Assembly: GCA_964036045.1 (NCBI GenBank)
Contig: OZ038387.1
Coordinates: forward strand, 22,629,637-22,693,636
Length of the DNA: 64,000 bases
Direction of reading: 5' to 3'
From: Eutreptiella sp. 'Long Island Sound 2002'
Lineage: Eukaryota; Euglenozoa; Euglenophyceae; Eutreptiales; Eutreptiaceae
The notes under the pieces were generated by a model. The model searched no databases, was not told the DNA's origin, and worked only from the letters and a program-made list of their open reading frames with translations. Positions 1 to 64,000 of the stretch are shown here, piece after piece; within the stretch, counting starts at the first letter, position 1, and the number at the start of each line of letters is the position of its first letter. Both the position numbers and the translations under genes were made by a program.

Positions 1-818
1 CGGTACAAAAGCACTCTCCCAAGCAACCACTACAGTTCCTAAGCTGGGACTTCATGAGGGCTAGACAGAGCACAAAAACAGCACGACAGAGGAAAAATGA
101 CAAGATAAAAGAAACACACATGGCATGGTGTGAAAATTAAAGAAAAGACGTCCAGTTTGCAGCCACACTGAAGAAAAAAAAGGGCTTGCAGATGAGGAAA
201 AAAAAAGGTGAGTGTACATTGATGCTTGCTGGTGGGTGTAGGGCATTGAGTAAATCCAAACAGACAGTCGCCGGTTTTCGTTATATGAAAGTAAATCGAG
301 GGCACCAGAAGAGCCTCCTAATGGGTCGCTTTGCTTCACCCCATCAATTTTACAGATGCAGATGAAAATAAATTCAAGGAAAAAGAAGTTTCATCCCCGC
401 CCTGCACTCGGGTGCTCTCCCCACAAGGCTCACGATGCACCACCAATGATGAAAGGTCAGGAATCCACACAACCACGTTTGTGGGGCAGGACTGGAAGTG
501 GCGCCAGTGACCAGGGCCCGGATGCAATCAAATGCACCATCTGGCAGAGCTGAAACTTCCCAGGCCACCATGCTGTGCGTGGCCTTTTAATGCAGAACAC
601 ATGAATGTGAGTTATAGAAAGAAGCAGAATGCGTCCCAACACCGTACCGATGCGCCCGGATACAACCAGGGTGTGCACCCCAGATGAAAGCGCGTGTGCA
701 GGATATATACGGAGTATAAAAATAATGAGCAACCAACAAGGGGTCAAATGCTTGGGATATTAGTAGTGCCAGCAAAAAGGGGGCGAACAGGCAAAGAAGG
801 CATTTCAGTATCCCACAC
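1..818. other. 3' flank of FBPase gene 1, no gene seen
   Basis: The stretch downstream of the gene 1 stop codon (TAA on the minus strand at 819-821). Short open frames occur on both strands but none has recognisable domains or compositional support. It contains a block at 261-322 that recurs downstream of genes 2 and 3, listed separately. It is probably 3' untranslated and spacer DNA. Confidence 0.6.
261..322 (-). other. conserved 3'-flank block, copy 1
   Basis: The core ccggttttcgtta (271-283) lies about 540 bp downstream of the gene 1 stop. A related block lies 523 bp downstream of gene 2 (core 33339-33351) and 450-460 bp downstream of gene 3 (core 46693-46705, with a g replacing c). The wording around the core, including an agagcctcctaat-like run about 30 bp further on, is also shared. 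It may be a conserved 3'-UTR or processing element, or simply a relic of the duplication. No counterpart was found below gene 4. Confidence 0.5.
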
Positions 819-3800
819 TTAGATAGTCAGGCGTGCCGATTGAGACTGCTTCAATTCAACGTCAGCCAGCTTCTCGTAGAACTCCTCCAACTCCTCAATC
901 TCATCAGAGCCACCCATCATCAGCGGCACACGCTGGTGAACATCCTTGGGTGGAAGATCCATGATGCGGGCCATCCCCGTCGTGGACTTCCCTCCAGCCT
1001 GCTCAATCAGGTACGACATCGGTGCGGCTTCGTAAAGCAGTCGCAGCTTGCCGTTCGCGTTCTTGGAGTCGGCAGGATAGCCGAACACACCACCGTACAA
1101 CAACGTACGGTGCACATCACCAACCATCGAACCAATGTACCGGCTGGTGTACGCGCTGCCACCACGGTTGGTGCCCTTGGCAAGACTGTCGATCCATGCC
1201 TTGGTGGGCTCATCCCAGTTGTCTCGGTTGGCCTCATTGATGGAGTAGATCTTGCCACGGGGTGGCACCTTGATGTTGGGGTGTGTCAGAATGAACTCTC
1301 CAATGCTCTCGTCCAACGTGAACCCGTTCACACCATCACCAAGCGTGAACACGAAGTGCGTGGCAGACGAGTACAAGGCGTACCCGGCAGCCACCAGGGA
1401 GTTGCCAGGCTTCAATGTGGATCGCAGGCACTGCTGCATGGCCTCGGACATGTCGGCGCCTTCCTCGAAGAAATCGTCGGGCAGCACGCAGTCGTCATCC
1501 GAGTCATCGTAGATTCCGAAAATGGTGCCCACGGGAATGCCAGCATCGATGTTGGAAGACCCATCCAGAGGATCGAACACCGAGATGTACTTGCCTCCCT
1601 CCTCAACCAACACGTCCGACTCGTAGGACTCGTCCAGCTTGTTTTCCACGTTCACAGGCGCATCCTCCTCCTCAGAGGCAATCACTCCCATACGGCCAGT
1701 GAACTTCAACGCCCGCTTCAACACGTCGTTGGTGATCACGTCAAGCTTCTTCTGCTCCTCTCCCTGCACGTTGATGGATCCCCCACCTCCGGCGTATCCG
1801 GTCATGCCGTCAATCGCCGATCGCTTCACCAGCTTGGAGATGGTCTTGCAGGCCGTCTGTACGGAAGCAAACACGGACTCCAGCTCAACCAACTCGGGGT
1901 TCGCACGCGCTACCTCCAACATGAAGCGGGACAAGGTGATCCCCGTTTGGTCGCACGTCTCGGCAAACACAGGGCTCTTGATGCCCTTCACCTTCTTCTC
2001 GGAGCTGATGGCCATCATCGCCACCGTGGTGGTGGCATCAGCAGACGCCGTTGCCAACTTCACCGTCTTACGGGCCGCCTGCGAGGCCTTCAGTTCATCG
2101 TCAGCCAGCTTCTCGTAGAACTCCTCCAACTCCTCAATCTCATCAGAGCCACCCATCATCAGCGGCACACGCTGGTGAACGTCCTTGGGTGGAAGATCCA
2201 TGATGCGGGCCATCCCCGTCGTGGATTTCCCTCCAGCCTGCTCAATCAGGTACGACATCGGTGCGGCTTCGTAAAGCAGTCGCAGCTTGCCGTTCGCGTT
2301 CTTGGAGTCGGCAGGATAGCCGAACACACCACCGTACAACAACGTACGGTGCACATCACCAACCATCGAACCAATGTACCGGCTGGTGTACGCGCTGCCA
2401 CCACGGTTGGTGCCCTTGGCAAGACTGTCGATCCATGCCTTGGTGGGCTCATCCCAGTTGTCTCGGTTGGCCTCATTGATGGAGTAGATCTTGCCACGGG
2501 GTGGCACCTTGATGTTGGGGTGTGTCAGAATGAACTCTCCAATGCTCTCGTCCAACGTGAACCCGTTCACACCATCACCAAGCGTGAACACGAAGTGCGT
2601 GGCAGACGAGTACAAGGCGTACCCGGCAGCCACCAGGGAGTTGCCAGGCTTCAATGTGGATCGCAGGCACTGCTGCATGGCCTCGGACATGTCGGCGCCT
2701 TCCTCGAAGAAATCGTCGGGCAGCACGCAGTCGTCATCCGAGTCATCGTAGATTCCGAAAATGGTGCCCACGGGAATGCCAGCATCGATGTTGGAAGACC
2801 CATCCAGAGGATCGAACACCGAGATGTACTTGCCTCCCTCCTCAACCAACACGTCCGAATCGTAGGACTCGTCCAGCTTGTTTTCCACGTTCACAGGCGC
2901 ATCCTCCTCCTCAGAGGCAATCACTCCCATACGGCCAGTGAACTTCAACGCCCGCTTCAACACGTCGTTGGTGATCACGTCAAGCTTCTTCTGCTCCTCT
3001 CCCTGCACGTTGATGGATCCCCCACCTCCGGCGTATCCGGTCATGCCGTCAATCGCCGATCGCTTCACCAGCTTGGAGATGGTCTTGCAGGCCGTCTGTA
3101 CGGAAGCAAACACGGACTCCAGCTCAACCAACTCGGGGTTCGCACGCGCTACCTCCAACATGAAGCGGGACAAGGTGATCCCCGTTTGGTCGCACGTCTC
3201 GGCAAACACAGGGCTCTTGATGCCCTTCACCTTCTTCTCGGAGCTGATGGCCATCATCGCCACCGTGGTGGTGGCATCAGCAGACGCCGTTGCCAACTTC
3301 ACCGTCTTACGGGCCGCCTGCGAGGCCTTCAGTTCATCGTCAGCCAGCTTCTCGTAGAACTCCTCCAACTCCTCAATCTCATCAGAGCCACCCATCATCA
3401 GCGGCACACGCTGGTGAACGTCCTTGGGTGGAAGATCCATGATGCGGGCCATCCCCGTCGTGGATTTCCCTCCAGCCTGCTCAATCAGGTACGACATCGG
3501 TGCGGCTTCGTAAAGCAGTCGCAGCTTGCCGTTCGCGTTCTTGGAGTCGGCAGGATAGCCGAACACACCACCGTACAACAACGTACGGTGCACATCACCA
3601 ACCATCGAACCAATGTACCGGCTGGTGTACGCACTGCCACCACGGTTGGTGCCCTTGGCAAGACTGTCGATCCATGCCTTGGTGGGCTCATCCCAGTTGT
3701 CTCGGTTGGCCTCATTGATGGAGTAGATCTTGCCACGGGGTGGCACCTTGATGTTGGGGTGTGTCAGAATGAACTCTCCAATGCTCTCGTCCAACGTGAA

Positions 3801-6800
3801 CCCGTTCACACCATCACCAAGCGTGAACACGAAGTGCGTGGCAGACGAGTACAAGGCGTACCCGGCAGCCACCAGGGAGTTGCCAGGCTTCAATGTGGAT
3901 CGCAGGCACTGCTGCATGGCCTCGGACATGTCGGCGCCTTCCTCGAAGAAATCGTCGGGCAGCACGCAGTCGTCATCCGAGTCATCGTAGATTCCGAAAA
4001 TGGTGCCCACGGGAATGCCAGCATCGATGTTGGAAGACCCATCCAGAGGATCGAACACCGAGATGTACTTGCCTCCCTCCTCAACCAACACGTCCGACTC
4101 GTAGGACTCGTCCAGCTTGTTTTCCACGTTCACAGGCGCATCCTCCTCCTCAGAGGCAATCACTCCCATACGGCCAGTGAACTTCAACGCCCGCTTCAAC
4201 ACGTCGTTGGTGATCACGTCAAGCTTCTTCTGCTCCTCTCCCTGCACGTTGATGGATCCCCCACCTCCGGCGTATCCGGTCATGCCGTCAATCGCCGATC
4301 GCTTCACCAGCTTGGAGATGGTCTTGCAGGCCGTCTGTACGGAAGCAAACACGGACTCCAGCTCAACCAACTCGGGGTTCGCACGCGCTACCTCCAACAT
4401 GAAGCGGGACAAGGTGATCCCCGTTTGGTCGCACGTCTCGGCAAACACAGGGCTCTTGATGCCCTTCACCTTCTTCTCGGAGCTGATGGCCATCATCGCC
4501 ACCGTGGTGGTGGCATCAGCAGACGCCGTTGCCAACTTCACCGTCTTACGGGCCGCCTGCGAGGCCTTCAGTTCATCGTCAGCCAGCTTCTCGTAGAACT
4601 CCTCCAACTCCTCAATCTCATCAGAGCCACCCATCATCAGCGGCACACGCTGGTGAACGTCCTTGGGTGGAAGATCCATGATGCGGGCCATCCCCGTCGT
4701 GGATTTCCCTCCAGCCTGCTCAATCAGGTACGACATCGGTGCGGCTTCGTAAAGCAGTCGCAGCTTGCCGTTCGCGTTCTTGGAGTCGGCAGGATAGCCG
4801 AACACACCACCGTACAACAACGTACGGTGCACATCACCAACCATCGAACCAATGTACCGGCTGGTGTACGCGCTGCCACCACGGTTGGTGCCCTTGGCAA
4901 GACTGTCGATCCATGCCTTGGTGGGCTCATCCCAGTTGTCTCGGTTGGCCTCATTGATGGAGTAGATCTTGCCACGGGGTGGCACCTTGATGTTGGGGTG
5001 TGTCAGAATGAACTCTCCAATGCTCTCGTCCAACGTGAACCCGTTCACACCATCACCAAGCGTGAACACGAAGTGCGTGGCAGACGAGTACAAGGCGTAC
5101 CCGGCAGCCACCAGGGAGTTGCCAGGCTTCAATGTGGATCGCAGGCACTGCTGCATGGCCTCGGACATGTCGGCGCCTTCCTCGAAGAAATCGTCGGGCA
5201 GCACGCAGTCGTCATCCTCCTCAAAGATCCCGAAAATGGTGCCCACGGGAATGCCAGCATCGATGTTGGAAGACCCATCCAGAGGATCGAACACCGAGAT
5301 GTACTTGCCTCCCTCCTCAACCAACACGTCCGACTCGTAGGACTCGTCCAGCTTGTTTTCCACGTTCACAGGCGCATCCTCCTCCTCAGAGGCAATCACT
5401 CCCATACGGCCAGTGAACTTCAACGCCCGCTTCAACACGTCGTTGGTGATCACGTCAAGCTTCTTCTGCTCCTCTCCCTGCACGTTGATGGATCCCCCAC
5501 CTCCGGCGTATCCGGTCATGCCGTCAATTGCCGATCGCTTCACCAGCTTGGAGATGGTCTTGCAGGCCGTCTGTACGGAAGCAAACACAGACTCCAGCTC
5601 AACCAACTCGGGGTTTGCACGCGCTACCTCCAACATGAAGCGGGACAAGGTGATTCCCGTTTGGTCGCACGTCTCGGCAAACACAGGGCTTTTGATGCCC
5701 TTCACCTTCTTCTCGGAGCTGATGGCCATCATCGCCACCGTGGTGGTGGCATCAGCAGACGCCGTTGCCAACTTCACCGTCTTACGGGCCGCCTGCGAGG
5801 CCTTCAGTTCATCGTCAGCCAGCTTCTCGTAGAACTCCTCCAACTCCTCGATCTCATCAGAGCCACCCATCATCAGCGGCACACGCTGGTGAACGTCCTT
5901 GGGTGGAAGATCCATGATGCGGGCCATCCCCGTCGTGGATTTCCCTCCAGCCTGCTCAATCAGGTACGACATCGGTGCGGCTTCGTAAAGCAGTCGCAGC
6001 TTGCCGTTCGCGTTCTTGGAGTCGGCAGGATAGCCAAACACACCACCGTACAACAACGTACGGTGCACATCACCAACCATCGAACCAATGTACCGGCTGG
6101 TGTACGCACTGCCACCACGGTTGGTGCCCTTGGCAAGACTGTCGATCCATGCCTTGGTGGGCTCATCCCAGTTGTCTCGGTTGGCCTCATTGATGGAGTA
6201 GATCTTGCCACGGGGTGGCACCTTGATGTTGGGGTGTGTCAGAATGAACTCTCCAATGCTCTCGTCCAACGTGAACCCGTTCACACCATCACCAAGCGTG
6301 AACACGAAGTGCGTGGCAGACGAGTACAAGGCGTACCCGGCAGCCACCAGGGAGTTGCCAGGCTTCAATGTGGATCGCAGGCACTGCTGCATGGCCTCGG
6401 ACATGTCGGCGCCTTCCTCGAAGAAATCGTCGGGCAGCACGCAGTCGTCATCCTCCTCAAAGATCCCGAAAATGGTGCCCACGGGAATGCCAGCATCGAT
6501 GTTGGAAGACCCATCCAGAGGATCGAACACCGAGATGTACTTGCCTCCCTCCTCAACCAACACGTCCGACTCGTAGGACTCGTCCAGCTTGTTTTCCACG
6601 TTCACAGGCGCATCCTCCTCCTCAGAGGCAATCACTCCCATACGGCCAGTGAACTTCAACGCCCGCTTCAACACGTCGTTGGTGATCACGTCAAGCTTCT
6701 TCTGCTCCTCTCCCTGCACGTTGATGGATCCCCCACCTCCGGCGTATCCGGTCATGCCGTCAATCGCTGATCGCTTCACCAGCTTGGAGATGGTCTTGCA

Positions 6801-6953
6801 GGCCGTCTGTACGGAAGAAAACACAGACTCCAGCTCAACCAACTCGGGGTTCGCACGCGCTACCTCCAACATGAAGCGGGACAAGGTGATCCCCGTTTGG
6901 TCGCACGTCTCGGCAAACACAGGGCTCTTGATGCCCTTCACCTTCTTCTCGGA
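819..6953 (-). repeat. tandem 1236/1239-bp FBPase coding repeat, 5 units
   Basis: Direct in-frame tandem repeat. Unit length is 1236 bp for the first two units and 1239 bp for the next two, with a shorter last unit lacking the linker. Units are nearly identical, including at synonymous sites, which implies recent expansion or gene conversion. A few synonymous changes separate the upstream units (for example atcgcc versus attgcc near 5525). Confidence 0.95.
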
Positions 6954-7484
6954 GGTCACAGCCATCATGGCATACGAGGTACGCGCATCAGCCAGCCCCG
7001 TCGACAACTTCACGCTTCTGGCGGCGGTTTGAGGGACCACCACGGCCTGCAGTGGTCCTGGGACTGCAAGAGATCGGACCTGTGGCTGCTTGAAGTAGTT
7101 GTAGATCACGCTGCCCACAAGCAGAACAACCGCACTGGCAGCCAAAGGCAGGGATAAGCCGGACACAGGGGCCTGTTTCATCTGCAAAACTTCCACAGGG
7201 ATGCCAGCACCAGCGCTGACGGCTGCAGGTGCGACATGGTTGACTCGGGCCCCGGAATAGACTGTGGGCATCCGGCCGTAAACAGCCTGATTCGTTGTCG
7301 TGGTTGCTGTCGAAGCAACAGGCTGGGCAACAGTAGAGTAGAGGGAACTGGCAGGCGCCGCGGTGGTGGCTGCAATGAGTGCGCCTGCAAACATACCGAC
7401 AGAGACGGCAGCCACCCAATTTGCCCAGGGCCGGGAACCTTCCCGGGTGTCCACTGGAAGCAACCTTTGAGATGCAGACGCCAT
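819..7484 (-). CDS. plastid fructose-1,6-bisphosphatase polyprotein, five domains (gene 1)
   Basis: Encodes 2221 residues: a presequence of about 177 residues, then five FBPase domains. FBPase hydrolyses fructose-1,6-bisphosphate to fructose-6-phosphate in the Calvin cycle. In domain 1 the metal and catalytic motifs are ASEEED (286-291), DPLDGSSN (321-328), RYIGSMVGD (464-472), KLRLLYE (495-501) and EQAGGK (510-515). The loop cysteines C348 and C368 correspond to the redox pair of chloroplast FBPases; the third plant loop cysteine is Leu here. Domain boundaries at the (T/S)SEKK segment are: U1 6953-5718, U2 5717-4482, U3 4481-3243, U4 3242-2004, U5 2003-819. U1 and U2 carry IFEEDDDC; U3-U5 carry IYDDSDDDC, one residue longer. 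All five read KNANGK, whereas genes 2-4 read KNVNGK. U4 alone has DESYDSD. The ATG was chosen because the presequence is conserved from MASASQ in all four genes and diverges just upstream. The fifth domain ends in a distinct tail, KQSQSARLTI. Function is secure; processing into single enzymes is inferred. Confidence 0.93.
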   Translation of the reverse strand: MASASQRLLPVDTREGSRPWANWVAAVSVGMFAGALIAATTAAPASSLYSTVAQPVASTATTTTNQAVYGRMPTVYSGARVNHVAPAAVSAGAGIPVEVLQMKQAPVSGLSLPLAASAVVLLVGSVIYNYFKQPQVRSLAVPGPLQAVVVPQTAARSVKLSTGLADARTSYAMMAVTSEKKVKGIKSPVFAETCDQTGITLSRFMLEVARANPELVELESVFSSVQTACKTISKLVKRSAIDGMTGYAGGGGSINVQGEEQKKLDVITNDVLKRALKFTGRMGVIASEEEDAPVNVENKLDESYESDVLVEEGGKYISVFDPLDGSSNIDAGIPVGTIFGIFEEDDDCVLPDDFFEEGADMSEAMQQCLRSTLKPGNSLVAAGYALYSSATHFVFTLGDGVNGFTLDESIGEFILTHPNIKVPPRGKIYSINEANRDNWDEPTKAWIDSLAKGTNRGGSAYTSRYIGSMVGDVHRTLLYGGVFGYPADSKNANGKLRLLYEAAPMSYLIEQAGGKSTTGMARIMDLPPKDVHQRVPLMMGGSDEIEELEEFYEKLADDELKASQAARKTVKLATASADATTTVAMMAISSEKKVKGIKSPVFAETCDQTGITLSRFMLEVARANPELVELESVFASVQTACKTISKLVKRSAIDGMTGYAGGGGSINVQGEEQKKLDVITNDVLKRALKFTGRMGVIASEEEDAPVNVENKLDESYESDVLVEEGGKYISVFDPLDGSSNIDAGIPVGTIFGIFEEDDDCVLPDDFFEEGADMSEAMQQCLRSTLKPGNSLVAAGYALYSSATHFVFTLGDGVNGFTLDESIGEFILTHPNIKVPPRGKIYSINEANRDNWDEPTKAWIDSLAKGTNRGGSAYTSRYIGSMVGDVHRTLLYGGVFGYPADSKNANGKLRLLYEAAPMSYLIEQAGGKSTTGMARIMDLPPKDVHQRVPLMMGGSDEIEELEEFYEKLADDELKASQAARKTVKLATASADATTTVAMMAISSEKKVKGIKSPVFAETCDQTGITLSRFMLEVARANPELVELESVFASVQTACKTISKLVKRSAIDGMTGYAGGGGSINVQGEEQKKLDVITNDVLKRALKFTGRMGVIASEEEDAPVNVENKLDESYESDVLVEEGGKYISVFDPLDGSSNIDAGIPVGTIFGIYDDSDDDCVLPDDFFEEGADMSEAMQQCLRSTLKPGNSLVAAGYALYSSATHFVFTLGDGVNGFTLDESIGEFILTHPNIKVPPRGKIYSINEANRDNWDEPTKAWIDSLAKGTNRGGSAYTSRYIGSMVGDVHRTLLYGGVFGYPADSKNANGKLRLLYEAAPMSYLIEQAGGKSTTGMARIMDLPPKDVHQRVPLMMGGSDEIEELEEFYEKLADDELKASQAARKTVKLATASADATTTVAMMAISSEKKVKGIKSPVFAETCDQTGITLSRFMLEVARANPELVELESVFASVQTACKTISKLVKRSAIDGMTGYAGGGGSINVQGEEQKKLDVITNDVLKRALKFTGRMGVIASEEEDAPVNVENKLDESYDSDVLVEEGGKYISVFDPLDGSSNIDAGIPVGTIFGIYDDSDDDCVLPDDFFEEGADMSEAMQQCLRSTLKPGNSLVAAGYALYSSATHFVFTLGDGVNGFTLDESIGEFILTHPNIKVPPRGKIYSINEANRDNWDEPTKAWIDSLAKGTNRGGSAYTSRYIGSMVGDVHRTLLYGGVFGYPADSKNANGKLRLLYEAAPMSYLIEQAGGKSTTGMARIMDLPPKDVHQRVPLMMGGSDEIEELEEFYEKLADDELKASQAARKTVKLATASADATTTVAMMAISSEKKVKGIKSPVFAETCDQTGITLSRFMLEVARANPELVELESVFASVQTACKTISKLVKRSAIDGMTGYAGGGGSINVQGEEQKKLDVITNDVLKRALKFTGRMGVIASEEEDAPVNVENKLDESYESDVLVEEGGKYISVFDPLDGSSNIDAGIPVGTIFGIYDDSDDDCVLPDDFFEEGADMSEAMQQCLRSTLKPGNSLVAAGYALYSSATHFVFTLGDGVNGFTLDESIGEFILTHPNIKVPPRGKIYSINEANRDNWDEPTKAWIDSLAKGTNRGGSAYTSRYIGSMVGDVHRTLLYGGVFGYPADSKNANGKLRLLYEAAPMSYLIEQAGGKSTTGMARIMDLPPKDVHQRVPLMMGGSDEIEELEEFYEKLADVELKQSQSARLTI
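6954..7484 (-). other. plastid-targeting presequence with two hydrophobic segments
   Basis: Residues 1-177 of the gene 1 product. A hydrophobic stretch at about 23-42 (WVAAVSVGMFAGALIAATT) is followed by an Ala/Ser/Thr-rich region with a TATTTT run (59-64), then a second hydrophobic stretch at about 109-128 (LSLPLAASAVVLLVGSVIY). The segment ends in SVKLSTGLADARTSYAMMA. Signal segment, transit region and stop-transfer segment are the class I layout known from dinoflagellates and euglenids with three-membrane plastids. The first segment starts further from the N-terminus than in a typical signal peptide. Genes 2 and 4 have the same presequence; gene 3 has it with a frameshift. Confidence 0.75.
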
Positions 7485-7506
7485 GGCAGAAGCTACTGGA
7501 GACTGT
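7485..7506 (-). promoter_or_regulatory. possible splice acceptor just before the gene 1 start
   Basis: Read on the minus strand, the ATG is preceded by tctccagtagcttctgcc and then by acag. Gene 4 has the same 18 nt plus acag, and the two genes diverge immediately beyond it (tatttaacag versus tttcacag). The break in similarity at an AG suggests a 3' splice site, either of a 5'-UTR intron or of spliced-leader trans-splicing. It could also be a chance duplication endpoint. Confidence 0.4.
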
Positions 7507-9790
7507 TAAATATCTGTAGAAGCGATGGGCATACCTCGCATGCATGATGTTGTCCGCTGCAATGGACGCTGACGCAAGGTGGACTGTGTCCCCTCCCTCC
7601 CAGCCCTCAGACCTGCCGGCCCTTGGCCAAGTCAGACTTCATTGATAGCATGTGTTGTAAGACAGCAAAAGGGCACAATCGTGAAATCCTCCGGAACACC
7701 TCGCCCCAAAATCAGCCACCTCACAGCCCATACCAAAGCCAATGCCTGTTCTTGTCTGTTGGCCCAAAAGAGATGCGGCACAAGGGAGGCAGAACACATG
7801 GTTTGTGTTAATACAGTTCAGCATCCGAGACAGGTCTCGTTATTTTACTGTGTTTGCATGCTAGTCATCAAGGCCATCCCCCCGAGGCGACCCAGCTCTG
7901 GACCACCACCACCACATCGCTCGCAACACCACTTGTTGTTACTCGGAGGTAGTTGGTCCACTTGTCCTACCTTCATGGGTGGAGGGCAGCCTGCTGATGG
8001 TTGACAGAGGACATCCAGGGGGGGGGGGGGGGTTGGCATGACGCCAGGGGGGGGGGGGGTAGGCTGCTACCATTGGTTCACTCTTGATGTTGGGGATGTA
8101 TATGTCTTAATCTCCCCAAAGGGGAGTGCTGCTGGGTACACCTGCCACACTAAACCTGGGCTTTGTCACTCTACCATTGCTCATTTGATGTGCAGCATTT
8201 AATCTCCGTGAAAGGTAGAGGGCAGCCCTGAAGACCTAACCGCAGTCGGACCCCTCCCAAACTGTAGTTCACCTGGTGGCATGTGTTGCAGGGGGGAGAG
8301 GCTACTGCCTGCTATGCACGTAGACCCCTTATGTCCTAGTTTATCTGTCAGAGCGGGCAGGTTCGACAACTTGGTCTAGCCTAGAAGGCAGCGTTAGGGG
8401 GTGTCAAGTACACAGGCGGGGAAGATGGGTTCTTTTCAAGCTTTAGTGGAAGGGGTGGCAGCTCAGACCAGAACCCCCAGACAGCTCCCCCCCTGACCCC
8501 ATTTCTAAGCTTGAGCTAGGTAGGACGGCTTTGTGGGACTTTGCCCCACCCTGTGTCCTTGAGTGCATGAGGGTGCTAATAACTTGATTTTAGCAAGCTC
8601 TCCTGGGTCTTGTGCGTTTCGGCTAACAGTTGGACCCTACATTTGGTGAGGGCATTCAAGCAGAGGATTTCCACTTGCCCAAGGCCATGCCATGGCTTGT
8701 TTTCTTTTCACTTCCCTGTGCCCAATGCAAGGTGCCGTTGGAGGTCTTGGCAAGGGCTCTGGCAGGTGGGGGCAACCTAGATTCCGCAAGAATCTAGAAC
8801 TGTGTGGTGCAAGCTTTTTACGCCACGGGTCTTGGTGATTTCCATGTGGAGAAGCCCCCTTGCAAGAGCAACACTAAACTTCCAAAGCCTTTGGCAAGGC
8901 ACCTCAAAGAGAGGCAAGTGGTGTTGAGGGGAAATCATACACTATACCCCCCCCCAACCCTGAGTCCTGGGTCCAAATTGAGCTACAGGCCAACCAAGTT
9001 TTGCACACCACGATGTAAACAAGCCCAAAACGGTGCTTTCGAGGCCACCAAGCACCACTCAGAGGGCCTATCTGGTGCTACCCATGGCTTTGTAAATACT
9101 CCCATTGTCACCAAATGATCATCCAAAAACCACCCAAGGGTCCCCATCACCCCGAAATCATAATTTTTCAGCCAACCCATGCTGGCCTAAAAAGTTGAAA
9201 TCCTCACCTGTGGGGCCTGTGGAGATAGCATGGGGAACCCTCGTCATTGGTTGGAGGGTCCATGTAGAAGAAAAAAGTGGAATGAGATCGGGGTCCGAAT
9301 TAATGGACACACAGTGACGGCTATAAGCCAACCAACTTTTCACCCCCCCCCCCACCCCCTCACCCCCCCCCTAAAAACAAGTGTTACCTAGGTAACCGGG
9401 GGGGGGAGGGATCAAAATCAAAAAATTCATTGGGGGATAATTTTGTCTCCCACAATGAGGTTAGACATCCGATATCACACCTTGGGGTATGCTGCACCAA
9501 TGACCCCAAAATGAGGGGGTATATGGCACTTGCGCATGCGCTTGCTCTAACAACCTCTCTTTGAGGTGATTAGGCGGAAACAACGCCTGGTGTTGCTCTC
9601 ACCAGGGCATTACTCGCAGCCCTTGAGAAGACACAAGTGGTGACCATTCCATCATGAATGAATGCACTAGCCATCAGGTGATTCCCCCATCTCCACCTCC
9701 AAAGGATAAGAAGGGGTGAAAGTGGGTGGCGCACAACCATCAATATCCCTAAAATACCATCCCTAGCCTCAAATTAGAGGAACAACTTGA
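7507..9790. other. spacer without recognisable genes
   Basis: About 2.3 kb with scattered short open frames and no domain signal. It contains several G or C homopolymers (around 8018-8032, 8048-8059 and 9341-9370). Nothing supports a gene. Confidence 0.55.
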
Positions 9791-9840
9791 TTACTTGATC
9801 TTCATGGACCACCAAAAAAAGGAAAACCAAATACTACGGT

Positions 9841-9912
9841 TCCAAAAGTTGCGGAAACAAAGTAGCCGATCAAGGTCCTGCACGCCGTGCATACGAGGGT
9901 TAGCGCAGAGGC
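9841..9912 (+). repeat. dispersed repeat 'gttgcggaaac', copy 1
   Basis: Shares with 11114-11178 and 11651-11720 a gttgcggaaa-type start followed by ggtcctgcacg, gtgc, and a ggttagcgcag-like end. Short and diverged. It may be part of the same family as the poly-A-ended repeat, because the copy at 10812-11097 runs directly into another gttgcggaaa-type motif. Confidence 0.5.
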
Positions 9913-10811
9913 AGGACGGGGCAGGGCTGCTGTACCACCTCCCTACGCCTCCCCCCATGTGTACACGTCGTGAGGGAAATACCCTCACCCAAGGCTCATG
10001 TCTCCTCCTCGCTGGCTCGCCCATGTCCCATGCCCAGGGCTGTGTGTCCTCCCTAGTGCGGTGCCTACTAGCTCTGGTCCTGCCAACCCGGCGATACGCT
10101 CCCTTGGTGAAACCCAGTGCAAACAAACCCCTGGCAGCTCCCCTCTTTGCAGGCATTGCAGCGCTGGGCACCGTTTGTACACCCGCGCTGGGCGCTGTCG
10201 TCGACCTCTGCCCGCCTTGTGGCACGCTGGCGCGACCACTCTGATCGTTTGCCTGGACTGCCGCCCCCCCCCCCATGCCCTGCAGATGGCGCGGGGGGGA
10301 GGGGGGCGGGTAACATCGCGCGGCTAGCCGCTAGGGTGTCAGCGGGTGGCCTGGGTGGCCTAGGGTTCTCGTCCTTTGGGCGGGGGGGGGGGGGGCGTCC
10401 CTTTCTTGCTCGCTTCTGTTGTGCGGGTGAGGCCTCCCCTAGCTGCCCCTGAGGGACAGGCATCTTTCCCCCCTCAACACCCCCCATCTGGGCTACCTTA
10501 GCGGCCTTGCGTAGGGGCTGCTTGCTGACCCCCGCTCCATCCTCGCCGTCGTCGTTGTCCTCTAGCCACGGTCGCCTCAGCCACCCGTGCATTCCTCGCG
10601 CTGTTGCCGCGAGGTCTATCTGCCAGACCTTCCGCATGCCGGGGCGGGATCCACGGCCACAGGGCGCCCCCACCTTCGGGTGACCCTCGTGCCCATACCT
10701 GCAGCAATTGGCCACCCCTGCCGTTGCTCCAAACATCTCCGGCACGAGGGCGCCCCATGTACGGGGTACAGGCTCCCTGTGGAGTCCAAAAGTTGCGGAA
10801 ACAGGTCAGCC
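9913..10811. other. GC-rich spacer, overlapping open frames rejected
   Basis: Long open frames on both strands (for example 10068-10745 minus, 9795-10244 plus) are low-complexity and Pro/Arg/Gly-rich. They run through C and G homopolymers (10265-10275 and 10381-10395) and match no family I know. I see no convincing gene. Confidence 0.5.
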
Positions 10812-11097
10812 TATTTTTTTTTTGGACTGACTCCAGAAGTTCAAAAAGTACTCAAGACCTTGCTTGGAAAAGTGGGCGACTCTAGCATATGATACAGTGG
10901 AACCCTACAACGCGGGGCACATGGCAAAGACCCAGAGTTCACATGCGTATACTAGAGGGCTCTATTGCAGTAGGCAAACCGCCACGCCATATGGCAAACC
11001 TATAATGTGTGAGAATAAAGGGGGGGGGGGGAAAGAAATGCAGGATCACGTGTGTGCCAGTCCCCGCGGGTCCTCAAGGGTGACAAGCTTTTGTCGC
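10812..11097 (-). repeat. poly-A-ended dispersed repeat, copy A
   Basis: On the plus strand it starts with a T10 run and ggactgactccagaagttc. It includes catatgatacagtgga, aacgcggggcacatggcaaa and cacgccatatggcaa, and continues to gatcacgtgtgtgcc and ggtcctcaaggg. Copies lie at 51328-51614 and 63512-63746. Read on the minus strand, the element ends in poly-A, as a retrocopied RNA (SINE or processed transcript) would. Its identity is unknown. Confidence 0.65.
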
Positions 11098-11113
11098 TTT
11101 CCAAGCTTTTTTG

Positions 11114-11178
11114 CTTGCGGAAATAGGTCAGTCTATTTAGGTCCTGCACGCTGTGCGTATAGGGGTTAGTTCAGCGAC
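11114..11178 (+). repeat. dispersed repeat 'gttgcggaaac', copy 2
   Basis: Contains ttgcggaaataggtcagtct, then ggtcctgcacgctgtgcg and a ggggttag end, matching the copies at 9841 and 11651. It follows directly on the poly-A-ended repeat copy A. Confidence 0.5.
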
Positions 11179-11650
11179 GCAACGTGGCCGGGGCACCATC
11201 TCCAAAAGTTGTGGAAACATCCTTTTTTGAAGGGGAGCTCAGTGGTGCCGGAGTGTTCCGCGGATTTTTCCCAGAGGGTGCGATCCATGTGCGGTCCTCC
11301 TAGTGGCACCATGGCGGACAAGACCCCCAGTGCAGCCTAGGACTCTGGTGCCAGTCGGGTTCCAGTCCCCGAACTTGTGACCCTTGAGGCTCCGATGCCA
11401 CTGCCAAGCTAGCTCATCGGGAGGGACAATACTATAGCTCAATTGTACCCGATCACCAGGGTACGAGCCATGGCTGCACACAACCAGCGTTTCGCTTGTG
11501 CGAACCCTAGTTGCCCTTGCCGTACTAGTTGGCCGGCCAACACCATACTCTTTCCCCCACATTCACCTGGCGCAAGGCGGGATTCAAAACCATCAATCTG
11601 GCGGCCTTTAGTCCGGTGGGTAGCCCGCTAGAGCACATCAGGGATCCTAC
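11179..11650. other. spacer, no gene seen
   Basis: Mixed-composition spacer between two dispersed repeat copies. It contains a further gttgtggaaac near 11208. Open frames on both strands are unsupported. Confidence 0.5.
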
Positions 11651-11720
11651 AAAAATGTTGCGGAAACCGGTCACACTATTTTTGGTCTTGCACGCTGTGC
11701 GTACAGAGGTCAGCGTAGAG
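11651..11720 (+). repeat. dispersed repeat 'gttgcggaaac', copy 3
   Basis: Contains gttgcggaaaccggtcacac, then ggtcttgcacgctgtgcgta and a ggtcagcgtag end. Diverged relative of the copies at 9841 and 11114. Confidence 0.5.
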
Positions 11721-13198
11721 ACCACACCCGGTGTTGCCGGCGTGCCAACTCCGTATGTCTCCCCCTTAATGCACACGGCGCAAGGGAAGGTCCCGCGCCA
11801 AGGGCTCAAGTCACTTCGCTAGACGCCCTCCCATGCGCCCGTCTGGGGCCCTCCATTCATCCCTCTTCACCCATGCTAGCTCTTGCACCCTATGGGATGT
11901 CGTTTGTGACACCCTGCTCTCTCCCTGTGGCCTTGGTGACCCTTGCACCCTTTGTGGTGCCCTAATGTGCTCCCCACTTGGGGAGGGAGGGAACGGGGCT
12001 CCTCTGCAGCTGCCAACCATGGGCTAGCTATATGAAAGGAGTACACTAGCATAGGGGGGGGGTGATTGTGGTCCCCCTCCACCCAGTTGGACCCTGCCTA
12101 GGGTAGGGGGAAGTTGTGGTCAGTCGCTCCCTCGTGCCCCCCCTTGGGGGCTAGCCACAGGCCGACGCCCAGCGGCTTCTCCCTGTTGTGAACGGGCAGG
12201 AGGAAGTTGTGATCCCCCCCCTCCTCTACGGTATTCCACTCGACCACCCGGCCCCCCATCTCCATCTCCAATGGGGGGGGGGGTCTCAATCCTAATGGCC
12301 CCCAATCCCACCATGGCGACTCGCGGCACGCCTAGCCCCCCACCCTGACCCTGCCTTGGTGGGGGGTGGGGATTGGTCAGACCTCATGGCCCCCACAGCG
12401 GGTGGCATGCTCCTCCATTGAGCCCCACGGCTGGGCTTGCCAACAAAACCCCTTGCAGCACCGGTGGTGGCACGGCACCACCCCCCTAGCCATGCCCTCA
12501 CCCCCCCCCCCCCCACCCTCTGCTGGCGTGACTTCCAAGGCCATGACCCCCGAGCTGGGACCCACCTTGGTCCTCCAATCTTGTCACCTCAGGCGCGAGT
12601 GATGCCCCCGAGGCGTCAGCATCCCTGCATGGGTGCATGAAAACGAAATCTGGCAAGGTGAATTCGAGAAAATCGCCCAATACACCTGGGGAGGGGGGTG
12701 GGTGGGGGTGAGCTATGTCCGAAGGCCTGCCGCCGCCCCCTTGTTTTGGAGTTTGCAGCACTGCCCATAGCGCTGCAACTCCCGCTGCCGCCTGCATGTG
12801 GCGACGGCAGCAGAGAGGAAACCCCACTATCCACTTGCCCAGCCACAGCTGGGCGTGCACCACTGGCCATGTGCCTAGTTCCAGCCGAGCCTGCAGTGTC
12901 GTATTTTGCGGCGGCCATAGCTTCGAACTATGCCGCTGCACCACCAGTGACTACCACATTGGTGCCGGTGAGTCCCTACACCAAGTCGTAAGGCTCGTTG
13001 GCCCAAAAAGCCATCTCGGGCCTCTAGAAACCGAGAGGGTCATGGAGTTGTAATCATTGTGGGCATGCTGCCCCCACGGCAATGCACTCACTTTGTAGCA
13101 CTACCCCTTGGGTCGCCAAGCACTACGGCAGCAGAACACAGTAGTATCAGTGCCCTCCGGCGGCCATTGCATCAGTCAAAAGCAGCTTGAAGCGCGCA
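11721..13198. other. GC-rich spacer, no gene seen
   Basis: Contains runs of G and C (around 12055, 12278 and 12505) and several weak open frames on both strands, none with a recognisable domain or consistent composition. Confidence 0.5.
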
Positions 13199-13270
13199 TG
13201 AGCTGCCATGACCACCCACATCTGCCACCCACACTGAGCTGCCATGACCACCCACATCTGCCACCCACAC
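13199..13270 (+). repeat. 36-bp tandem duplication
   Basis: Two perfect head-to-tail copies starting with tgagctgccatgaccaccca (13199-13234 and 13235-13270). The length is a multiple of three, but no gene is evident around it. Confidence 0.9.
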
Positions 13271-13745
13271 GCCACCCTCGCGTAAAGCAGCCCACACATA
13301 GCGAGTTGCATCGGCTGCATCATCACTATCGGGCGCCCCGGCCACATCCTTGTCCTTGATCTCGTAGACATTGACAGCTTGGCCATCCAGGGCCTCTGCT
13401 TCTTCATCAGCGGCCGCAGCAGCGGCCGTTGCAATGCAACCTTGTCGCCTGCGGCAGTGCTTGCATGGCAGCCGCGTAGGCCGCCTGGCTAGCGCCCTGG
13501 AGGGAGTGGGCAGAGCGGGCCACTCCTCACCATTCTACTTGGCCTCCGGGCCCTGGGGCCACTCGTCTGTCCCATCTGTGACGCATGGGGCGTGATACAA
13601 TTGCATGAGCGCTGTGAGCGTCCCCGGCACCCGCAGCGCATTGATGAGAGGCTGTAGGGCATCCAAGGTGGGTGGAAGCTGGGCCTCACCTCGCCGTGGG
13701 TCGCTGGTGTGTTCATGCCCTCGGTCGAGTGCAGTGTCACCACCG

Positions 13746-13801
13746 CAGTTCATTCACAGAACATGTGCAAGTGCAGTTCATTCACAGAACATGTGCAAGT
13801 G
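13746..13801 (+). repeat. 28-bp tandem duplication
   Basis: Two copies of cagttcattcacagaacatg plus gtgcaagtg (13746-13773 and 13774-13801), followed by another gttgcggaaat motif of the dispersed repeat. Confidence 0.9.
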
Positions 13802-13909
13802 CAGACACCTCCTAAAGTTGCGGAAATGACACTTACTATTGCTCGAACGTGGGCATTGCTCTTGCAAGGGGGACGGGGGGGGGGGGGGACTATTGGCTTC
13901 AACTCGGGT

Positions 13910-14440
13910 TACTGTAGTAATCAATCGAAATACAGATCAAGAATTTGGCAGCGGCGGTTTTCATTAAAAATACAGAAAAAAATTTACAGGAATTGAAATT
14001 CTGCCAATTAAAAAGTACAGAAATCCGATTTACAGAAAAGCTGTTCGGCGCTGCAGCCGGCACGGCTCCTGCGTGGATAAACCCAGGGATTATACAAATG
14101 ATTTGCGCGCACCCTGCTGAGAGGGAGTACCCTAGCGGCCATCGCGCTCGGGTACGACTTGGCAGACATTGGTTCGATTCCTGGTACTTGCACGGTAAGT
14201 AGGGCTGTTATGCACTTTTTTTTAAAATTTTCAGCAGCGATCAGCGTGCGCAGCGGCCTAAGCAATCGCTGAGCACAGCGCAAGGGTATTAAAAATACAT
14301 CCTGCGATGATGTCCAGCATTAAAAGATAAGGAAAACATCCCAGCAGTCCGGGCTACATTATTAAAAAATAAGGGAAAGGAAAAGAGGAAAGGCTTCTCG
14401 ACGGAGTTATTATTCTCTATTTCGATTGATTACTACAGTA
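13910..14440. mobile_element. possible non-autonomous element with 23-bp terminal inverted repeats
   Basis: Bases 13910-13932 (tactgtagtaatcaatcgaa plus ata) are an exact inverted match to 14418-14440. The interior is AT-rich compared with the GC-rich surroundings, with many ttacag and aaatacag runs and a tRNA-like B box at 14171. No transposase frame is present. No clear target-site duplication was seen. It resembles a MITE, but a chance or nested arrangement is possible. Confidence 0.5.
14128..14190 (+). other. tRNA-like (degenerate) sequence
   Basis: ggttcgattcc at 14171-14181 matches a Pol III B box. The upstream part (tagcggccatcgcgctcggg) resembles a tRNA D-arm and anticodon region, but the A box is imperfect and the T-stem pairs poorly. 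More likely a tRNA-derived repeat than a working tRNA gene. Confidence 0.3.
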
Positions 14441-14520
14441 GCACCTAAAGTGACTTGACAATCGTCGTTGCTCGTTGTGAACTATGACACCTTTTATAGC
14501 CATGGGAATGCGGAGGAAGA

Positions 14521-14877
14521 ATGCTTGCCCGGCGCTTGCCCGGCGCGCTACCTTTGTATTAAGTATCCTACCTCTAGCCCCAAGTTTATCCTCACCAAGG
14601 GAAGTCCCCCAAGTAGACCGCACTAGACTGCAAACCTTTCCTGCAAGGCACCTTGCATAAGCCGAAGTATGAGAATTCAACAACACAAAATGTCACTCCC
14701 ACCACTTCCAACCACCACCCTTGCTATCTCATAAACTGGGTGCAAAGGATGGGCCAGATTCTTAGACACGGCGAGAAGGCACTCCAGATTGTTTGGTGAG
14801 GGGGGGCAAAAACAGGCAAAGATGGGGAATGGTAAAAAAAAGATGCCCGGCGCGCACCCAGCACACTAATACTCCCC
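14521..14877 (+). repeat. GCCCGGCGC-ended repeat, copy 1
   Basis: About 360 bp, bounded on the left by tandem gcccggcgc motifs and on the right by cccggcgcgcacc. The interior (for example tttgtattaagtatcctacc and ataagccgaagtatgagaat) matches 50545-50918 closely. A diverged relative lies at 31168-31480. No coding capacity; the shape suggests a non-autonomous mobile element. Confidence 0.75.
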
Positions 14878-16394
14878 CTCATGCCATCTACATACATTAA
14901 CCAATGAACGGACAGGTAGGCTCATCCACCACTCTCCCCCCCCAGCCTGCGCCCCCGATGGGAGGGGTGCACGGAGTCGGCACCCTCAGGGCCTGAAAAG
15001 TGGTGGCTGTAAAGGCTTGACGGCTGTGGGGATCCCTTGAGCGGCCTGCCTAGGGAACCTCCAGGTGTGCGCGCCCCTCCAACTTCATCACAGACGCCTA
15101 GGCCAGCACAGCCCCGTGCACTCCAGTGCAGTTGTGGGCGACCCCTGGAGGCCAGACAGCCACCTGCCGACCCCTGCCCCCCCCCCCCCCCCCCTTTCCC
15201 TTACCAGGAGGGGTGGCGAACGGTGTCACCCTCGGGGTCCCGCCTCGTCAGAGGTGACGAGGGCGCAGCAGGCTCACTGGGAGCTCCGCTCCCTTGAGTG
15301 CTCCTGGGGAGGGAAGTGCTCAGCACCCCAGGACCTTCCTTCTACTGGGACGCTCCCAGCCGGTCTGGCACTCTGTGCAGCGCTACCACCTGTCTCCCTC
15401 TGGGTCAGCCAAGGAGCACCTCAGACCACACGCCCCGTGCACCCCTCTGGGGTTCAGTCGTGGGCTGGAGGAAGCTGCCGGTCACCCGACCCACAGACTC
15501 CCTCAGCAGCCTCGTGGTAGGTTACCCATGCCCCGCTGCTGGGGCCTGGAGCACCGGGCACACACAACCCCCCACACGCGCCAACCACGGCCCGCTGGAG
15601 AACGACAAAGGTGTGCCCCTGCCTTGAATGCCCCCCCCCCCCAAGGACCCCAGCGCGCGCGGACACACAGGCACGGCGACATTTCCCTCCCACCAGCGCC
15701 TTGGTGGGGTTTCGGGGGTCATCAGCAGTCTGGACGGTTGGGACGGTTGGGAGACCAGACAACCGGAGGAGGGTGCTCAGTCGAGCCGGTGAGGTACAGG
15801 CACGCTGGCCGTGGGTCACCACCTTTGGCGCAAGCCGAGACCCAACCCAACCCCCCCCCCCCCCCCCCCCCCCCCCCGGAAAAAAAAAGGAAGAAACATC
15901 CATGGATATGGAGGGGGGGTGGTAGTCACTTGATCACAAGAAAGGCATCGTGGTGCTCACTTGTTTGGGAGAGGAGGACCACCTGTTGGGTTACCATGCG
16001 GGTCCCAGATCCCAACATTCTCGTCGTTCAGCGCCCCCTTTCCGCGAGGGGTGGGACTTCGATGACCATGTGTCCGCCTGCAGTGTGGGTGCGAGGGCAT
16101 GCTGGGGGGGTGCCGGGCCTGCTTTCAGTCTGGCCCCATTTCTGTTGGGGGGGGGGGGGGGTAGGGGCACAAAAAAGGTCTGCTCCCCTGTTTCCTGGTC
16201 CCCAAGGGGAACCAGCCCACGGCCTGCACCCTCGCTTTGTGGTGGTTGAAATTTGGGCCCTCTAGGTTTTCGGGGGGGGGGGGGGGTCTCTTTGGGCATG
16301 TTCCTTCAGGGATGTGAGAGAATTGTTGCATATCACCATTGTTGCGCCTAGTCACCAAACTCGTGAAACTATCAAAATGGGCTTCGGGGCAAGG
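14878..16394. other. GC-rich spacer with long homopolymers
   Basis: A 323-codon plus-strand frame at 15294-16265 crosses C runs (15625, 15851-15877) and G runs (16149-16161), is Pro/Arg-rich and has no domain; I do not call it a gene. The C27 run at 15851-15877, followed by gg and A9, is the longest homopolymer in the window. Confidence 0.5.
15851..15877 (+). repeat. poly-C tract of 27 bases
   Basis: An uninterrupted run of 27 C. Many other G or C runs of 9-17 lie in the spacers but not in the FBPase coding regions. Confidence 0.95.
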
Positions 16395-16480
16395 GGCCAT
16401 GAGGCAACGGAAACTGGGCTCGCATACGCCCCCGTGTCACAGGCGCATGGTCATAACCACATTGTTCAGTGTTTTTCTTG
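16395..16480 (+). repeat. dispersed repeat, copy 1 (partner at 29974)
   Basis: ggccatgaggcaacggaaac, then cccccgtgtcacaggc and a ttcagtgttttt-type end. The same order of blocks occurs at 29974-30048 with a 7-8 base length difference in the middle. Confidence 0.7.
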
Positions 16481-16560
16481 CTGCACTGCAGCGCAGACCA
16501 GTTCTGTACCACACCAGGTGGTTGCTGACTGTGCTTTAGCTTTGGTCCTCTGGACACTGA

Positions 16561-16622
16561 GGTCAGCTCGCACCCACCACCCTCCCACAGTGCCGGTTAG
16601 TCTCTAACCCTTGCCCTGCAGG
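16561..16622 (+). repeat. local direct repeat, copy 1 (partner at 17149)
   Basis: ggtcagctcgcacccaccac and gtgccggttag, repeated at 17149-17212 with a few changes. Both are followed by ttgccctg(c/t). Both copies also lie near a ggcgccctgttatt motif (16944 and 17090). Confidence 0.7.
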
Positions 16623-17148
16623 TCGTGCCCCTGTCAAGCACTTGCTCTCTGGCACGTGAGGACGTGTCGTACCCGAACCTCGGGGGCGCAAAGGCGACTT
16701 TGGTGGCGCAAAGGCGTCTCCACATTTCAACAAAAGCTCCGGCTGCCGGACACCTCAACAGATCATTGCTGTACTGTGTGTGGCGCTTACCTTTTCAGCA
16801 CCACACCATGCGTGCACAAGCCGCCCACATTTTCATGCCCACTCGCATCCAACGCCCTCACATGGGCCGCATTCTCGCGGCCCTTGCCATGCTTCGGCTT
16901 TCCAACACGTAACGACGTGTCGCGCCTGTGCTCCAGGGGCGCAATGGCGCCCTGTTATTTTTTTTTTTTTTTAACTCGTGACCGAAGTTCCACCAAGTGT
17001 CCATTGAGAGTACACATAGCAGGTCATGGGTCAGTGACAGGGCCGACTTTGGGTATGGGTTTGGTATGACCTACCCTCACCAAGACGGCTGGCGCCCTGT
17101 TATTTCACCATTAACTACTCCGTGCTGCCTTGGCGTCCCATACACCCT
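16623..17148. other. spacer, no gene seen
   Basis: Contains a T17-like run near 16957-16973. Short frames on the plus strand lack domain support. Confidence 0.5.
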
Positions 17149-17212
17149 GGTCAGCTCGAACCCACCACCCTCCCTTTGTGCCGGTTAGCCCCCGACTCTT
17201 GCCCTGTGGGTC
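17149..17212 (+). repeat. local direct repeat, copy 2
   Basis: Second copy of the block at 16561-16622 (ggtcagctcgaacccaccac and gtgccggttag). Confidence 0.7.
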
Positions 17213-17213
17213 T

Positions 17214-17332
17214 CTCTCCCACTCTCTCCCTCTCATTCTCTCCTGCTCTCTCTCTCCTGCGCCCCACTCTCTCTCTCTCTCCTCTCCATTCCTTTCCCAC
17301 TGCGTCCCTCTCTCTCTCTCTCTCTCTCTCGC
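17214..17332 (+). repeat. CT-rich microsatellite
   Basis: Interrupted (CT)n tract with several pure stretches of CT repeats, ending just before the tRNA-like sequence on the minus strand. The translated Leu/Ser-rich frames here are low-complexity artefacts. Confidence 0.9.
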
Positions 17333-17367
17333 ATAAAAGGGGTTTTTGGAACGTTCGGTGTATCTCT

Positions 17368-17436
17368 ATCCCCCCCAGGGTTCGAACCATCCTCTACAGG
17401 ACAGAAGAGGTGCGGTTAATCCACTGGGCTATGACG
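17368..17436 (-). other. tRNA-like sequence with intact A and B boxes
   Basis: On the minus strand tagcccagtgg (17421-17431) fits the Pol III A box and ggttcgaaccc (17377-17387) fits the B box, at normal tRNA spacing. A five-base stem cctct/agagg lies where the anticodon stem belongs, but the loop is about 10 nt rather than 7. No convincing acceptor stem was found. It is probably a tRNA-derived SINE head or tRNA pseudogene. Confidence 0.45.
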
Positions 17437-17765
17437 ATTGGTTATCTGCATCACTTGCTCCAATTTGTCCTACTCCCCCCTGCGTGTCATCCCCTGTCAT
17501 GCGTATCTCCTTTCGCATGGGGGTGTGCTCAGCAGCGTGTAGAGGAACCGCACAGCGTCCCCGGGTACCGGGTCCGCCTGCCTGAAAATGTTCTCTGGAA
17601 CAGCCTCAAGAGGTCCGCTCGGCCCGCCAGCCACACATGCATGCAGTCTCCAGTTCTGCTCACAGAGGAGGGCACCGCTCTGTGTCCCTCTGCCGTCGGA
17701 CAGTGGAGGATCGCCTCCCACTGGAACGGGTGCCACTTGCCTGCACTTTTGGGTCGCCACTGGAC

Positions 17766-18137
17766 CTACATGTTCGCCAGAGCCTGAGTCTTTAGGGTCC
17801 AGTTGATCTGGACCATCACCGAGTAGAGCTCCTGATTGCTCATCAGCAATGGTTCCCCATGATTGTCCACAATCTCACAGTGCATCCTAGTGTTGTGTGG
17901 TTGGTCCAGTCAGAGCCAGATCTGCTGATTGCGGGCCCAGGCCATTGTGGTCAGCTCTGCTTCGACTGCTCGCAGTCCTTCATTCGCGATGGCGTCTAGC
18001 TGGCTCAATGCTTGCACCTTGAAACGGTGGCGTTCTATCTGAGGCTTGACCTTCGTTGGGGCTGGTTGGATGTGTGTGTAAGGGCCATGCCGTTGCTGAC
18101 GTGGTCCCTTCTCCTGCCATGTCCTTCCCGGCGGCAT
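17766..18137 (-). pseudogene. unrecognised coding remnant with one in-frame TGA
   Basis: A minus-strand frame reads as plausible protein (HRFKVQALSQLDAIANEGLR, then AELTTMAWARNQQIW). It is interrupted by TGA at 17910-17912 and continues in the same frame (DQPHNTRMHCEIVDNHGEPL) to a TAG at 17766-17768. Composition is protein-like on both sides of the stop. It lies 3' of the LINE RNase H and could be its distal part or a separate gene fragment. I do not recognise the family. Confidence 0.4.
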
Positions 18138-18340
18138 TACGCCCGGATGCTCTCCCGCGACAGGACGCGGGGTTCAGCCGCTTTGTGGTCGCTTCTGTGT
18201 GCTGCTGCTCGCCGCGACAAGACGCGGCTCTTGTGACGAAAAGCTCTGCGTCAGAACGCAGATTTCAGACATGCATGCATTGTTGAGCTTGAAACCTGTG
18301 AGATATCCGCACCAGAATGCAGGGGCTACAGGTTCTGTCA

Positions 18341-19216
18341 TTATCGACCCTGTCCTGGGTTCCTGCTTTTCCTGAGCTTTCGCTTCTTGCGCTGCCGCCT
18401 GGTGTCGCTCACTTCTGTGCTGAAGGACAGTGTGTCCGCTGCAGACATTTCATTCAACAATCCTCCCTGGTGTGTGTGTCCTGTCCTTATGTCCTCGCTT
18501 TCTGAACTGCTTGAGGTGTATGGTCCCATTCCACGTGGCGCTGGTTCCCCGGATGCTTCCCCTGTCAGCTCATCACTATCCATGGGTACCATACCCAAGG
18601 ATGACCAGAGTGCCTTGGTGTCCTCTAAATCTGATCCCGACCCTCCCCTCAAGCCTACCGTAGAATCCGACCCTGATGATGAGTGTGGTGCAACATGTTG
18701 AGACCACAACGGGCTGGAACACATGCCTTCCATCGCCAATCCATTCGCCACCTCATTCCCCTGTACGTTGACATGAGCTGGGACATGCTCCCACCTGACT
18801 TCTCTTCCTGGCGTCACCATTTCCTGGAGGAGCATTTCCCAGACGGGGACGTGGACCTGCAGCTTACCAGACGTGGTTGTCCATCCCTTTGACTTCCAGT
18901 GCTGGGCCCTGCCATTCGCTCCCAGCTGCAGGTACTGTGAGTCGGTGAGGATTGCCAGTTTTGGCACCCAGAACCCCTGTAGGGCTTCCAGGGCTGCCCA
19001 AAGCTCCGCTCCGTTATTTGTTTGCCTGTGGCGTGTTGGTACGTAGCCGCAGAAGCGCACCTCCGGTCCTTGCTCATCTTCCGCTGCGAATACGCCAAAG
19101 CCCCCGGCCCTACGCATGTCCTTGTGGCTCAGTCGTTTTGACGACCCGTCCGTGTACACAATCCTGTAACCCTTTGCTACCAGTTCTGCAGTCAGATCTT
19201 GCACTCCTTGTAGCAC
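18341..19216 (-). CDS. RNase H domain of the LINE element
   Basis: About 291 codons; the frame has no ATG here (it opens at a GTG), consistent with being the 3' part of a longer retrotransposon frame. Residues about 17-165 form a type I RNase H: YTDGSS (D23), NNGAELWAALEAL (E71), ILTDSQ (D92), then HVPAHVNVQGNEVANGLA. In the last motif the usual Asp of GNExAD is Asn, so activity is doubtful. The C-terminal part is acidic and Ser-rich and ends in a basic RRQRKKRKLRK tail. It continues the minus-strand LINE whose reverse transcriptase lies at 25073-28235, the two being separated by the inserted DIRS element. Confidence 0.8.
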   Translation of the reverse strand: MLQGVQDLTAELVAKGYRIVYTDGSSKRLSHKDMRRAGGFGVFAAEDEQGPEVRFCGYVPTRHRQTNNGAELWAALEALQGFWVPKLAILTDSQYLQLGANGRAQHWKSKGWTTTSGKLQVHVPVWEMLLQEMVTPGREVRWEHVPAHVNVQGNEVANGLAMEGMCSSPLWSQHVAPHSSSGSDSTVGLRGGSGSDLEDTKALWSSLGMVPMDSDELTGEASGEPAPRGMGPYTSSSSESEDIRTGHTHQGGLLNEMSAADTLSFSTEVSDTRRQRKKRKLRKSRNPGQGR

Positions 19217-19362
19217 TCCCGGGCCTGCCTGCCTCGGGCGCTTCGGGCGTGATTCCGTTTCCCTATGCCAACTGTGCTTGTTGGCTTATCGCTCTTGCGT
19301 GAAGCACTCTGTGTGTGTTTGCCACCATGCATTCAATCCCCCATGGACTCGTACTTCCCCTT

Positions 19363-19407
19363 GATCACAGAGGACAAAGCACCAAGACAACTCAACAATT
19401 CACCTCT
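19363..19407 (+). repeat. DIRS left inverted repeat
   Basis: Begins gatcacagaggacaaagcac and ends caacaattcacctct. Its reverse complement is at 24686-24730 with a single c/t difference. Confidence 0.9.
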
Positions 19408-19448
19408 TCTACTGTTTGTGTACAGATTTGTTGAAAATTTATTGTGTT
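19408..19448 (+). repeat. DIRS direct repeat, left copy
   Basis: tctactgtttgtgtacagat plus ttgttgaaaatttattgtgtt, identical to 24776-24816. The gag ATG follows 12 bases later, so this may serve as leader or promoter sequence. Confidence 0.9.
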
Positions 19449-19460
19449 TTGTGAAGCAGC

Positions 19461-20165
19461 ATGCAGGTCTTCCGCTCCCCGTTTAAGAGTGCGTCGTCTA
19501 AGGCCCCAGATCAAGGAGCTTCGGGCTCTGGGGCGGACGCGTCGGCGCTGGACACCAGCCAGATGTCGCCTGAGGAGCTGCGTGCGTTGCTGCAGTCCCA
19601 GCAAGAGGCGATCGGACATCTACAAGCTCGGTTGGAGAGCCTGGCCGTCGCGGAGAGAAATTCGGTGCCGGACTTGACCACAGCGGCAGTGGAGCAGATG
19701 CTAGGGGGCGACAAAGTGGCCAGCTGGATGCGACAGTCGGGCGAAGCGCTGCGGGACTACGTTAGAAGCGCAAGTGCTGCACCGGTCAGGCCATCCGACG
19801 TGATGGGCAATGCGATGGAATGCCCGAGGGGCGACAGGCTGGCCTACAGGATTTGGGGTATCATCCTCGACTCCCAGCAGGCGTACGCCCAGAGGTTCGC
19901 GTCGGACTCCAACAGTCGGGCGGACCCGTCCAACCCGCTGGATGCGATGAGCTGGCCCGATGCGGTCAAAAACGGGGGACCGTCCTTTAAGTATAAAGGC
20001 ATCGACTTCGCCATGCGGCAAGGCGTCCTTCATTGGATGTCGAAGAAAGGAAGGTGGGTACCAATATCAGCCCGCCCGTCTGGTGACTGCCAGAGATGCG
20101 CCAAAGAGGGCGTCCCATCGGACCAGTTGAGGCATTGGCATTTCCAATGTCCCCACTGGTCCTGA
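19461..20165 (+). CDS. DIRS gag-like protein with Cys/His motif
   Basis: 234 codons from an ATG 12 bp after the terminal repeat. The N-terminus is Ser/Ala-rich, with a likely helical segment at about 34-58 (SPEELRALLQSQQEAIGHLQ). The C-terminus has a CQRC...HWHFQCPH metal-binding pattern. It stops at TGA (20163-20165), and the same frame continues with PDCPHCGK and more cysteines into the recombinase, so gag and recombinase are one frame interrupted by a TGA. That stop is either a natural boundary or a decayed codon. Role inferred from position and Cys motif; gag sequences are too variable for a family match. Confidence 0.65.
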   Translation: MQVFRSPFKSASSKAPDQGASGSGADASALDTSQMSPEELRALLQSQQEAIGHLQARLESLAVAERNSVPDLTTAAVEQMLGGDKVASWMRQSGEALRDYVRSASAAPVRPSDVMGNAMECPRGDRLAYRIWGIILDSQQAYAQRFASDSNSRADPSNPLDAMSWPDAVKNGGPSFKYKGIDFAMRQGVLHWMSKKGRWVPISARPSGDCQRCAKEGVPSDQLRHWHFQCPHWS

Positions 20166-20306
20166 CCGGACTGCCCCCACTGCGGCAAGGCGGGGTGGGG
20201 TTGGCCCTGTTGGTGTGAGGATTCCAGGTCCACGCGTCCAACCCCCACCCAAGAGGCCTCACCTGCCGCCAGAGCGACCTTCAGCGCGGCGGCGGCGGGG
20301 TGGGCA

Positions 20307-21851
20307 ATGGCGATGGCGGCTGTTGGATCGTTTCGGGTGGCGGTCATGGGCGTTCGTGGATGGGCCCCCAAGACGCAATCGAGATACCGCTCCGCTCTGT
20401 CCGCGGTGGCGAAATTTGAGGGTACCAGAGCTTTGCGGACGCCGCTTACTGACACGCTGTCTGAATTTTTGGCGTCAAGGGTCTCCATGGGACAGGCCAG
20501 ATCCACCCTCAGGGGGTATGTGGCCGCGGTTCGAGCGGCAGAGGATGTTAGACTACTCCCGGGTTGTGTCCAGGCCATCCACTGGAGGATTTCGAAGTCT
20601 GGAAAACCGACACCGGGGCAACCATACCTGGGACCGGAGGGTCTCTGTCTCCTGTGGGCCAGAGCAATTTCGCCAGTTGAGCAGGCAGTGGCAGCATTGG
20701 CGAGCCTCAGTTGGCTCCTCTTCTTGCGAGTCTCTGAAGCGGTGTCCATCGCGCCAGCGGGCTTGGAGAGTGATTCCGTGGTCCTGTTCGTCACTACCAA
20801 AGTTGGTGGCCACAGGGAAGTACGACGGCCGCTTTATGAGTGGGGACGGTCGTGGGTCCGATTCCTCAGATGCTACGCCGAGGCCAGCTGCATCCCTGAA
20901 GGTCAACCGTTGGTTAGATGAGGGGTTGAGGCAGTGGAGAGGATCTTCGCAGACCTCCTCCGTGATTCCCCATATAGTGGCCACCGATGGCATTCCCTGC
21001 GGCGGGGGGGCGCTGCGGCCGCCTTCCACCGCTCCCCAAATGTGGCTTACTTTGTCTGGTGGGGGCGGTGGAAGAGGCTGGCCACAGCGTTGGAGTACAC
21101 TTTGGGCTACTCTGACCCTGCGGTGGTTGGGGCTTTGGTGCTTCCATGGCTTGTTGGTGGCCAGACTTCTGATGAGCGTTTGGCTGTGCTGCTGGCCGCC
21201 CTGTTGGGTGACCCCATGTATGCAAGCCCTGAGCGGAAGTCCACGAAGGCGACAATGGAGGTCTCAGCCCCGGTGCCTGCGGGCCATGTGGTATCTCTTC
21301 CTGATATGGATGTGGCGACGAGTCGGAAGGAAGTGGACGACGTGGGGTCTGATTCGGATTCTTCGTCCGTCCCCTCGGAGTCTTCGGGCTCCGATGTCTC
21401 CACAACAAGTGCCCGTAACATCACCACAGGACCCAGTCCGTCCACTGGTCCAGGGGAACGCCCTCAACAATTCACGCCGGGATCCAAACCTCAGGGTGAC
21501 GGGAGCGGCAGGAGGAAGCGGCGATCGAAAGGAGCCGGCAAGGCACCGAGAGGCGGCGCAGCAGAGGTCGACGGCGCTGAGAAACCGAGGCCCAAGCGGC
21601 GAGTCGTTGGTTTGGGCGGTCCCTTATCTGTCCAGCGGCGTCATGCGACGAGCGCGCAGGTGGGCCTGGGTAGTGCAAAAGCCCGACGACCTGCCTCCAA
21701 GAGGCGGCATCCTGATGGGCCTCCAGTCGGGCCTGCCAGCAAAGTGGCTGTCCGTTCCCCGCCGGAGTGTAAGGATGAGGGCGGAGGAACGGAGGCCGGC
21801 AAGGGTGGGGGGGGGGGGGGTCGCCTGGAAATTCGCCCCCCGCGGGGCTGA
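20307..21851 (+). pseudogene. tyrosine recombinase of the DIRS element, one in-frame stop
   Basis: The frame from the ATG at 20307 carries the tyrosine-recombinase catalytic set: Arg141 in LFLRVSEAV, Lys165 in VTTKVGG, H229-x-x-R232 in HSLRRGG, Trp255 in GRW, and Tyr264 nine residues later in LEYTLGY. It is interrupted by TGA at 20919-20921 (codon 205), which looks like a decayed CGA. The catalytic part is followed by a long Ser- and Arg-rich tail of about 230 residues ending at 21851. It would catalyse integration of a circular cDNA. It lies between gag and RT, in the same frame as gag. Confidence 0.8.
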
Positions 21852-22088
21852 CTCGCGAAACCCCATCTGCCTGTGACACGTCGGTTGGTGACCCAGTGCT
21901 GAGTTCGGCGCAGGGATCGCTGCGGATGAACCGTTGGCGGATGGTGGGCCCCGCCCTCTGACCAGGGCAGACCTTTTGTATGTGCGTTCGGAACCAGTTA
22001 CGTTATTTGTCCACTTTTTGCAGGCGTTCTTTTCTTTCTTGCCCTGCCCTGGCTTCACCGGGCTTTGTCTTGCGGGGTCTTGTTGCTC

Positions 22089-23132
22089 ATGCGACGGCTC
22101 CATTTGTTTGTGCTGCGTTTGTTCCTTACGTGTGAGGATTTTCGTTCGCGGTCCGCGCCGGATATAACTTTTGGCGCTTTGTCGGAATTTACAGCTGAAT
22201 CCTGGCAGGCTCTTTTGCACCTTTCTGCATCCCCGGTGCCGCAGGTGGGAAAAGTTGACCCACAATTGGTGGAGAGGGGTTTGGGGGCGGTGGGTAACTA
22301 CACAATTTCCGACGAACTGTGGTGTGAATTGGCGCCCCCTGATTTCGAAGCATCGGTGTCGGATTTCCATTTGGAGAGAGAAAGTCGCTCTTCTACTAGG
22401 GAGGCTTTGGTGCTACCCATGGTTAAGTGGTTGCTGCGGGAGGGAGTTGTTTCCATCATGGATGAAGGCTGCCCCATGGGGGCAACTTGCTGGCCGTTTG
22501 TGATCCCGAAGTCCACGGAGAAGGTGTCCCTTATTTTTAATTTATTTGAATTTAATGAGAGCTTGCATAAGCCGTTGTCTTTTTCACTGGATGGTTGGGA
22601 ACAAATCTCCCAGAGGTTGGCGGAATGGCCGGCCGATAGGCCGTTGTTTTGTACACACGTGGATCTCAAAAATGCATTTTGGAGTTTTAAATAGCCTAGA
22701 CAGCACGAGAGGGCCTTTCGGTTCCGGATGCGTTGGGAGGGGCCGGAGAGGGTTTTTTGTATGTCGCGGAAGCCGTTTGGGTGGAAGCACTCCCCGCTGT
22801 TCTGTCAGACGGCGTTGGGGAGGATAGTGCGTCCCCTGGTCCCGGAGGGGTACATCCTTTTCCACTACCTGGATGATTTTTTGATCCTGGGGCCGGATCC
22901 AGTGCGGTTGCGTGTTGTCACTGCGCGCCTGGTTCGGGCTTTGGAGGAGGCGGGGTTTATTGTGTCGGGAAAGAGTACACTGGACCCGGTTACGGAAATA
23001 TTTTTCCTAGGAAAGTACATAAATTTAGGAGTGCGCACGATTCTGTTCACATCCACGGGCTTTTCTCCAGATGTTCAATATTTGGCTACGGTTGGCCACG
23101 CGGTCGAGACCTTCTTCCCGGTTGCTCTCTAA
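22089..23132 (+). pseudogene. DIRS reverse transcriptase, one in-frame stop
   Basis: Contains RT motifs in order: THVDLKNAFWSFK (first catalytic Asp), KPFGWKHSPLFCQ, and YLDDFLILG (YLDD box), with an upstream WPFVIPKSTEKVSLIFN region. TAG at 22692-22694 interrupts the frame right after SFK; the frame is otherwise continuous to 23130. The start is uncertain; the ATG at 22089 is the first in frame near the coding signal. The wording resembles DIRS-type RTs rather than LTR-element RTs. Beyond 23100 the frame is lost near a G10 run (23169-23178), where the connection to RNase H should be. Confidence 0.8.
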
Positions 23133-23251
23133 AGCATTGGGCTTCATCCATTGGCACTTTAGGCCCCGTTTGGGGGGGGGGTCCGCTGCTCGCTGGGAGC
23201 TATTGTTGTGACCGCTGGGGTGGGTTTGAACGGCCTACGCCACTGAAGGTT

Positions 23252-23851
23252 TTGCATGGACTGTGTACTGCCATCGTACGGTGTATGGAAACATGGGAGC
23301 CGCCAAGACCGGCACGACTTGCTGTATTTCGTGCGCTATCTGCCACGCCCGATTTGTGGGCCATTCGCCATTGTGTGATGTTCGGGGACGCTGCTTTGGA
23401 CGCCATTAGGTATAGGGGGGGGGCATTCGTACCGCGGTTGTCGGGTGTACGTTCCAAAGTTATACCCCCGGCAAGTCACACGCAGCAAAGCGCGGAGCTT
23501 TGGGTGTTGGTGTGGTTGGTGAGGCTGGCAGTTTGGCTGGGTTGGAGTTATGTGGTGTTGGTCACGGATTCACAGGTGTCCGCTTGCCAGTTTTTGTCCT
23601 TGCGAGCCTCTACGTGGTTGTCCAGGCAGCAAAAGTTGCTGAGGGCATTGGTTTGGAGACTACTGCAGACGGGGTTGGTTGTGGAGGTCAAGTTGGTGCC
23701 TGGCGCGTTGCAACCGGCTAACCCGCCGAGTAGGTTGGATTCTAATTACCAATCTAGTATGCAGCGGGCCTGTAGCCGTGCTTTTCAACTCTGGCGGGTG
23801 TTGCTGGCGCACCCCCAAGAGGTGCTGCAGGTGGGTGGGTTGGTCCTGTGA
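23252..23851 (+). pseudogene. DIRS RNase H domain, frame-shifted from RT
   Basis: 199 codons in a different frame from the RT upstream. RNase H-like pattern: MFGDAALDAI (first Asp), QQSAELWVLVWLV (Glu), VLVTDSQVSAC (Asp), and LQPANPPSRLDS, where DIRS and LTR RNase H usually has AD before the PSR. It needs one frameshift between 23100 and 23252 to join the RT frame; the G10 run at 23169 is the likeliest site. Confidence 0.7.
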
Positions 23852-23881
23852 GGCGTACTTGTTTGATTTCGTCAAAATCAC

Positions 23882-24400
23882 ATGTTTTGCACGTTCGCAG
23901 TGTTCAGCGCTTGTGCCATGCCTGGACGAGGGAAGCGCCGCCGCCACCGGCGCGGAGGATTTTGTCACCGCCGGTCGGCGGCGGCGCTGCAGCGCAGGCG
24001 GGACCGTGCGCAACAACACCTCAAAGCTGTGTTGGAGAAGCGCCTTGCGTGGTGGCCGGTGAGGCGGATCTGGCTGGGTCTGGCTGCAAGGCTCGTCTTC
24101 TTGCGGCCTTGCTCGAAGGATGATGCTCCGGGAGTTCTGAAGCTGGCAGCACAGGACCTAGCGAACCGTCTGCGTGGAGTTGCGGAGCAGGAGAAGACTC
24201 CGTCTGGTGATGTGAATGTTAAAGGCGCGGGCGGGGATCATTTGTGCTGCCATCGTTGGATCGTGCGGGTTGGGGGTAGTAGGTTGTTCCTGAGTCTCTC
24301 GTCGAACACGAAGACTGGGGGCCAGCGTCTGCCCTATATATGGGTCCAAGGGAAACAGGTGTTGGTTCGGCGAGTGTGCTTCATGTTCCACGCGTTGTGA
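23882..24400 (+). CDS. small basic protein at the 3' end of the DIRS element, unrecognised
   Basis: 172 codons (ATG at 23882, alternative ATG at 23918 giving MPGRGKRRRHRRGG). Very Arg-rich N-terminal half, then HLKAVLEKRLAWW and LKLAAQDLANRLRGVAEQEK, which look helical, and a C-terminal IWVQGKQVLVRRV. It sits 31 bp after the RNase H frame, inside the element. Some DIRS elements carry an extra domain such as a methyltransferase after RNase H; I see no such motif. It could also be a non-coding 3' region with a chance frame. Confidence 0.35.
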   Translation: MFCTFAVFSACAMPGRGKRRRHRRGGFCHRRSAAALQRRRDRAQQHLKAVLEKRLAWWPVRRIWLGLAARLVFLRPCSKDDAPGVLKLAAQDLANRLRGVAEQEKTPSGDVNVKGAGGDHLCCHRWIVRVGGSRLFLSLSSNTKTGGQRLPYIWVQGKQVLVRRVCFMFHAL

Positions 24401-24685
24401 GCGACCGCCGTACTGGCTTTGCAGTTTTTCATGGATTCCAGGAAGTTGTGTCTCGATGCATAGCGACCGTGCATTGTTTTCTGGCCCATGTGATGTCACC
24501 TGTGGGTGGGGACTAGAGGAATGGGACCGTCGTGCGCAGGCATTACACACGGAGACTGGCGCCGGCGCCGTGGCTGGTTGGCTGCGGGCGCCTGGCACTG
24601 TCCCCGTTGTGGATTTGTGAAGATTACCGGTTTCAGTGTGGTGAGGTTGTATGGCGACTGGTTGGGATCAAGGATGAGGGATACC

Positions 24686-24774
24686 AGAGGTGAATTGTTG
24701 AGTTATCTTGGTGCTTTGTCCTCTGTGATCCCCTGTTTGTCTAGTCCCCTTTTCGTTTACGAACAGGGGATCAC
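24686..24774 (+). repeat. DIRS right inverted repeat and adjoining hairpin
   Basis: 24686-24730 is the reverse complement of the left terminus. It overlaps a perfect 13-bp stem (gtgatcccctgtt at 24725-24737, aacaggggatcac at 24762-24774) with a 24-base loop. The order inverted copy, hairpin, direct copy suggests the internal complementary region that DIRS elements use to restore their ends during circle formation. Confidence 0.8.
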
Positions 24775-24775
24775 T

Positions 24776-24816
24776 TCTACTGTTTGTGTACAGATTTGTT
24801 GAAAATTTATTGTGTT
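24776..24816 (+). repeat. DIRS direct repeat, right copy
   Basis: Identical to 19408-19448 over 41 bases. Similarity ends sharply at tgtgtt, giving the right element boundary. Confidence 0.9.
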
Positions 24817-25072
24817 CCCACCACCCGCCCCCACGCCCGCCTCCTCACTGTGTTCGTCGGTGAGAGTGGGGCTTGGGGTTATATTGGATTTAGGTTGGAG
24901 AGTCATGTTGTATACTTCTGCCAGGTGTTATAATTTTGGAGCGGAGATCTGCATTTGTGCTGCTTCACGTTTTTTTTTATCGCCGGTGTGAGTCGGTGTA
25001 GGGTTGTGTCCCATAGGCCCGGCGGGGTCCTTTTGGAGAGCGCTTTTCTAAGGCCTGAGGCGCTATGGGCGA
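24817..25072. other. sequence between DIRS end and LINE frame
   Basis: Probably LINE sequence between RT and RNase H; stops occur in the LINE frame. No gene is called. Confidence 0.4.
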
Positions 25073-28000
25073 TTACTGCTTTTGAGACTCTTGACGGCGA
25101 TGATGTCGCCCACAACACTCTGACTTCGTTTGGCTGCCAGAGGTGAATTGTTGCGGCTGCACTCCGGTATCTCGGAGCTGCTCCAGTGACTGCTGGAAGC
25201 CTCTCCACTGTTCCCTGCGCTCTCCTGAGTAAAACCCCACCCATTCACACAGCTCCCTTAGCCAGGTTGTCAGGTATGATGTGAACACCGGTGATGCTCC
25301 TGCTTTGACTTCGCATCGATATGGCCAGTGGGCACTTCTTGCCGACCACAATGCCCAGCCTTGATTCGTTTTCAGCAACCACTCCTGGTGGTCGGACTCC
25401 ATGATGTCTCGGACTGCAGACTTCCCGTTACCAGTGTCCACCGGGCCATAATAGTGCTGTATAACCGCCGCCGCCGCTTTGAACATGGGGCATTCGACCA
25501 TCGCGTGCTTGACCGTCTCCTTTTGAGAGCACACCGGGCACTTGTCCGTGCCGAGCCTCTTGTAGACTCTTGCATGCACAGTCAGTTTGTGCCACGGCAC
25601 TTTTTGCGCAAAGTCCCGAACCCTCGGCGGTAGTTGTGCTTGAGCCCATTGTTCCCATACCTCCGGTGTTTGTGGGTCGCGGACCCCTGGCTGTGAGGCG
25701 TAGAATTGAAGCAGCCATGCCCTGGTCCAGTTTTGGGCGTGGACTGCGGGGGTATCAAATCCCCCTTGTGACGGGACTTTATTGAGGAGTCGTCCGCCAT
25801 AATTGTACACCCCTTTCCATGTTCGAGGCACTGCATTCAACAGCCTTACGTCCTCCAAGGATTGCAATTGACCCCACGTCAGCACCCCCTGCCGGATCAT
25901 TTTCGTGTTGTAGTAGGAGCAGTTGAACTCATTTCGGAAGTACACAGAGTGCCACAATGGCAGTTGGTCCCGGTTTGCCGGGGGGGCCACCTGTGGGGCC
26001 ACCCGTTGGATATTTGAGTGGGCCTTTGCCGACCATCCCAAGAACGTCAGCTCCGCCGTCCGGACCATGCCCAGCTGGATATATGGGAGGTTATCTTTGG
26101 ATGGTGTGAACCCGATGGTTGTCGCCCATGCATAGAAGGTCTCCACTGCCTTGTCGGGATACTTGTGAGGCTCCCCCAAAAGGCTGACGAACGGAGCCGC
26201 TGCCTGCATGAGAAACAGCTGTGGCTCCGGCAGTGCCAGTCCCCCTTGCGTTCTTGGCCGTGAGAGGATTGGCAGAGTGATTCCCCAGCTGTTGGTACCC
26301 ATGGCCCCGTGGTACACGAACTTCAGCTGTCTAACCACTGAGATTGGGGCATAGTATGCCTTGGATACCCAAGCCACAACCGGCAGGATCCATGATGTCA
26401 GCATGAATACACGTTCGTCCATCGACAACTGCAGCGTGGATACCACCCGTGCGCGACGAAAGGCCTCTTGCAGTGCTGGTCTAAAAGCCTGCTCTATTGT
26501 CAGCCCCCATCCTTGGTCATCCTGTTGGTGCCGTATATTCCCCAAGCGTACACCAAGATACTTAACGAAGTTCTTAACGTCCACCCCAATGTCCCGAAAG
26601 CACCTCGCCCACTCCATTCCCCCACAGCTGCGAACTATCGCTGCCGTTTTGCTCAGGTTGACCTTCAGCCCAGAAAATTGTCCAAAACAGGACACCACTT
26701 CCTATACCCTCCTCAGCAGCTGTGGGTTGGCACATCCATCCAAGAAGATGATGAGGTCGTCCGCATACATCATGATAGTCAGCCCTGGACCCAGGTCTTG
26801 TAGCGGGAAAATCACAAAGGATGCCACCAGGGAGAACAGTGCCGGGGAGAGTGGGTCTCCCTGGCGCGTGCCTGCACGCGGGTGGTGATAGACACCTGGA
26901 ACATATCCCTTACCAACCGAGTACAGATACGGTGCACGTAAAAGATGCAGTATCAGCCGGATGTAGAGGAACGGTATGCACATTGGACCCAGTGCCGCCG
27001 ACACCATCTCGTGAGACATCGTGGGGAACGCATTTCTGAAGTCCACTGACAACGCCGCTCCTTCACGTAAGCCATCCCAGAGTGCCCGTGACCCATAGAC
27101 ATGCTGGAGGATACTTCTGTGGCGAAGGAAACCCGTTTGCTGTGATGGGATGCAGTGGAGAAGTACGTCCTCTAGCTGGATCAGGAGAATGTTGGTGAGC
27201 CACTTCTGCCGTGTCGTTTGCAGTGCAATTGGTCGGAGAGAATCTCACTTCTGCCGTGTCGTTTGCAGTGCAATTGGTCGGAGAGAATCTGGCGTTTGCA
27301 TTGCCTTTGTCTTGGGGATCATTATCACCACTCCCGAAGTCCATGTCTCCGGCATTGTACCCACGTCGAGGAAGCGTTTCAGTGACTCATACATTTGCGG
27401 TTCGAAAATTTCCGAGAACCTCTTGAAGAATTTTGCCGAGAAACCATCCAATCCAGGGGAGTTGTTGCTGTTCAGCCTCTTAAGACCTTCATGTACTATG
27501 TCCAGGGAAAGTTGCTTGAAAAGGAGTCGACCTGCCTTGCGCAGCCGCTGCTCCACTCCAAACGCTTTCAGATAGGCCACACATTCTTCCTCCGTGGCTC
27601 CCGTTGGGGTGGACACTTGATCCCAATGTTCCACCAGCTCTTTTGCCACCGCCTATGCTCCGCGTATTGCAGTGCCTACCCGGGACACCAGTTGCTGAAG
27701 TTTCTTTCGCTCCTGCAGCTCCCGCATTACCCGGTACAACTCGTTTCTTCGCGTTCTCAGATCCCCTGAGGTTTCCCCCGACGTGATCACCCCCTTGAGC
27801 TTGGAGAGTGTTTCCATGCCCGTTCTGTCACGTTGTGCCTTTTCATATACCCCAACAAGGAGGGTGTAAGCCGTTGCCGCTTCTGTCGCTGCAATTCCCA
27901 GTGACGAAAGACATTGATAGACCGTTGGTGTGACGGATTCCCTTGTGGAGCCACGTAAGAGCCGTAGGGCTTGTAGTTCAACCGATTGCTTTTTGTTTTT

Positions 28001-28235
28001 GTGCTCCCTTTGGTAGCTGACCGCCTTCTTTTGGATGCAGCCCAGTGCATCTTCCCACCATTGATCTCCCGTCGAGATGATAGACTTGAGAGAGGTCTCC
28101 AGATCTTCCATTGCCTCAGAGTCTTGGAGGATGGCCTCTGGGCAGTAGAATCTAGGAACTGTGTCCTCTGTTTCGAAGGATGGGGGTGTGAATTCAGCCA
28201 GGATTGCCTTGTGGTCCGAGTTGGCAGCGGGGCAA
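25073..28235 (-). pseudogene. LINE endonuclease end and reverse transcriptase
   Basis: One minus-strand frame runs the whole length, with three in-frame stops: TAG 27653-27655, TGA 27245-27247, TAG 26702-26704. In order: SDHKAILAEF (end of an APE-type endonuclease), a coiled linker, NSPGLDGFSAKFFKRF, IPKTKAMQTPDSLRPIAL, LSVDFRNAFPTMSHEMV, GTRQGDPLSPALFSLV, MMYADDLIIFLDG (YADD box), KYLGVRLGN, and a CPVCSQKETVKHAMVECP finger near the C-terminus. These are hallmark non-LTR RT motifs. The TGA results from a 45-bp tandem duplication (27201-27290). The listed end is where similarity stops at a G-rich tract; further open frame upstream is low-complexity Pro-rich sequence. Confidence 0.85.
27201..27290 (-). 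repeat. 45-bp in-frame tandem duplication in the LINE RT
   Basis: cacttctgccgtgtcgtttg... repeated exactly at 27201-27245 and 27246-27290. Being 45 bp it keeps the frame (SLRPIALQTTRQK appears twice), but the junction creates a TGA where the second copy has TGG. Confidence 0.95.
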
Positions 28236-29573
28236 GGGGGGGGGGGGTGATCCCTTGGGTCTAGACGCCAACTCCCCCCCCCACTAACCGTTGGCCGGAG
28301 GCCTCCTTGGGGGGGGCGGGCGGGGGGGGGGCTGAGAGGGGCAATGGGGGGGGGGGGCTGGCTGGGTGGGTGATGCATGTAGGGGCAACACCGAATACAC
28401 GATACACACGCACACGACTTCAAAGTTTTGGTCCTCAATAGACCATGAAACGGCATCCCAGCATCTCCGCACTACATCACTTACCAATAGAGGAATGGGT
28501 TCGTTGTTTTCACTCACGCCCCGGGGACGTCCATTCCCGTAGAAAGGGGGGCAGCCGGGGAGTCCTCCCCTATATGTTCAGCGTATTTGTGTCACTAAGA
28601 GGATGTCCATCCTCCACGGGACCTTCGGAAAGCGATGTGAGCTTGGTGGCTACATGGGGGAATCCTTGCACTGCGCACCCACTGCGCGCACACTGCGCGC
28701 TACTTTTAGACTACCCCCCCCCTTGTCTAAGCTACGCCAAAGTACCAAATTAATACGGTCCCTACGCCTACTGTAGCTTGGACACGGGCGTAGCTTGCGC
28801 GCGACATATACAACTACCGACACACACGTAAATGAGCGCATAGTATGAGTATACCTCAACCTCCACCCATGTTCCCAAAGGCATGCAAACACAAGAAAGG
28901 GATTGAAACATGGAAATTTAGGTTCACACCCAATCTTCTCACAAGCAATGAAGCATGAGAAGCCTACAAATGTTCGGCAAATTCGTCAAACCCATGTCTT
29001 ATGTGGTTGCACTAAATTTGGTACCGAATTAAAATTAGGTACCAAATTAATACGGTCCCTACGCCTACTGTAGCTTGGACAAGGGCGTAGCTTAGACAAG
29101 GGGGGGGGGGTATGTTCCCCCCGAAGAGCCCCTAGGCACGCCCCTTGGAAACACCCTTCGAATTAGGCGACCCAAACTGGACTAGAGGGGACCTTGAGGG
29201 GGACCTTTCCGGTTCTTGTGGCCGTGGTGAAGGACCAGGGGCCTTTGGGGGGGAACTTGATTGTGTGTTGGGCGGCGGAGATGGAGAGCAGTCACGTGGC
29301 GAGGTTGAACTTGGGATGGCAAAGGAGATGGACTCCATCTTGCATTACCGATTCACCACTCTCAACCCATCTTGGTACTATTCCAAGTGGAGGAGTCCAT
29401 CTTCACCCGTCCCAACCACCGTGGCAGGAGGTCGCAGGCCATTGGAGCAGGTACGCCCTATCCCCAATACTGAGATCCATGGAGAAAGTGGGCCCGAGAA
29501 ATGAGGAGGGGAGTATGGTGTCCTGTAGCAAGCACTCTCAAAGTGTATCACCATATCAAGCAACCGAGAAAAT
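28236..29573. other. repeat-rich spacer without genes
   Basis: G runs at 28236-28350 and 29099-29110. The gtaccaaattaatacggtcc block occurs at 28741 and 29039 with tacgcctactgtagcttgga following both times, an internal direct repeat. Also holds tandem gcactgcgc motifs (28671-28702) and ccccccgaagagcccc (29117-29132), which recurs at 30530 and 63289. Confidence 0.55.
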
Positions 29574-29800
29574 GTGGTGGATGTGGTGGAAATGGGAAAA
29601 AAATGTGTGCAAAAAAGTAGAAATGGGTGAAACAGGGTGAAAATCCAAAAATGGCAGATCCCCAATGCATCAAAACCTACTATCAAACAACAATGATGCC
29701 CAAAGTACCACAAAGTATGGGTTTCTACTACAGCCAGAAGCCCAAATAGTTGCACGGCGCGCGCACTGCACGCGCACTGCGCTTAAGGCGCCCCCCGTGA
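29574..29800 (+). repeat. GCACTGCGC-ended repeat, copy (partner at 31486)
   Basis: Shares gaaaatccaaaaatg, catcaaaacctat-like, atgatgcccaaagta, cacaaagtatggg and cccaaatagttgcac with 31486-31703. Both end in tandem gcactgcgc motifs followed by aaggcgcccc or aagggcgcccc. Confidence 0.7.
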
Positions 29801-29973
29801 CCTTGCCATCTGGGGGGTGGGGTCTTGGTGGTATAGTCATCTTGCACAATGTGGCACTCCAAGCGGTGAGTATATAAACACATGTGGTTCTGGTGTTTGT
29901 GGACCATCGGGCGCCTTCGGGAACTCCTTAGGCTAGTACCTTTGACAACTAACTGTTGGCCGGAGGCCCCCAA

Positions 29974-30048
29974 GGCCATGAGGCAACGGATACTGGGCTG
30001 CCCCCGTGTCACAGGCACATGGTCGTCACCACATAGTTCAGTGTTTTG
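29974..30048 (+). repeat. dispersed repeat, copy 2 (partner at 16395)
   Basis: ggccatgaggcaacggatac and cccccgtgtcacaggcacat, same order as at 16395-16480. Confidence 0.7.
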
Positions 30049-30481
30049 CATTGCATGCCGGAGGCCCCCTAGGGGGGGGGGGGTGCCCTAGGACCCGCGG
30101 AGTTGCACCCCCCCCCTGAGGTTTGGGGCCGGGTAGGTGGATGGATTTGGTCCCCCCATGCACGCAGAAAATGCCAATGATCAGACAATAGGGGACAAGA
30201 ATCTTACTCATGAGCAATTGAAATGCTAAATGATGATAGGTGTATCATCTTAGGACCTACAAAAGTGGGAAATCCCGAACATGAACTCCACCGCAATTCA
30301 ACACACACTAAACTAGACGCAAGGGATGAAAGGAACTCAGTAGGACCCATCTAGTAGGACCCATCTGCACTGGATGTGTGAGAGTTAGTAGGCTAAAACC
30401 ATACATTGGTCCATGTAAACAAATCGGCATGTATGACATGACATTTGGTGGGCAGATGATGGCCTTTGAGGGCATGTGAGG

Positions 30482-30643
30482 GGGAGTCCTTGCACTACGC
30501 GCACTGTGCGCTACTTTTAGACTAGGTTCTCCCCGAAGAGCCCCAAGCACCCCTTCCAAACACCCCTAAATTTAGGTCATACAAACTAGCCTAGCTGAAG
30601 ACAAATGCAAGCTACCTTCCCTTCACATTAGACATCATGCAAA
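30482..30643 (+). repeat. GCACTGCGC-ended repeat with ccccgaagagcccc, copy 1
   Basis: Begins tccttgcactacgcgcactg and tgcgctacttttagacta, then ccccgaagagccccaagcac, and later gctaccttcccttcacatta. The partner at 63240-63408 shows the same blocks in the same order. Confidence 0.7.
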
Positions 30644-31159
30644 ATGCGGAAAGCTTAGGGTGTGCCCCTACACATAGAGCCCAATGCTTGCCATAACCCA
30701 CCATAGGTCAAAGACATGAAAGGAGAAGGGAGTGAGTCTCTCGGGCGAGACTCGCAAATAGCGCCAATCCTTAGGCTTTCTCTGCAAGCAACTCAGCTAG
30801 CCTCAGCAGTTCACCACAACAGAGCTCAAACGCCCATTGGGCAAAGGAAATGCTGAGCAGGACTCCCAGGTGGCTTCATCCACACCATACCCTTCCCAGA
30901 GGGTAAGGAAGTGCCAACCCTAATAGTAGCAATGGCGGAAAGTTGACTTCACCAAGTGGAAGCCTTCCTTAGCCATTTCTTCGGCATTCTTGTCAGGGAG
31001 AGTTTCTTCCACTTCATTAGGGCTTGGTAGCACCCCGTAAGTCCAGCGCTGCTACCTCCTCATCATTCAGCCCCCATTCTTCCCCCCATCACCCCAACTC
31101 AAGGGGCCACACCAAAGTGTGGGAGTCCATCACCCCAACTCAAGGTGCCACACCAAAGT
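30644..31159. other. spacer, no gene seen
   Basis: Ordinary-composition spacer with caccccaactcaagg and gccacaccaaagtgtgggag each present twice (31087-31130 and 31131-31170), a short local duplication. Confidence 0.5.
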
Positions 31160-31703
31160 GTGGGAGTCCATGCGGGAATGTTTGCCCAGCGCGCTACTTT
31201 TCTATTAACTATCCCGACTTCAGCCCCAAATTTACCCTCTCATGGAGACGCCCCTCAAATAGACCATGTTGGACTGCACACCCTCCCTACATAACCCCTG
31301 CATTCTCGGGGGTCCCCAACAAAGGGGGCAAATTCAAAAGTGGCTACATAACCCATGCCTTGGAAAAGTAGATTCATGATGAGGCATTGGAAAAAGGAAA
31401 GGAACATTTCCAGCCCCACACCACCACTATCACCTTGTGCACGGGTCAAAAAAATGCCCTGCGCGCCAACGCTCCCCCCATGGTGGAGATGAGCAAAAAA
31501 GTGTGCAAATAGAAATGGGTGAAAGTGGGTGAAAATCCAAAAATGCCATACCCCCAATGTGAAAAAAGCATCAAAACCTATGCTAGGGGAAAGAATGATG
31601 CCCCTAGTATCACAAAGTATGGGTCTCGAGTACGGCTAGACACCCAAATAGTTGCACTGCGTCCGCACTGCGCGCGCACTGCGCTAAGGGCGCCCCTGAG
31701 TGC
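31160..31703 (+). repeat. diverged GCCCGGCGC/GCACTGCGC-ended repeat
   Basis: The left end aatgtttgcccagcgcgcta and the internal agaccat/tggactgcacacc blocks relate it to 14521-14877. The right part (31486-31703) matches 29574-29800, ending in tandem gcactgcgc and aagggcgcccc. It also holds cctgcattctcgggggtccc, which is part of the 170-bp unit at 42821, so it is a composite. Confidence 0.6.
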
Positions 31704-32699
31704 CTTGAAAACACCACTACAGTTGGCAGGGCTTGGTTCTACCCAGGGTTGCGGACCCTTGTCAGTATTTTTTGACAAACTTACTATTGCCTTCTGCCTC
31801 ATGGTGTACGCCGGATGGATTTCACGCCATTACAGGTCAACTGCTCCTTAATCCCCTTGTTCCCACAATTGGTCTTGGCCGAGGGATTAGGTGTCTGGGC
31901 AACCGACAAAGACAACCTGAGTTCTTGTTTTCAAAACATCGGATGTTGCAGAGCCCTCCAAGTCTGCGCAGGGAAATTCAACGTCCCTGCGGTGGTGTCC
32001 GTATGGGAGCATGCAGCAGCTATAATTTCATTTCAGTTTGAATCATCGCTGGCGGATGGAGCATTAGCTTTGGTCACTACCAAGGGACCTGGTGGCATTG
32101 CTTGCCAGATCTTGTCTATCCCACAACTTAATTGGCCACTGGGCAGGTAGAAGGGGCCAAGCAAGCTGCCACAATCAAGAGGGGGGGGGGGGGACCAATG
32201 GGGAAGCAAAGTTTTCCCACGCTTTGGTGTGGCCCCTCGAGTTGGGGTTAAGGACTCCCAATCTTCAGTGCGGCCACTTGAGTGGTCCGTCGCACACAAC
32301 AAGGGGATTCTTTGATTTTGAGGAGGCTGGCCATGGTGGGGCCTACAAGGGCAGGGTGCATGTGATCGTCCCATTTGTTTGGCGAAAAAATGGGAAGTTA
32401 TTGGATTGCCAACAGTCATACAATGTGCTTGTGCTTAGGGTCCCTGGGCTAGAGGAGGGAGTGATGTTTGGGGGTAAAGCATTGTGATAGATGGCTGGAA
32501 CATTCATTTGGATGCTGGGCGCCCCCGGCAGGTGCCGGGCAAACAACATTTCCACTGAAGGCGACTAAGCCTGTGTTCCATTTCTGGCACTCAGGGGGGT
32601 CCTTAAGGGGGGGGGGAAGCCTTTGTACAGCCAACATAAACGAACGGTCAGGGGGACGCTCTCTGCTTCCTGGTCATATGACCGTCTCTACTTCAAAGG
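31704..32699. other. spacer, no convincing gene
   Basis: Frames of about 100-130 codons exist on both strands (31815-32150 plus, 32033-32419 minus) but none shows a domain. A G12 run lies at 32181-32192. Confidence 0.5.
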
Positions 32700-32880
32700 T
32701 TGGCGGATGGTGGTTGCTGGCAATTGGCAGTTGCCGGTTTGCAGTTGGTGGCAGTTGGCGGCGGTTGGCGACAGTTGGTGGTCGGCGATTGGTGGTTGGT
32801 TGGGGTTGGCGGTTGGCAGCAGTTAGCGGTTGGCGGTTGGCAGCGGTTGGCGGTTGGCGGTTGGCGGTTGGTGGTCCCTG
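32700..32880 (+). repeat. GGCGGTT-type minisatellite, short array
   Basis: Imperfect repeats of ggcggtt, ggtggtt and ggcagcggtt. It is followed directly by tggtccctggg and tccttaagg blocks. A larger array with ordered higher repeats is at 60915-61382, also followed by a tggtccc block. Confidence 0.85.
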
Positions 32881-33867
32881 GGGGCTGTCCTTAAGGGCGG
32901 TCCTTAACAAAAAAAGAATTCAGGCTTCTTAAGGAGCCCCCTGCCGGCACTGTGCTTCACAACGGTGGTCTGAAAGGCATAAGCGGCATGCTGCACATGC
33001 CACAGGCTCTCAGGCATTGACGCAACAAATCAGTGGGGTCCTACCGCCACTCTGGATTCTCAATGGCAGCTGGTGCATCAAAAAGGTCTGAGTACACAGT
33101 AGCAGGGATAAGGCTGGCGTAACAAACACAAGAAAACGATGTGCAGGAATGACAGCACACGAACTGAAGCTCAAAGTAAATTGGTGACACAAGACTGCGG
33201 TCCATTCAATGTGGTCACACAGCTGTGGTTAGCGCACTGCTGCTCGCAAATAGTTGCTTGCTGGTGATGCAATAAACTGGAAAAGCATATGTATGAAACG
33301 AAGCCATAATACTGTAAATGAATCCAATCCGACGGCTGCCGGTTTTCGTTAGATGAAGATAAACAGACGGCATCAGGTGCGGCTGCTAATCTATGGTTTC
33401 AGATCTGAGCTATTGAGGCTCCGCGATCTGCGACAATTCCAGTATGGACATGCCTGGCCTGCGTACAAGAGAAACCGGAGGGCTGCCCGCAACCGGCACG
33501 GCGTTGCACTTCTACACATATGCATGATCGGAGCATGTGCCACGATTCCCCCAACCAGGGTTGTGAAAGAAGTTGGCAGTGAGGATGTACTACGATGAGA
33601 CCAAACGTAGCGCATAGCTGAGGTAAAGATTGTGGATCAAAAATCAGTCAATGCGACCGTTCGGAAAAATGCAAAAAATGTAACTTTGGGTCTTCTTCTG
33701 AGGACTTCCGTGGACAGGAAAATTGGAAGGAGTACACGTCCCATAAATAGTAGAAAAAAAGAGACGAGGGCAACTAATATAAATTTCAGCAATGAGTAAA
33801 CCAAACGCTGAGCAAGGGGGCGGGGTGGATGAATTTAGAGCGAGAGAAGGCATTGTACAATGCGCAG
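32881..33867. other. 3' flank of FBPase gene 2, no gene seen
   Basis: Contains the conserved 3'-flank block (33330-33393). Short frames only. Confidence 0.55.
33330..33393 (-). other. conserved 3'-flank block, copy 2
   Basis: Core ccggttttcgtta at 33339-33351, 523 bp downstream of the gene 2 stop, followed by ggctgctaatct about 30 bp on. Matches the blocks downstream of genes 1 and 3. Confidence 0.5.
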
Positions 33868-36800
33868 TTAGATGATGAGACGTGCAGACTGGGACTGCTT
33901 AAGTTCATCGTCAGCAAGGTTGGTGTAAAACTCCTCCAACTCCTCAATCTCATCAGAGCCACCCATCATCAGCGGCACACGCTGGTGAACGTCCTTGGGT
34001 GGAAGATCCATGATGCGGGCCATCCCCGTCGTGGATTTCCCTCCAGCCTGCTCAATCAGGTACGACATCGGTGCGGCTTCGTAAAGCAGTCGCAGCTTGC
34101 CGTTCACGTTCTTGGAGTCGGCAGGATAGCCGAACACACCACCGTACAACAACGTACGGTGCACATCACCAACCATCGAACCAATGTACCGGCTGGTGTA
34201 TGCGCTGCCACCACGGTTGGTGCCCTTGGCAAGACTGTCGATCCATGCCTTGGTGGGCTCATCCCAGTTGTCTCGGTTGGCCTCATTGATGGAGTAGATC
34301 TTGCCACGGGGTGGCACCTTGATGTTGGGGTGTGTCAGAATGAACTCTCCAATGCTCTCGTCCAACGTGAACCCGTTCACACCATCACCAAGCGTGAACA
34401 CGAAGTGCGTGGCAGACGAGTACAAGGCGTACCCGGCAGCCACCAGGGAGTTGCCAGGCTTCAATGTGGATCGCAGGCACTGCTGCATGGCCTCGGACAT
34501 GTCGGCGCCTTCCTGGAAATCGTCGGGCAGCATGCAGTCGTCATCCTCCTCAAAGATTCCGAAAATGGTGCCCACGGGAATGCCAGCATCGACGTTGGAA
34601 GACCCATCCAGAGGATCGAACACCGAGATGTACTTGCCTCCCTCCTCAACCAACACGTCCGACTCGTAGGACTCGTCCAGCTTGTTTTCCACGTTCACAG
34701 GCGCATCCTCCTCCTCAGAGGCAATCACTCCCATACGGCCAGTGAACTTCAACGCCCGCTTCAACACGTCGTTGGTGATCACGTCAAGCTTCTTCTGCTC
34801 CTCTCCCTGCACGTTGATGGATCCCCCACCTCCAGCGTATCCGGTCATGCCGTCAATTGCCGATCGCTTCACCAGCTTGGAGATGGTCTTGCAGGCCGTC
34901 TGTACGGAAGCAAACACGGACTCCAGCTCAACCAACTCGGGGTTCGCACGCGCTACCTCCAACATGAAGCGGGACAAGGTGATCCCCGTTTGGTCGCACG
35001 TCTCGGCAAACACAGGGCTCTTGATGCCCTTCACCTTCTTCTCGGAGCTGATGGCCATCATCGCCACCGTGGTGGTGGCATCAGCAGACGCCGTTGCCAA
35101 CTTCACCGTCTTACGGGCCGCCTGCGAGGCCTTCAGTTCATCGTCAGCCAGCTTCTCGTAGAACTCCTCCAACTCCTCGATCTCATCAGAGCCACCCATC
35201 ATCAGCGGCACACGCTGGTGAACGTCCTTGGGTGGAAGATCCATGATGCGGGCCATCCCCGTCGTGGATTTCCCTCCAGCCTGCTCAATCAGGTACGACA
35301 TCGGTGCGGCTTCGTAAAGCAGTCGCAGCTTGCCGTTCACGTTCTTGGAGTCGGCAGGATAGCCGAACACACCACCGTACAACAACGTACGGTGCACATC
35401 ACCAACCATCGAACCAATGTACCGGCTGGTGTACACACTGCCACCACGGTTGGTGCCCTTGGCAAGACTGTCGATCCATGCCTTGGTGGGCTCATCCCAG
35501 TTGTCTCGGTTGGCCTCATTGATGGAGTAGATCTTGCCACGGGGTGGCACCTTGATGTTGGGGTGTGTCAGAATGAACTCTCCAATGCTCTCGTCCAACG
35601 TGAACCCGTTCACACCATCACCAAGCGTGAACACGAAGTGCGTGGCAGACGAGTACAAGGCGTACCCGGCAGCCACCAGGGAGTTGCCAGGCTTCAATGT
35701 GGATCGCAGGCACTGCTGCATGGCCTCGGACATGTCGGCGCCTTCCTCGAAGAAATCGTCGGGCAGCACGCAGTCGTCATCCTCCTCAAAGATCCCGAAA
35801 ATGGTGCCCACGGGAATGCCAGCATCGACGTTGGAAGACCCATCCAGAGGATCGAACACCGAGATGTACTTGCCTCCCTCCTCAACCAACACGTCCGACT
35901 CGTAGGACTCGTCCAGCTTGTTTTCCACGTTCACAGGCGCATCCTCCTCCTCAGAGGCAATCACTCCCATACGGCCAGTGAACTTCAACGCCCGCTTCAA
36001 CACGTCGTTGGTGATCACGTCAAGCTTCTTCTGCTCCTCTCCCTGCACGTTGATGGATCCCCCACCTCCAGCGTATCCGGTCATGCCGTCAATTGCCGAT
36101 CGCTTCACCAGCTTGGAGATGGTCTTGCAGGCCGTCTGTACGGAAGCAAACACGGACTCCAGCTCAACCAACTCGGGGTTCGCACGCGCTACCTCCAACA
36201 TGAAGCGGGACAAGGTGATTCCCGTTTGGTCGCACGTCTCGGCAAACACAGGGCTCTTGATGCCCTTCACCTTCTTCTCGGAGCTGATGGCCATCATCGC
36301 CACCGTGGTGGTGGCATCAGCAGACGCCGTTGCCAACTTCACCGTCTTACGGGCCGCCTGCGAGGCCTTCAGTTCATCGTCAGCCAGCTTCTCGTAGAAC
36401 TCCTCCAACTCCTCGATCTCATCAGAGCCACCCATCATCAGCGGCACACGCTGGTGAACGTCCTTGGGTGGAAGATCCATGATGCGGGCCATCCCCGTCG
36501 TGGATTTCCCTCCAGCCTGCTCAATCAGGTACGACATCGGTGCGGCTTCGTAAAGCAGTCGCAGCTTGCCGTTCACGTTCTTGGAGTCGGCAGGATAGCC
36601 GAACACACCACCGTACAACAACGTACGGTGCACATCACCAACCATCGAACCAATGTACCGGCTGGTGTACACACTGCCACCACGGTTGGTGCCCTTGGCA
36701 AGACTGTCGATCCATGCCTTGGTGGGCTCATCCCAGTTGTCTCGGTTGGCCTCATTGATGGAGTAGATCTTGCCACGGGGTGGCACCTTGATGTTGGGGT

Positions 36801-38754
36801 GTGTCAGAATGAACTCTCCAATGCTCTCGTCCAACGTGAACCCGTTCACACCATCACCAAGCGTGAACACGAAGTGCGTGGCAGACGAGTACAAGGCGTA
36901 CCCGGCAGCCACCAGGGAGTTGCCAGGCTTCAATGTGGATCGCAGGCACTGCTGCATGGCCTCGGACATGTCGGCGCCTTCCTCGAAGAAATCGTCGGGC
37001 AGCACGCAGTCGTCATCCTCCTCAAAGATCCCGAAAATGGTGCCCACGGGAATGCCAGCATCGACGTTGGAAGACCCATCCAGAGGATCGAACACCGAGA
37101 TGTACTTGCCTCCCTCCTCAACCAACACGTCCGACTCGTAGGACTCGTCCAGCTTGTTTTCCACGTTCACAGGCGCATCCTCCTCCTCAGAGGCAATCAC
37201 TCCCATACGGCCAGTGAACTTCAACGCCCGCTTCAACACGTCGTTGGTGATCACGTCAAGCTTCTTCTGCTCCTCTCCCTGCACGTTGATGGATCCCCCA
37301 CCTCCAGCGTATCCGGTCATGCCGTCAATTGCCGATCGCTTCACCAGCTTGGAGATGGTCTTGCAGGCCGTCTGTACGGAAGCAAACACGGACTCCAGCT
37401 CAACCAACTCGGGGTTCGCACGCGCTACCTCCAACATGAAGCGGGACAAGGTGATTCCCGTTTGGTCGCACGTCTCGGCAAACACAGGGCTCTTGATGCC
37501 CTTCACCTTCTTCTCGGAGCTGATGGCCATCATCGCCACCGTGGTGGTGGCATCAGCAGACGCCGTTGCCAACTTCACCGTCTTACGGGCCGCCTGCGAG
37601 GCCTTCAGTTCATCGTCAGCCAGCTTCTCGTAGAACTCCTCCAACTCCTCGATCTCATCAGAGCCACCCATCATCAGCGGCACACGCTGGTGAACGTCCT
37701 TGGGTGGAAGATCCATGATGCGGGCCATCCCCGTCGTGGATTTCCCTCCAGCCTGCTCAATCAGGTACGACATCGGTGCGGCTTCGTAAAGCAGTCGCAG
37801 CTTGCCGTTCACGTTCTTGGAGTCAGCAGGATAGCCGAACACACCACCGTACAACAACGTACGGTGCACATCACCAACCATCGAACCAATGTACCGGCTG
37901 GTGTACGCGCTGCCACCACGGTTGGTGCCCTTGGCAAGACTGTCGATCCATGCCTTGGTGGGCTCATCCCAGTTGTCTCGGTTGGCCTCATTGATGGAGT
38001 AGATCTTGCCACGGGGTGGCACCTTGATGTTGGGGTGTGTCAGAATGAACTCTCCAATGCTCTCGTCCAACGTGAACCCGTTCACACCATCACCAAGCGT
38101 GAACACGAAGTGCGTGGCAGACGAGTACAAGGCGTACCCGGCAGCCACCAGGGAGTTGCCAGGCTTCAATGTGGATCGCAGGCACTGCTGCATGGCCTCG
38201 GACATGTCGGCGCCTTCCTCGAAGAAATCGTCGGGCAGCACGCAGTCGTCATCCTCCTCAAAGATTCCGAAAATGGTGCCCACGGGAATGCCAGCATCGA
38301 CGTTGGAAGACCCATCCAGAGGATCGAACACCGAGATGTACTTGCCTCCCTCCTCAACCAACACGTCCGACTCGTAGGACTCGTCCAGCTTGTTTTCCAC
38401 GTTCACAGGCGCATCCTCCTCCTCAGAGGCAATCACTCCCATACGGCCAGTGAACTTCAACGCCCGCTTCAACACGTCGTTGGTGATCACGTCAAGCTTC
38501 TTCTGCTCCTCTCCCTGCACGTTGATGGATCCCCCACCTCCAGCGTATCCGGTCATGCCGTCAATTGCCGATCGCTTCACCAGCTTGGAGATGGTCTTGC
38601 AGGCCGTCTGTACGGAAGCAAACACGGACTCCAGCTCAACCAACTCGGGGTTCGCACGCGCTACCTCCAACATGAAGCGGGACAAGGTGATCCCCGTTTG
38701 GTCGCACGTCTCGGCAAACACAGGGCTCTTGATGCCCTTCACCTTCTTCTCGGA
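33868..38754 (-). repeat. tandem 1236-bp FBPase coding repeat, 4 units
   Basis: Head-to-tail in-frame units of 1236 bp, with the last unit shorter and ending in the distinct tail. Units 2 and 3 are especially alike (both GGSVYT and the same silent changes), pointing to a recent internal duplication or conversion. Confidence 0.95.
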
Positions 38755-39285
38755 GGTCACAGCCATCATGGCATACGAGGTACGCGCATCAGCCAGCCCC
38801 GTCGACAACTTCACGCTTCTGGCGGCGGTTTGAGGGACCACCACGGCCTGCAGTGGTCCTGGGACTGCAAGAGATCGGACCTGTGGCTGCTTGAAGTAGT
38901 TGTAGATCACGCTGCCCACAAGCAGAACAACCGCACTGGCAGCCAAAGGCAGGGACAAGCCGGACACAGGGGCCTGTTTCATCTGCAAAACTTCCACAGG
39001 GATGCCAGCACCAGCGCTGACGGCTGCAGGTGCGACATGGTTGACTCGGGCCCCGGAATAGACTGTGGGCATCCGGCCGTAAACAGCCTGATTCGTTGTC
39101 GTGGTTGCTGTCGAAGCAACAGGCTGGGCAACAGTAGAGTAGAGGGAACTGGCAGGCGCCGCGGTGGTGGCTGCAATGAGTGCGCCTGCAAACATACCGA
39201 CAGAGACGGCAGCCACCCAATTTGCCCAGGGCCGGGAACCTTCCCGGGTGTCCACTGGAAGCAACCTTTGAGATGCAGACGCCAT
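33868..39285 (-). CDS. plastid fructose-1,6-bisphosphatase polyprotein, four domains (gene 2)
   Basis: 1805 residues: the same presequence as gene 1 with minor changes, then four FBPase domains, U1 38754-37519, U2 37518-36283, U3 36282-35047, U4 35046-33868. All keep the catalytic motifs and the two loop cysteines. U1-U3 carry IFEEDDDCVLPDDFFEEG; U4 carries DDDCMLPDDFQEG, one residue shorter. All four read SSNVDAG (gene 1: SSNIDAG) and KNVNGK. The C-terminal tail is FYTNLADDELKQSQSARLII with a TAA stop. An upstream in-frame ATG at 39438 would add 51 residues (MPRFFQVSG...), but the added part is not shared with the other genes and the presequence is complete without it, so the ATG at 39285 is preferred. 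Unit-to-unit identity is very high. Confidence 0.93.
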   Translation of the reverse strand: MASASQRLLPVDTREGSRPWANWVAAVSVGMFAGALIAATTAAPASSLYSTVAQPVASTATTTTNQAVYGRMPTVYSGARVNHVAPAAVSAGAGIPVEVLQMKQAPVSGLSLPLAASAVVLLVGSVIYNYFKQPQVRSLAVPGPLQAVVVPQTAARSVKLSTGLADARTSYAMMAVTSEKKVKGIKSPVFAETCDQTGITLSRFMLEVARANPELVELESVFASVQTACKTISKLVKRSAIDGMTGYAGGGGSINVQGEEQKKLDVITNDVLKRALKFTGRMGVIASEEEDAPVNVENKLDESYESDVLVEEGGKYISVFDPLDGSSNVDAGIPVGTIFGIFEEDDDCVLPDDFFEEGADMSEAMQQCLRSTLKPGNSLVAAGYALYSSATHFVFTLGDGVNGFTLDESIGEFILTHPNIKVPPRGKIYSINEANRDNWDEPTKAWIDSLAKGTNRGGSAYTSRYIGSMVGDVHRTLLYGGVFGYPADSKNVNGKLRLLYEAAPMSYLIEQAGGKSTTGMARIMDLPPKDVHQRVPLMMGGSDEIEELEEFYEKLADDELKASQAARKTVKLATASADATTTVAMMAISSEKKVKGIKSPVFAETCDQTGITLSRFMLEVARANPELVELESVFASVQTACKTISKLVKRSAIDGMTGYAGGGGSINVQGEEQKKLDVITNDVLKRALKFTGRMGVIASEEEDAPVNVENKLDESYESDVLVEEGGKYISVFDPLDGSSNVDAGIPVGTIFGIFEEDDDCVLPDDFFEEGADMSEAMQQCLRSTLKPGNSLVAAGYALYSSATHFVFTLGDGVNGFTLDESIGEFILTHPNIKVPPRGKIYSINEANRDNWDEPTKAWIDSLAKGTNRGGSVYTSRYIGSMVGDVHRTLLYGGVFGYPADSKNVNGKLRLLYEAAPMSYLIEQAGGKSTTGMARIMDLPPKDVHQRVPLMMGGSDEIEELEEFYEKLADDELKASQAARKTVKLATASADATTTVAMMAISSEKKVKGIKSPVFAETCDQTGITLSRFMLEVARANPELVELESVFASVQTACKTISKLVKRSAIDGMTGYAGGGGSINVQGEEQKKLDVITNDVLKRALKFTGRMGVIASEEEDAPVNVENKLDESYESDVLVEEGGKYISVFDPLDGSSNVDAGIPVGTIFGIFEEDDDCVLPDDFFEEGADMSEAMQQCLRSTLKPGNSLVAAGYALYSSATHFVFTLGDGVNGFTLDESIGEFILTHPNIKVPPRGKIYSINEANRDNWDEPTKAWIDSLAKGTNRGGSVYTSRYIGSMVGDVHRTLLYGGVFGYPADSKNVNGKLRLLYEAAPMSYLIEQAGGKSTTGMARIMDLPPKDVHQRVPLMMGGSDEIEELEEFYEKLADDELKASQAARKTVKLATASADATTTVAMMAISSEKKVKGIKSPVFAETCDQTGITLSRFMLEVARANPELVELESVFASVQTACKTISKLVKRSAIDGMTGYAGGGGSINVQGEEQKKLDVITNDVLKRALKFTGRMGVIASEEEDAPVNVENKLDESYESDVLVEEGGKYISVFDPLDGSSNVDAGIPVGTIFGIFEEDDDCMLPDDFQEGADMSEAMQQCLRSTLKPGNSLVAAGYALYSSATHFVFTLGDGVNGFTLDESIGEFILTHPNIKVPPRGKIYSINEANRDNWDEPTKAWIDSLAKGTNRGGSAYTSRYIGSMVGDVHRTLLYGGVFGYPADSKNVNGKLRLLYEAAPMSYLIEQAGGKSTTGMARIMDLPPKDVHQRVPLMMGGSDEIEELEEFYTNLADDELKQSQSARLII

Positions 39286-41021
39286 GGCAGAAAACAGATC
39301 TTCACACCAACGACAGCAATCACAGATCCTTCGACGCAGCACCAGTATTAGGTAGAGTGATATACAGTTGGATTGCAGGCTGCGGTGCTGTTGGAGTGGA
39401 CACGCATCAGTTCCTGACACCTGAAAAAACCTGGGCAACCCATAGATAGTTGGAGGCAGCTTCCTACAAATTCACCCAATCCTTGGAGACCCCTGTTGGC
39501 CCCACCCAGGTGCAGCATGTCCCTGGGGGTGATTTGTTTACTATGAAGGGTTGGGTTGCATGATAAAATGAGTCTTGATCACCTGTTGGCCTGCAACCGA
39601 GCAACTGTACCCTGAGGCTGGAATCCCACTTTGTTGGCAACCGTCTGAGGTGTATTTGCAGCCATGCTAGGAGCCCTCCGCCCATGCGCTACAACCACGT
39701 TGTTCGTTGTTACCTCCCTGGTTGTATGCACTTTTTTTGACAGTAAAGAAGTGCATTTGACCAGGGATGGTCACTGGACAAACCTGTGGTGTGTAGGGCT
39801 TTGGAGGCTCGGTGGAGCTTGGCCACAGGCGCCACTCACAATGCAGGGGAGACCCATCTGCCACACTCTGCCAGTGATGAGCGTCAAGTTGGTCTCAGCT
39901 CCTGATGTGTGTTCAAACGTTGACACTTACTCGCTTACTCACTTACTCACTTACTCACTTACTGACAGTGGGATTCAATGTAGCTACACATTTTCCCCTT
40001 AGCAGGGTGGTGACTGCCAAAGTGGGAGGGGAGGATAGGCCCAACTTTAGGATTATGGCCAAAATCAACCTCTCTCCAAGAATAAGTGAGTGTAAAATTG
40101 ATGAAGTGACGCCATCTAAGGCTCCCTGTGTTTAACAGAGATTATCTGTTTCCAAGGAATCGGGGAACAGAGAGGGGAATAAGGGGTACACACACTCTAT
40201 GACAAGATCAGGTCCCCACAATGAAAGGGGGACCCCAGTTGCATCACAACATCCCCCCCCACATCCTCACCGGAAATTTGACTCCCTTCTTATGCCTGTC
40301 CTTGGCAACCATGTGCGGCTAGTGCGTGGGAAATTTCGCAGAAGCCCCTCGATTTCGTGTGGTAAAGTTCATGGCCAATTTGAAACGCCAAATTTCCCAC
40401 GAGAAATTTACTGCCCATGAAATCCCCCCCCCCTGTAACTTGCTTGTTGACAACTACTTTGACAGAACAACATGCATCAACACAAGTTGAAATTGTAAAA
40501 CCACTTATTGCTGAGATCCCGTTGCACACCCACCACTTTGTCAAAGCAACAACAAGTGACGAACATCGGCGCAATGCAGCCAAATAACACCAAGTTTACG
40601 TTCTGTCAATTTTGGACCTGTGGATTTTTGCAATTTGGCTTTGTGGAATAGAACAGAATGTGGGTGGAGAACCCTATCAGTACTTCAAAATGCTGTGCCC
40701 ACTTCCAAAACTAGGTCAGACAGGGATTGCCATTCACCACACCCCTGCGCAGGGCATGCATGTGGATGTAACCATACGGAAATCAATTTAGGGCCTGGTG
40801 CGATTGCCCCCCATTACCCCATCCATTTGGCTCTTTCAATTATGTTGTGGAGATCTTTGTTGGCTGGGCATGCCTTTTCTATTGCATCCACATATGGGGA
40901 GGGAGTTCTTTTTGCAAAAAGAGCTCTCGTGCTAGGGATGCAGATGGGGTGCGTGAGCTGACTTCCACACCCAGCCCTGTAGCCCCAGCAGTCTGCGAGG
41001 TCTCATCAAAGGTACATGGCC
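39286..41021. other. spacer upstream of gene 2, no gene seen
   Basis: The gene 2 promoter and 5' leader should lie at its left end, but no core promoter element is recognisable. A (ttactcac)n microsatellite is at 39928-39966. Short frames elsewhere have no domains. Confidence 0.5.
39928..39966 (+). repeat. microsatellite, 8-bp unit cttactca
   Basis: Four to five head-to-tail copies of cttactca, slightly imperfect at the ends (cgcttactcacttactcac and on). Confidence 0.9.
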
Positions 41022-41065
41022 ACGGGGGGGACGTCTCCTCGCTTCTGTACGCGACTCCCCCCCCC
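41022..41065 (+). repeat. inverted repeat flanking the finger-protein gene, left arm
   Basis: acgggggggacgtctcctcg and gtacgcgactccccc recur inverted at 43283-43331. The arms enclose 2.2-2.3 kb containing the Cys/His-finger gene. Both arms are followed inward by a gggcc...ggcccc palindromic tract and G runs. Confidence 0.7.
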
Positions 41066-41427
41066 CAGTAGAAGTGGGCCGAAGGCCCCCAGGGGGGGGG
41101 GGCTTCTGGGGGGGGGGGGGGCTAGCCGCCGAGGAGGGCCTCCCTAGGGGACTAGCTAGTCGCTGCTAGTTGCTAGGGGGGGGGGGGCTAGGGGAGAGGG
41201 TTTAGCAGAGGTCTAGTCCAGTCTGGCAGAGACGCGGTGGCCTAAGGGGTTACTCTACAACAACGGAGGCCTCCACTCTACCTCCTCACCATTGCAATGG
41301 TGGTTGTAGGCGCCCACACCCCCTGCCTGGGGAGGGCCGTATATATATGCTGGTCTCTCCGACACGGCCCATCACACCGGAGAGCAGCTGGGTGCCTTGC
41401 AGGTTGCCCAAGCCTACGAGGCACCCG
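41066..41427. other. G-run-rich tract
   Basis: Five or more runs of 9-13 G between 41091 and 41200, with ctagcc and gctagtcgctgctagttgct runs; potential G-quadruplex DNA. No gene. Confidence 0.6.
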
Positions 41428-41630
41428 ATTGGTTTTTTTTTTCCTTTGCCGTACACACAAGTACCGCTCTATATGAATAGTTTTTTTTTTCCTTCGCCGC
41501 ATACACAAATGCAGCTCTGTGGGAGTAGGTTTTTTTTTCCTTCGCCGTACACACAAGTACCGCTCTATAGTAATGGTTTTTTTTTTCCTTCGCCGTATAC
41601 ACAAATGCAGCTCGTTCCGTCCCTTTTTTT
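41428..41630 (-). repeat. alternating A-B tandem repeat with A-tracts, downstream of the finger gene
   Basis: Four units of about 48 bp. On the minus strand each has a gcggcgaagg- or acggcgaagg-like block followed by an A8-A10 run. Units alternate between gagcggtacttgtgtgtacg and gagctgcatttgtgtatacg types, so the higher period is about 100 bp. It starts about 20 bp past the stop of the gene at 41647 and may be its 3'-UTR. Translated, it gives a repeated LCVRRRKKK peptide, probably meaningless. Confidence 0.8.
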
Positions 41631-41646
41631 TCCACTACCCCACGGC

Positions 41647-41842
41647 TCACTTAAAAATTTCTCCCTCCGACGACGAGTCGGAATCAGAGACATTTGTATT
41701 CCGCCGCTTTCGGGGCCTTGTCCATGACAAGTCCATTTTCCTGCGCTGCCCTACACTCTCCAAAGGGCGTGAGCGTTCCGCACCTGATGACGCCTCAGTG
41801 CAGGAGGAGGACGAGGAGGAGGACGAGGAGGAGGAGGACGAG

Positions 41843-41877
<35 letters not shown>

Positions 41878-42756
41878 GGAGGAGGAGGAGGAGGAGTTAG
41901 AGGGGTCCGCGACATTGGTAGGGGGGTTTGCCGAAGGCGGGCCCATTGCCACATCCACCTGCGCATCATCTGCTGTTTTTTTCTTCTCTTTCTTCTCATC
42001 ATGTGCAGTCCAAGCGAGGACAACATCCCGCTCTGAGGCTGGGGCACAAAGGGTGGCGGGGGGAGCGACATCGGGATGCTTTGCATCGAAGTGCATCTTC
42101 ATGCCGTACAACCACACGGTGGCCTTACACAAGGTGCAGTGCATTGGCCGGTTTGTGCACGGATTGCGTGCCGAAGCCTTGGCCATTGCCCCCCAACGAA
42201 CATTGGTGGGCTCAAGGGGACAGCTTGTCAATATGATAGAGACAAGCTTACCCTGGCCATTGCGGAGCAATTCTGTGGTGCACGCATTGCCTCCACAAAA
42301 TCCGCAGGCATCTGCACCACATTCGTCCCTCAAAATGTGCCTCCCCACATGTGTCCGCATGCTGTGCAACGGGACAACATGGTTACACACTACGCATGTA
42401 CCCGAGGTAGGTGCGGCCGATCCAACCTTCACGGTACAAGATGCATCATTGATGGCACAGCTTGGTAAATTGGGGTACGGAGGAACACCAATCGTAGGAG
42501 CATACTCAGGAGGATTCAAAAGAAGTTCGGAGGTGAGTGCACTCAATCGTGCAGAAGACTCAAACCACATGTGGTCCTCATTGGCCCTCAACTTCACAAA
42601 ACGGCAATTTTCACCTCTAAACTTCAATACCTTCTGGACCAGCATGCCATTCCATGCATGCAACTTGGGAACAAGAAATTCTTCGACACTCATTAACTGG
42701 CCATGACACATAATGACCGAAGAGTGCTCAATTTCAGCAGTGGCCACGTCGGGCAT
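41647..42756 (-). CDS. unrecognised Cys/His-finger protein with a polyserine tract
   Basis: 369 residues from the ATG at 42756 (MPDVATAEI). The open frame extends to 42957, but that part lies in the 170-bp tandem repeat and is not used. Two C2H2-like fingers share spacing: C121-x2-C124-x11-H136-x3-H140 and C207-x2-C210-x11-H222-x4-H227, with a CGFCGGNAC cluster (151-159) between. Then a lysine-rich stretch (DEKKEKKKTADD), an uninterrupted run of more than 30 serines from an antisense GAG/GAC repeat (about 41805-41897), a basic RPRKRRN stretch, and an acidic SDSDSSSEGE end. This suggests a nuclear nucleic-acid-binding protein. It lies between inverted repeats (41022-41065, 43283-43331), so it may be carried by a DNA transposon; no transposase motif was found. 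Confidence 0.6.
41805..41897 (-). repeat. GAG/GAC trinucleotide repeat (polySer on minus, polyGlu/Asp on plus)
   Basis: A run of gaggag with scattered gac and gaa triplets. On the minus strand it reads as serine codons in the finger protein; on the plus strand it reads as an Asp/Glu run in a long antisense frame. Confidence 0.95.
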
Positions 42757-42820
42757 CTTCTTCCCACGGCAAGTGGGAGCACGTAAATAGAACAGGGCTA
42801 GGCTTAGCTTTTTTTTCTCG

Positions 42821-43188
42821 CAACAAAGCGTGGATTCAAAGATTGTCCCGGTTTCCTCAATAGCACCGGACGGTTGGGGCCCAAAAGAGGGCGGAAATGC
42901 TACATCACCCCTGCATTCTCGGGGGTCCCCAACAAAGGGAACAAAATCGGAAGTCAAAACCTATGCCGGGGGTCACCATGATGCACCACACAACAAAGCG
43001 TGGATTCAAAGATTGTCCCGGTTTCCTCAATAGCACGGGACGGTTGGGGCCCAAAAGAGGGCGGAAATGCTACATCACCCCTGCATTCTCGGGGGTCCCC
43101 AACAAAGGGAACAAAATCGGAAGTCAAAACCTATGCCGGGGGTCACCATGATGCACCACGCAACGAAGCGTGGATTCAAAGATTGTCC
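42821..43188 (+). repeat. 170-bp tandem repeat, 2.2 copies
   Basis: Units start caacaaagcgtggattcaaa at 42821, 42991 and (partial, with one change) 43161. Units one and two differ at a few bases. It contains ggttggggcccaaaagagg, which is also the last 19 bases of the window (63982-64000), and cctgcattctcgggggtccc, also at 31301. It lies just upstream of the finger-protein gene. Confidence 0.95.
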
Positions 43189-43282
43189 TAAGTGCGCCCC
43201 CTTAGCGCACCCCCTACGTTCCCCCTATGTATGGCTAGTAGCCATTGACCCTTGGTAACTAAGTGGGCCCGGAGGGCCCAGA

Positions 43283-43331
43283 GGGGGGGGGGGGGAGTCG
43301 CGTACCGGGACCGAGGAGACGTCCCCCCCGT
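43283..43331 (-). repeat. inverted repeat flanking the finger-protein gene, right arm
   Basis: Reverse complement of 41022-41065, differing mainly in the number of G/C in the runs and a few bases between the two blocks. Confidence 0.7.
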
Positions 43332-43520
43332 GTACATGGCCAATTGCATAGAAAGAAGGGTAGTCTCGCCAGGAGACCAATTTGCAGAGGAAAATGTTGC
43401 TGTTAAGAAGAGACAGGGGCACCCATACTGCATTGTAACCCCAACCCCCTTGTCCAAGCACGTCAAAAGTCAGAAAAACAACAATTAGGGGGGTTCATGT
43501 GCAAGACGCGTGGTACCAAG

Positions 43521-44225
43521 GCCAAGTTGTTGCACTGCGTGCACCTGCCAGGAAACTCACCCAAGATCGCCTACCACCTGTCTGCTAGCACAGCAAATCC
43601 GCAAAGCCCACAAGATAACAACCAACACATGAGGGGGCACATGGGGCGGAGATTCGGCCTTCTGGCCCACCCAAGCACCCACAGTCCCTACCCCGGTGGC
43701 CCATCGTCTAGGGATTTTGGGCCTGATCCATGATACTCTTGAGTAGGAAATGTCGCTTGTTGCTGTCCATTGAACATCCTCGCTAGATTGGGCAAGACAA
43801 GGTGCGTAAGAAATGTCGATTGTTGCTCTTTGAAGATCCCACCCTTGAAGCTCAGCCCCGGCACAAGGTAGCGGTTGGTGTGGGGCGAAAGTTGTTGTTG
43901 GGCCGAGATACTGTTGGACCCAGAGTTCGTTTCCGTGGTGTACATTACTGTTAAGATCCCGTGTGTACAATGGCCATCGCAATATTTGGAGGGGCAATGG
44001 GACTACCCTTCACAAATTCGCATCTTGTTGTACCTCACCCAGTTTTGTGTTCGGCGCAAGGTTCGCTACCCCTCGTATGGCCCTTGGCACTGCACACGCG
44101 CCGCGCGCTTGCCACGTCAGGTGCTCCCCCGGGGCCAAAACTAGGGTTCGAGTGTTTGCCGACATACAAAACTTTGCACTGTGTGTGCACTACGTGCGCA
44201 CTGCATGCACGGCATTCCCCAAAAG
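43521..44225 (+). mobile_element. GCACTGCG-bounded element, copy 1 (core inverted relative to copy 2)
   Basis: Left flank ggccaagttgttgcactgcg to cacatggggc (43521-43647), core 43648-44087, right flank from cacgtcaggtgctccccc to ttgccgacatacaaaacttt and tandem gcactacgtgcgcactgc motifs. Both flanks match 61386-61520 and 61985-62085 in the same orientation, but the 440-bp core is reversed. No transposase frame; the frames in the core are short. Confidence 0.75.
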
Positions 44226-44334
44226 AACGTATGTCGCCGAAAACCTGCCCATACCTCACCCTAACCACAATTGCTGCATCAGGGCACTACAACACGGTGT
44301 GCAGGCAAATTTCAGCATGTTCTGCAGGTTCTCA

Positions 44335-44889
44335 CTACCTATCAGGGGCATCACGAGCTGTGGAACAGAAGCCCTTTCCAACCTTGCGCCTCATCTTGAA
44401 CAATTGCACATGCTTGCCCTTTGGGGCAGGCTTTGGGGAAGGCTTGGCTTCAAGTTTTGGAATGAGGTTAGGCTTCCTGTTCCTTGGGACAAAACTGTCA
44501 TCAACAATATCTTTGGTGAAATAAAGCTTGCCCTCAAACACATGGCCAAGGCCCCAAATCCCATGGCCCGCTTTGGCCCACACAATCTGCACTTCATCAT
44601 TCTCCCCTGAGCAAGACGATGAATCATCCGAAGTGAGGAGGTCACTATCAGAATCTGTGCCACCACTATGGTCAGAATCAGAATCGGAGTCGGGCTTTGC
44701 ATTTGCTGCGCGGTGCTCCAGGAAATCAACATCCCCCAATTGGCTCAACTTCAGCCCATTGGGGAAAATGGCTTTCCTCATGATGGAGCACAACTCATGA
44801 GTAGAAGGACCAACAATTGTAGCAGGCACATGTTCACCAGTGGACCGGACATACGTAATAGCCTTGCCAGGAGTGGCAACATCAGCCAT
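44335..44889 (-). CDS. unrecognised small acidic protein
   Basis: 184 residues from ATG 44889 (MADVATPGK), stop TAG 44335-44337. The N-terminal part (ITYVRSTGEHVPATIVGPST) could be a small beta-barrel reader-like fold, but I cannot assign it. The middle is a Ser/Asp-rich acidic tract (PDSDSDSDHSGGTDSDSD), then VQIVWAKAGHGIWGLGHVF, and a Pro/Lys-rich basic tail with HVQLFKMRRK. It starts like the neighbouring finger protein (MPDVAT versus MADVAT). A fragment at 51697-51939 shares its C-terminal wording, so it belongs to a local family. It may be a cellular or an element-borne gene. Confidence 0.5.
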   Translation of the reverse strand: MADVATPGKAITYVRSTGEHVPATIVGPSTHELCSIMRKAIFPNGLKLSQLGDVDFLEHRAANAKPDSDSDSDHSGGTDSDSDLLTSDDSSSCSGENDEVQIVWAKAGHGIWGLGHVFEGKLYFTKDIVDDSFVPRNRKPNLIPKLEAKPSPKPAPKGKHVQLFKMRRKVGKGFCSTARDAPDR

Positions 44890-46038
44890 AGCTGAAAATG
44901 ACACCAAAACAAGTAGCATTGGGTTGTAGTTGCAAGTAGAATGTTGGTATGAGCAGGACGAACCACCAGAAGCATGATGCAGCTCCCCTTTCCCTCTACA
45001 ATTGAACCACAACTCTGTAACGACACATTTCTGACCATAAAAACCGTGGTCAGAAAAATCCAGAAAAATGACGGTCAGACGGGCTCATGTGCTTGGACAA
45101 GGCAGTGCTTGGACAAGGGGGGGGGGGGATGCCAAGTGCAACTATCAGGTGGCATTCAAGTACAGGAGGTAGGGGTAGGAGAAAAATATTCATATTTCAT
45201 ACTTTCCCATCTAGTATTTGTGTGCCTCAATCCTTTCCTTATCCAACATCTTCTTCACTTTGTCTGACAGATGTCAAGATGAACCTTGTGTTGGCCATCA
45301 CACCGGTTGTCAACTTCATTGTTAGGAGTCTTTCTTCCTCTTGTTTACCATTCACTACCATTTACTACGTTCTCAGCATACTATGACTTGAAAATAGTAG
45401 GAATACGATGCACTCTGTGCCTTGCCACATTCTCTTTTCATACTGCTGCCCTTCTGTGCAGAACAGGTCATCTAAATCTTAACCAAGCGAAGTAATTTGG
45501 GCATCTTGTAGTGTTGAAGGTTCTTGTGTTTCAAGATCACTCAACAGAATTCCGATAGGGTTTCATATGCTTTGCAATGCACTGTCGCACGACCAGTCCC
45601 CCAGAAAATGCATTTTTTTTTTCATCCATGCTGTATAGGGCAAAGGAAAAACAACATAATTGGCTCAAATGGGGGCTAAATTTAGACATTTCGGAAGAAA
45701 GGCTATTTTGAGGCTTTGGCTGGTTGGTGGTGGAGCCTGCCGTCCTCGCTGCCTATATGCCCTCATACCATTCCCTCTTCTGGCAGGCTTTGCACGTGAC
45801 AACCGAACCTGGGCCCGGACCTGGGCCCAGCGCATACCAGACCTGTACCACACCCGCACTCGAAGCACACTGGCAGGGTACACATCTTTCGGGACGTTGA
45901 AGGTGGAGGGTTGCTACAGATTATGCACAATACCATGCCTGCTACTCACAGGCCTGCCAACAACAATTCTCACTCTGACTCAGAGCTTGGATTGGCATTA
46001 GGGCTGAAACCTTCAGAGTGCACATCATAGCATCTTCC

Positions 46039-46124
46039 ACCAAAAATTGGGCAGAAAACAAAGCACACAGCGAAGCTTTTTACCAAAAATTGGGCAGAAA
46101 ACAAAGCACACAGCGAAGCTTTTT
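46039..46124 (+). repeat. 43-bp tandem duplication
   Basis: accaaaaattgggcagaaaa and on, twice in a row (46039-46081 and 46082-46124), identical. Confidence 0.95.
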
Positions 46125-46683
46125 ATGAATTCGGCACCATGGCTCCCGTGCTTGCTGCCTGCTTGCATGCTCTTCAAAACTGTGCTCACACTTGGGCCAA
46201 AAAAGGTATGCAAGTCGATCCTGCAAACTCTAATGACAAGGGTGGTGGGCATAAGGGGCGACTTTTTTCTAAAGAACTGACATTTGATGGGGCTGGGGCG
46301 AAGATTGGTGCACGAGGAACAAATTGTGACGTCAGCAGGAGAATATTGCGAAGCGGGCTGATTACCATCCCTCTGCAAGTGATCAGCATGTAGATGTCGT
46401 GTGTACAGCCAGACGTGTGTGGGGGTCAGCCCATGCCTCGAAGTGGTAGGTGGTATTTGTACGTGACATCATTTCAGCAATTTGTAATTCTGCATTTCTG
46501 AAATTGAAGCAGCAACCCAAGGCTGCGTTGTGTAATTCATTTGTAGCAGGGGTCAAGCAGCACAACAGCAAACATAACGACTCTGTAAATGAGCATTATT
46601 AACGTGACAAGGCCCCAGGTCCTGCATATAAAAATCGTGCCATTCAAATCCGAAGCCATAGTGGCGCCACAGAAAATCCCACG

Positions 46684-46752
46684 GGACGGTTGTCGGTTTT
46701 GGTTATATAAAGGGGGCATATAAATTGCGCGGTCCAGAGGAGATACTAATCT
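46684..46752 (-). other. conserved 3'-flank block, copy 3
   Basis: Core tcggttttggtta at 46693-46705, about 450 bp downstream of the gene 3 stop, followed by agatactaatct as in the gene 2 block. Confidence 0.45.
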
Positions 46753-47152
46753 GATGCTTTGCCACTTCCGATGGACTAGTGACAAATGTGCCGAATACAG
46801 AAACGGCTGACGTGTGCCAGTCACGAGAGCAGATCTCCCGAACAAAGCCCAGAGTGCAGCAGAAAAGATGCCCGTGAGACGTACAACCATGAGTTGAAAT
46901 CAGGATGGAATGTGGAACGAAGAAAAAAGAGCTAACCTTGAGGGGACAAGGCACCCACAAATGTGGATGGAAGCGCTCTAGACGGGAGCACAAATACAGC
47001 CTTAGCCGGCCCGGATAACAGCAGGATATGCAGAGCGTGTGGCAGGGGAAGATGGGTGAGGGGTATGTACAGCAGCCAAAAATGAGTGAATCGATAGAAT
47101 TTTCACGCGGTGTGAAAATAAGAACCAGATGTAAAAATTGCATGAAAAAAAC

Positions 47153-49567
47153 CTAACTGATTAGGCGTGCAGACTGGGACTGCTTAAGATCGTCGTCAGC
47201 AAGGTTGGTGTAAAACTCCTCCAACTCCTCGATCTCATCGGAACCACCCATCATCAGCGGCACACGCTGGTGAACGTCCTTGGGTGGAAGATCCATGATG
47301 CGGGCCATCCCCGTCGTGGATTTCCCTCCAGCCTGCTCAATCAGGTACGACATCGGTGCGGCTTCGTAAAGCAGTCGCAGCTTGCCGTTCACGTTCTTGG
47401 AGTCGGCAGGATAGCCGAACACACCACCGTACAACAACGTACGGTGCACATCACCAACCATCGAACCAATGTACCGGCTGGTGTACACGCTGCCACCACG
47501 GTTGGTGCCCTTGGCAAGACTGTCGATCCATGCCTTGGTGGGCGCATCCCAGTTGTCTCGGTTGGCCTCATTGATGGAGTAGATCTTGCCACGGGGTGGC
47601 ACCTTGATGTTGGGGTGTGTCAGAATGAACTCTCCAATGCTCTCGTCCAACGTGAACCCGTTCACACCATCACCAAGCGTGAACACGAAGTGCGTGGCAG
47701 ACGAGTACAAGGCGTACCCGGCAGCCACCAGGGAGTTGCCAGGCTTCAATGTGGATCGCAGGCACTGCTGCATGGCCTCGGACATGTCGGCGCCTTCCTC
47801 GAAGAAATCGTCGGGCAGCACGCAGTCGTCATCCTCCTCAAAGATTCCGAAAATGGTGCCCACGGGAATGCCAGCATCGATGTTGGAAGACCCATCCAGA
47901 GGATCGAACACCGAGATGTACTTGCCTCCCTCCTCAACCAACACGTCCGACTCGTAGGACTCGTCCAGCTTGTTTTCCACGTTCACAGGCGCATCCTCCT
48001 CCTCAGAGGCAATCACTCCCATACGGCCAGTGAACTTCAACGCCCGCTTCAACACGTCGTTGGTGATCACGTCAAGCTTCTTCTGCTCCTCTCCCTGCAC
48101 GTTGATGGATCCTCCACCTCCGGCGTATCCGGTCATGCCGTCAATCGCCGATCGCTTCACCAGCTTGGAGATGGTCTTGCAGGCCGTCTGTACGGAAGCA
48201 AACACAGACTCCAGCTCAACCAACTCGGGGTTCGCACGCGCTACCTCCAACATGAAGCGGGACAAGGTGATCCCCGTTTGGTCGCACGTCTCGGCAAACA
48301 CAGGGCTCTTGATGCCCTTCACTTTCTTCTCGGAGCTGATGGCCATCATCGCTACCGTGGTGGTGGCATCAGCAGACGCCGTTGCCAACTTCACCGTCTT
48401 ACGGGCCGCCTGCGAGGCCTTCAGTTCATCGTCAGCCAGCTTCTCGTAGAACTCCTCCAACTCCTCAATCTCATCGGAACCACCCATCATCAGCGGCACA
48501 CGCTGGTGAACGTCCTTGGGTGGAAGATCCATGATGCGGGCCATCCCCGTCGTGGATTTCCCTCCAGCCTGCTCAATCAGGTACGACATCGGTGCGGCTT
48601 CGTAAAGCAGTCGCAGCTTGCCGTTCACGTTCTTGGAGTCGGCAGGATAGCCGAACACACCACCGTACAACAACGTACGGTGCACATCACCAACCATCGA
48701 ACCAATGTACCGGCTGGTGTACACGCTGCCACCACGGTTGGTGCCCTTGGCAAGACTGTCGATCCATGCCTTGGTGGGCTCATCCCAGTTGTCTCGGTTG
48801 GCCTCATTGATGGAGTAGATCTTGCCACGGGGTGGCACCTTGATGTTGGGGTGTGTCAGAATGAACTCTCCAATGCTCTCGTCCAACGTGAACCCGTTCA
48901 CACCATCACCAAGCGTGAACACGAAGTGCGTGGCAGACGAGTACAAGGCGTACCCGGCAGCCACCAGGGAGTTGCCAGGCTTCAATGTGGATCGCAGGCA
49001 CTGCTGCATGGCCTCGGACATGTCGGCGCCTTCCTGGAAATCGTCGGGCAGCACGCAGTCGTCATCCTCCTCAAAGATTCCGAAAATGGTGCCCACGGGA
49101 ATGCCAGCATCGACGTTGGAAGACCCATCCAGAGGATCGAACACCGAGATGTACTTGCCTCCCTCCTCAACCAACACGTCCGACTCGTAGGACTCGTCCA
49201 GCTTGTTTTCCACGTTCACAGGCGCATCCTCCTCCTCAGAGGCAATCACTCCCATACGGCCAGTGAACTTCAACGCCCGCTTCAACACGTCGTTGGTGAT
49301 CACGTCAAGCTTCTTCTGCTCCTCTCCCTGCACGTTGATGGATCCTCCACCTCCGGCGTATCCGGCCATGCCGTCAATTGCCGATCGCTTCACCAGCTTG
49401 GAGATGGTCTTGCAGGCCGTCTGTACGGAAGCAAACACGGACTCCAGCTCAACCAACTCGGGGTTCGCACGCGCTACCTCCAACATGAAGCGGGACAAGG
49501 TGATCCCCGTTTGGTCGCACGTCTCGGCAAACACAGGGCTCTTGATGCCCTTCACCTTCTTCTCGGA
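47153..49567 (-). repeat. tandem FBPase coding repeat, 2 units
   Basis: Two head-to-tail units with a 1233-bp period, the shortest array in the window. Confidence 0.95.
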
Positions 49568-49714
49568 GGTCACAGCCATCATGGCATACGAGGTACGCGC
49601 ATCAGCCAGCCCCGTCGACAACTTCACGCTTCTGGCGGCGGTTTGAGGGACCACCACGGCCTGCAGTGGTCCTGGGACTGCAAGAGATCGGACCTGTGGC
49701 TGCTTGAAGTAGTT

Positions 49715-49735
49715 GTAGATCACGCAGAACAACCG
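49715..49735 (-). other. 11-bp deletion site in the gene 3 presequence
   Basis: gatcacgcagaacaac here versus gatcacgctgcccacaagca in genes 1, 2 and 4. The deletion endpoints share a single c. Frame change is +1 (11 is not a multiple of three). Confidence 0.9.
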
Positions 49736-50087
49736 CACTGGCAGCCAAAGGCAGGGACAAGCCGGACACAGGGGCCTGTTTCATCTGCAAAACTTCCACA
49801 GGGATGCCAGCACCAGCGCTGACGGCTGCAGGTGCGACATGGTTGACTCGGGCCCCGGAATAGACTGTGGGCATCCGGCCGTAAACAGCCTGATTCGTTG
49901 TCGTGGTTGCTGTCGAAGCAACAGGCTGGGCAACAGTAGAGTAGAGGGAACTGGCAGGCGCCGCGGTGGTGGCTGCAATGAGTGCGCCTGCAAACATACC
50001 GACAGAGACGGCAGCCACCCAATTGGCCCAGGGCCGGGAACCTTCCCGGGTGTCCACTGGAAGCAACCTTTGAGATGCAGACGCCAT

Positions 50088-50544
50088 GGCAGAAGCTGGA
50101 AGATGCGGCCGACGAAACATCATATTGGTGCTCCAACAAGGTAATGACATCAGCATGTAGCGCAGTCTTCCACATCGCAATGGCAACGTTTGATAGCGTC
50201 TTCGGGTGACAACCCACCGCAAGGATGACTCACAGGAATCCAGCAAGCTGTTGCAAGACTCAGGGGACGAGACATGAGCTACTGATGCCATTGGAATTTT
50301 GAATGAAAATGAAAAGCCTAGACCCAACGTTCTAGCCCCCTCACAACGTACAGAGCCGTGAGCCTCCCACACTTTGATGCCCCGGGGCACTGGTGACAGG
50401 GGTTTCCCAGCCACAGGCCTCCTTTTTGGCCTGCCACTGACCTCCCTTCCCATACCTGGGGTTAATGAGGGTGCGCACAACCCTCCATAGGACCCCTTCA
50501 TCCACCATGACCCTTTGGGGGAATGTTTCACCATGACCCTTTGG
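50088..50544. other. 5' flank of gene 3, no gene seen
   Basis: The open frame runs upstream of the ATG to 50576 but is not shared with the other genes. The 10 bases before the ATG (agcttctgcc) match genes 1 and 4, then similarity stops after ccag. A 26-bp direct repeat (accatgaccctttgggggaa and on) lies at about 50504-50552. Confidence 0.5.
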
Positions 50545-50918
50545 GGGAATGTTTGCCCGGCGCGCGCCCGGCGCATGCCCGGCGCGCTACCTTTGTATTA
50601 AGTATCCTACCTCTAGCCCCAAGTTTATCCTCACCTTGGTAGGTCCCCCAAGTAGACCGCACTAGACTGCAAACCTTCCCTGCAAGGCACCTTGTATAAG
50701 CCGAAGTATGAGAATTCAACAACACAAAATGTCACTCCCACCACTTCCAACCACCACCACTGCCATCGTCATAAACTGGGTGCAAAGGATGGGCCAAATT
50801 CTTCGACACAGCGAGAAGGTACTCCAAATTGTTTTGTGAGGTGGGGGCAAAAACAGGCACAGGTGGGGAATGGTCAAAAAAAGATGCCTGGCGCGCTCCC
50901 GGCGCGCTAACGCTCCCC
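50545..50918 (+). repeat. GCCCGGCGC-ended repeat, copy 2
   Basis: Close match to 14521-14877 in order and content, with ttggtaggtc replacing aagggaagtc in the interior. Left end has three gcccggcgc motifs, right end gcctggcgcgctcccggcgc. Confidence 0.75.
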
Positions 50919-51327
50919 ATCTATCCACACAAGGGTCATGTGGTGGGGCCGGAAAAAAGGGAGATGTCCAGCCTACATCCCTCTTGCAGAGCCAAAATGT
51001 TGGCAGCGAATGAGAGGCCTGTGGGGGCGACTGAGGCATGGGGCTGGCAGTTGGCGAGGGAGTGTCGATTGTCAGCGTCACATGGAGGTGTTGGTCGGGT
51101 CCCCACATTGAGGCTTATTGTTTCAGGTTGTGGCAGGTATGGCATGATCGAAAACTCCGATTTCTTGTTTGTACCATTGTTTTGATGAAGGCTGTGCTGA
51201 AGTGGTCTTGCACTCCAACTAGTCCCCTCAAGCCTCGTCCGCTTTCCTTCATGATGCAATGCACAGTAGCATCTTGGTGAACCGTAGCCCCCTTTGGTGC
51301 TGTGTGCAACTAATACACCATGCAGGT
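50919..51327. other. spacer, no gene seen
   Basis: Short frames on both strands, none supported. Confidence 0.5.
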
Positions 51328-51614
51328 TTCTTTTTTTTTGACTGACTCCAGAAGTTCAAAGAGTACTCAAGACTGTGCTTGGAAAAGGGGGCGACTCCAG
51401 CATATGATACAGTGGATCCCCGCAACGCGGGGCACATGGCAAAGACCCAGATTTCACATGCGTATACCAGAGGGCTCTCTGATGCGGTAGGCAAAACCGC
51501 CACGCCATATGGCAAGCCTATAATGCGTAAGAGTTAAGGGGGGAGAAAAGACATGCTGGATCACGTGTGTGCCATTCCCCACAGGTCCTCAAGGGTGACA
51601 AGCTTTCGTCGCTT
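51328..51614 (-). repeat. poly-A-ended dispersed repeat, copy B
   Basis: T-run then gactgactccagaagttcaa, through to gatcacgtgtgtgcc and tcctcaagggtgacaagctt, matching copy A almost block by block. On the minus strand a frame of about 60 codons (MPYGVAVLPTASESPLVYAC and on) is open in copies B and C but broken in copy A; its meaning is unclear. Confidence 0.7.
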
Positions 51615-51696
51615 TATTTGCAGAAACAGAAATTGCAGCATAAAACGAAAGATTTCAGCACAAGATACGTTCAACGGGCTGCTAATGTACAGAGAC

Positions 51697-51939
51697 CTAC
51701 TCCTTGACCAGCTCAGTGTAAATTTTCTTGGTCCTGCTCCACTTGACCTTGAACTCTTGCACATGCTCACCACTTTCCACTGGGATGCTTTGGGCAGCAC
51801 TCTTGGGTGGTGGTTTTGCCACAACAACACAGTGAGCTGCAACGAAAAATTTTGGGTTGAGCAAGTGACGGTTGCCCACCCCCCCTGGGGACGGACAAAG
51901 GGGGGGGGGGGTAATTATCTGAAGGCTTTGGGGGTGCAT
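51697..51939 (-). pseudogene. fragment related to the small acidic protein family
   Basis: Reads LLNPKFFVAAHCVVVAKPPP and HVQEFKVKWSRTKKIYTELV to a stop. The KPPPKSAAQ and HVQEFKVKWSR wording parallels KPSPKPAPKGKHVQLFKMRR in the protein at 44335-44889. Upstream it runs into a G11 tract (51901-51911), so it is probably a truncated remnant. Confidence 0.35.
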
Positions 51940-51959
51940 TGCCAGGCCAGTCCTTTAAA

Positions 51960-52142
51960 TCAACCCATTGTGGCTTGCCGTGTCGTGATGAACACACCAA
52001 TTAGGTCTCTACACTGATACCAATGCAAGTTGGACACAACCAAAAAATCGTTGGGGAGATTCTTCAAATGGGAGTCAAGCAAAGCTGAGGCCAACCTACG
52101 GTGCACACCATCACAAATGAGAATGGCATTGCCTTCTGACAC
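51960..52142 (-). pseudogene. possible coding remnant, unrecognised
   Basis: GNAILICDGVHRRLASALLD and LHWYQCRDLIGVFITTRQAT read like protein; the second part faintly recalls the W-D-x-V-x-ST/TT segment of piggyBac-like transposases. Too short to assign. Confidence 0.25.
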
Positions 52143-52834
52143 TGACTCATCCTTGCATCATCCAGGCAGTGCACACACACAATGTTTTTTTAATCAAATA
52201 TGCCAAGTCCGAAAGTGCCATGAGCTGCCAGGGCAGTGATTGTGCTAAGTACAGTGCACACACACACAGTCTTCCTCTTTTGGCGGCTCACATTCCTGTG
52301 CAACAAAAACTTGCTCAGTAGGAACACCAATTAAAGCTCAAATCACCTAAGCAGGGAAAGGGTGCAGCACCATGGTGATCCATGGTTAAGTGCACCGCGA
52401 AACAGTGCTTCGCCAATCTTGTGATATGTTGAGCGTGGATGTGCATATTGGCCAATTCGCACATGCTAAGATACATGCAACTTAGCGCTATGCAACGCAT
52501 GCATAACCAATCTGCAACTTGCTAGAGCGTCGTCAACAGCTACACACACTTGGAAGTGAAATATGAATGTGAGAGCCATGGACGTGCCATACCAGCAGTG
52601 AAACAGAGTTAGTGGAAAAAGGCACGCCCCATCAATACTAGTGAGCACATCCGCCTCGTGGTGGTGGTGGTGGGGTGGCATTGATTCATGCTGATACACG
52701 ACTATTGGTTCCATTTGTGTGCCCACACTAAAGGGGGGGGGGGGGTTTGCCAGGGGACAATTTCAACAGGGATAATTTCTGAAGGGGAAAATTTCGCCAC
52801 CTCCAGATATCCTGAAGCTTCAAACACACTGTTA
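52143..52834. other. spacer, no gene seen
   Basis: Includes (ca)n stretches near 52173 and 52257 and a G13 run at 52733-52745. No supported frame. Confidence 0.5.
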
Positions 52835-53102
52835 TTTCTTGGTGGGCTAAGGACGATCCCTGTCATTTCCTGGTGGTCCTGAGCTGGTTGCTGTCATTTC
52901 CTGGTGGGCTCTGGATGGTTGTTGATGGTTGCTGTTGTTTCTTGGTGGGCTCCAGATCATTGCTGATATTTCCTGGTGGGCTCTGGATGGTTGCTGTTGT
53001 TTCCTGGTGGGCTCTGGATGCTTGCTGATATTTCCTTGTAGGCCGTGGATGCTTGCTGTTATTTCCTGGTGGGCTCCAGATGGTTGCTGTTGTTTCCTGG
53101 TG
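52835..53102 (+). repeat. tttcctggtgggct minisatellite
   Basis: About seven imperfect units of roughly 36 bp built on tttcctggtgggctctggat and ggttgctgttg. Translated on the minus strand it gives a 12-residue repeat (PTRKQQQPSRAH-like), which explains the open frame there. Confidence 0.9.
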
Positions 53103-53106
53103 TGTT

Positions 53107-53430
53107 TCACCGGCATGAAGATTGCACAATAAATAAATGAAAAACAATTTTCTGTCGCACCACAGGGTTGCTAAGGCACTGTACCAGAAAATACAGCTCG
53201 AGATTGCAACTCCTAGTGGCTGTTTCACAAGCAGTACATTGATATACCGGAGCACGCAGCTGTGAACGTGCTTTACCCATCCGCTTCTTGCGATGATGCA
53301 TAAAATCTACTGCCCCGGGTCCAGTAGTTGCAGGTTGAGAAGGGCGACCTTTCCGCCTTTTCAAAGCATCCACAATCCTCAGTGGGCGGCCATCCAAGAC
53401 ACCACACTTTGTGAGTGCAGGCGCATTCAT
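53107..53430 (-). pseudogene. possible coding remnant with CxxC, unrecognised
   Basis: About 107 codons: MNAPALTKCGVLDGRPLR, KRRKGRPSQPATT, RKKRMGKARSQL, YQCTACETATRSC. Basic, with a KGRPS AT-hook-like motif and a CTAC pair, in keeping with a DNA-binding or transposase fragment. No family match. Confidence 0.3.
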
Positions 53431-54735
53431 TAGCGATAGCTCTGGCTAAAATTCTGAGATCCCCCCCCCACAGGTGTACTAAGAAGAACCCTGGGTCCCA
53501 CAGCACGAAAATTTCGCGGGGGGGAGGGGGTTGCCACTTTTCTTCACGGCAAAATTTTCCCCGCAAAATTCTCACCTCCCAAAGCCCCCCCCCCCCCTGC
53601 AGTGGTTGGCGATGTAGCCTTTGGGGGCCATGATCTCATTACAATCTGTGCTCAAACTGCAAGGTTCCACTATGCAGCAAACAGCCTTTTGGGCGGAGGG
53701 GGCGCAGGAAAGGCGTGGGGCAACTGTACAATGGTTTGTGTCTTGTTGATATGCATCAACAGAAACTCCTACCAGGTGTCACTGCATGCAATCTGACACT
53801 CAGTTCAATGAGTGGCCATCCAAAGACTTGGGGGTCTAGTCTAGTGCATGGTCAAAGCGACTAGACGCTGCAGAAATACGAGCCACCCAGAAGGCACCCC
53901 ACACTGTGAAACAGGGGACAGGGGACAGGGGGGAAGGGAGCAAGCAATAATGTGGCGGGAGCCCTCCACAAGCGCAAAATAACAAAAGAACCAATCTGAA
54001 CATCCAGGCAAGGTTGTGATGCAAATTGGGGCATAGGGTTGCACCCACAACCCTGCGGTAGTTTGCGCATTGCTGCCTGCATATCATGCTGGATCCCATT
54101 CACTGCATTTGACTGGGTATGCAACAGAATCCGATCCGGCCGATACTGGTACTACTTGTGCAAATTTGGCCCTCCTTTGAAATGAAGGCAACAGGGGGCC
54201 TGCCAAGGTAATGCAATTTGGCGTGTATCGGAGGATTCGTATTTGAATTCAGGGATAAACTTTGCACTCAGAATGTCGTACCTGCCCTGCACGAGCGTAT
54301 ATCTCGACAGGTCACCCCCAACAGAAAAGCTGGCCTGCAGTGTGCTCCCACAGACATCAACCACCAGTCAACTTTTGCAGACCATGCTACATTCCGTCTT
54401 TGGAACAGGATCAAAAAAGGGGGCGGTGTGAAAGAAGGAATATGGATGATAATGCTTGGTGGTTGGAGATGAGAGGAGATAACTGTGAAAACCTGTGGCC
54501 GAAAAAAAATTGAGTAAATGAGTTAAACTTGATGACAAAATCGTGGCAGAAAGATGTTTAAACGAAGGTGGATGTGCAAGCTAAAAATAATAGTGCCACT
54601 ACAACCAAATAACCGGGGTGAGGTTGTGATGAATATATATCAAAATGAAAAAGCAGCAGTAAGAAATGGATCAACCAATTTGGAAGTAAAATTAGCCGCC
54701 AGTGAATGCGACCAGGAAAGGGTGTGTTGCTACAA
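53431..54735. other. 3' flank of FBPase gene 4, no convincing gene
   Basis: A C12 run at 53585-53596 and short frames. The minus frame at 54152-54364 (VGGDLSRYTLVQGRYDILSA) reads protein-like but is short and isolated. The conserved 3'-flank block of genes 1-3 was not found here. Confidence 0.45.
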
Positions 54736-57700
54736 TCAAACAATCAAACGTGCAGACTGGGACTGCTTCAGTTCATCGTCAGCAAGGTTGGTGTAAAACT
54801 CCTCCAACTCCTCAATCTCATCGGAACCACCCATCATCAGCGGCACACGCTGGTGAACGTCCTTGGGTGGAAGATCCATGATGCGGGCCATCCCCGTCGT
54901 GGATTTCCCTCCAGCCTGCTCAATCAGGTACGACATCGGTGCGGCTTCGTAAAGCAGTCGCAGCTTGCCGTTCACGTTCTTGGAGTCGGCAGGATAGCCG
55001 AACACACCACCGTACAACAACGTACGGTGCACATCACCAACCATCGAACCAATGTACCGGCTGGTGTACACGCTGCCACCACGGTTGGTGCCCTTGGCAA
55101 GACTGTCGATCCATGCCTTGGTGGGCTCATCCCAGTTGTCTCGGTTGGCCTCATTGATGGAGTAGATCTTGCCACGGGGTGGCACCTTGATGTTGGGGTG
55201 TGTCAGAATGAACTCTCCAATGCTCTCGTCCAACGTGAACCCGTTCACACCATCACCAAGCGTGAACACGAAGTGCGTGGCAGACGAGTACAAGGCGTAC
55301 CCGGCAGCCACCAGGGAGTTGCCAGGCTTCAATGTGGATCGCAGGCACTGCTGCATGGCCTCGGACATGTCGGCGCCTTCCTGGAAATCGTCGGGCAGCA
55401 TGCAGTCGTCATCCTCCTCAAAGATTCCGAAAATGGTGCCCACGGGAATGCCAGCATCGACGTTGGAAGACCCATCCAGAGGATCGAACACCGAGATGTA
55501 CTTGCCTCCCTCCTCAACCAACACGTCCGACTCGTAGGACTCGTCCAGCTTGTTTTCCACGTTCACAGGCGCATCCTCCTCCTCAGAGGCAATCACTCCC
55601 ATACGGCCAGTGAACTTCAACGCCCGCTTCAACACGTCGTTGGTGATCACGTCAAGCTTCTTCTGCTCCTCTCCCTGCACGTTGATGGATCCCCCACCTC
55701 CGGCGTATCCGGTCATGCCGTCAATCGCCGATCGCTTCACCAGCTTGGAGATGGTCTTGCAGGCCGTCTGTACGGAAGCAAACACGGACTCCAGCTCAAC
55801 CAACTCGGGGTTCGCACGCGCTACCTCCAACATGAAGCGGGACAAGGTGATCCCCGTTTGGTCGCACGTCTCGGCAAACACAGGGCTCTTGATGCCCTTC
55901 ACCTTCTTCTCGGAGCTGATGGCCATCATCGCCACCGTGGTGGTGGCATCAGCAGACGCCGTTGCCAACTTCACCGTCTTACGGGCCGCCTGCGAGGCCT
56001 TCAGTTCATCGTCAGCCAGCTTCTCGTAGAACTCCTCCAACTCCTCGATCTCATCAGAGCCACCCATCATCAGCGGCACACGCTGGTGAACGTCCTTGGG
56101 TGGAAGATCCATGATGCGGGCCATCCCCGTCGTGGATTTCCCTCCAGCCTGCTCAATCAGGTACGACATCGGTGCGGCTTCGTAAAGCAGTCGCAGCTTG
56201 CCGTTCACGTTCTTGGAGTCGGCAGGATAGCCGAACACACCACCGTACAACAACGTACGGTGCACATCACCAACCATCGAACCAATGTACCGGCTGGTGT
56301 ACGCGCTGCCACCACGGTTGGTGCCCTTGGCAAGACTGTCGATCCATGCCTTGGTGGGCTCATCCCAGTTGTCTCGGTTGGCCTCATTGATGGAGTAGAT
56401 CTTGCCACGGGGTGGCACCTTGATGTTGGGGTGTGTCAGAATGAACTCTCCAATGCTCTCGTCCAACGTGAACCCGTTCACACCATCACCAAGCGTGAAC
56501 ACGAAGTGCGTGGCAGACGAGTACAAGGCGTACCCGGCAGCCACCAGGGAGTTGCCAGGCTTCAATGTGGATCGCAGGCACTGCTGCATGGCCTCGGACA
56601 TGTCGGCGCCTTCCTGGAAATCGTCGGGCAGCATGCAGTCGTCATCCTCCTCAAAGATTCCGAAAATGGTGCCCACGGGAATGCCAGCATCGACGTTGGA
56701 AGACCCATCCAGAGGATCGAACACCGAGATGTACTTGCCTCCCTCCTCAACCAACACGTCCGACTCGTAGGACTCGTCCAGCTTGTTTTCCACGTTCACA
56801 GGCGCATCCTCCTCCTCAGAGGCAATCACTCCCATACGGCCAGTGAACTTCAACGCCCGCTTCAACACGTCGTTGGTGATCACGTCAAGCTTCTTCTGCT
56901 CCTCTCCCTGCACGTTGATGGATCCCCCACCTCCGGCGTATCCGGTCATGCCGTCAATCGCCGATCGCTTCACCAGCTTGGAGATGGTCTTGCAGGCCGT
57001 CTGTACGGAAGCAAACACGGACTCCAGCTCAACCAACTCGGGGTTCGCACGCGCTACCTCCAACATGAAGCGGGACAAGGTGATCCCCGTTTGGTCGCAC
57101 GTCTCGGCAAACACAGGGCTCTTGATGCCCTTCACCTTCTTCTCGGAGCTGATGGCCATCATCGCCACCGTGGTGGTGGCATCAGCAGACGCCGTTGCCA
57201 ACTTCACCGTCTTACGGGCCGCCTGCGAGGCCTTCAGTTCATCGTCAGCCAGCTTCTCGTAGAACTCCTCCAACTCCTCGATCTCATCAGAGCCACCCAT
57301 CATCAGCGGCACACGCTGGTGAACGTCCTTGGGTGGAAGATCCATGATGCGGGCCATCCCCGTCGTGGATTTCCCTCCAGCCTGCTCAATCAGGTACGAC
57401 ATCGGTGCGGCTTCGTAAAGCAGTCGCAGCTTGCCGTTCACGTTCTTGGAGTCGGCAGGATAGCCGAACACACCACCGTACAACAACGTACGGTGCACAT
57501 CACCAACCATCGAACCAATGTACCGGCTGGTGTACACGCTGCCACCACGGTTGGTGCCCTTGGCAAGACTGTCGATCCATGCCTTGGTGGGCTCATCCCA
57601 GTTGTCTCGGTTGGCCTCATTGATGGAGTAGATCTTGCCACGGGGTGGCACCTTGATGTTGGGGTGTGTCAGAATGAACTCTCCAATGCTCTCGTCCAAC

Positions 57701-59616
57701 GTGAACCCGTTCACACCATCACCAAGCGTGAACACGAAGTGCGTGGCAGACGAGTACAAGGCGTACCCGGCAGCCACCAGGGAGTTGCCAGGCTTCAATG
57801 TGGATCGCAGGCACTGCTGCATGGCCTCGGACATGTCGGCGCCTTCCTGGAAATCGTCGGGCAGCATGCAGTCGTCATCCTCCTCAAAGATTCCGAAAAT
57901 GGTGCCCACGGGAATGCCAGCATCGACGTTGGAAGACCCATCCAGAGGATCGAACACCGAGATGTACTTGCCTCCCTCCTCAACCAACACGTCCGACTCG
58001 TAGGACTCGTCCAGCTTGTTTTCCACGTTCACAGGCGCATCCTCCTCCTCAGAGGCAATCACTCCCATACGGCCAGTGAACTTCAACGCCCGCTTCAACA
58101 CGTCGTTGGTGATCACGTCAAGCTTCTTCTGCTCCTCTCCCTGCACGTTGATGGATCCCCCACCTCCAGCGTATCCGGTCATGCCGTCAATCGCCGATCG
58201 CTTCACCAGCTTGGAGATGGTCTTGCAGGCCGTCTGTACGGAAGCAAACACGGACTCCAGCTCAACCAACTCGGGGTTCGCACGCGCTACCTCCAACATG
58301 AAGCGGGACAAGGTGATCCCCGTTTGGTCGCACGTCTCGGCAAACACAGGGCTCTTGATGCCCTTCACCTTCTTCTCGGAGCTGATGGCCATCATCGCCA
58401 CCGTGGTGGTGGCATCAGCAGACGCCGTTGCCAACTTCACCGTCTTACGGGCCGCCTGCGAGGCCTTCAGTTCATCGTCAGCCAGCTTCTCGTAGAACTC
58501 CTCCAACTCCTCGATCTCATCAGAGCCACCCATCATCAGCGGCACACGCTGGTGAACGTCCTTGGGTGGAAGATCCATGATGCGGGCCATCCCCGTCGTG
58601 GATTTCCCTCCAGCCTGCTCAATCAGGTACGACATCGGTGCGGCTTCGTAAAGCAGTCGCAGCTTGCCGTTCACGTTCTTGGAGTCGGCAGGATAGCCGA
58701 ACACACCACCGTACAACAACGTACGGTGCACATCACCAACCATCGAGCCAATGTACCGGCTGGTGTACACGCTGCCACCACGGTTGGTGCCCTTGGCAAG
58801 ACTGTCGATCCATGCCTTGGTGGGCTCATCCCAGTTGTCTCGGTTGGCCTCATTGATGGAGTAGATCTTGCCACGGGGTGGCACCTTGATGTTGGGGTGT
58901 GTCAGAATGAACTCTCCAATGCTCTCGTCCAACGTGAACCCGTTCACACCATCACCAAGCGTGAACACGAAGTGCGTGGCAGACGAGTACAAGGCGTACC
59001 CGGCAGCCACCAGGGAGTTGCCAGGCTTCAATGTGGATCGCAGGCACTGCTGCATGGCCTCGGACATGTCGGCGCCTTCCTGGAAGAAATCGTCGGGCAG
59101 CACGCAGTCGTCATCCTCCTCAAAGATCCCGAAAATGGTGCCCACGGGAATGCCAGCATCGATGTTGGAAGACCCATCCAGAGGATCGAACACCGAGATG
59201 TACTTGCCTCCCTCCTCAACCAACACGTCCGACTCGTAGGACTCGTCCAGCTTGTTTTCCACGTTCACAGGCGCATCCTCCTCCTCAGAGGCAATCACTC
59301 CCATACGGCCAGTGAACTTCAACGCCCGCTTCAACACGTCGTTGGTGATCACGTCAAGCTTCTTCTGCTCCTCTCCCTGCACGTTGATGGATCCCCCACC
59401 TCCGGCGTATCCGGTCATGCCGTCAATTGCCGATCGCTTCACCAGCTTGGAAATGGTCTTGCAGGCCGTCTGTACGGAAGAAAACACAGACTCCAGCTCA
59501 ACCAACTCGGGGTTCGCACGCGCTACCTCCAACATGAAGCGGGACAAGGTGATCCCCGTTTGGTCGCACGTCTCGGCAAACACAGGGCTCTTGATGCCCT
59601 TCACCTTCTTCTCGGA
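54736..59616 (-). repeat. tandem 1233/1236-bp FBPase coding repeat, 4 units
   Basis: Head-to-tail in-frame units; periods 1236, 1233, 1233 bp. Units 2, 3 and 4 share the short acidic loop (DDFQEG). Confidence 0.95.
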
Positions 59617-60147
59617 GGTTACAGCCATCATGGCATACGAGGTACGCGCATCAGCCAGCCCCGTCGACAACTTCACGCTTCTGGCGGCGGTTTGAGGGAC
59701 CACCACGGCCTGCAGTGGTCCTGGGACTGCAAGAGATCGGACCTGTGGCTGCTTGAAGTAGTTGTAGATCACGCTGCCCACAAGCAGAACAACCGCACTG
59801 GCAGCCAAAGGCAGGGACAAGCCGGACACAGGGGCCTGTTTCATCTGCAAAACTTCCACAGGGATGCCAGCACCAGCGCTGACGGCTGCAGGTGCGACAT
59901 GGTTGACTCGGGCCCCGGAATAGACTGTGGGCATCCGGCCGTAAACAGCCTGATTCGTTGTCGTGGTTGCTGTCGAAGCAACAGGCTGGGCAACAGTAGA
60001 GTAGAGGGAACTGGCAGGCGCCGCGGTGGTGGCTGCAATGAGTGCGCCTGCAAACATACCGACAGAGACGGCAGCCACCCAATTGGCCCAGGGCCGGGAA
60101 CCTTCCCGGGTGTCCACTGGAAGCAACCTTTGAGATGCAGACGCCAT
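54736..60147 (-). CDS. plastid fructose-1,6-bisphosphatase polyprotein, four domains (gene 4)
   Basis: 1803 residues: complete presequence, then four FBPase domains, U1 59616-58381 (1236 bp), U2 58380-57148, U3 57147-55915 (1233 bp each), U4 55914-54736. U1 carries IFEEDDDCVLPDDFFQEG and SSNIDAG; U2-U4 carry DDDCMLPDDFQEG and SSNVDAG, one residue shorter in the redox loop. U1 has VFSSVQ like the first unit of gene 1, and the two genes share 22 bp before the ATG, so genes 1 and 4 have related 5' ends even though the later units follow the gene 2 type. All catalytic motifs and the two loop cysteines are present. Stop codon TGA, followed in frame by TTG and TAG. The tail is FYTNLADDELKQSQSARLIV. 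Confidence 0.93.
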   Translation of the reverse strand: MASASQRLLPVDTREGSRPWANWVAAVSVGMFAGALIAATTAAPASSLYSTVAQPVASTATTTTNQAVYGRMPTVYSGARVNHVAPAAVSAGAGIPVEVLQMKQAPVSGLSLPLAASAVVLLVGSVIYNYFKQPQVRSLAVPGPLQAVVVPQTAARSVKLSTGLADARTSYAMMAVTSEKKVKGIKSPVFAETCDQTGITLSRFMLEVARANPELVELESVFSSVQTACKTISKLVKRSAIDGMTGYAGGGGSINVQGEEQKKLDVITNDVLKRALKFTGRMGVIASEEEDAPVNVENKLDESYESDVLVEEGGKYISVFDPLDGSSNIDAGIPVGTIFGIFEEDDDCVLPDDFFQEGADMSEAMQQCLRSTLKPGNSLVAAGYALYSSATHFVFTLGDGVNGFTLDESIGEFILTHPNIKVPPRGKIYSINEANRDNWDEPTKAWIDSLAKGTNRGGSVYTSRYIGSMVGDVHRTLLYGGVFGYPADSKNVNGKLRLLYEAAPMSYLIEQAGGKSTTGMARIMDLPPKDVHQRVPLMMGGSDEIEELEEFYEKLADDELKASQAARKTVKLATASADATTTVAMMAISSEKKVKGIKSPVFAETCDQTGITLSRFMLEVARANPELVELESVFASVQTACKTISKLVKRSAIDGMTGYAGGGGSINVQGEEQKKLDVITNDVLKRALKFTGRMGVIASEEEDAPVNVENKLDESYESDVLVEEGGKYISVFDPLDGSSNVDAGIPVGTIFGIFEEDDDCMLPDDFQEGADMSEAMQQCLRSTLKPGNSLVAAGYALYSSATHFVFTLGDGVNGFTLDESIGEFILTHPNIKVPPRGKIYSINEANRDNWDEPTKAWIDSLAKGTNRGGSVYTSRYIGSMVGDVHRTLLYGGVFGYPADSKNVNGKLRLLYEAAPMSYLIEQAGGKSTTGMARIMDLPPKDVHQRVPLMMGGSDEIEELEEFYEKLADDELKASQAARKTVKLATASADATTTVAMMAISSEKKVKGIKSPVFAETCDQTGITLSRFMLEVARANPELVELESVFASVQTACKTISKLVKRSAIDGMTGYAGGGGSINVQGEEQKKLDVITNDVLKRALKFTGRMGVIASEEEDAPVNVENKLDESYESDVLVEEGGKYISVFDPLDGSSNVDAGIPVGTIFGIFEEDDDCMLPDDFQEGADMSEAMQQCLRSTLKPGNSLVAAGYALYSSATHFVFTLGDGVNGFTLDESIGEFILTHPNIKVPPRGKIYSINEANRDNWDEPTKAWIDSLAKGTNRGGSAYTSRYIGSMVGDVHRTLLYGGVFGYPADSKNVNGKLRLLYEAAPMSYLIEQAGGKSTTGMARIMDLPPKDVHQRVPLMMGGSDEIEELEEFYEKLADDELKASQAARKTVKLATASADATTTVAMMAISSEKKVKGIKSPVFAETCDQTGITLSRFMLEVARANPELVELESVFASVQTACKTISKLVKRSAIDGMTGYAGGGGSINVQGEEQKKLDVITNDVLKRALKFTGRMGVIASEEEDAPVNVENKLDESYESDVLVEEGGKYISVFDPLDGSSNVDAGIPVGTIFGIFEEDDDCMLPDDFQEGADMSEAMQQCLRSTLKPGNSLVAAGYALYSSATHFVFTLGDGVNGFTLDESIGEFILTHPNIKVPPRGKIYSINEANRDNWDEPTKAWIDSLAKGTNRGGSVYTSRYIGSMVGDVHRTLLYGGVFGYPADSKNVNGKLRLLYEAAPMSYLIEQAGGKSTTGMARIMDLPPKDVHQRVPLMMGGSDEIEELEEFYTNLADDELKQSQSARLIV

Positions 60148-60169
60148 GGCAGAAGCTACTGGAGACTGT
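60148..60169 (-). promoter_or_regulatory. possible splice acceptor just before the gene 4 start
   Basis: On the minus strand, gattttgtttcacag precedes tctccagtagcttctgcc and the ATG: a pyrimidine-leaning stretch ending in AG, exactly where similarity to gene 1 starts. Confidence 0.45.
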
Positions 60170-60914
60170 GAAACAAAATCATTGCATGGTGTTTACGATA
60201 CTGAACTCACATTTACAAGGTTTCCTGTACCCAGTGATATTTGGGTCCCTCTTCCCCACCCACTCTCCTGCTCTCCTGCTCTTTTGCTGTCTCCTGTTTC
60301 GGTTCCTTGTTCTGACACTGTTTTTTTGGACGCTCCCGGGAAGAGTCTCCTGCAGTGATCTGCCCAACAAATACACCAGCCCATGTGGCATTGGCAAACC
60401 CTGGGATCGGCGCCCAGAGCAACCCACCATGTGCTGCACGGGTTGCCAACGCTGGTTTCTTTGGTGTGGCAGACAGCATGGTCAGACTGGCAATGAACGG
60501 GCCAAAATGTTGGCTGTCGATGGGAGGCATTGGCACCACCTGTGGGGAGAACTGCGGCATAGGGCCATCAGTTCGCCAACTGTCAGTGGCAGGGGACAGA
60601 GACGTGTTCAGAAAATCATGGGGACTCGTTTTTCCATTTGCGTCCATCCACATCATGGAGGGTGTTTCAGTCGAGTTCTGAACTCTGACACCTGCGGTAT
60701 GAACAGGGATATCTGGATGGGGGTTTCCACAAAGGTTTCGCAACTGTGCCTGTTGGTACTCCCAGGTGTACACACTTGTTTGGGTTTTCAGGAGGCAATT
60801 GTCTACATTGCCTATCAACAGCCGGTGGGGAATAGTGTTTCATAAGCAGGGCGGCCCGTAACAGGAAAAAAAAAAGTGTTCCGTTGCACTGTTTTCCCAA
60901 AAATGCCCGCGGGC
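60170..60914. other. upstream region of gene 4, no gene seen
   Basis: Overlapping frames on both strands (60213-60818 minus, 60355-60681 plus) have no recognisable domain. It may hold the promoter of gene 4; no core element is recognisable. Confidence 0.45.
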
Positions 60915-61382
60915 ACACCATGTGTTGGCGGCGGGCGGTTGGCGGTTGGCGGTTGGCGGTTGGCGGTTGGCGGCGGTTGGTGGCGGTTGGTGGTGGTTGG
61001 CGGCGGTTGGTGGTTGGGGATTGGTGGTTGATGGCGGTTGGCAGTGGTTGGCGGTTGGCGGTTGGTTGCCACTGGCGGTTGGCGGTTGGCGGTTGGCGGC
61101 GGTTGGTGGCGGTTGGTGGTGGTTGGCGGCGGTTGGTGGTTGGGGATTGGTGGTTGATGGCGGTTGGCAGTGGTTGGCGGTTGGCGGTTGGTTGCCACTG
61201 GCGGTTGGCGGTTGGCGGTTGGCGGCGGTTGGTGGCGGTTGGTGGTGGTTGGCGGCGGTTGGTGGTTGGGGATTGGTGGTTGATGGCGGTTGGCAGTGGT
61301 TGGCGGTTGATTGCCACTGGCGGTTGGCGGTTGGCGGCGGTCGGCGGTTGGTGGCGGTTGGTGGCTGGCGGTTGATGGTCCC
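60915..61382 (+). repeat. GGCGGTT minisatellite with 126-bp higher-order period
   Basis: Built from ggcggtt, ggtggtt and related 7-mers. The landmark ttgccactggcgg recurs at 61066, 61192 and 61311, giving periods of 126 (18 x 7) and 119 (17 x 7) bp. The G-rich strand is plus throughout. It is followed by gatggtcccttggccaag and the element at 61386. Confidence 0.95.
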
Positions 61383-61385
61383 TTG

Positions 61386-62085
61386 GCCAAGTTGTTGCAC
61401 TGCGTGGGCACTGCGTGCACCTGGGAAACTCACCCAAGATCACCTGCCACCTGTCTGCTAGCACAGCAAAGCAGCAAAGCCCACAAGACAACAACCAACA
61501 CATGAAGTGGCACATGGGGCCAAGGGCCATACGAGGGGTAGCGCACCTGGCGCCGAATACAAAACTGGGTGAGCTACAACAAGATGCGAATTTGTGAAGG
61601 GTAGTCCCATTGCCCCTCCAAATATTGCGATGGCCATTGTACACACGGGATCTTAACAGTAATGTACACCACGGAAACGAACTCTGGGTCCAACAGTATC
61701 TCAGCCCAACAACAACTTTCGCCCCACACCAACCGGTACCTCGTGCCGGGGCTGAGCTTCAAGGGTGGGATCTTCAAAGAGCAACAATCGACATTTCTTA
61801 CGCACCTTGTCTTGCCCAATCTAGCGCGGATGTTCAATGGACAACAACAAACGACATTTCTTACTCAAGAGTAGCACGGATCAAGCCCAAAATCCCTAGA
61901 CGATGGGCCACCGGGGTAGGAACTGTGGGTGCTTGGTAGGCCAGAAGGCCGAATCTCCGCGCCGCGCACGCGCCGCGCACGTGCCGCGTCAGGTGCTCCC
62001 CCAAGGGGCCAATACCAGGGTTCGAGTATTTGCCGACATACAAAACTTTGCACTACGTGTGCACTGCGTGCACACCATTCCCCTT
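61386..62085 (+). mobile_element. GCACTGCG-bounded element, copy 2 (core inverted relative to copy 1)
   Basis: Left flank 61386-61520, core 61521-61958, right flank to tandem gcactgcgtgcacacc near 62075. Flanks match copy 1 (43521-44225) in the same orientation; the core matches in reverse complement (ccaagggccatacgagggg at the left here, ggagattcggcc at the left in copy 1). Confidence 0.75.
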
Positions 62086-63239
62086 GGGGCGGTCCCGAAG
62101 GGCGTTCCTTAACAAGAAAAAACTAGTTCCTTAAGGACCCTCCTGTTCATAGGTGTCCCTCTGCTCACAGATGCTGCTTCTGCCCCTCAGCGCCCCTTCT
62201 GACGCCGGCATGCTTCACATTCAGGGATTCCCTTGACATTAAAGCTCACCACCACTGATGTGGGAAATGCAACACAAGACCAGAGGGGTGCTACGAAAGG
62301 TGAAGTGTGGACCCGCCACGTTGCTCCAGCCACCCTGCCTTGGTATGTTAGTTCTCAAACATGTATGTATGTATGTATTACTTCGTGCCAGGCTGTGTTC
62401 ACCGGTCCTTGAAACCTCCCTTGCTGGGGTCAGAGCAATGCCTAGTTGATTCATCCCATCATCATACTCTGTTGTATTTCTCGACGATACAACGTAGTCT
62501 GTAGGATCTGGAATCTGTGGGAGCTAAGATGTGGGTCGTGGTGTCTCTAACTCCCTGTGACCTACCCCACCCAACACATGACACGAAGCTCCTGAGGGAA
62601 GGAACACGTAGCTGAATGGGGCCAAGTTTAAGCAAATGCAACTCTGCGCTTAGAGAGCAGTGGCATGTGGCCCACCATGCATTAACTGTGTTATTAGCTT
62701 TTATAAAACCCACTGGGCATGTTGGCGTCAGTTGGGATACATTCAAACATTCCGGGGTTGTGTGTGTGGTGGGTGGGGGGTGTGCCCTTTCGCTACGCCG
62801 CCGCCATGATTGGTAGCCCACCATGGCAGACACAAAAAGCAAACACTCAAGGCCCGGAGGCTCCCACTTGAGGGGGGTGAGAGTAGGGATGTGGCTATTT
62901 GAGGGTTTTTTGAATTCCCCACAAAATTCTGAGCATTCTCAATGGGGGCAAAAAACTGTTCCCCATTCACAATGTGTGGACCACAGCGTTCTTTTATTGA
63001 AATAAAACAAACTTTGGGCCATCCAATTGCTAGCTCATTATTTAGGCACACAAGTGGATGGTACCTGAAAGGCAACCAACGGTGGTTGGAGGGCAACCAA
63101 TGTTAAGAATGAATGACGGCAGTTGGAGGGCAACCAACATCGGTTAGACACTGACCTACAACACCTACAACACCTACAACATTTGGAGGTCGTCATCTTT
63201 CTTACCAAAAACAAGAAAAAAGAAATTTTTGTCCACTAA
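62086..63239. other. spacer, no gene seen
   Basis: Begins with ttccttaac and ccttaaggac blocks like those at 32890-32935. Contains a short (tatg)n run at 62359-62375 and a repeated gagggcaacca motif at 63090-63145. Confidence 0.5.
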
Positions 63240-63408
63240 GGGGGAATCTTTGCACTGCGTGCGCACTGCGCGCTACTTTTAGACTAAGTTCCCCCCGAAG
63301 AGCCCCCAAGCACACCCCTTGGAAACGCCCTTAGAATTAGGTGACCCAAACTGCCCCAGCTCAAGAAAGTTGCAAACTACCTTCCCTTCACATAACACAC
63401 ATCATGCA
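63240..63408 (+). repeat. GCACTGCGC-ended repeat with ccccgaagagcccc, copy 2
   Basis: gggggaatctttgcactgcg, gcgctacttttagactaagt, ccccccgaagagcccccaag, and later aaactaccttcccttcacat; same order as 30482-30643. Confidence 0.75.
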
Positions 63409-63478
63409 CAACTGGAAAAGCCATGAACAGCGCATTGGTTGCCACCCTCAAGAACACACAACTGTCGTTCTGTTCCAT

Positions 63479-63779
63479 TGTCGTTTCTCTCTTGAAAATC
63501 GTCTCGTTTTCTATTTTTTTTGACTGACTCCAGAAGTTCAAAGAGTACTCAAGACTGTGCTTGGGAAAAGGTGCGTCTCCGGCATATGATACAGTGGATC
63601 CCTGCAACGCGGGGCACATGGCAAAGACCCAGAGTTCACATGCGTATACCAGAGGGCTCTCTGATGCGGTAGGCAAAACCGCCATGCCATATGGCAAGCC
63701 TATAATGCGTAAGATTTAAGGGGGTTAAGACATGCTGGATCACGTGTGTCGTTTCTCTCTTGAAAATCGTCTCGTTTTC
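63479..63779 (-). mobile_element. poly-A-ended repeat copy C with 33-bp flanking direct repeats
   Basis: The element body (63512-63746) begins with tattttttttgactgactcc and ends gatcacgtg. It is bounded by identical 33-bp repeats starting tgtcgtttctctcttgaaaa at 63479-63511 and 63747-63779. Read on the minus strand it ends in poly-A and is framed by a long target-site duplication, as expected of target-primed reverse transcription. Confidence 0.75.
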
Positions 63780-64000
63780 CCAAAACTCAACAAACTCTCG
63801 CACGATCTTTAGGCGGGGCACCAATTCGAAACCAATTCCACGATCCAAAGATAAACCCTGTTCAAAAGACATCGAAGTATCTTACATATCTCGATGGAAC
63901 AGTTCCTTCACATGACGATGTTTCATATTAACATCTGCAGACTCGCGCGTGCTCGATGCGAGATCGCGGAAGATCAAGGAAGGTTGGGGCCCAAAAGAGG
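63780..64000. other. window end, no gene seen
   Basis: The last 19 bases equal part of the 170-bp repeat at 42821, so another copy may begin here and continue past the window edge. Confidence 0.5.

Follow-up and report, generated by a model that had tools for sequence, protein, structure and literature searches.

Four genes on the minus strand of the window (the whole stretch of DNA analysed, 64,000 nucleotides) encode five, four, two and four units of class I fructose-1,6-bisphosphatase (FBPase), fifteen in total. Gene 1 (819..7484, minus strand) encodes a presequence followed by five units in a protein of 2221 aa (238.7 kDa). Genes 2 (33868..39285, minus strand, counted from its ATG) and 4 (54736..60147, minus strand) each encode a presequence followed by four units, in proteins of 1805 aa (194.0 kDa) and 1803 aa (193.9 kDa), respectively. 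These three genes are intact, being open for 1803-2221 codons with predicted precursors of 194-239 kDa. The two FBPase units of gene 3, mutually in frame, occupy a reading frame of 861 aa (47153..49738, minus strand; 809 aa from the first Met at 49582) that excludes the presequence, which lies in a different frame (49602..50087, minus strand, ATG at 50087) and meets a stop after 161 aa. It is out of frame because it is 11 bases shorter than those of the other three genes, the gap falling inside the second hydrophobic segment. Gene 3 is a decayed copy, and its frameshift indicates that such polyprotein genes decay. An earlier note on this DNA had described four genes whose 5, 4, 2 and 4 FBPase domains lie in frame and follow one conserved presequence; the domain counts stand, but an in-frame presequence precedes only 13 of the 15 units, and one presequence followed by at least two near-identical units without stops occurs in three of the four genes, gene 3 being the exception.

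Pfam profiles PF00316 and PF18913 each matched genes 1-4 five, four, two and four times above the curated cut-off, and the domain E-values of PF00316 (8.7e-101 to 1e-249) exclude chance. A six-frame search located the motif FDPLDGSSN 15 times, always on the minus strand and inside the four genes. The units are 98.2-100% identical to one another and match the fold of class I FBPase. The motifs EEED, DPLDGSSN, YIGS..R..YGG and GKLRLLYE, which we take to be the metal and substrate motifs of the enzyme, are intact in all fifteen. Residues E139, E140, D172-D175 to N179, G345, L347-L349, Y351 and E352 (query numbering) are invariant in an alignment of 23 rows, 22 of them bacterial relatives. The redox loop possesses the first two regulatory cysteines in 15/15 units, with Leu at the third position (the plant regulatory cysteines are presumably pea C153, C173 and C178). 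Chloroplast FBPases of spinach, pea and moss (which we take to be PDB accession nos. 1spi, 1d9q and 5iz1) belong to the same family and have the redox loop and two cysteines in common with the array units, whereas their third loop cysteine is replaced by Leu in the array. The precursors of these three enzymes are single-unit, and FBPase is a homotetramer. A PDB search using the presequence and unit 1 gave FBPase-family matches; the hits with E-values no better than 0.03 were chains of the inositol-phosphatase type plus a single unrelated chain, and no match covered the presequence. Among prokaryote genomes, a collection that holds no eukaryotes by design and whose relatives are useful only as a folding alignment, the best 80 of 507 relatives were 39-44% identical; viral contigs yielded one locus, 43% identical.

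The presequences of genes 1 (6963..7484), 2 (38764..39285) and 4 (59626..60147), all on the minus strand and 522 nt long, differ at one base between genes 1 and 2, two between genes 1 and 4 and one between genes 2 and 4. Kyte-Doolittle analysis places their hydrophobic segments at about residues 20-45 and 104-132 (centred near residues 33 and 118 in gene 1), about 60 residues apart, and the gene 1 presequence ends in AMM before unit 1. With class I bipartite presequences defined by a distance of 60 ± 8 residues between two hydrophobic segments, scored by hydropathy alone, each intact precursor carries a predicted class I bipartite plastid signal. The first segment contains a Phe in the context FAGA, which may represent a Phe motif of dinoflagellate type.

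Eleven internal spacers join the units; their protein sequence is identical in 11/11 and is homologous to the transit-peptide tail of the presequence. A 16-residue stretch, KLATASADATTTVAMM, which in gene 1 separates unit 1 from unit 2 at 5727..5774 (minus strand), is present in all eleven and missing from all four last units, the spacer reaching 16 residues past the point where a last unit ends. The junction decamer is AMMAVTSEKK before unit 1 and AMMAISSEKK in each of the internal spacers. Compared with the Euglena RBCS linker GMAAMTGEKD, the former is identical at 5/10 positions; shuffling the 45-residue region attains this score in 348 of 20000 trials, and in a wider control 673 of 5000 shuffles of a 585-residue stretch reach or exceed it. 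The latter is identical at 4/10 positions, a score attained by 4849 of 20000 shuffles of its own region. The Euglena linker consists of ten residues with Gly, whereas the array spacer is longer and transit-peptide-like, its decamer AMMA(V/I)(T/S)SEKK having Ser for Gly. This modest resemblance to GMAAMTGEKD makes a euglenophyte a more probable owner than a dinoflagellate. A predicted model shows the spacer after unit 1 as the continuation of a long helix (residues 393-445, pLDDT dropping from about 90 to 48), which says little because the alignment holds no relatives in that region.

It is likely that the intact genes encode plastid FBPase polyproteins, whichever of the two lineages owns them. 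The plastid-type identity put forward in the earlier note is supported, and the array has the anatomy expected of a plastid-targeted polyprotein: a single bipartite presequence, units of nearly identical sequence joined by spacers that are conserved, an absence of stops and substitutions favouring synonymous sites. The three intact genes and the decayed copy would be nuclear genes in an alga with a complex plastid, most probably a euglenophyte, each intact gene producing a polyprotein of four or five redox-type plastid FBPases behind one class I bipartite targeting sequence. One transcript would span all units of a gene. The first hydrophobic segment is predicted to insert the precursor into the secretory route and the second to hold it in the vesicle membrane, and the chain would be imported whole into a three-membrane plastid, a single import event supplying four or five FBPases. 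A stromal protease may cut the AMMA-type junctions, ahead of unit 1 and within each spacer, and the released subunits of about 40-43 kDa would form ordinary tetramers. The repeats probably originated by duplication of a segment comprising the transit-peptide tail and the mature enzyme.

That the same mechanism operates in Prorocentrum or another peridinin dinoflagellate is unlikely, although several intronless same-strand copies would fit such an owner and dinoflagellates encode LHC, luciferase and form II Rubisco as polyproteins (PMC11453091). Dinoflagellate class I presequences share the plan of the array (PMC3747160), and multi-unit genes for Rubisco and HSP70 are present in P. cordatum (PMC10666404); no DinoSL relic with two or fewer mismatches to the 15-base core was found in the whole window, however, such a relic being optional, and a motif search found none of FVAP, FVGA, SPLR and WQKK. 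The array linker is also closer to the Euglena decapeptide than to the two reported dinoflagellate junctions. Prorocentrum form II Rubisco resembles the array in having two hydrophobic regions around the transit peptide, three to four units, a short spacer and many gene copies, but it is another enzyme, with a 21-residue spacer and a proposed cut site, WQKKELAAA, absent from the array (PMC3747160, PMC10666404). An assembly artefact, or a dead gene family whose array is no longer expressed, is improbable: gene 3 is frameshifted, and a copy-number assembly error is possible in gene 2 because its units 2 and 3 are identical over the 379 codons compared, but each unit has substitutions of its own and ends that depend on its position in the gene, first units cluster in a tree (support 0.95), substitutions between units are biased to synonymous sites and three genes remain open throughout. 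An uncut chain working as a single-chain FBPase oligomer is improbable too: the four units of genes 2 and 4 (two of the three intact genes) match the homotetramer, the model gives the spacer a helical form and the E. longa RBCS polyprotein is seen only uncut (PMC4938576), but the other genes have five and two units, and the spacers share homology with the tail of the presequence, where a cut is expected, and resemble a cleaved linker.

For the preferred reading, a plastid FBPase polyprotein cut after import, it is the enzyme that would be new, the polyprotein strategy being already known for a few other chloroplast proteins. The earlier note knew of no described FBPase polyprotein, and no report was found in the open-access literature either, among the matches listed. 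The primary paper on the chloroplast PGK polyprotein of E. gracilis is reportedly Nowitzki et al. 2004. This PGK is a two-unit polyprotein and resembles the array in being a nuclear-encoded Calvin-cycle enzyme with near-identical full-length units in one precursor that is imported and cut in the plastid (PMC7729029); the array differs in having four to five units in its three intact genes. Euglena RBCS and LHC polyproteins possess a class I presequence and a linker decapeptide of the pattern MxA...EK, with as many as eight units in RBCS and cleavage reported for E. gracilis (PMC4938576, PMC6242988, PMC12965295); the array has a predicted class I presequence in common with them, and its junction decamers resemble the linker pattern. 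The proposal that the strategy had been applied to a Calvin-cycle enzyme is supported for FBPase, but the step to the Calvin cycle was already known from PGK and from the Rubisco subunits, which are polyproteins in both euglenids and dinoflagellates. The suggested strong dosage amplification is weaker; the multi-unit Rubisco transcripts of P. cordatum were consistently low-expressed (PMC10666404). Plastid polyproteins, so far comprising antenna proteins, PGK and subunits of Rubisco, would with this array also include a Calvin-cycle enzyme that is tetrameric, of the redox type and in control of flux. One may then ask whether making polyproteins is a general solution for bringing abundant enzymes of the stroma through three membranes. 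The homology between spacer and transit peptide suggests how polyprotein genes arise and offers a test of the cut site.

The genes are nearly identical inside, yet their flanks are unrelated, and divergence climbs steeply in the last codons. Conservation of the 5' flank is confined to the 7-22 bases immediately upstream of the ATG (7485..7506, minus strand, in gene 1), of which genes 1 and 4 share 22, genes 1, 3 and 4 share 10 and all four share 7; no flank-to-flank similarity between genes was found beyond dispersed repeats and minisatellites. AG precedes CTTCTGCC in genes 1, 3 and 4 and is a possible splice acceptor; full transcripts of 5.5-6.8 kb, if they exist, may be joined just 5' of CTTCTGCCATGG. 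Simple tandem duplication was rejected, the genes having no shared flanks, and simple retroposition with UTRs is disfavoured by the unrelated 3' flanks, the lack of a leader relic and a 3' divergence that is graded rather than abrupt. A broader and less likely proposal is that this is the first FBPase polyprotein family, that the transit-peptide tail has been reused as each of the spacers, so that one protease site would mature first and internal units alike, and that conversion restricted to the coding part of the transcribed region keeps the copies of the gene identical. Spliced mRNA is a possible template because homology ends 7-22 bases from the ATG, beside the candidate splice acceptor. 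Gene borders as sharp as these are relevant to the way in which complex algae maintain identity among dispersed copies.

tRNA and Rfam scans gave no matches. CpG is depleted between the genes (observed/expected 0.44-0.55 in four intergenic stretches), a feature that, to our knowledge, does not separate dinoflagellates from euglenids. Antisense coding was rejected for the long plus-strand frames, which are in register with the FBPase genes. They are long because their stops need TTA, CTA or TCA, codons found only twice among 6114 unit codons, and their length is explained by one open unit copied 15 times.

Four minus-strand genes for class I FBPase (each matching PF00316 and PF18913) carry five, four, two and four FBPase copies, or units, respectively: gene 1 at positions 819-7484, gene 2 at 33868-39285, gene 3 with its frame at 47153-49738 and gene 4 at 54736-60147. 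Six-frame translation of the window yielded 15 occurrences of FDPLDGSSN, each inside one of these genes. Genes 1, 2 and 4 are complete and follow one layout: ATG, MASASQRLLPVD, a presequence of 174 residues and then the units, each repeat spanning 411-413 residues and the last unit 395-397. Their precursors have masses of 238.7, 194.0 and 193.9 kDa, respectively, and in gene 1 the first junction decamer (the putative cut site) is separated from the second by 402 residues (43.4 kDa). The earlier note had placed all units in frame behind a presequence; its counts agree with Pfam and its description holds for genes 1, 2 and 4, but gene 3 is frameshifted, and 13 of the 15 units are in frame downstream of the presequence. 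The genes thus form a genuine family of polyproteins built from a Calvin-cycle phosphatase, for which we infer plastid targeting, a single transcript and cleavage.

It has been described that dinoflagellates encode LHC, luciferase and Rubisco II as polyproteins (PMC11453091), and there are reports of multi-unit genes for Rubisco and HSP70 in P. cordatum (PMC10666404), a Rubisco polyprotein in P. donghaiense (PMC3747160) and an LHC polyprotein in Symbiodinium (PMC3480386). Euglena polyproteins comprise RBCS, LHC and EF-Ts (PMC4938576, PMC6242988, PMC12965295), and chloroplast PGK of E. gracilis is a polyprotein of two units (PMC7729029). Three FBPase isoforms, two with a thioredoxin motif, are reported for E. 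longa, and the matched portion of that report mentions no repeats (PMC7580956). Among the matches listed from the open-access literature, no description of an FBPase polyprotein was found for Euglena or any other organism, in line with the earlier note, which knew of none. As far as searched, FBPase is a new polyprotein cargo, while the strategy itself is ordinary.

Within the first 190 residues, Kyte-Doolittle 19-residue windows exceed 1.4 only at centres 29-36 and 113-123; in gene 1 the highest value beyond residue 190 is 1.23. Residues 45-106 of the presequence contain 21% Ser+Thr, 19% Ala, one acidic and three basic residues. Euglenophyte class I presequences possess two segments separated by 60 +/- 8 residues (PMC6242988), a spacing also seen in the FBPase presequence; this and a suggestive likeness at the junction decamer speak for a euglenophyte. 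The RBCS linker is NMAAMTGEKD in E. longa, with Gly as first residue in E. gracilis (PMC4938576). AMMAVTSEKK, before unit 1, is identical to the Gly-first linker at 5/10 positions and is the sole decamer scoring at least 4 among the 576 of presequence plus unit 1; the internal junctions (AMMAISSEKK) match at 4/10. In shuffle controls, a score of 5 was reached in 348/20000 for a 45-residue region, a score of 4 in 4849/20000 for the internal-junction region and a score of at least 5 in 673/5000 for a 585-residue stretch; it is where the decamers lie, more than their scores taken alone, that makes the likeness suggestive. An ungapped alignment joins the presequence tail QTAARSVKLSTGLADARTSYAMMAV and the internal spacer QAARKTVKLATASADATTTVAMMAI (score 67, reached by 0/5000 shuffles), so the block that is repeated consists of transit-peptide tail plus enzyme.

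Several intronless same-strand gene copies are typical of dinoflagellates; this arrangement and FAGA within the first hydrophobic segment of the presequence are points of likeness to that group. SPLR, WQKK, FVAP and FVGA were not found in the translations, nor the DinoSL core in the window; these absences count towards a euglenophyte, which on balance is the likelier of the two groups.

The gene 3 presequence starts at ATG 50087 and is 11 bases shorter, the shortfall lying within the second hydrophobic segment; its frame reaches a stop at 49602 after 161 residues. Both units lie in a different frame, with a first Met at 49582 (809 aa) and no targeting sequence. Gene 3 is more likely a pseudogene than a source of untargeted enzyme.

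Units are 98.2-100% identical (codons 1-379), with a core pS of 0.024 and pN of 0.005 (ratio 0.21; 105 pairs). The 11 internal spacers (55 pairs) contain a single synonymous variant and zero amino-acid changes, weakly suggesting constraint because the variation is so small. Amino-acid and length differences among units are concentrated in the loop with the presumed redox cysteines (columns 168-183), which holds 7 of the 14 variable columns of the unit alignment (columns 21-379); these differences could tune regulation unit by unit.

In the unit tree, first units of all four genes cluster (support 0.95), last units of genes 2-4 do so with weak support (0.40), and two further sets, gene 1 units 3-5 and gene 2 units 2-3, each cluster within their own gene. 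This grouping by position and within genes shows that both whole-gene copying and within-gene unit turnover have occurred. Between any two intact genes, only 1-2 of the 522 presequence bases differ; similarity ends 7-22 bases ahead of the ATG, and the 3' flanks are unrelated. Pairwise comparisons of the four last units differ in 53/2149 cases over codons 1-360, 17/120 over codons 361-380 and 48/102 (31 synonymous) over the final 17 codons, where one Leu is written CTG, CTC, CTA and TTG. The genes may be read as old paralogues with homogenised interiors. Genes 1, 3 and 4, unlike gene 2, have AG immediately ahead of CTTCTGCC, where a splice acceptor would place it; conversion templated by RNA and ending at a splice site would account for the 5' border, yet not for the spared 3' UTR.

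Among 184 other frames of at least 90 codons, 20 of the longest were scanned against Pfam; only zf-RVT, RNase H and reverse transcriptase exceeded curated cut-offs, with all remaining hits below them, and none of these 20 frames was recognisable as a host gene. A minus-strand LINE-type remnant occupies two adjoining open stretches at 25076-27244 (reverse transcriptase, PF00078; zf-RVT, PF13966), and a minus-strand RNase H frame at 18344-19285 (PF00075, E 1.7e-22) perhaps belongs to it or to another retroelement. Two dispersed repeat families (about 210-350 bases, 88-94% identical) have three (10815-11100, 51331-51615, 63508-63749) and two copies (14527-14877, 50566-50918). The intergenic gaps therefore contain retroelement pieces and dispersed repeats. 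An element of ~670 bases is present at 43532-44201 and 61408-62075, its central 443 bases (96% identical) inverted between copies and its ends in the same orientation. Degenerate GGCGGTTGG-type minisatellites lie upstream of gene 4 (60924-61374) and downstream of gene 2 (32726-32875). Plus-strand antisense frames in register with the FBPase genes (840-6770, 33829-39351, 54706-60171) are open for 1821-1976 codons because TTA, CTA and TCA are nearly absent from a unit copied many times.
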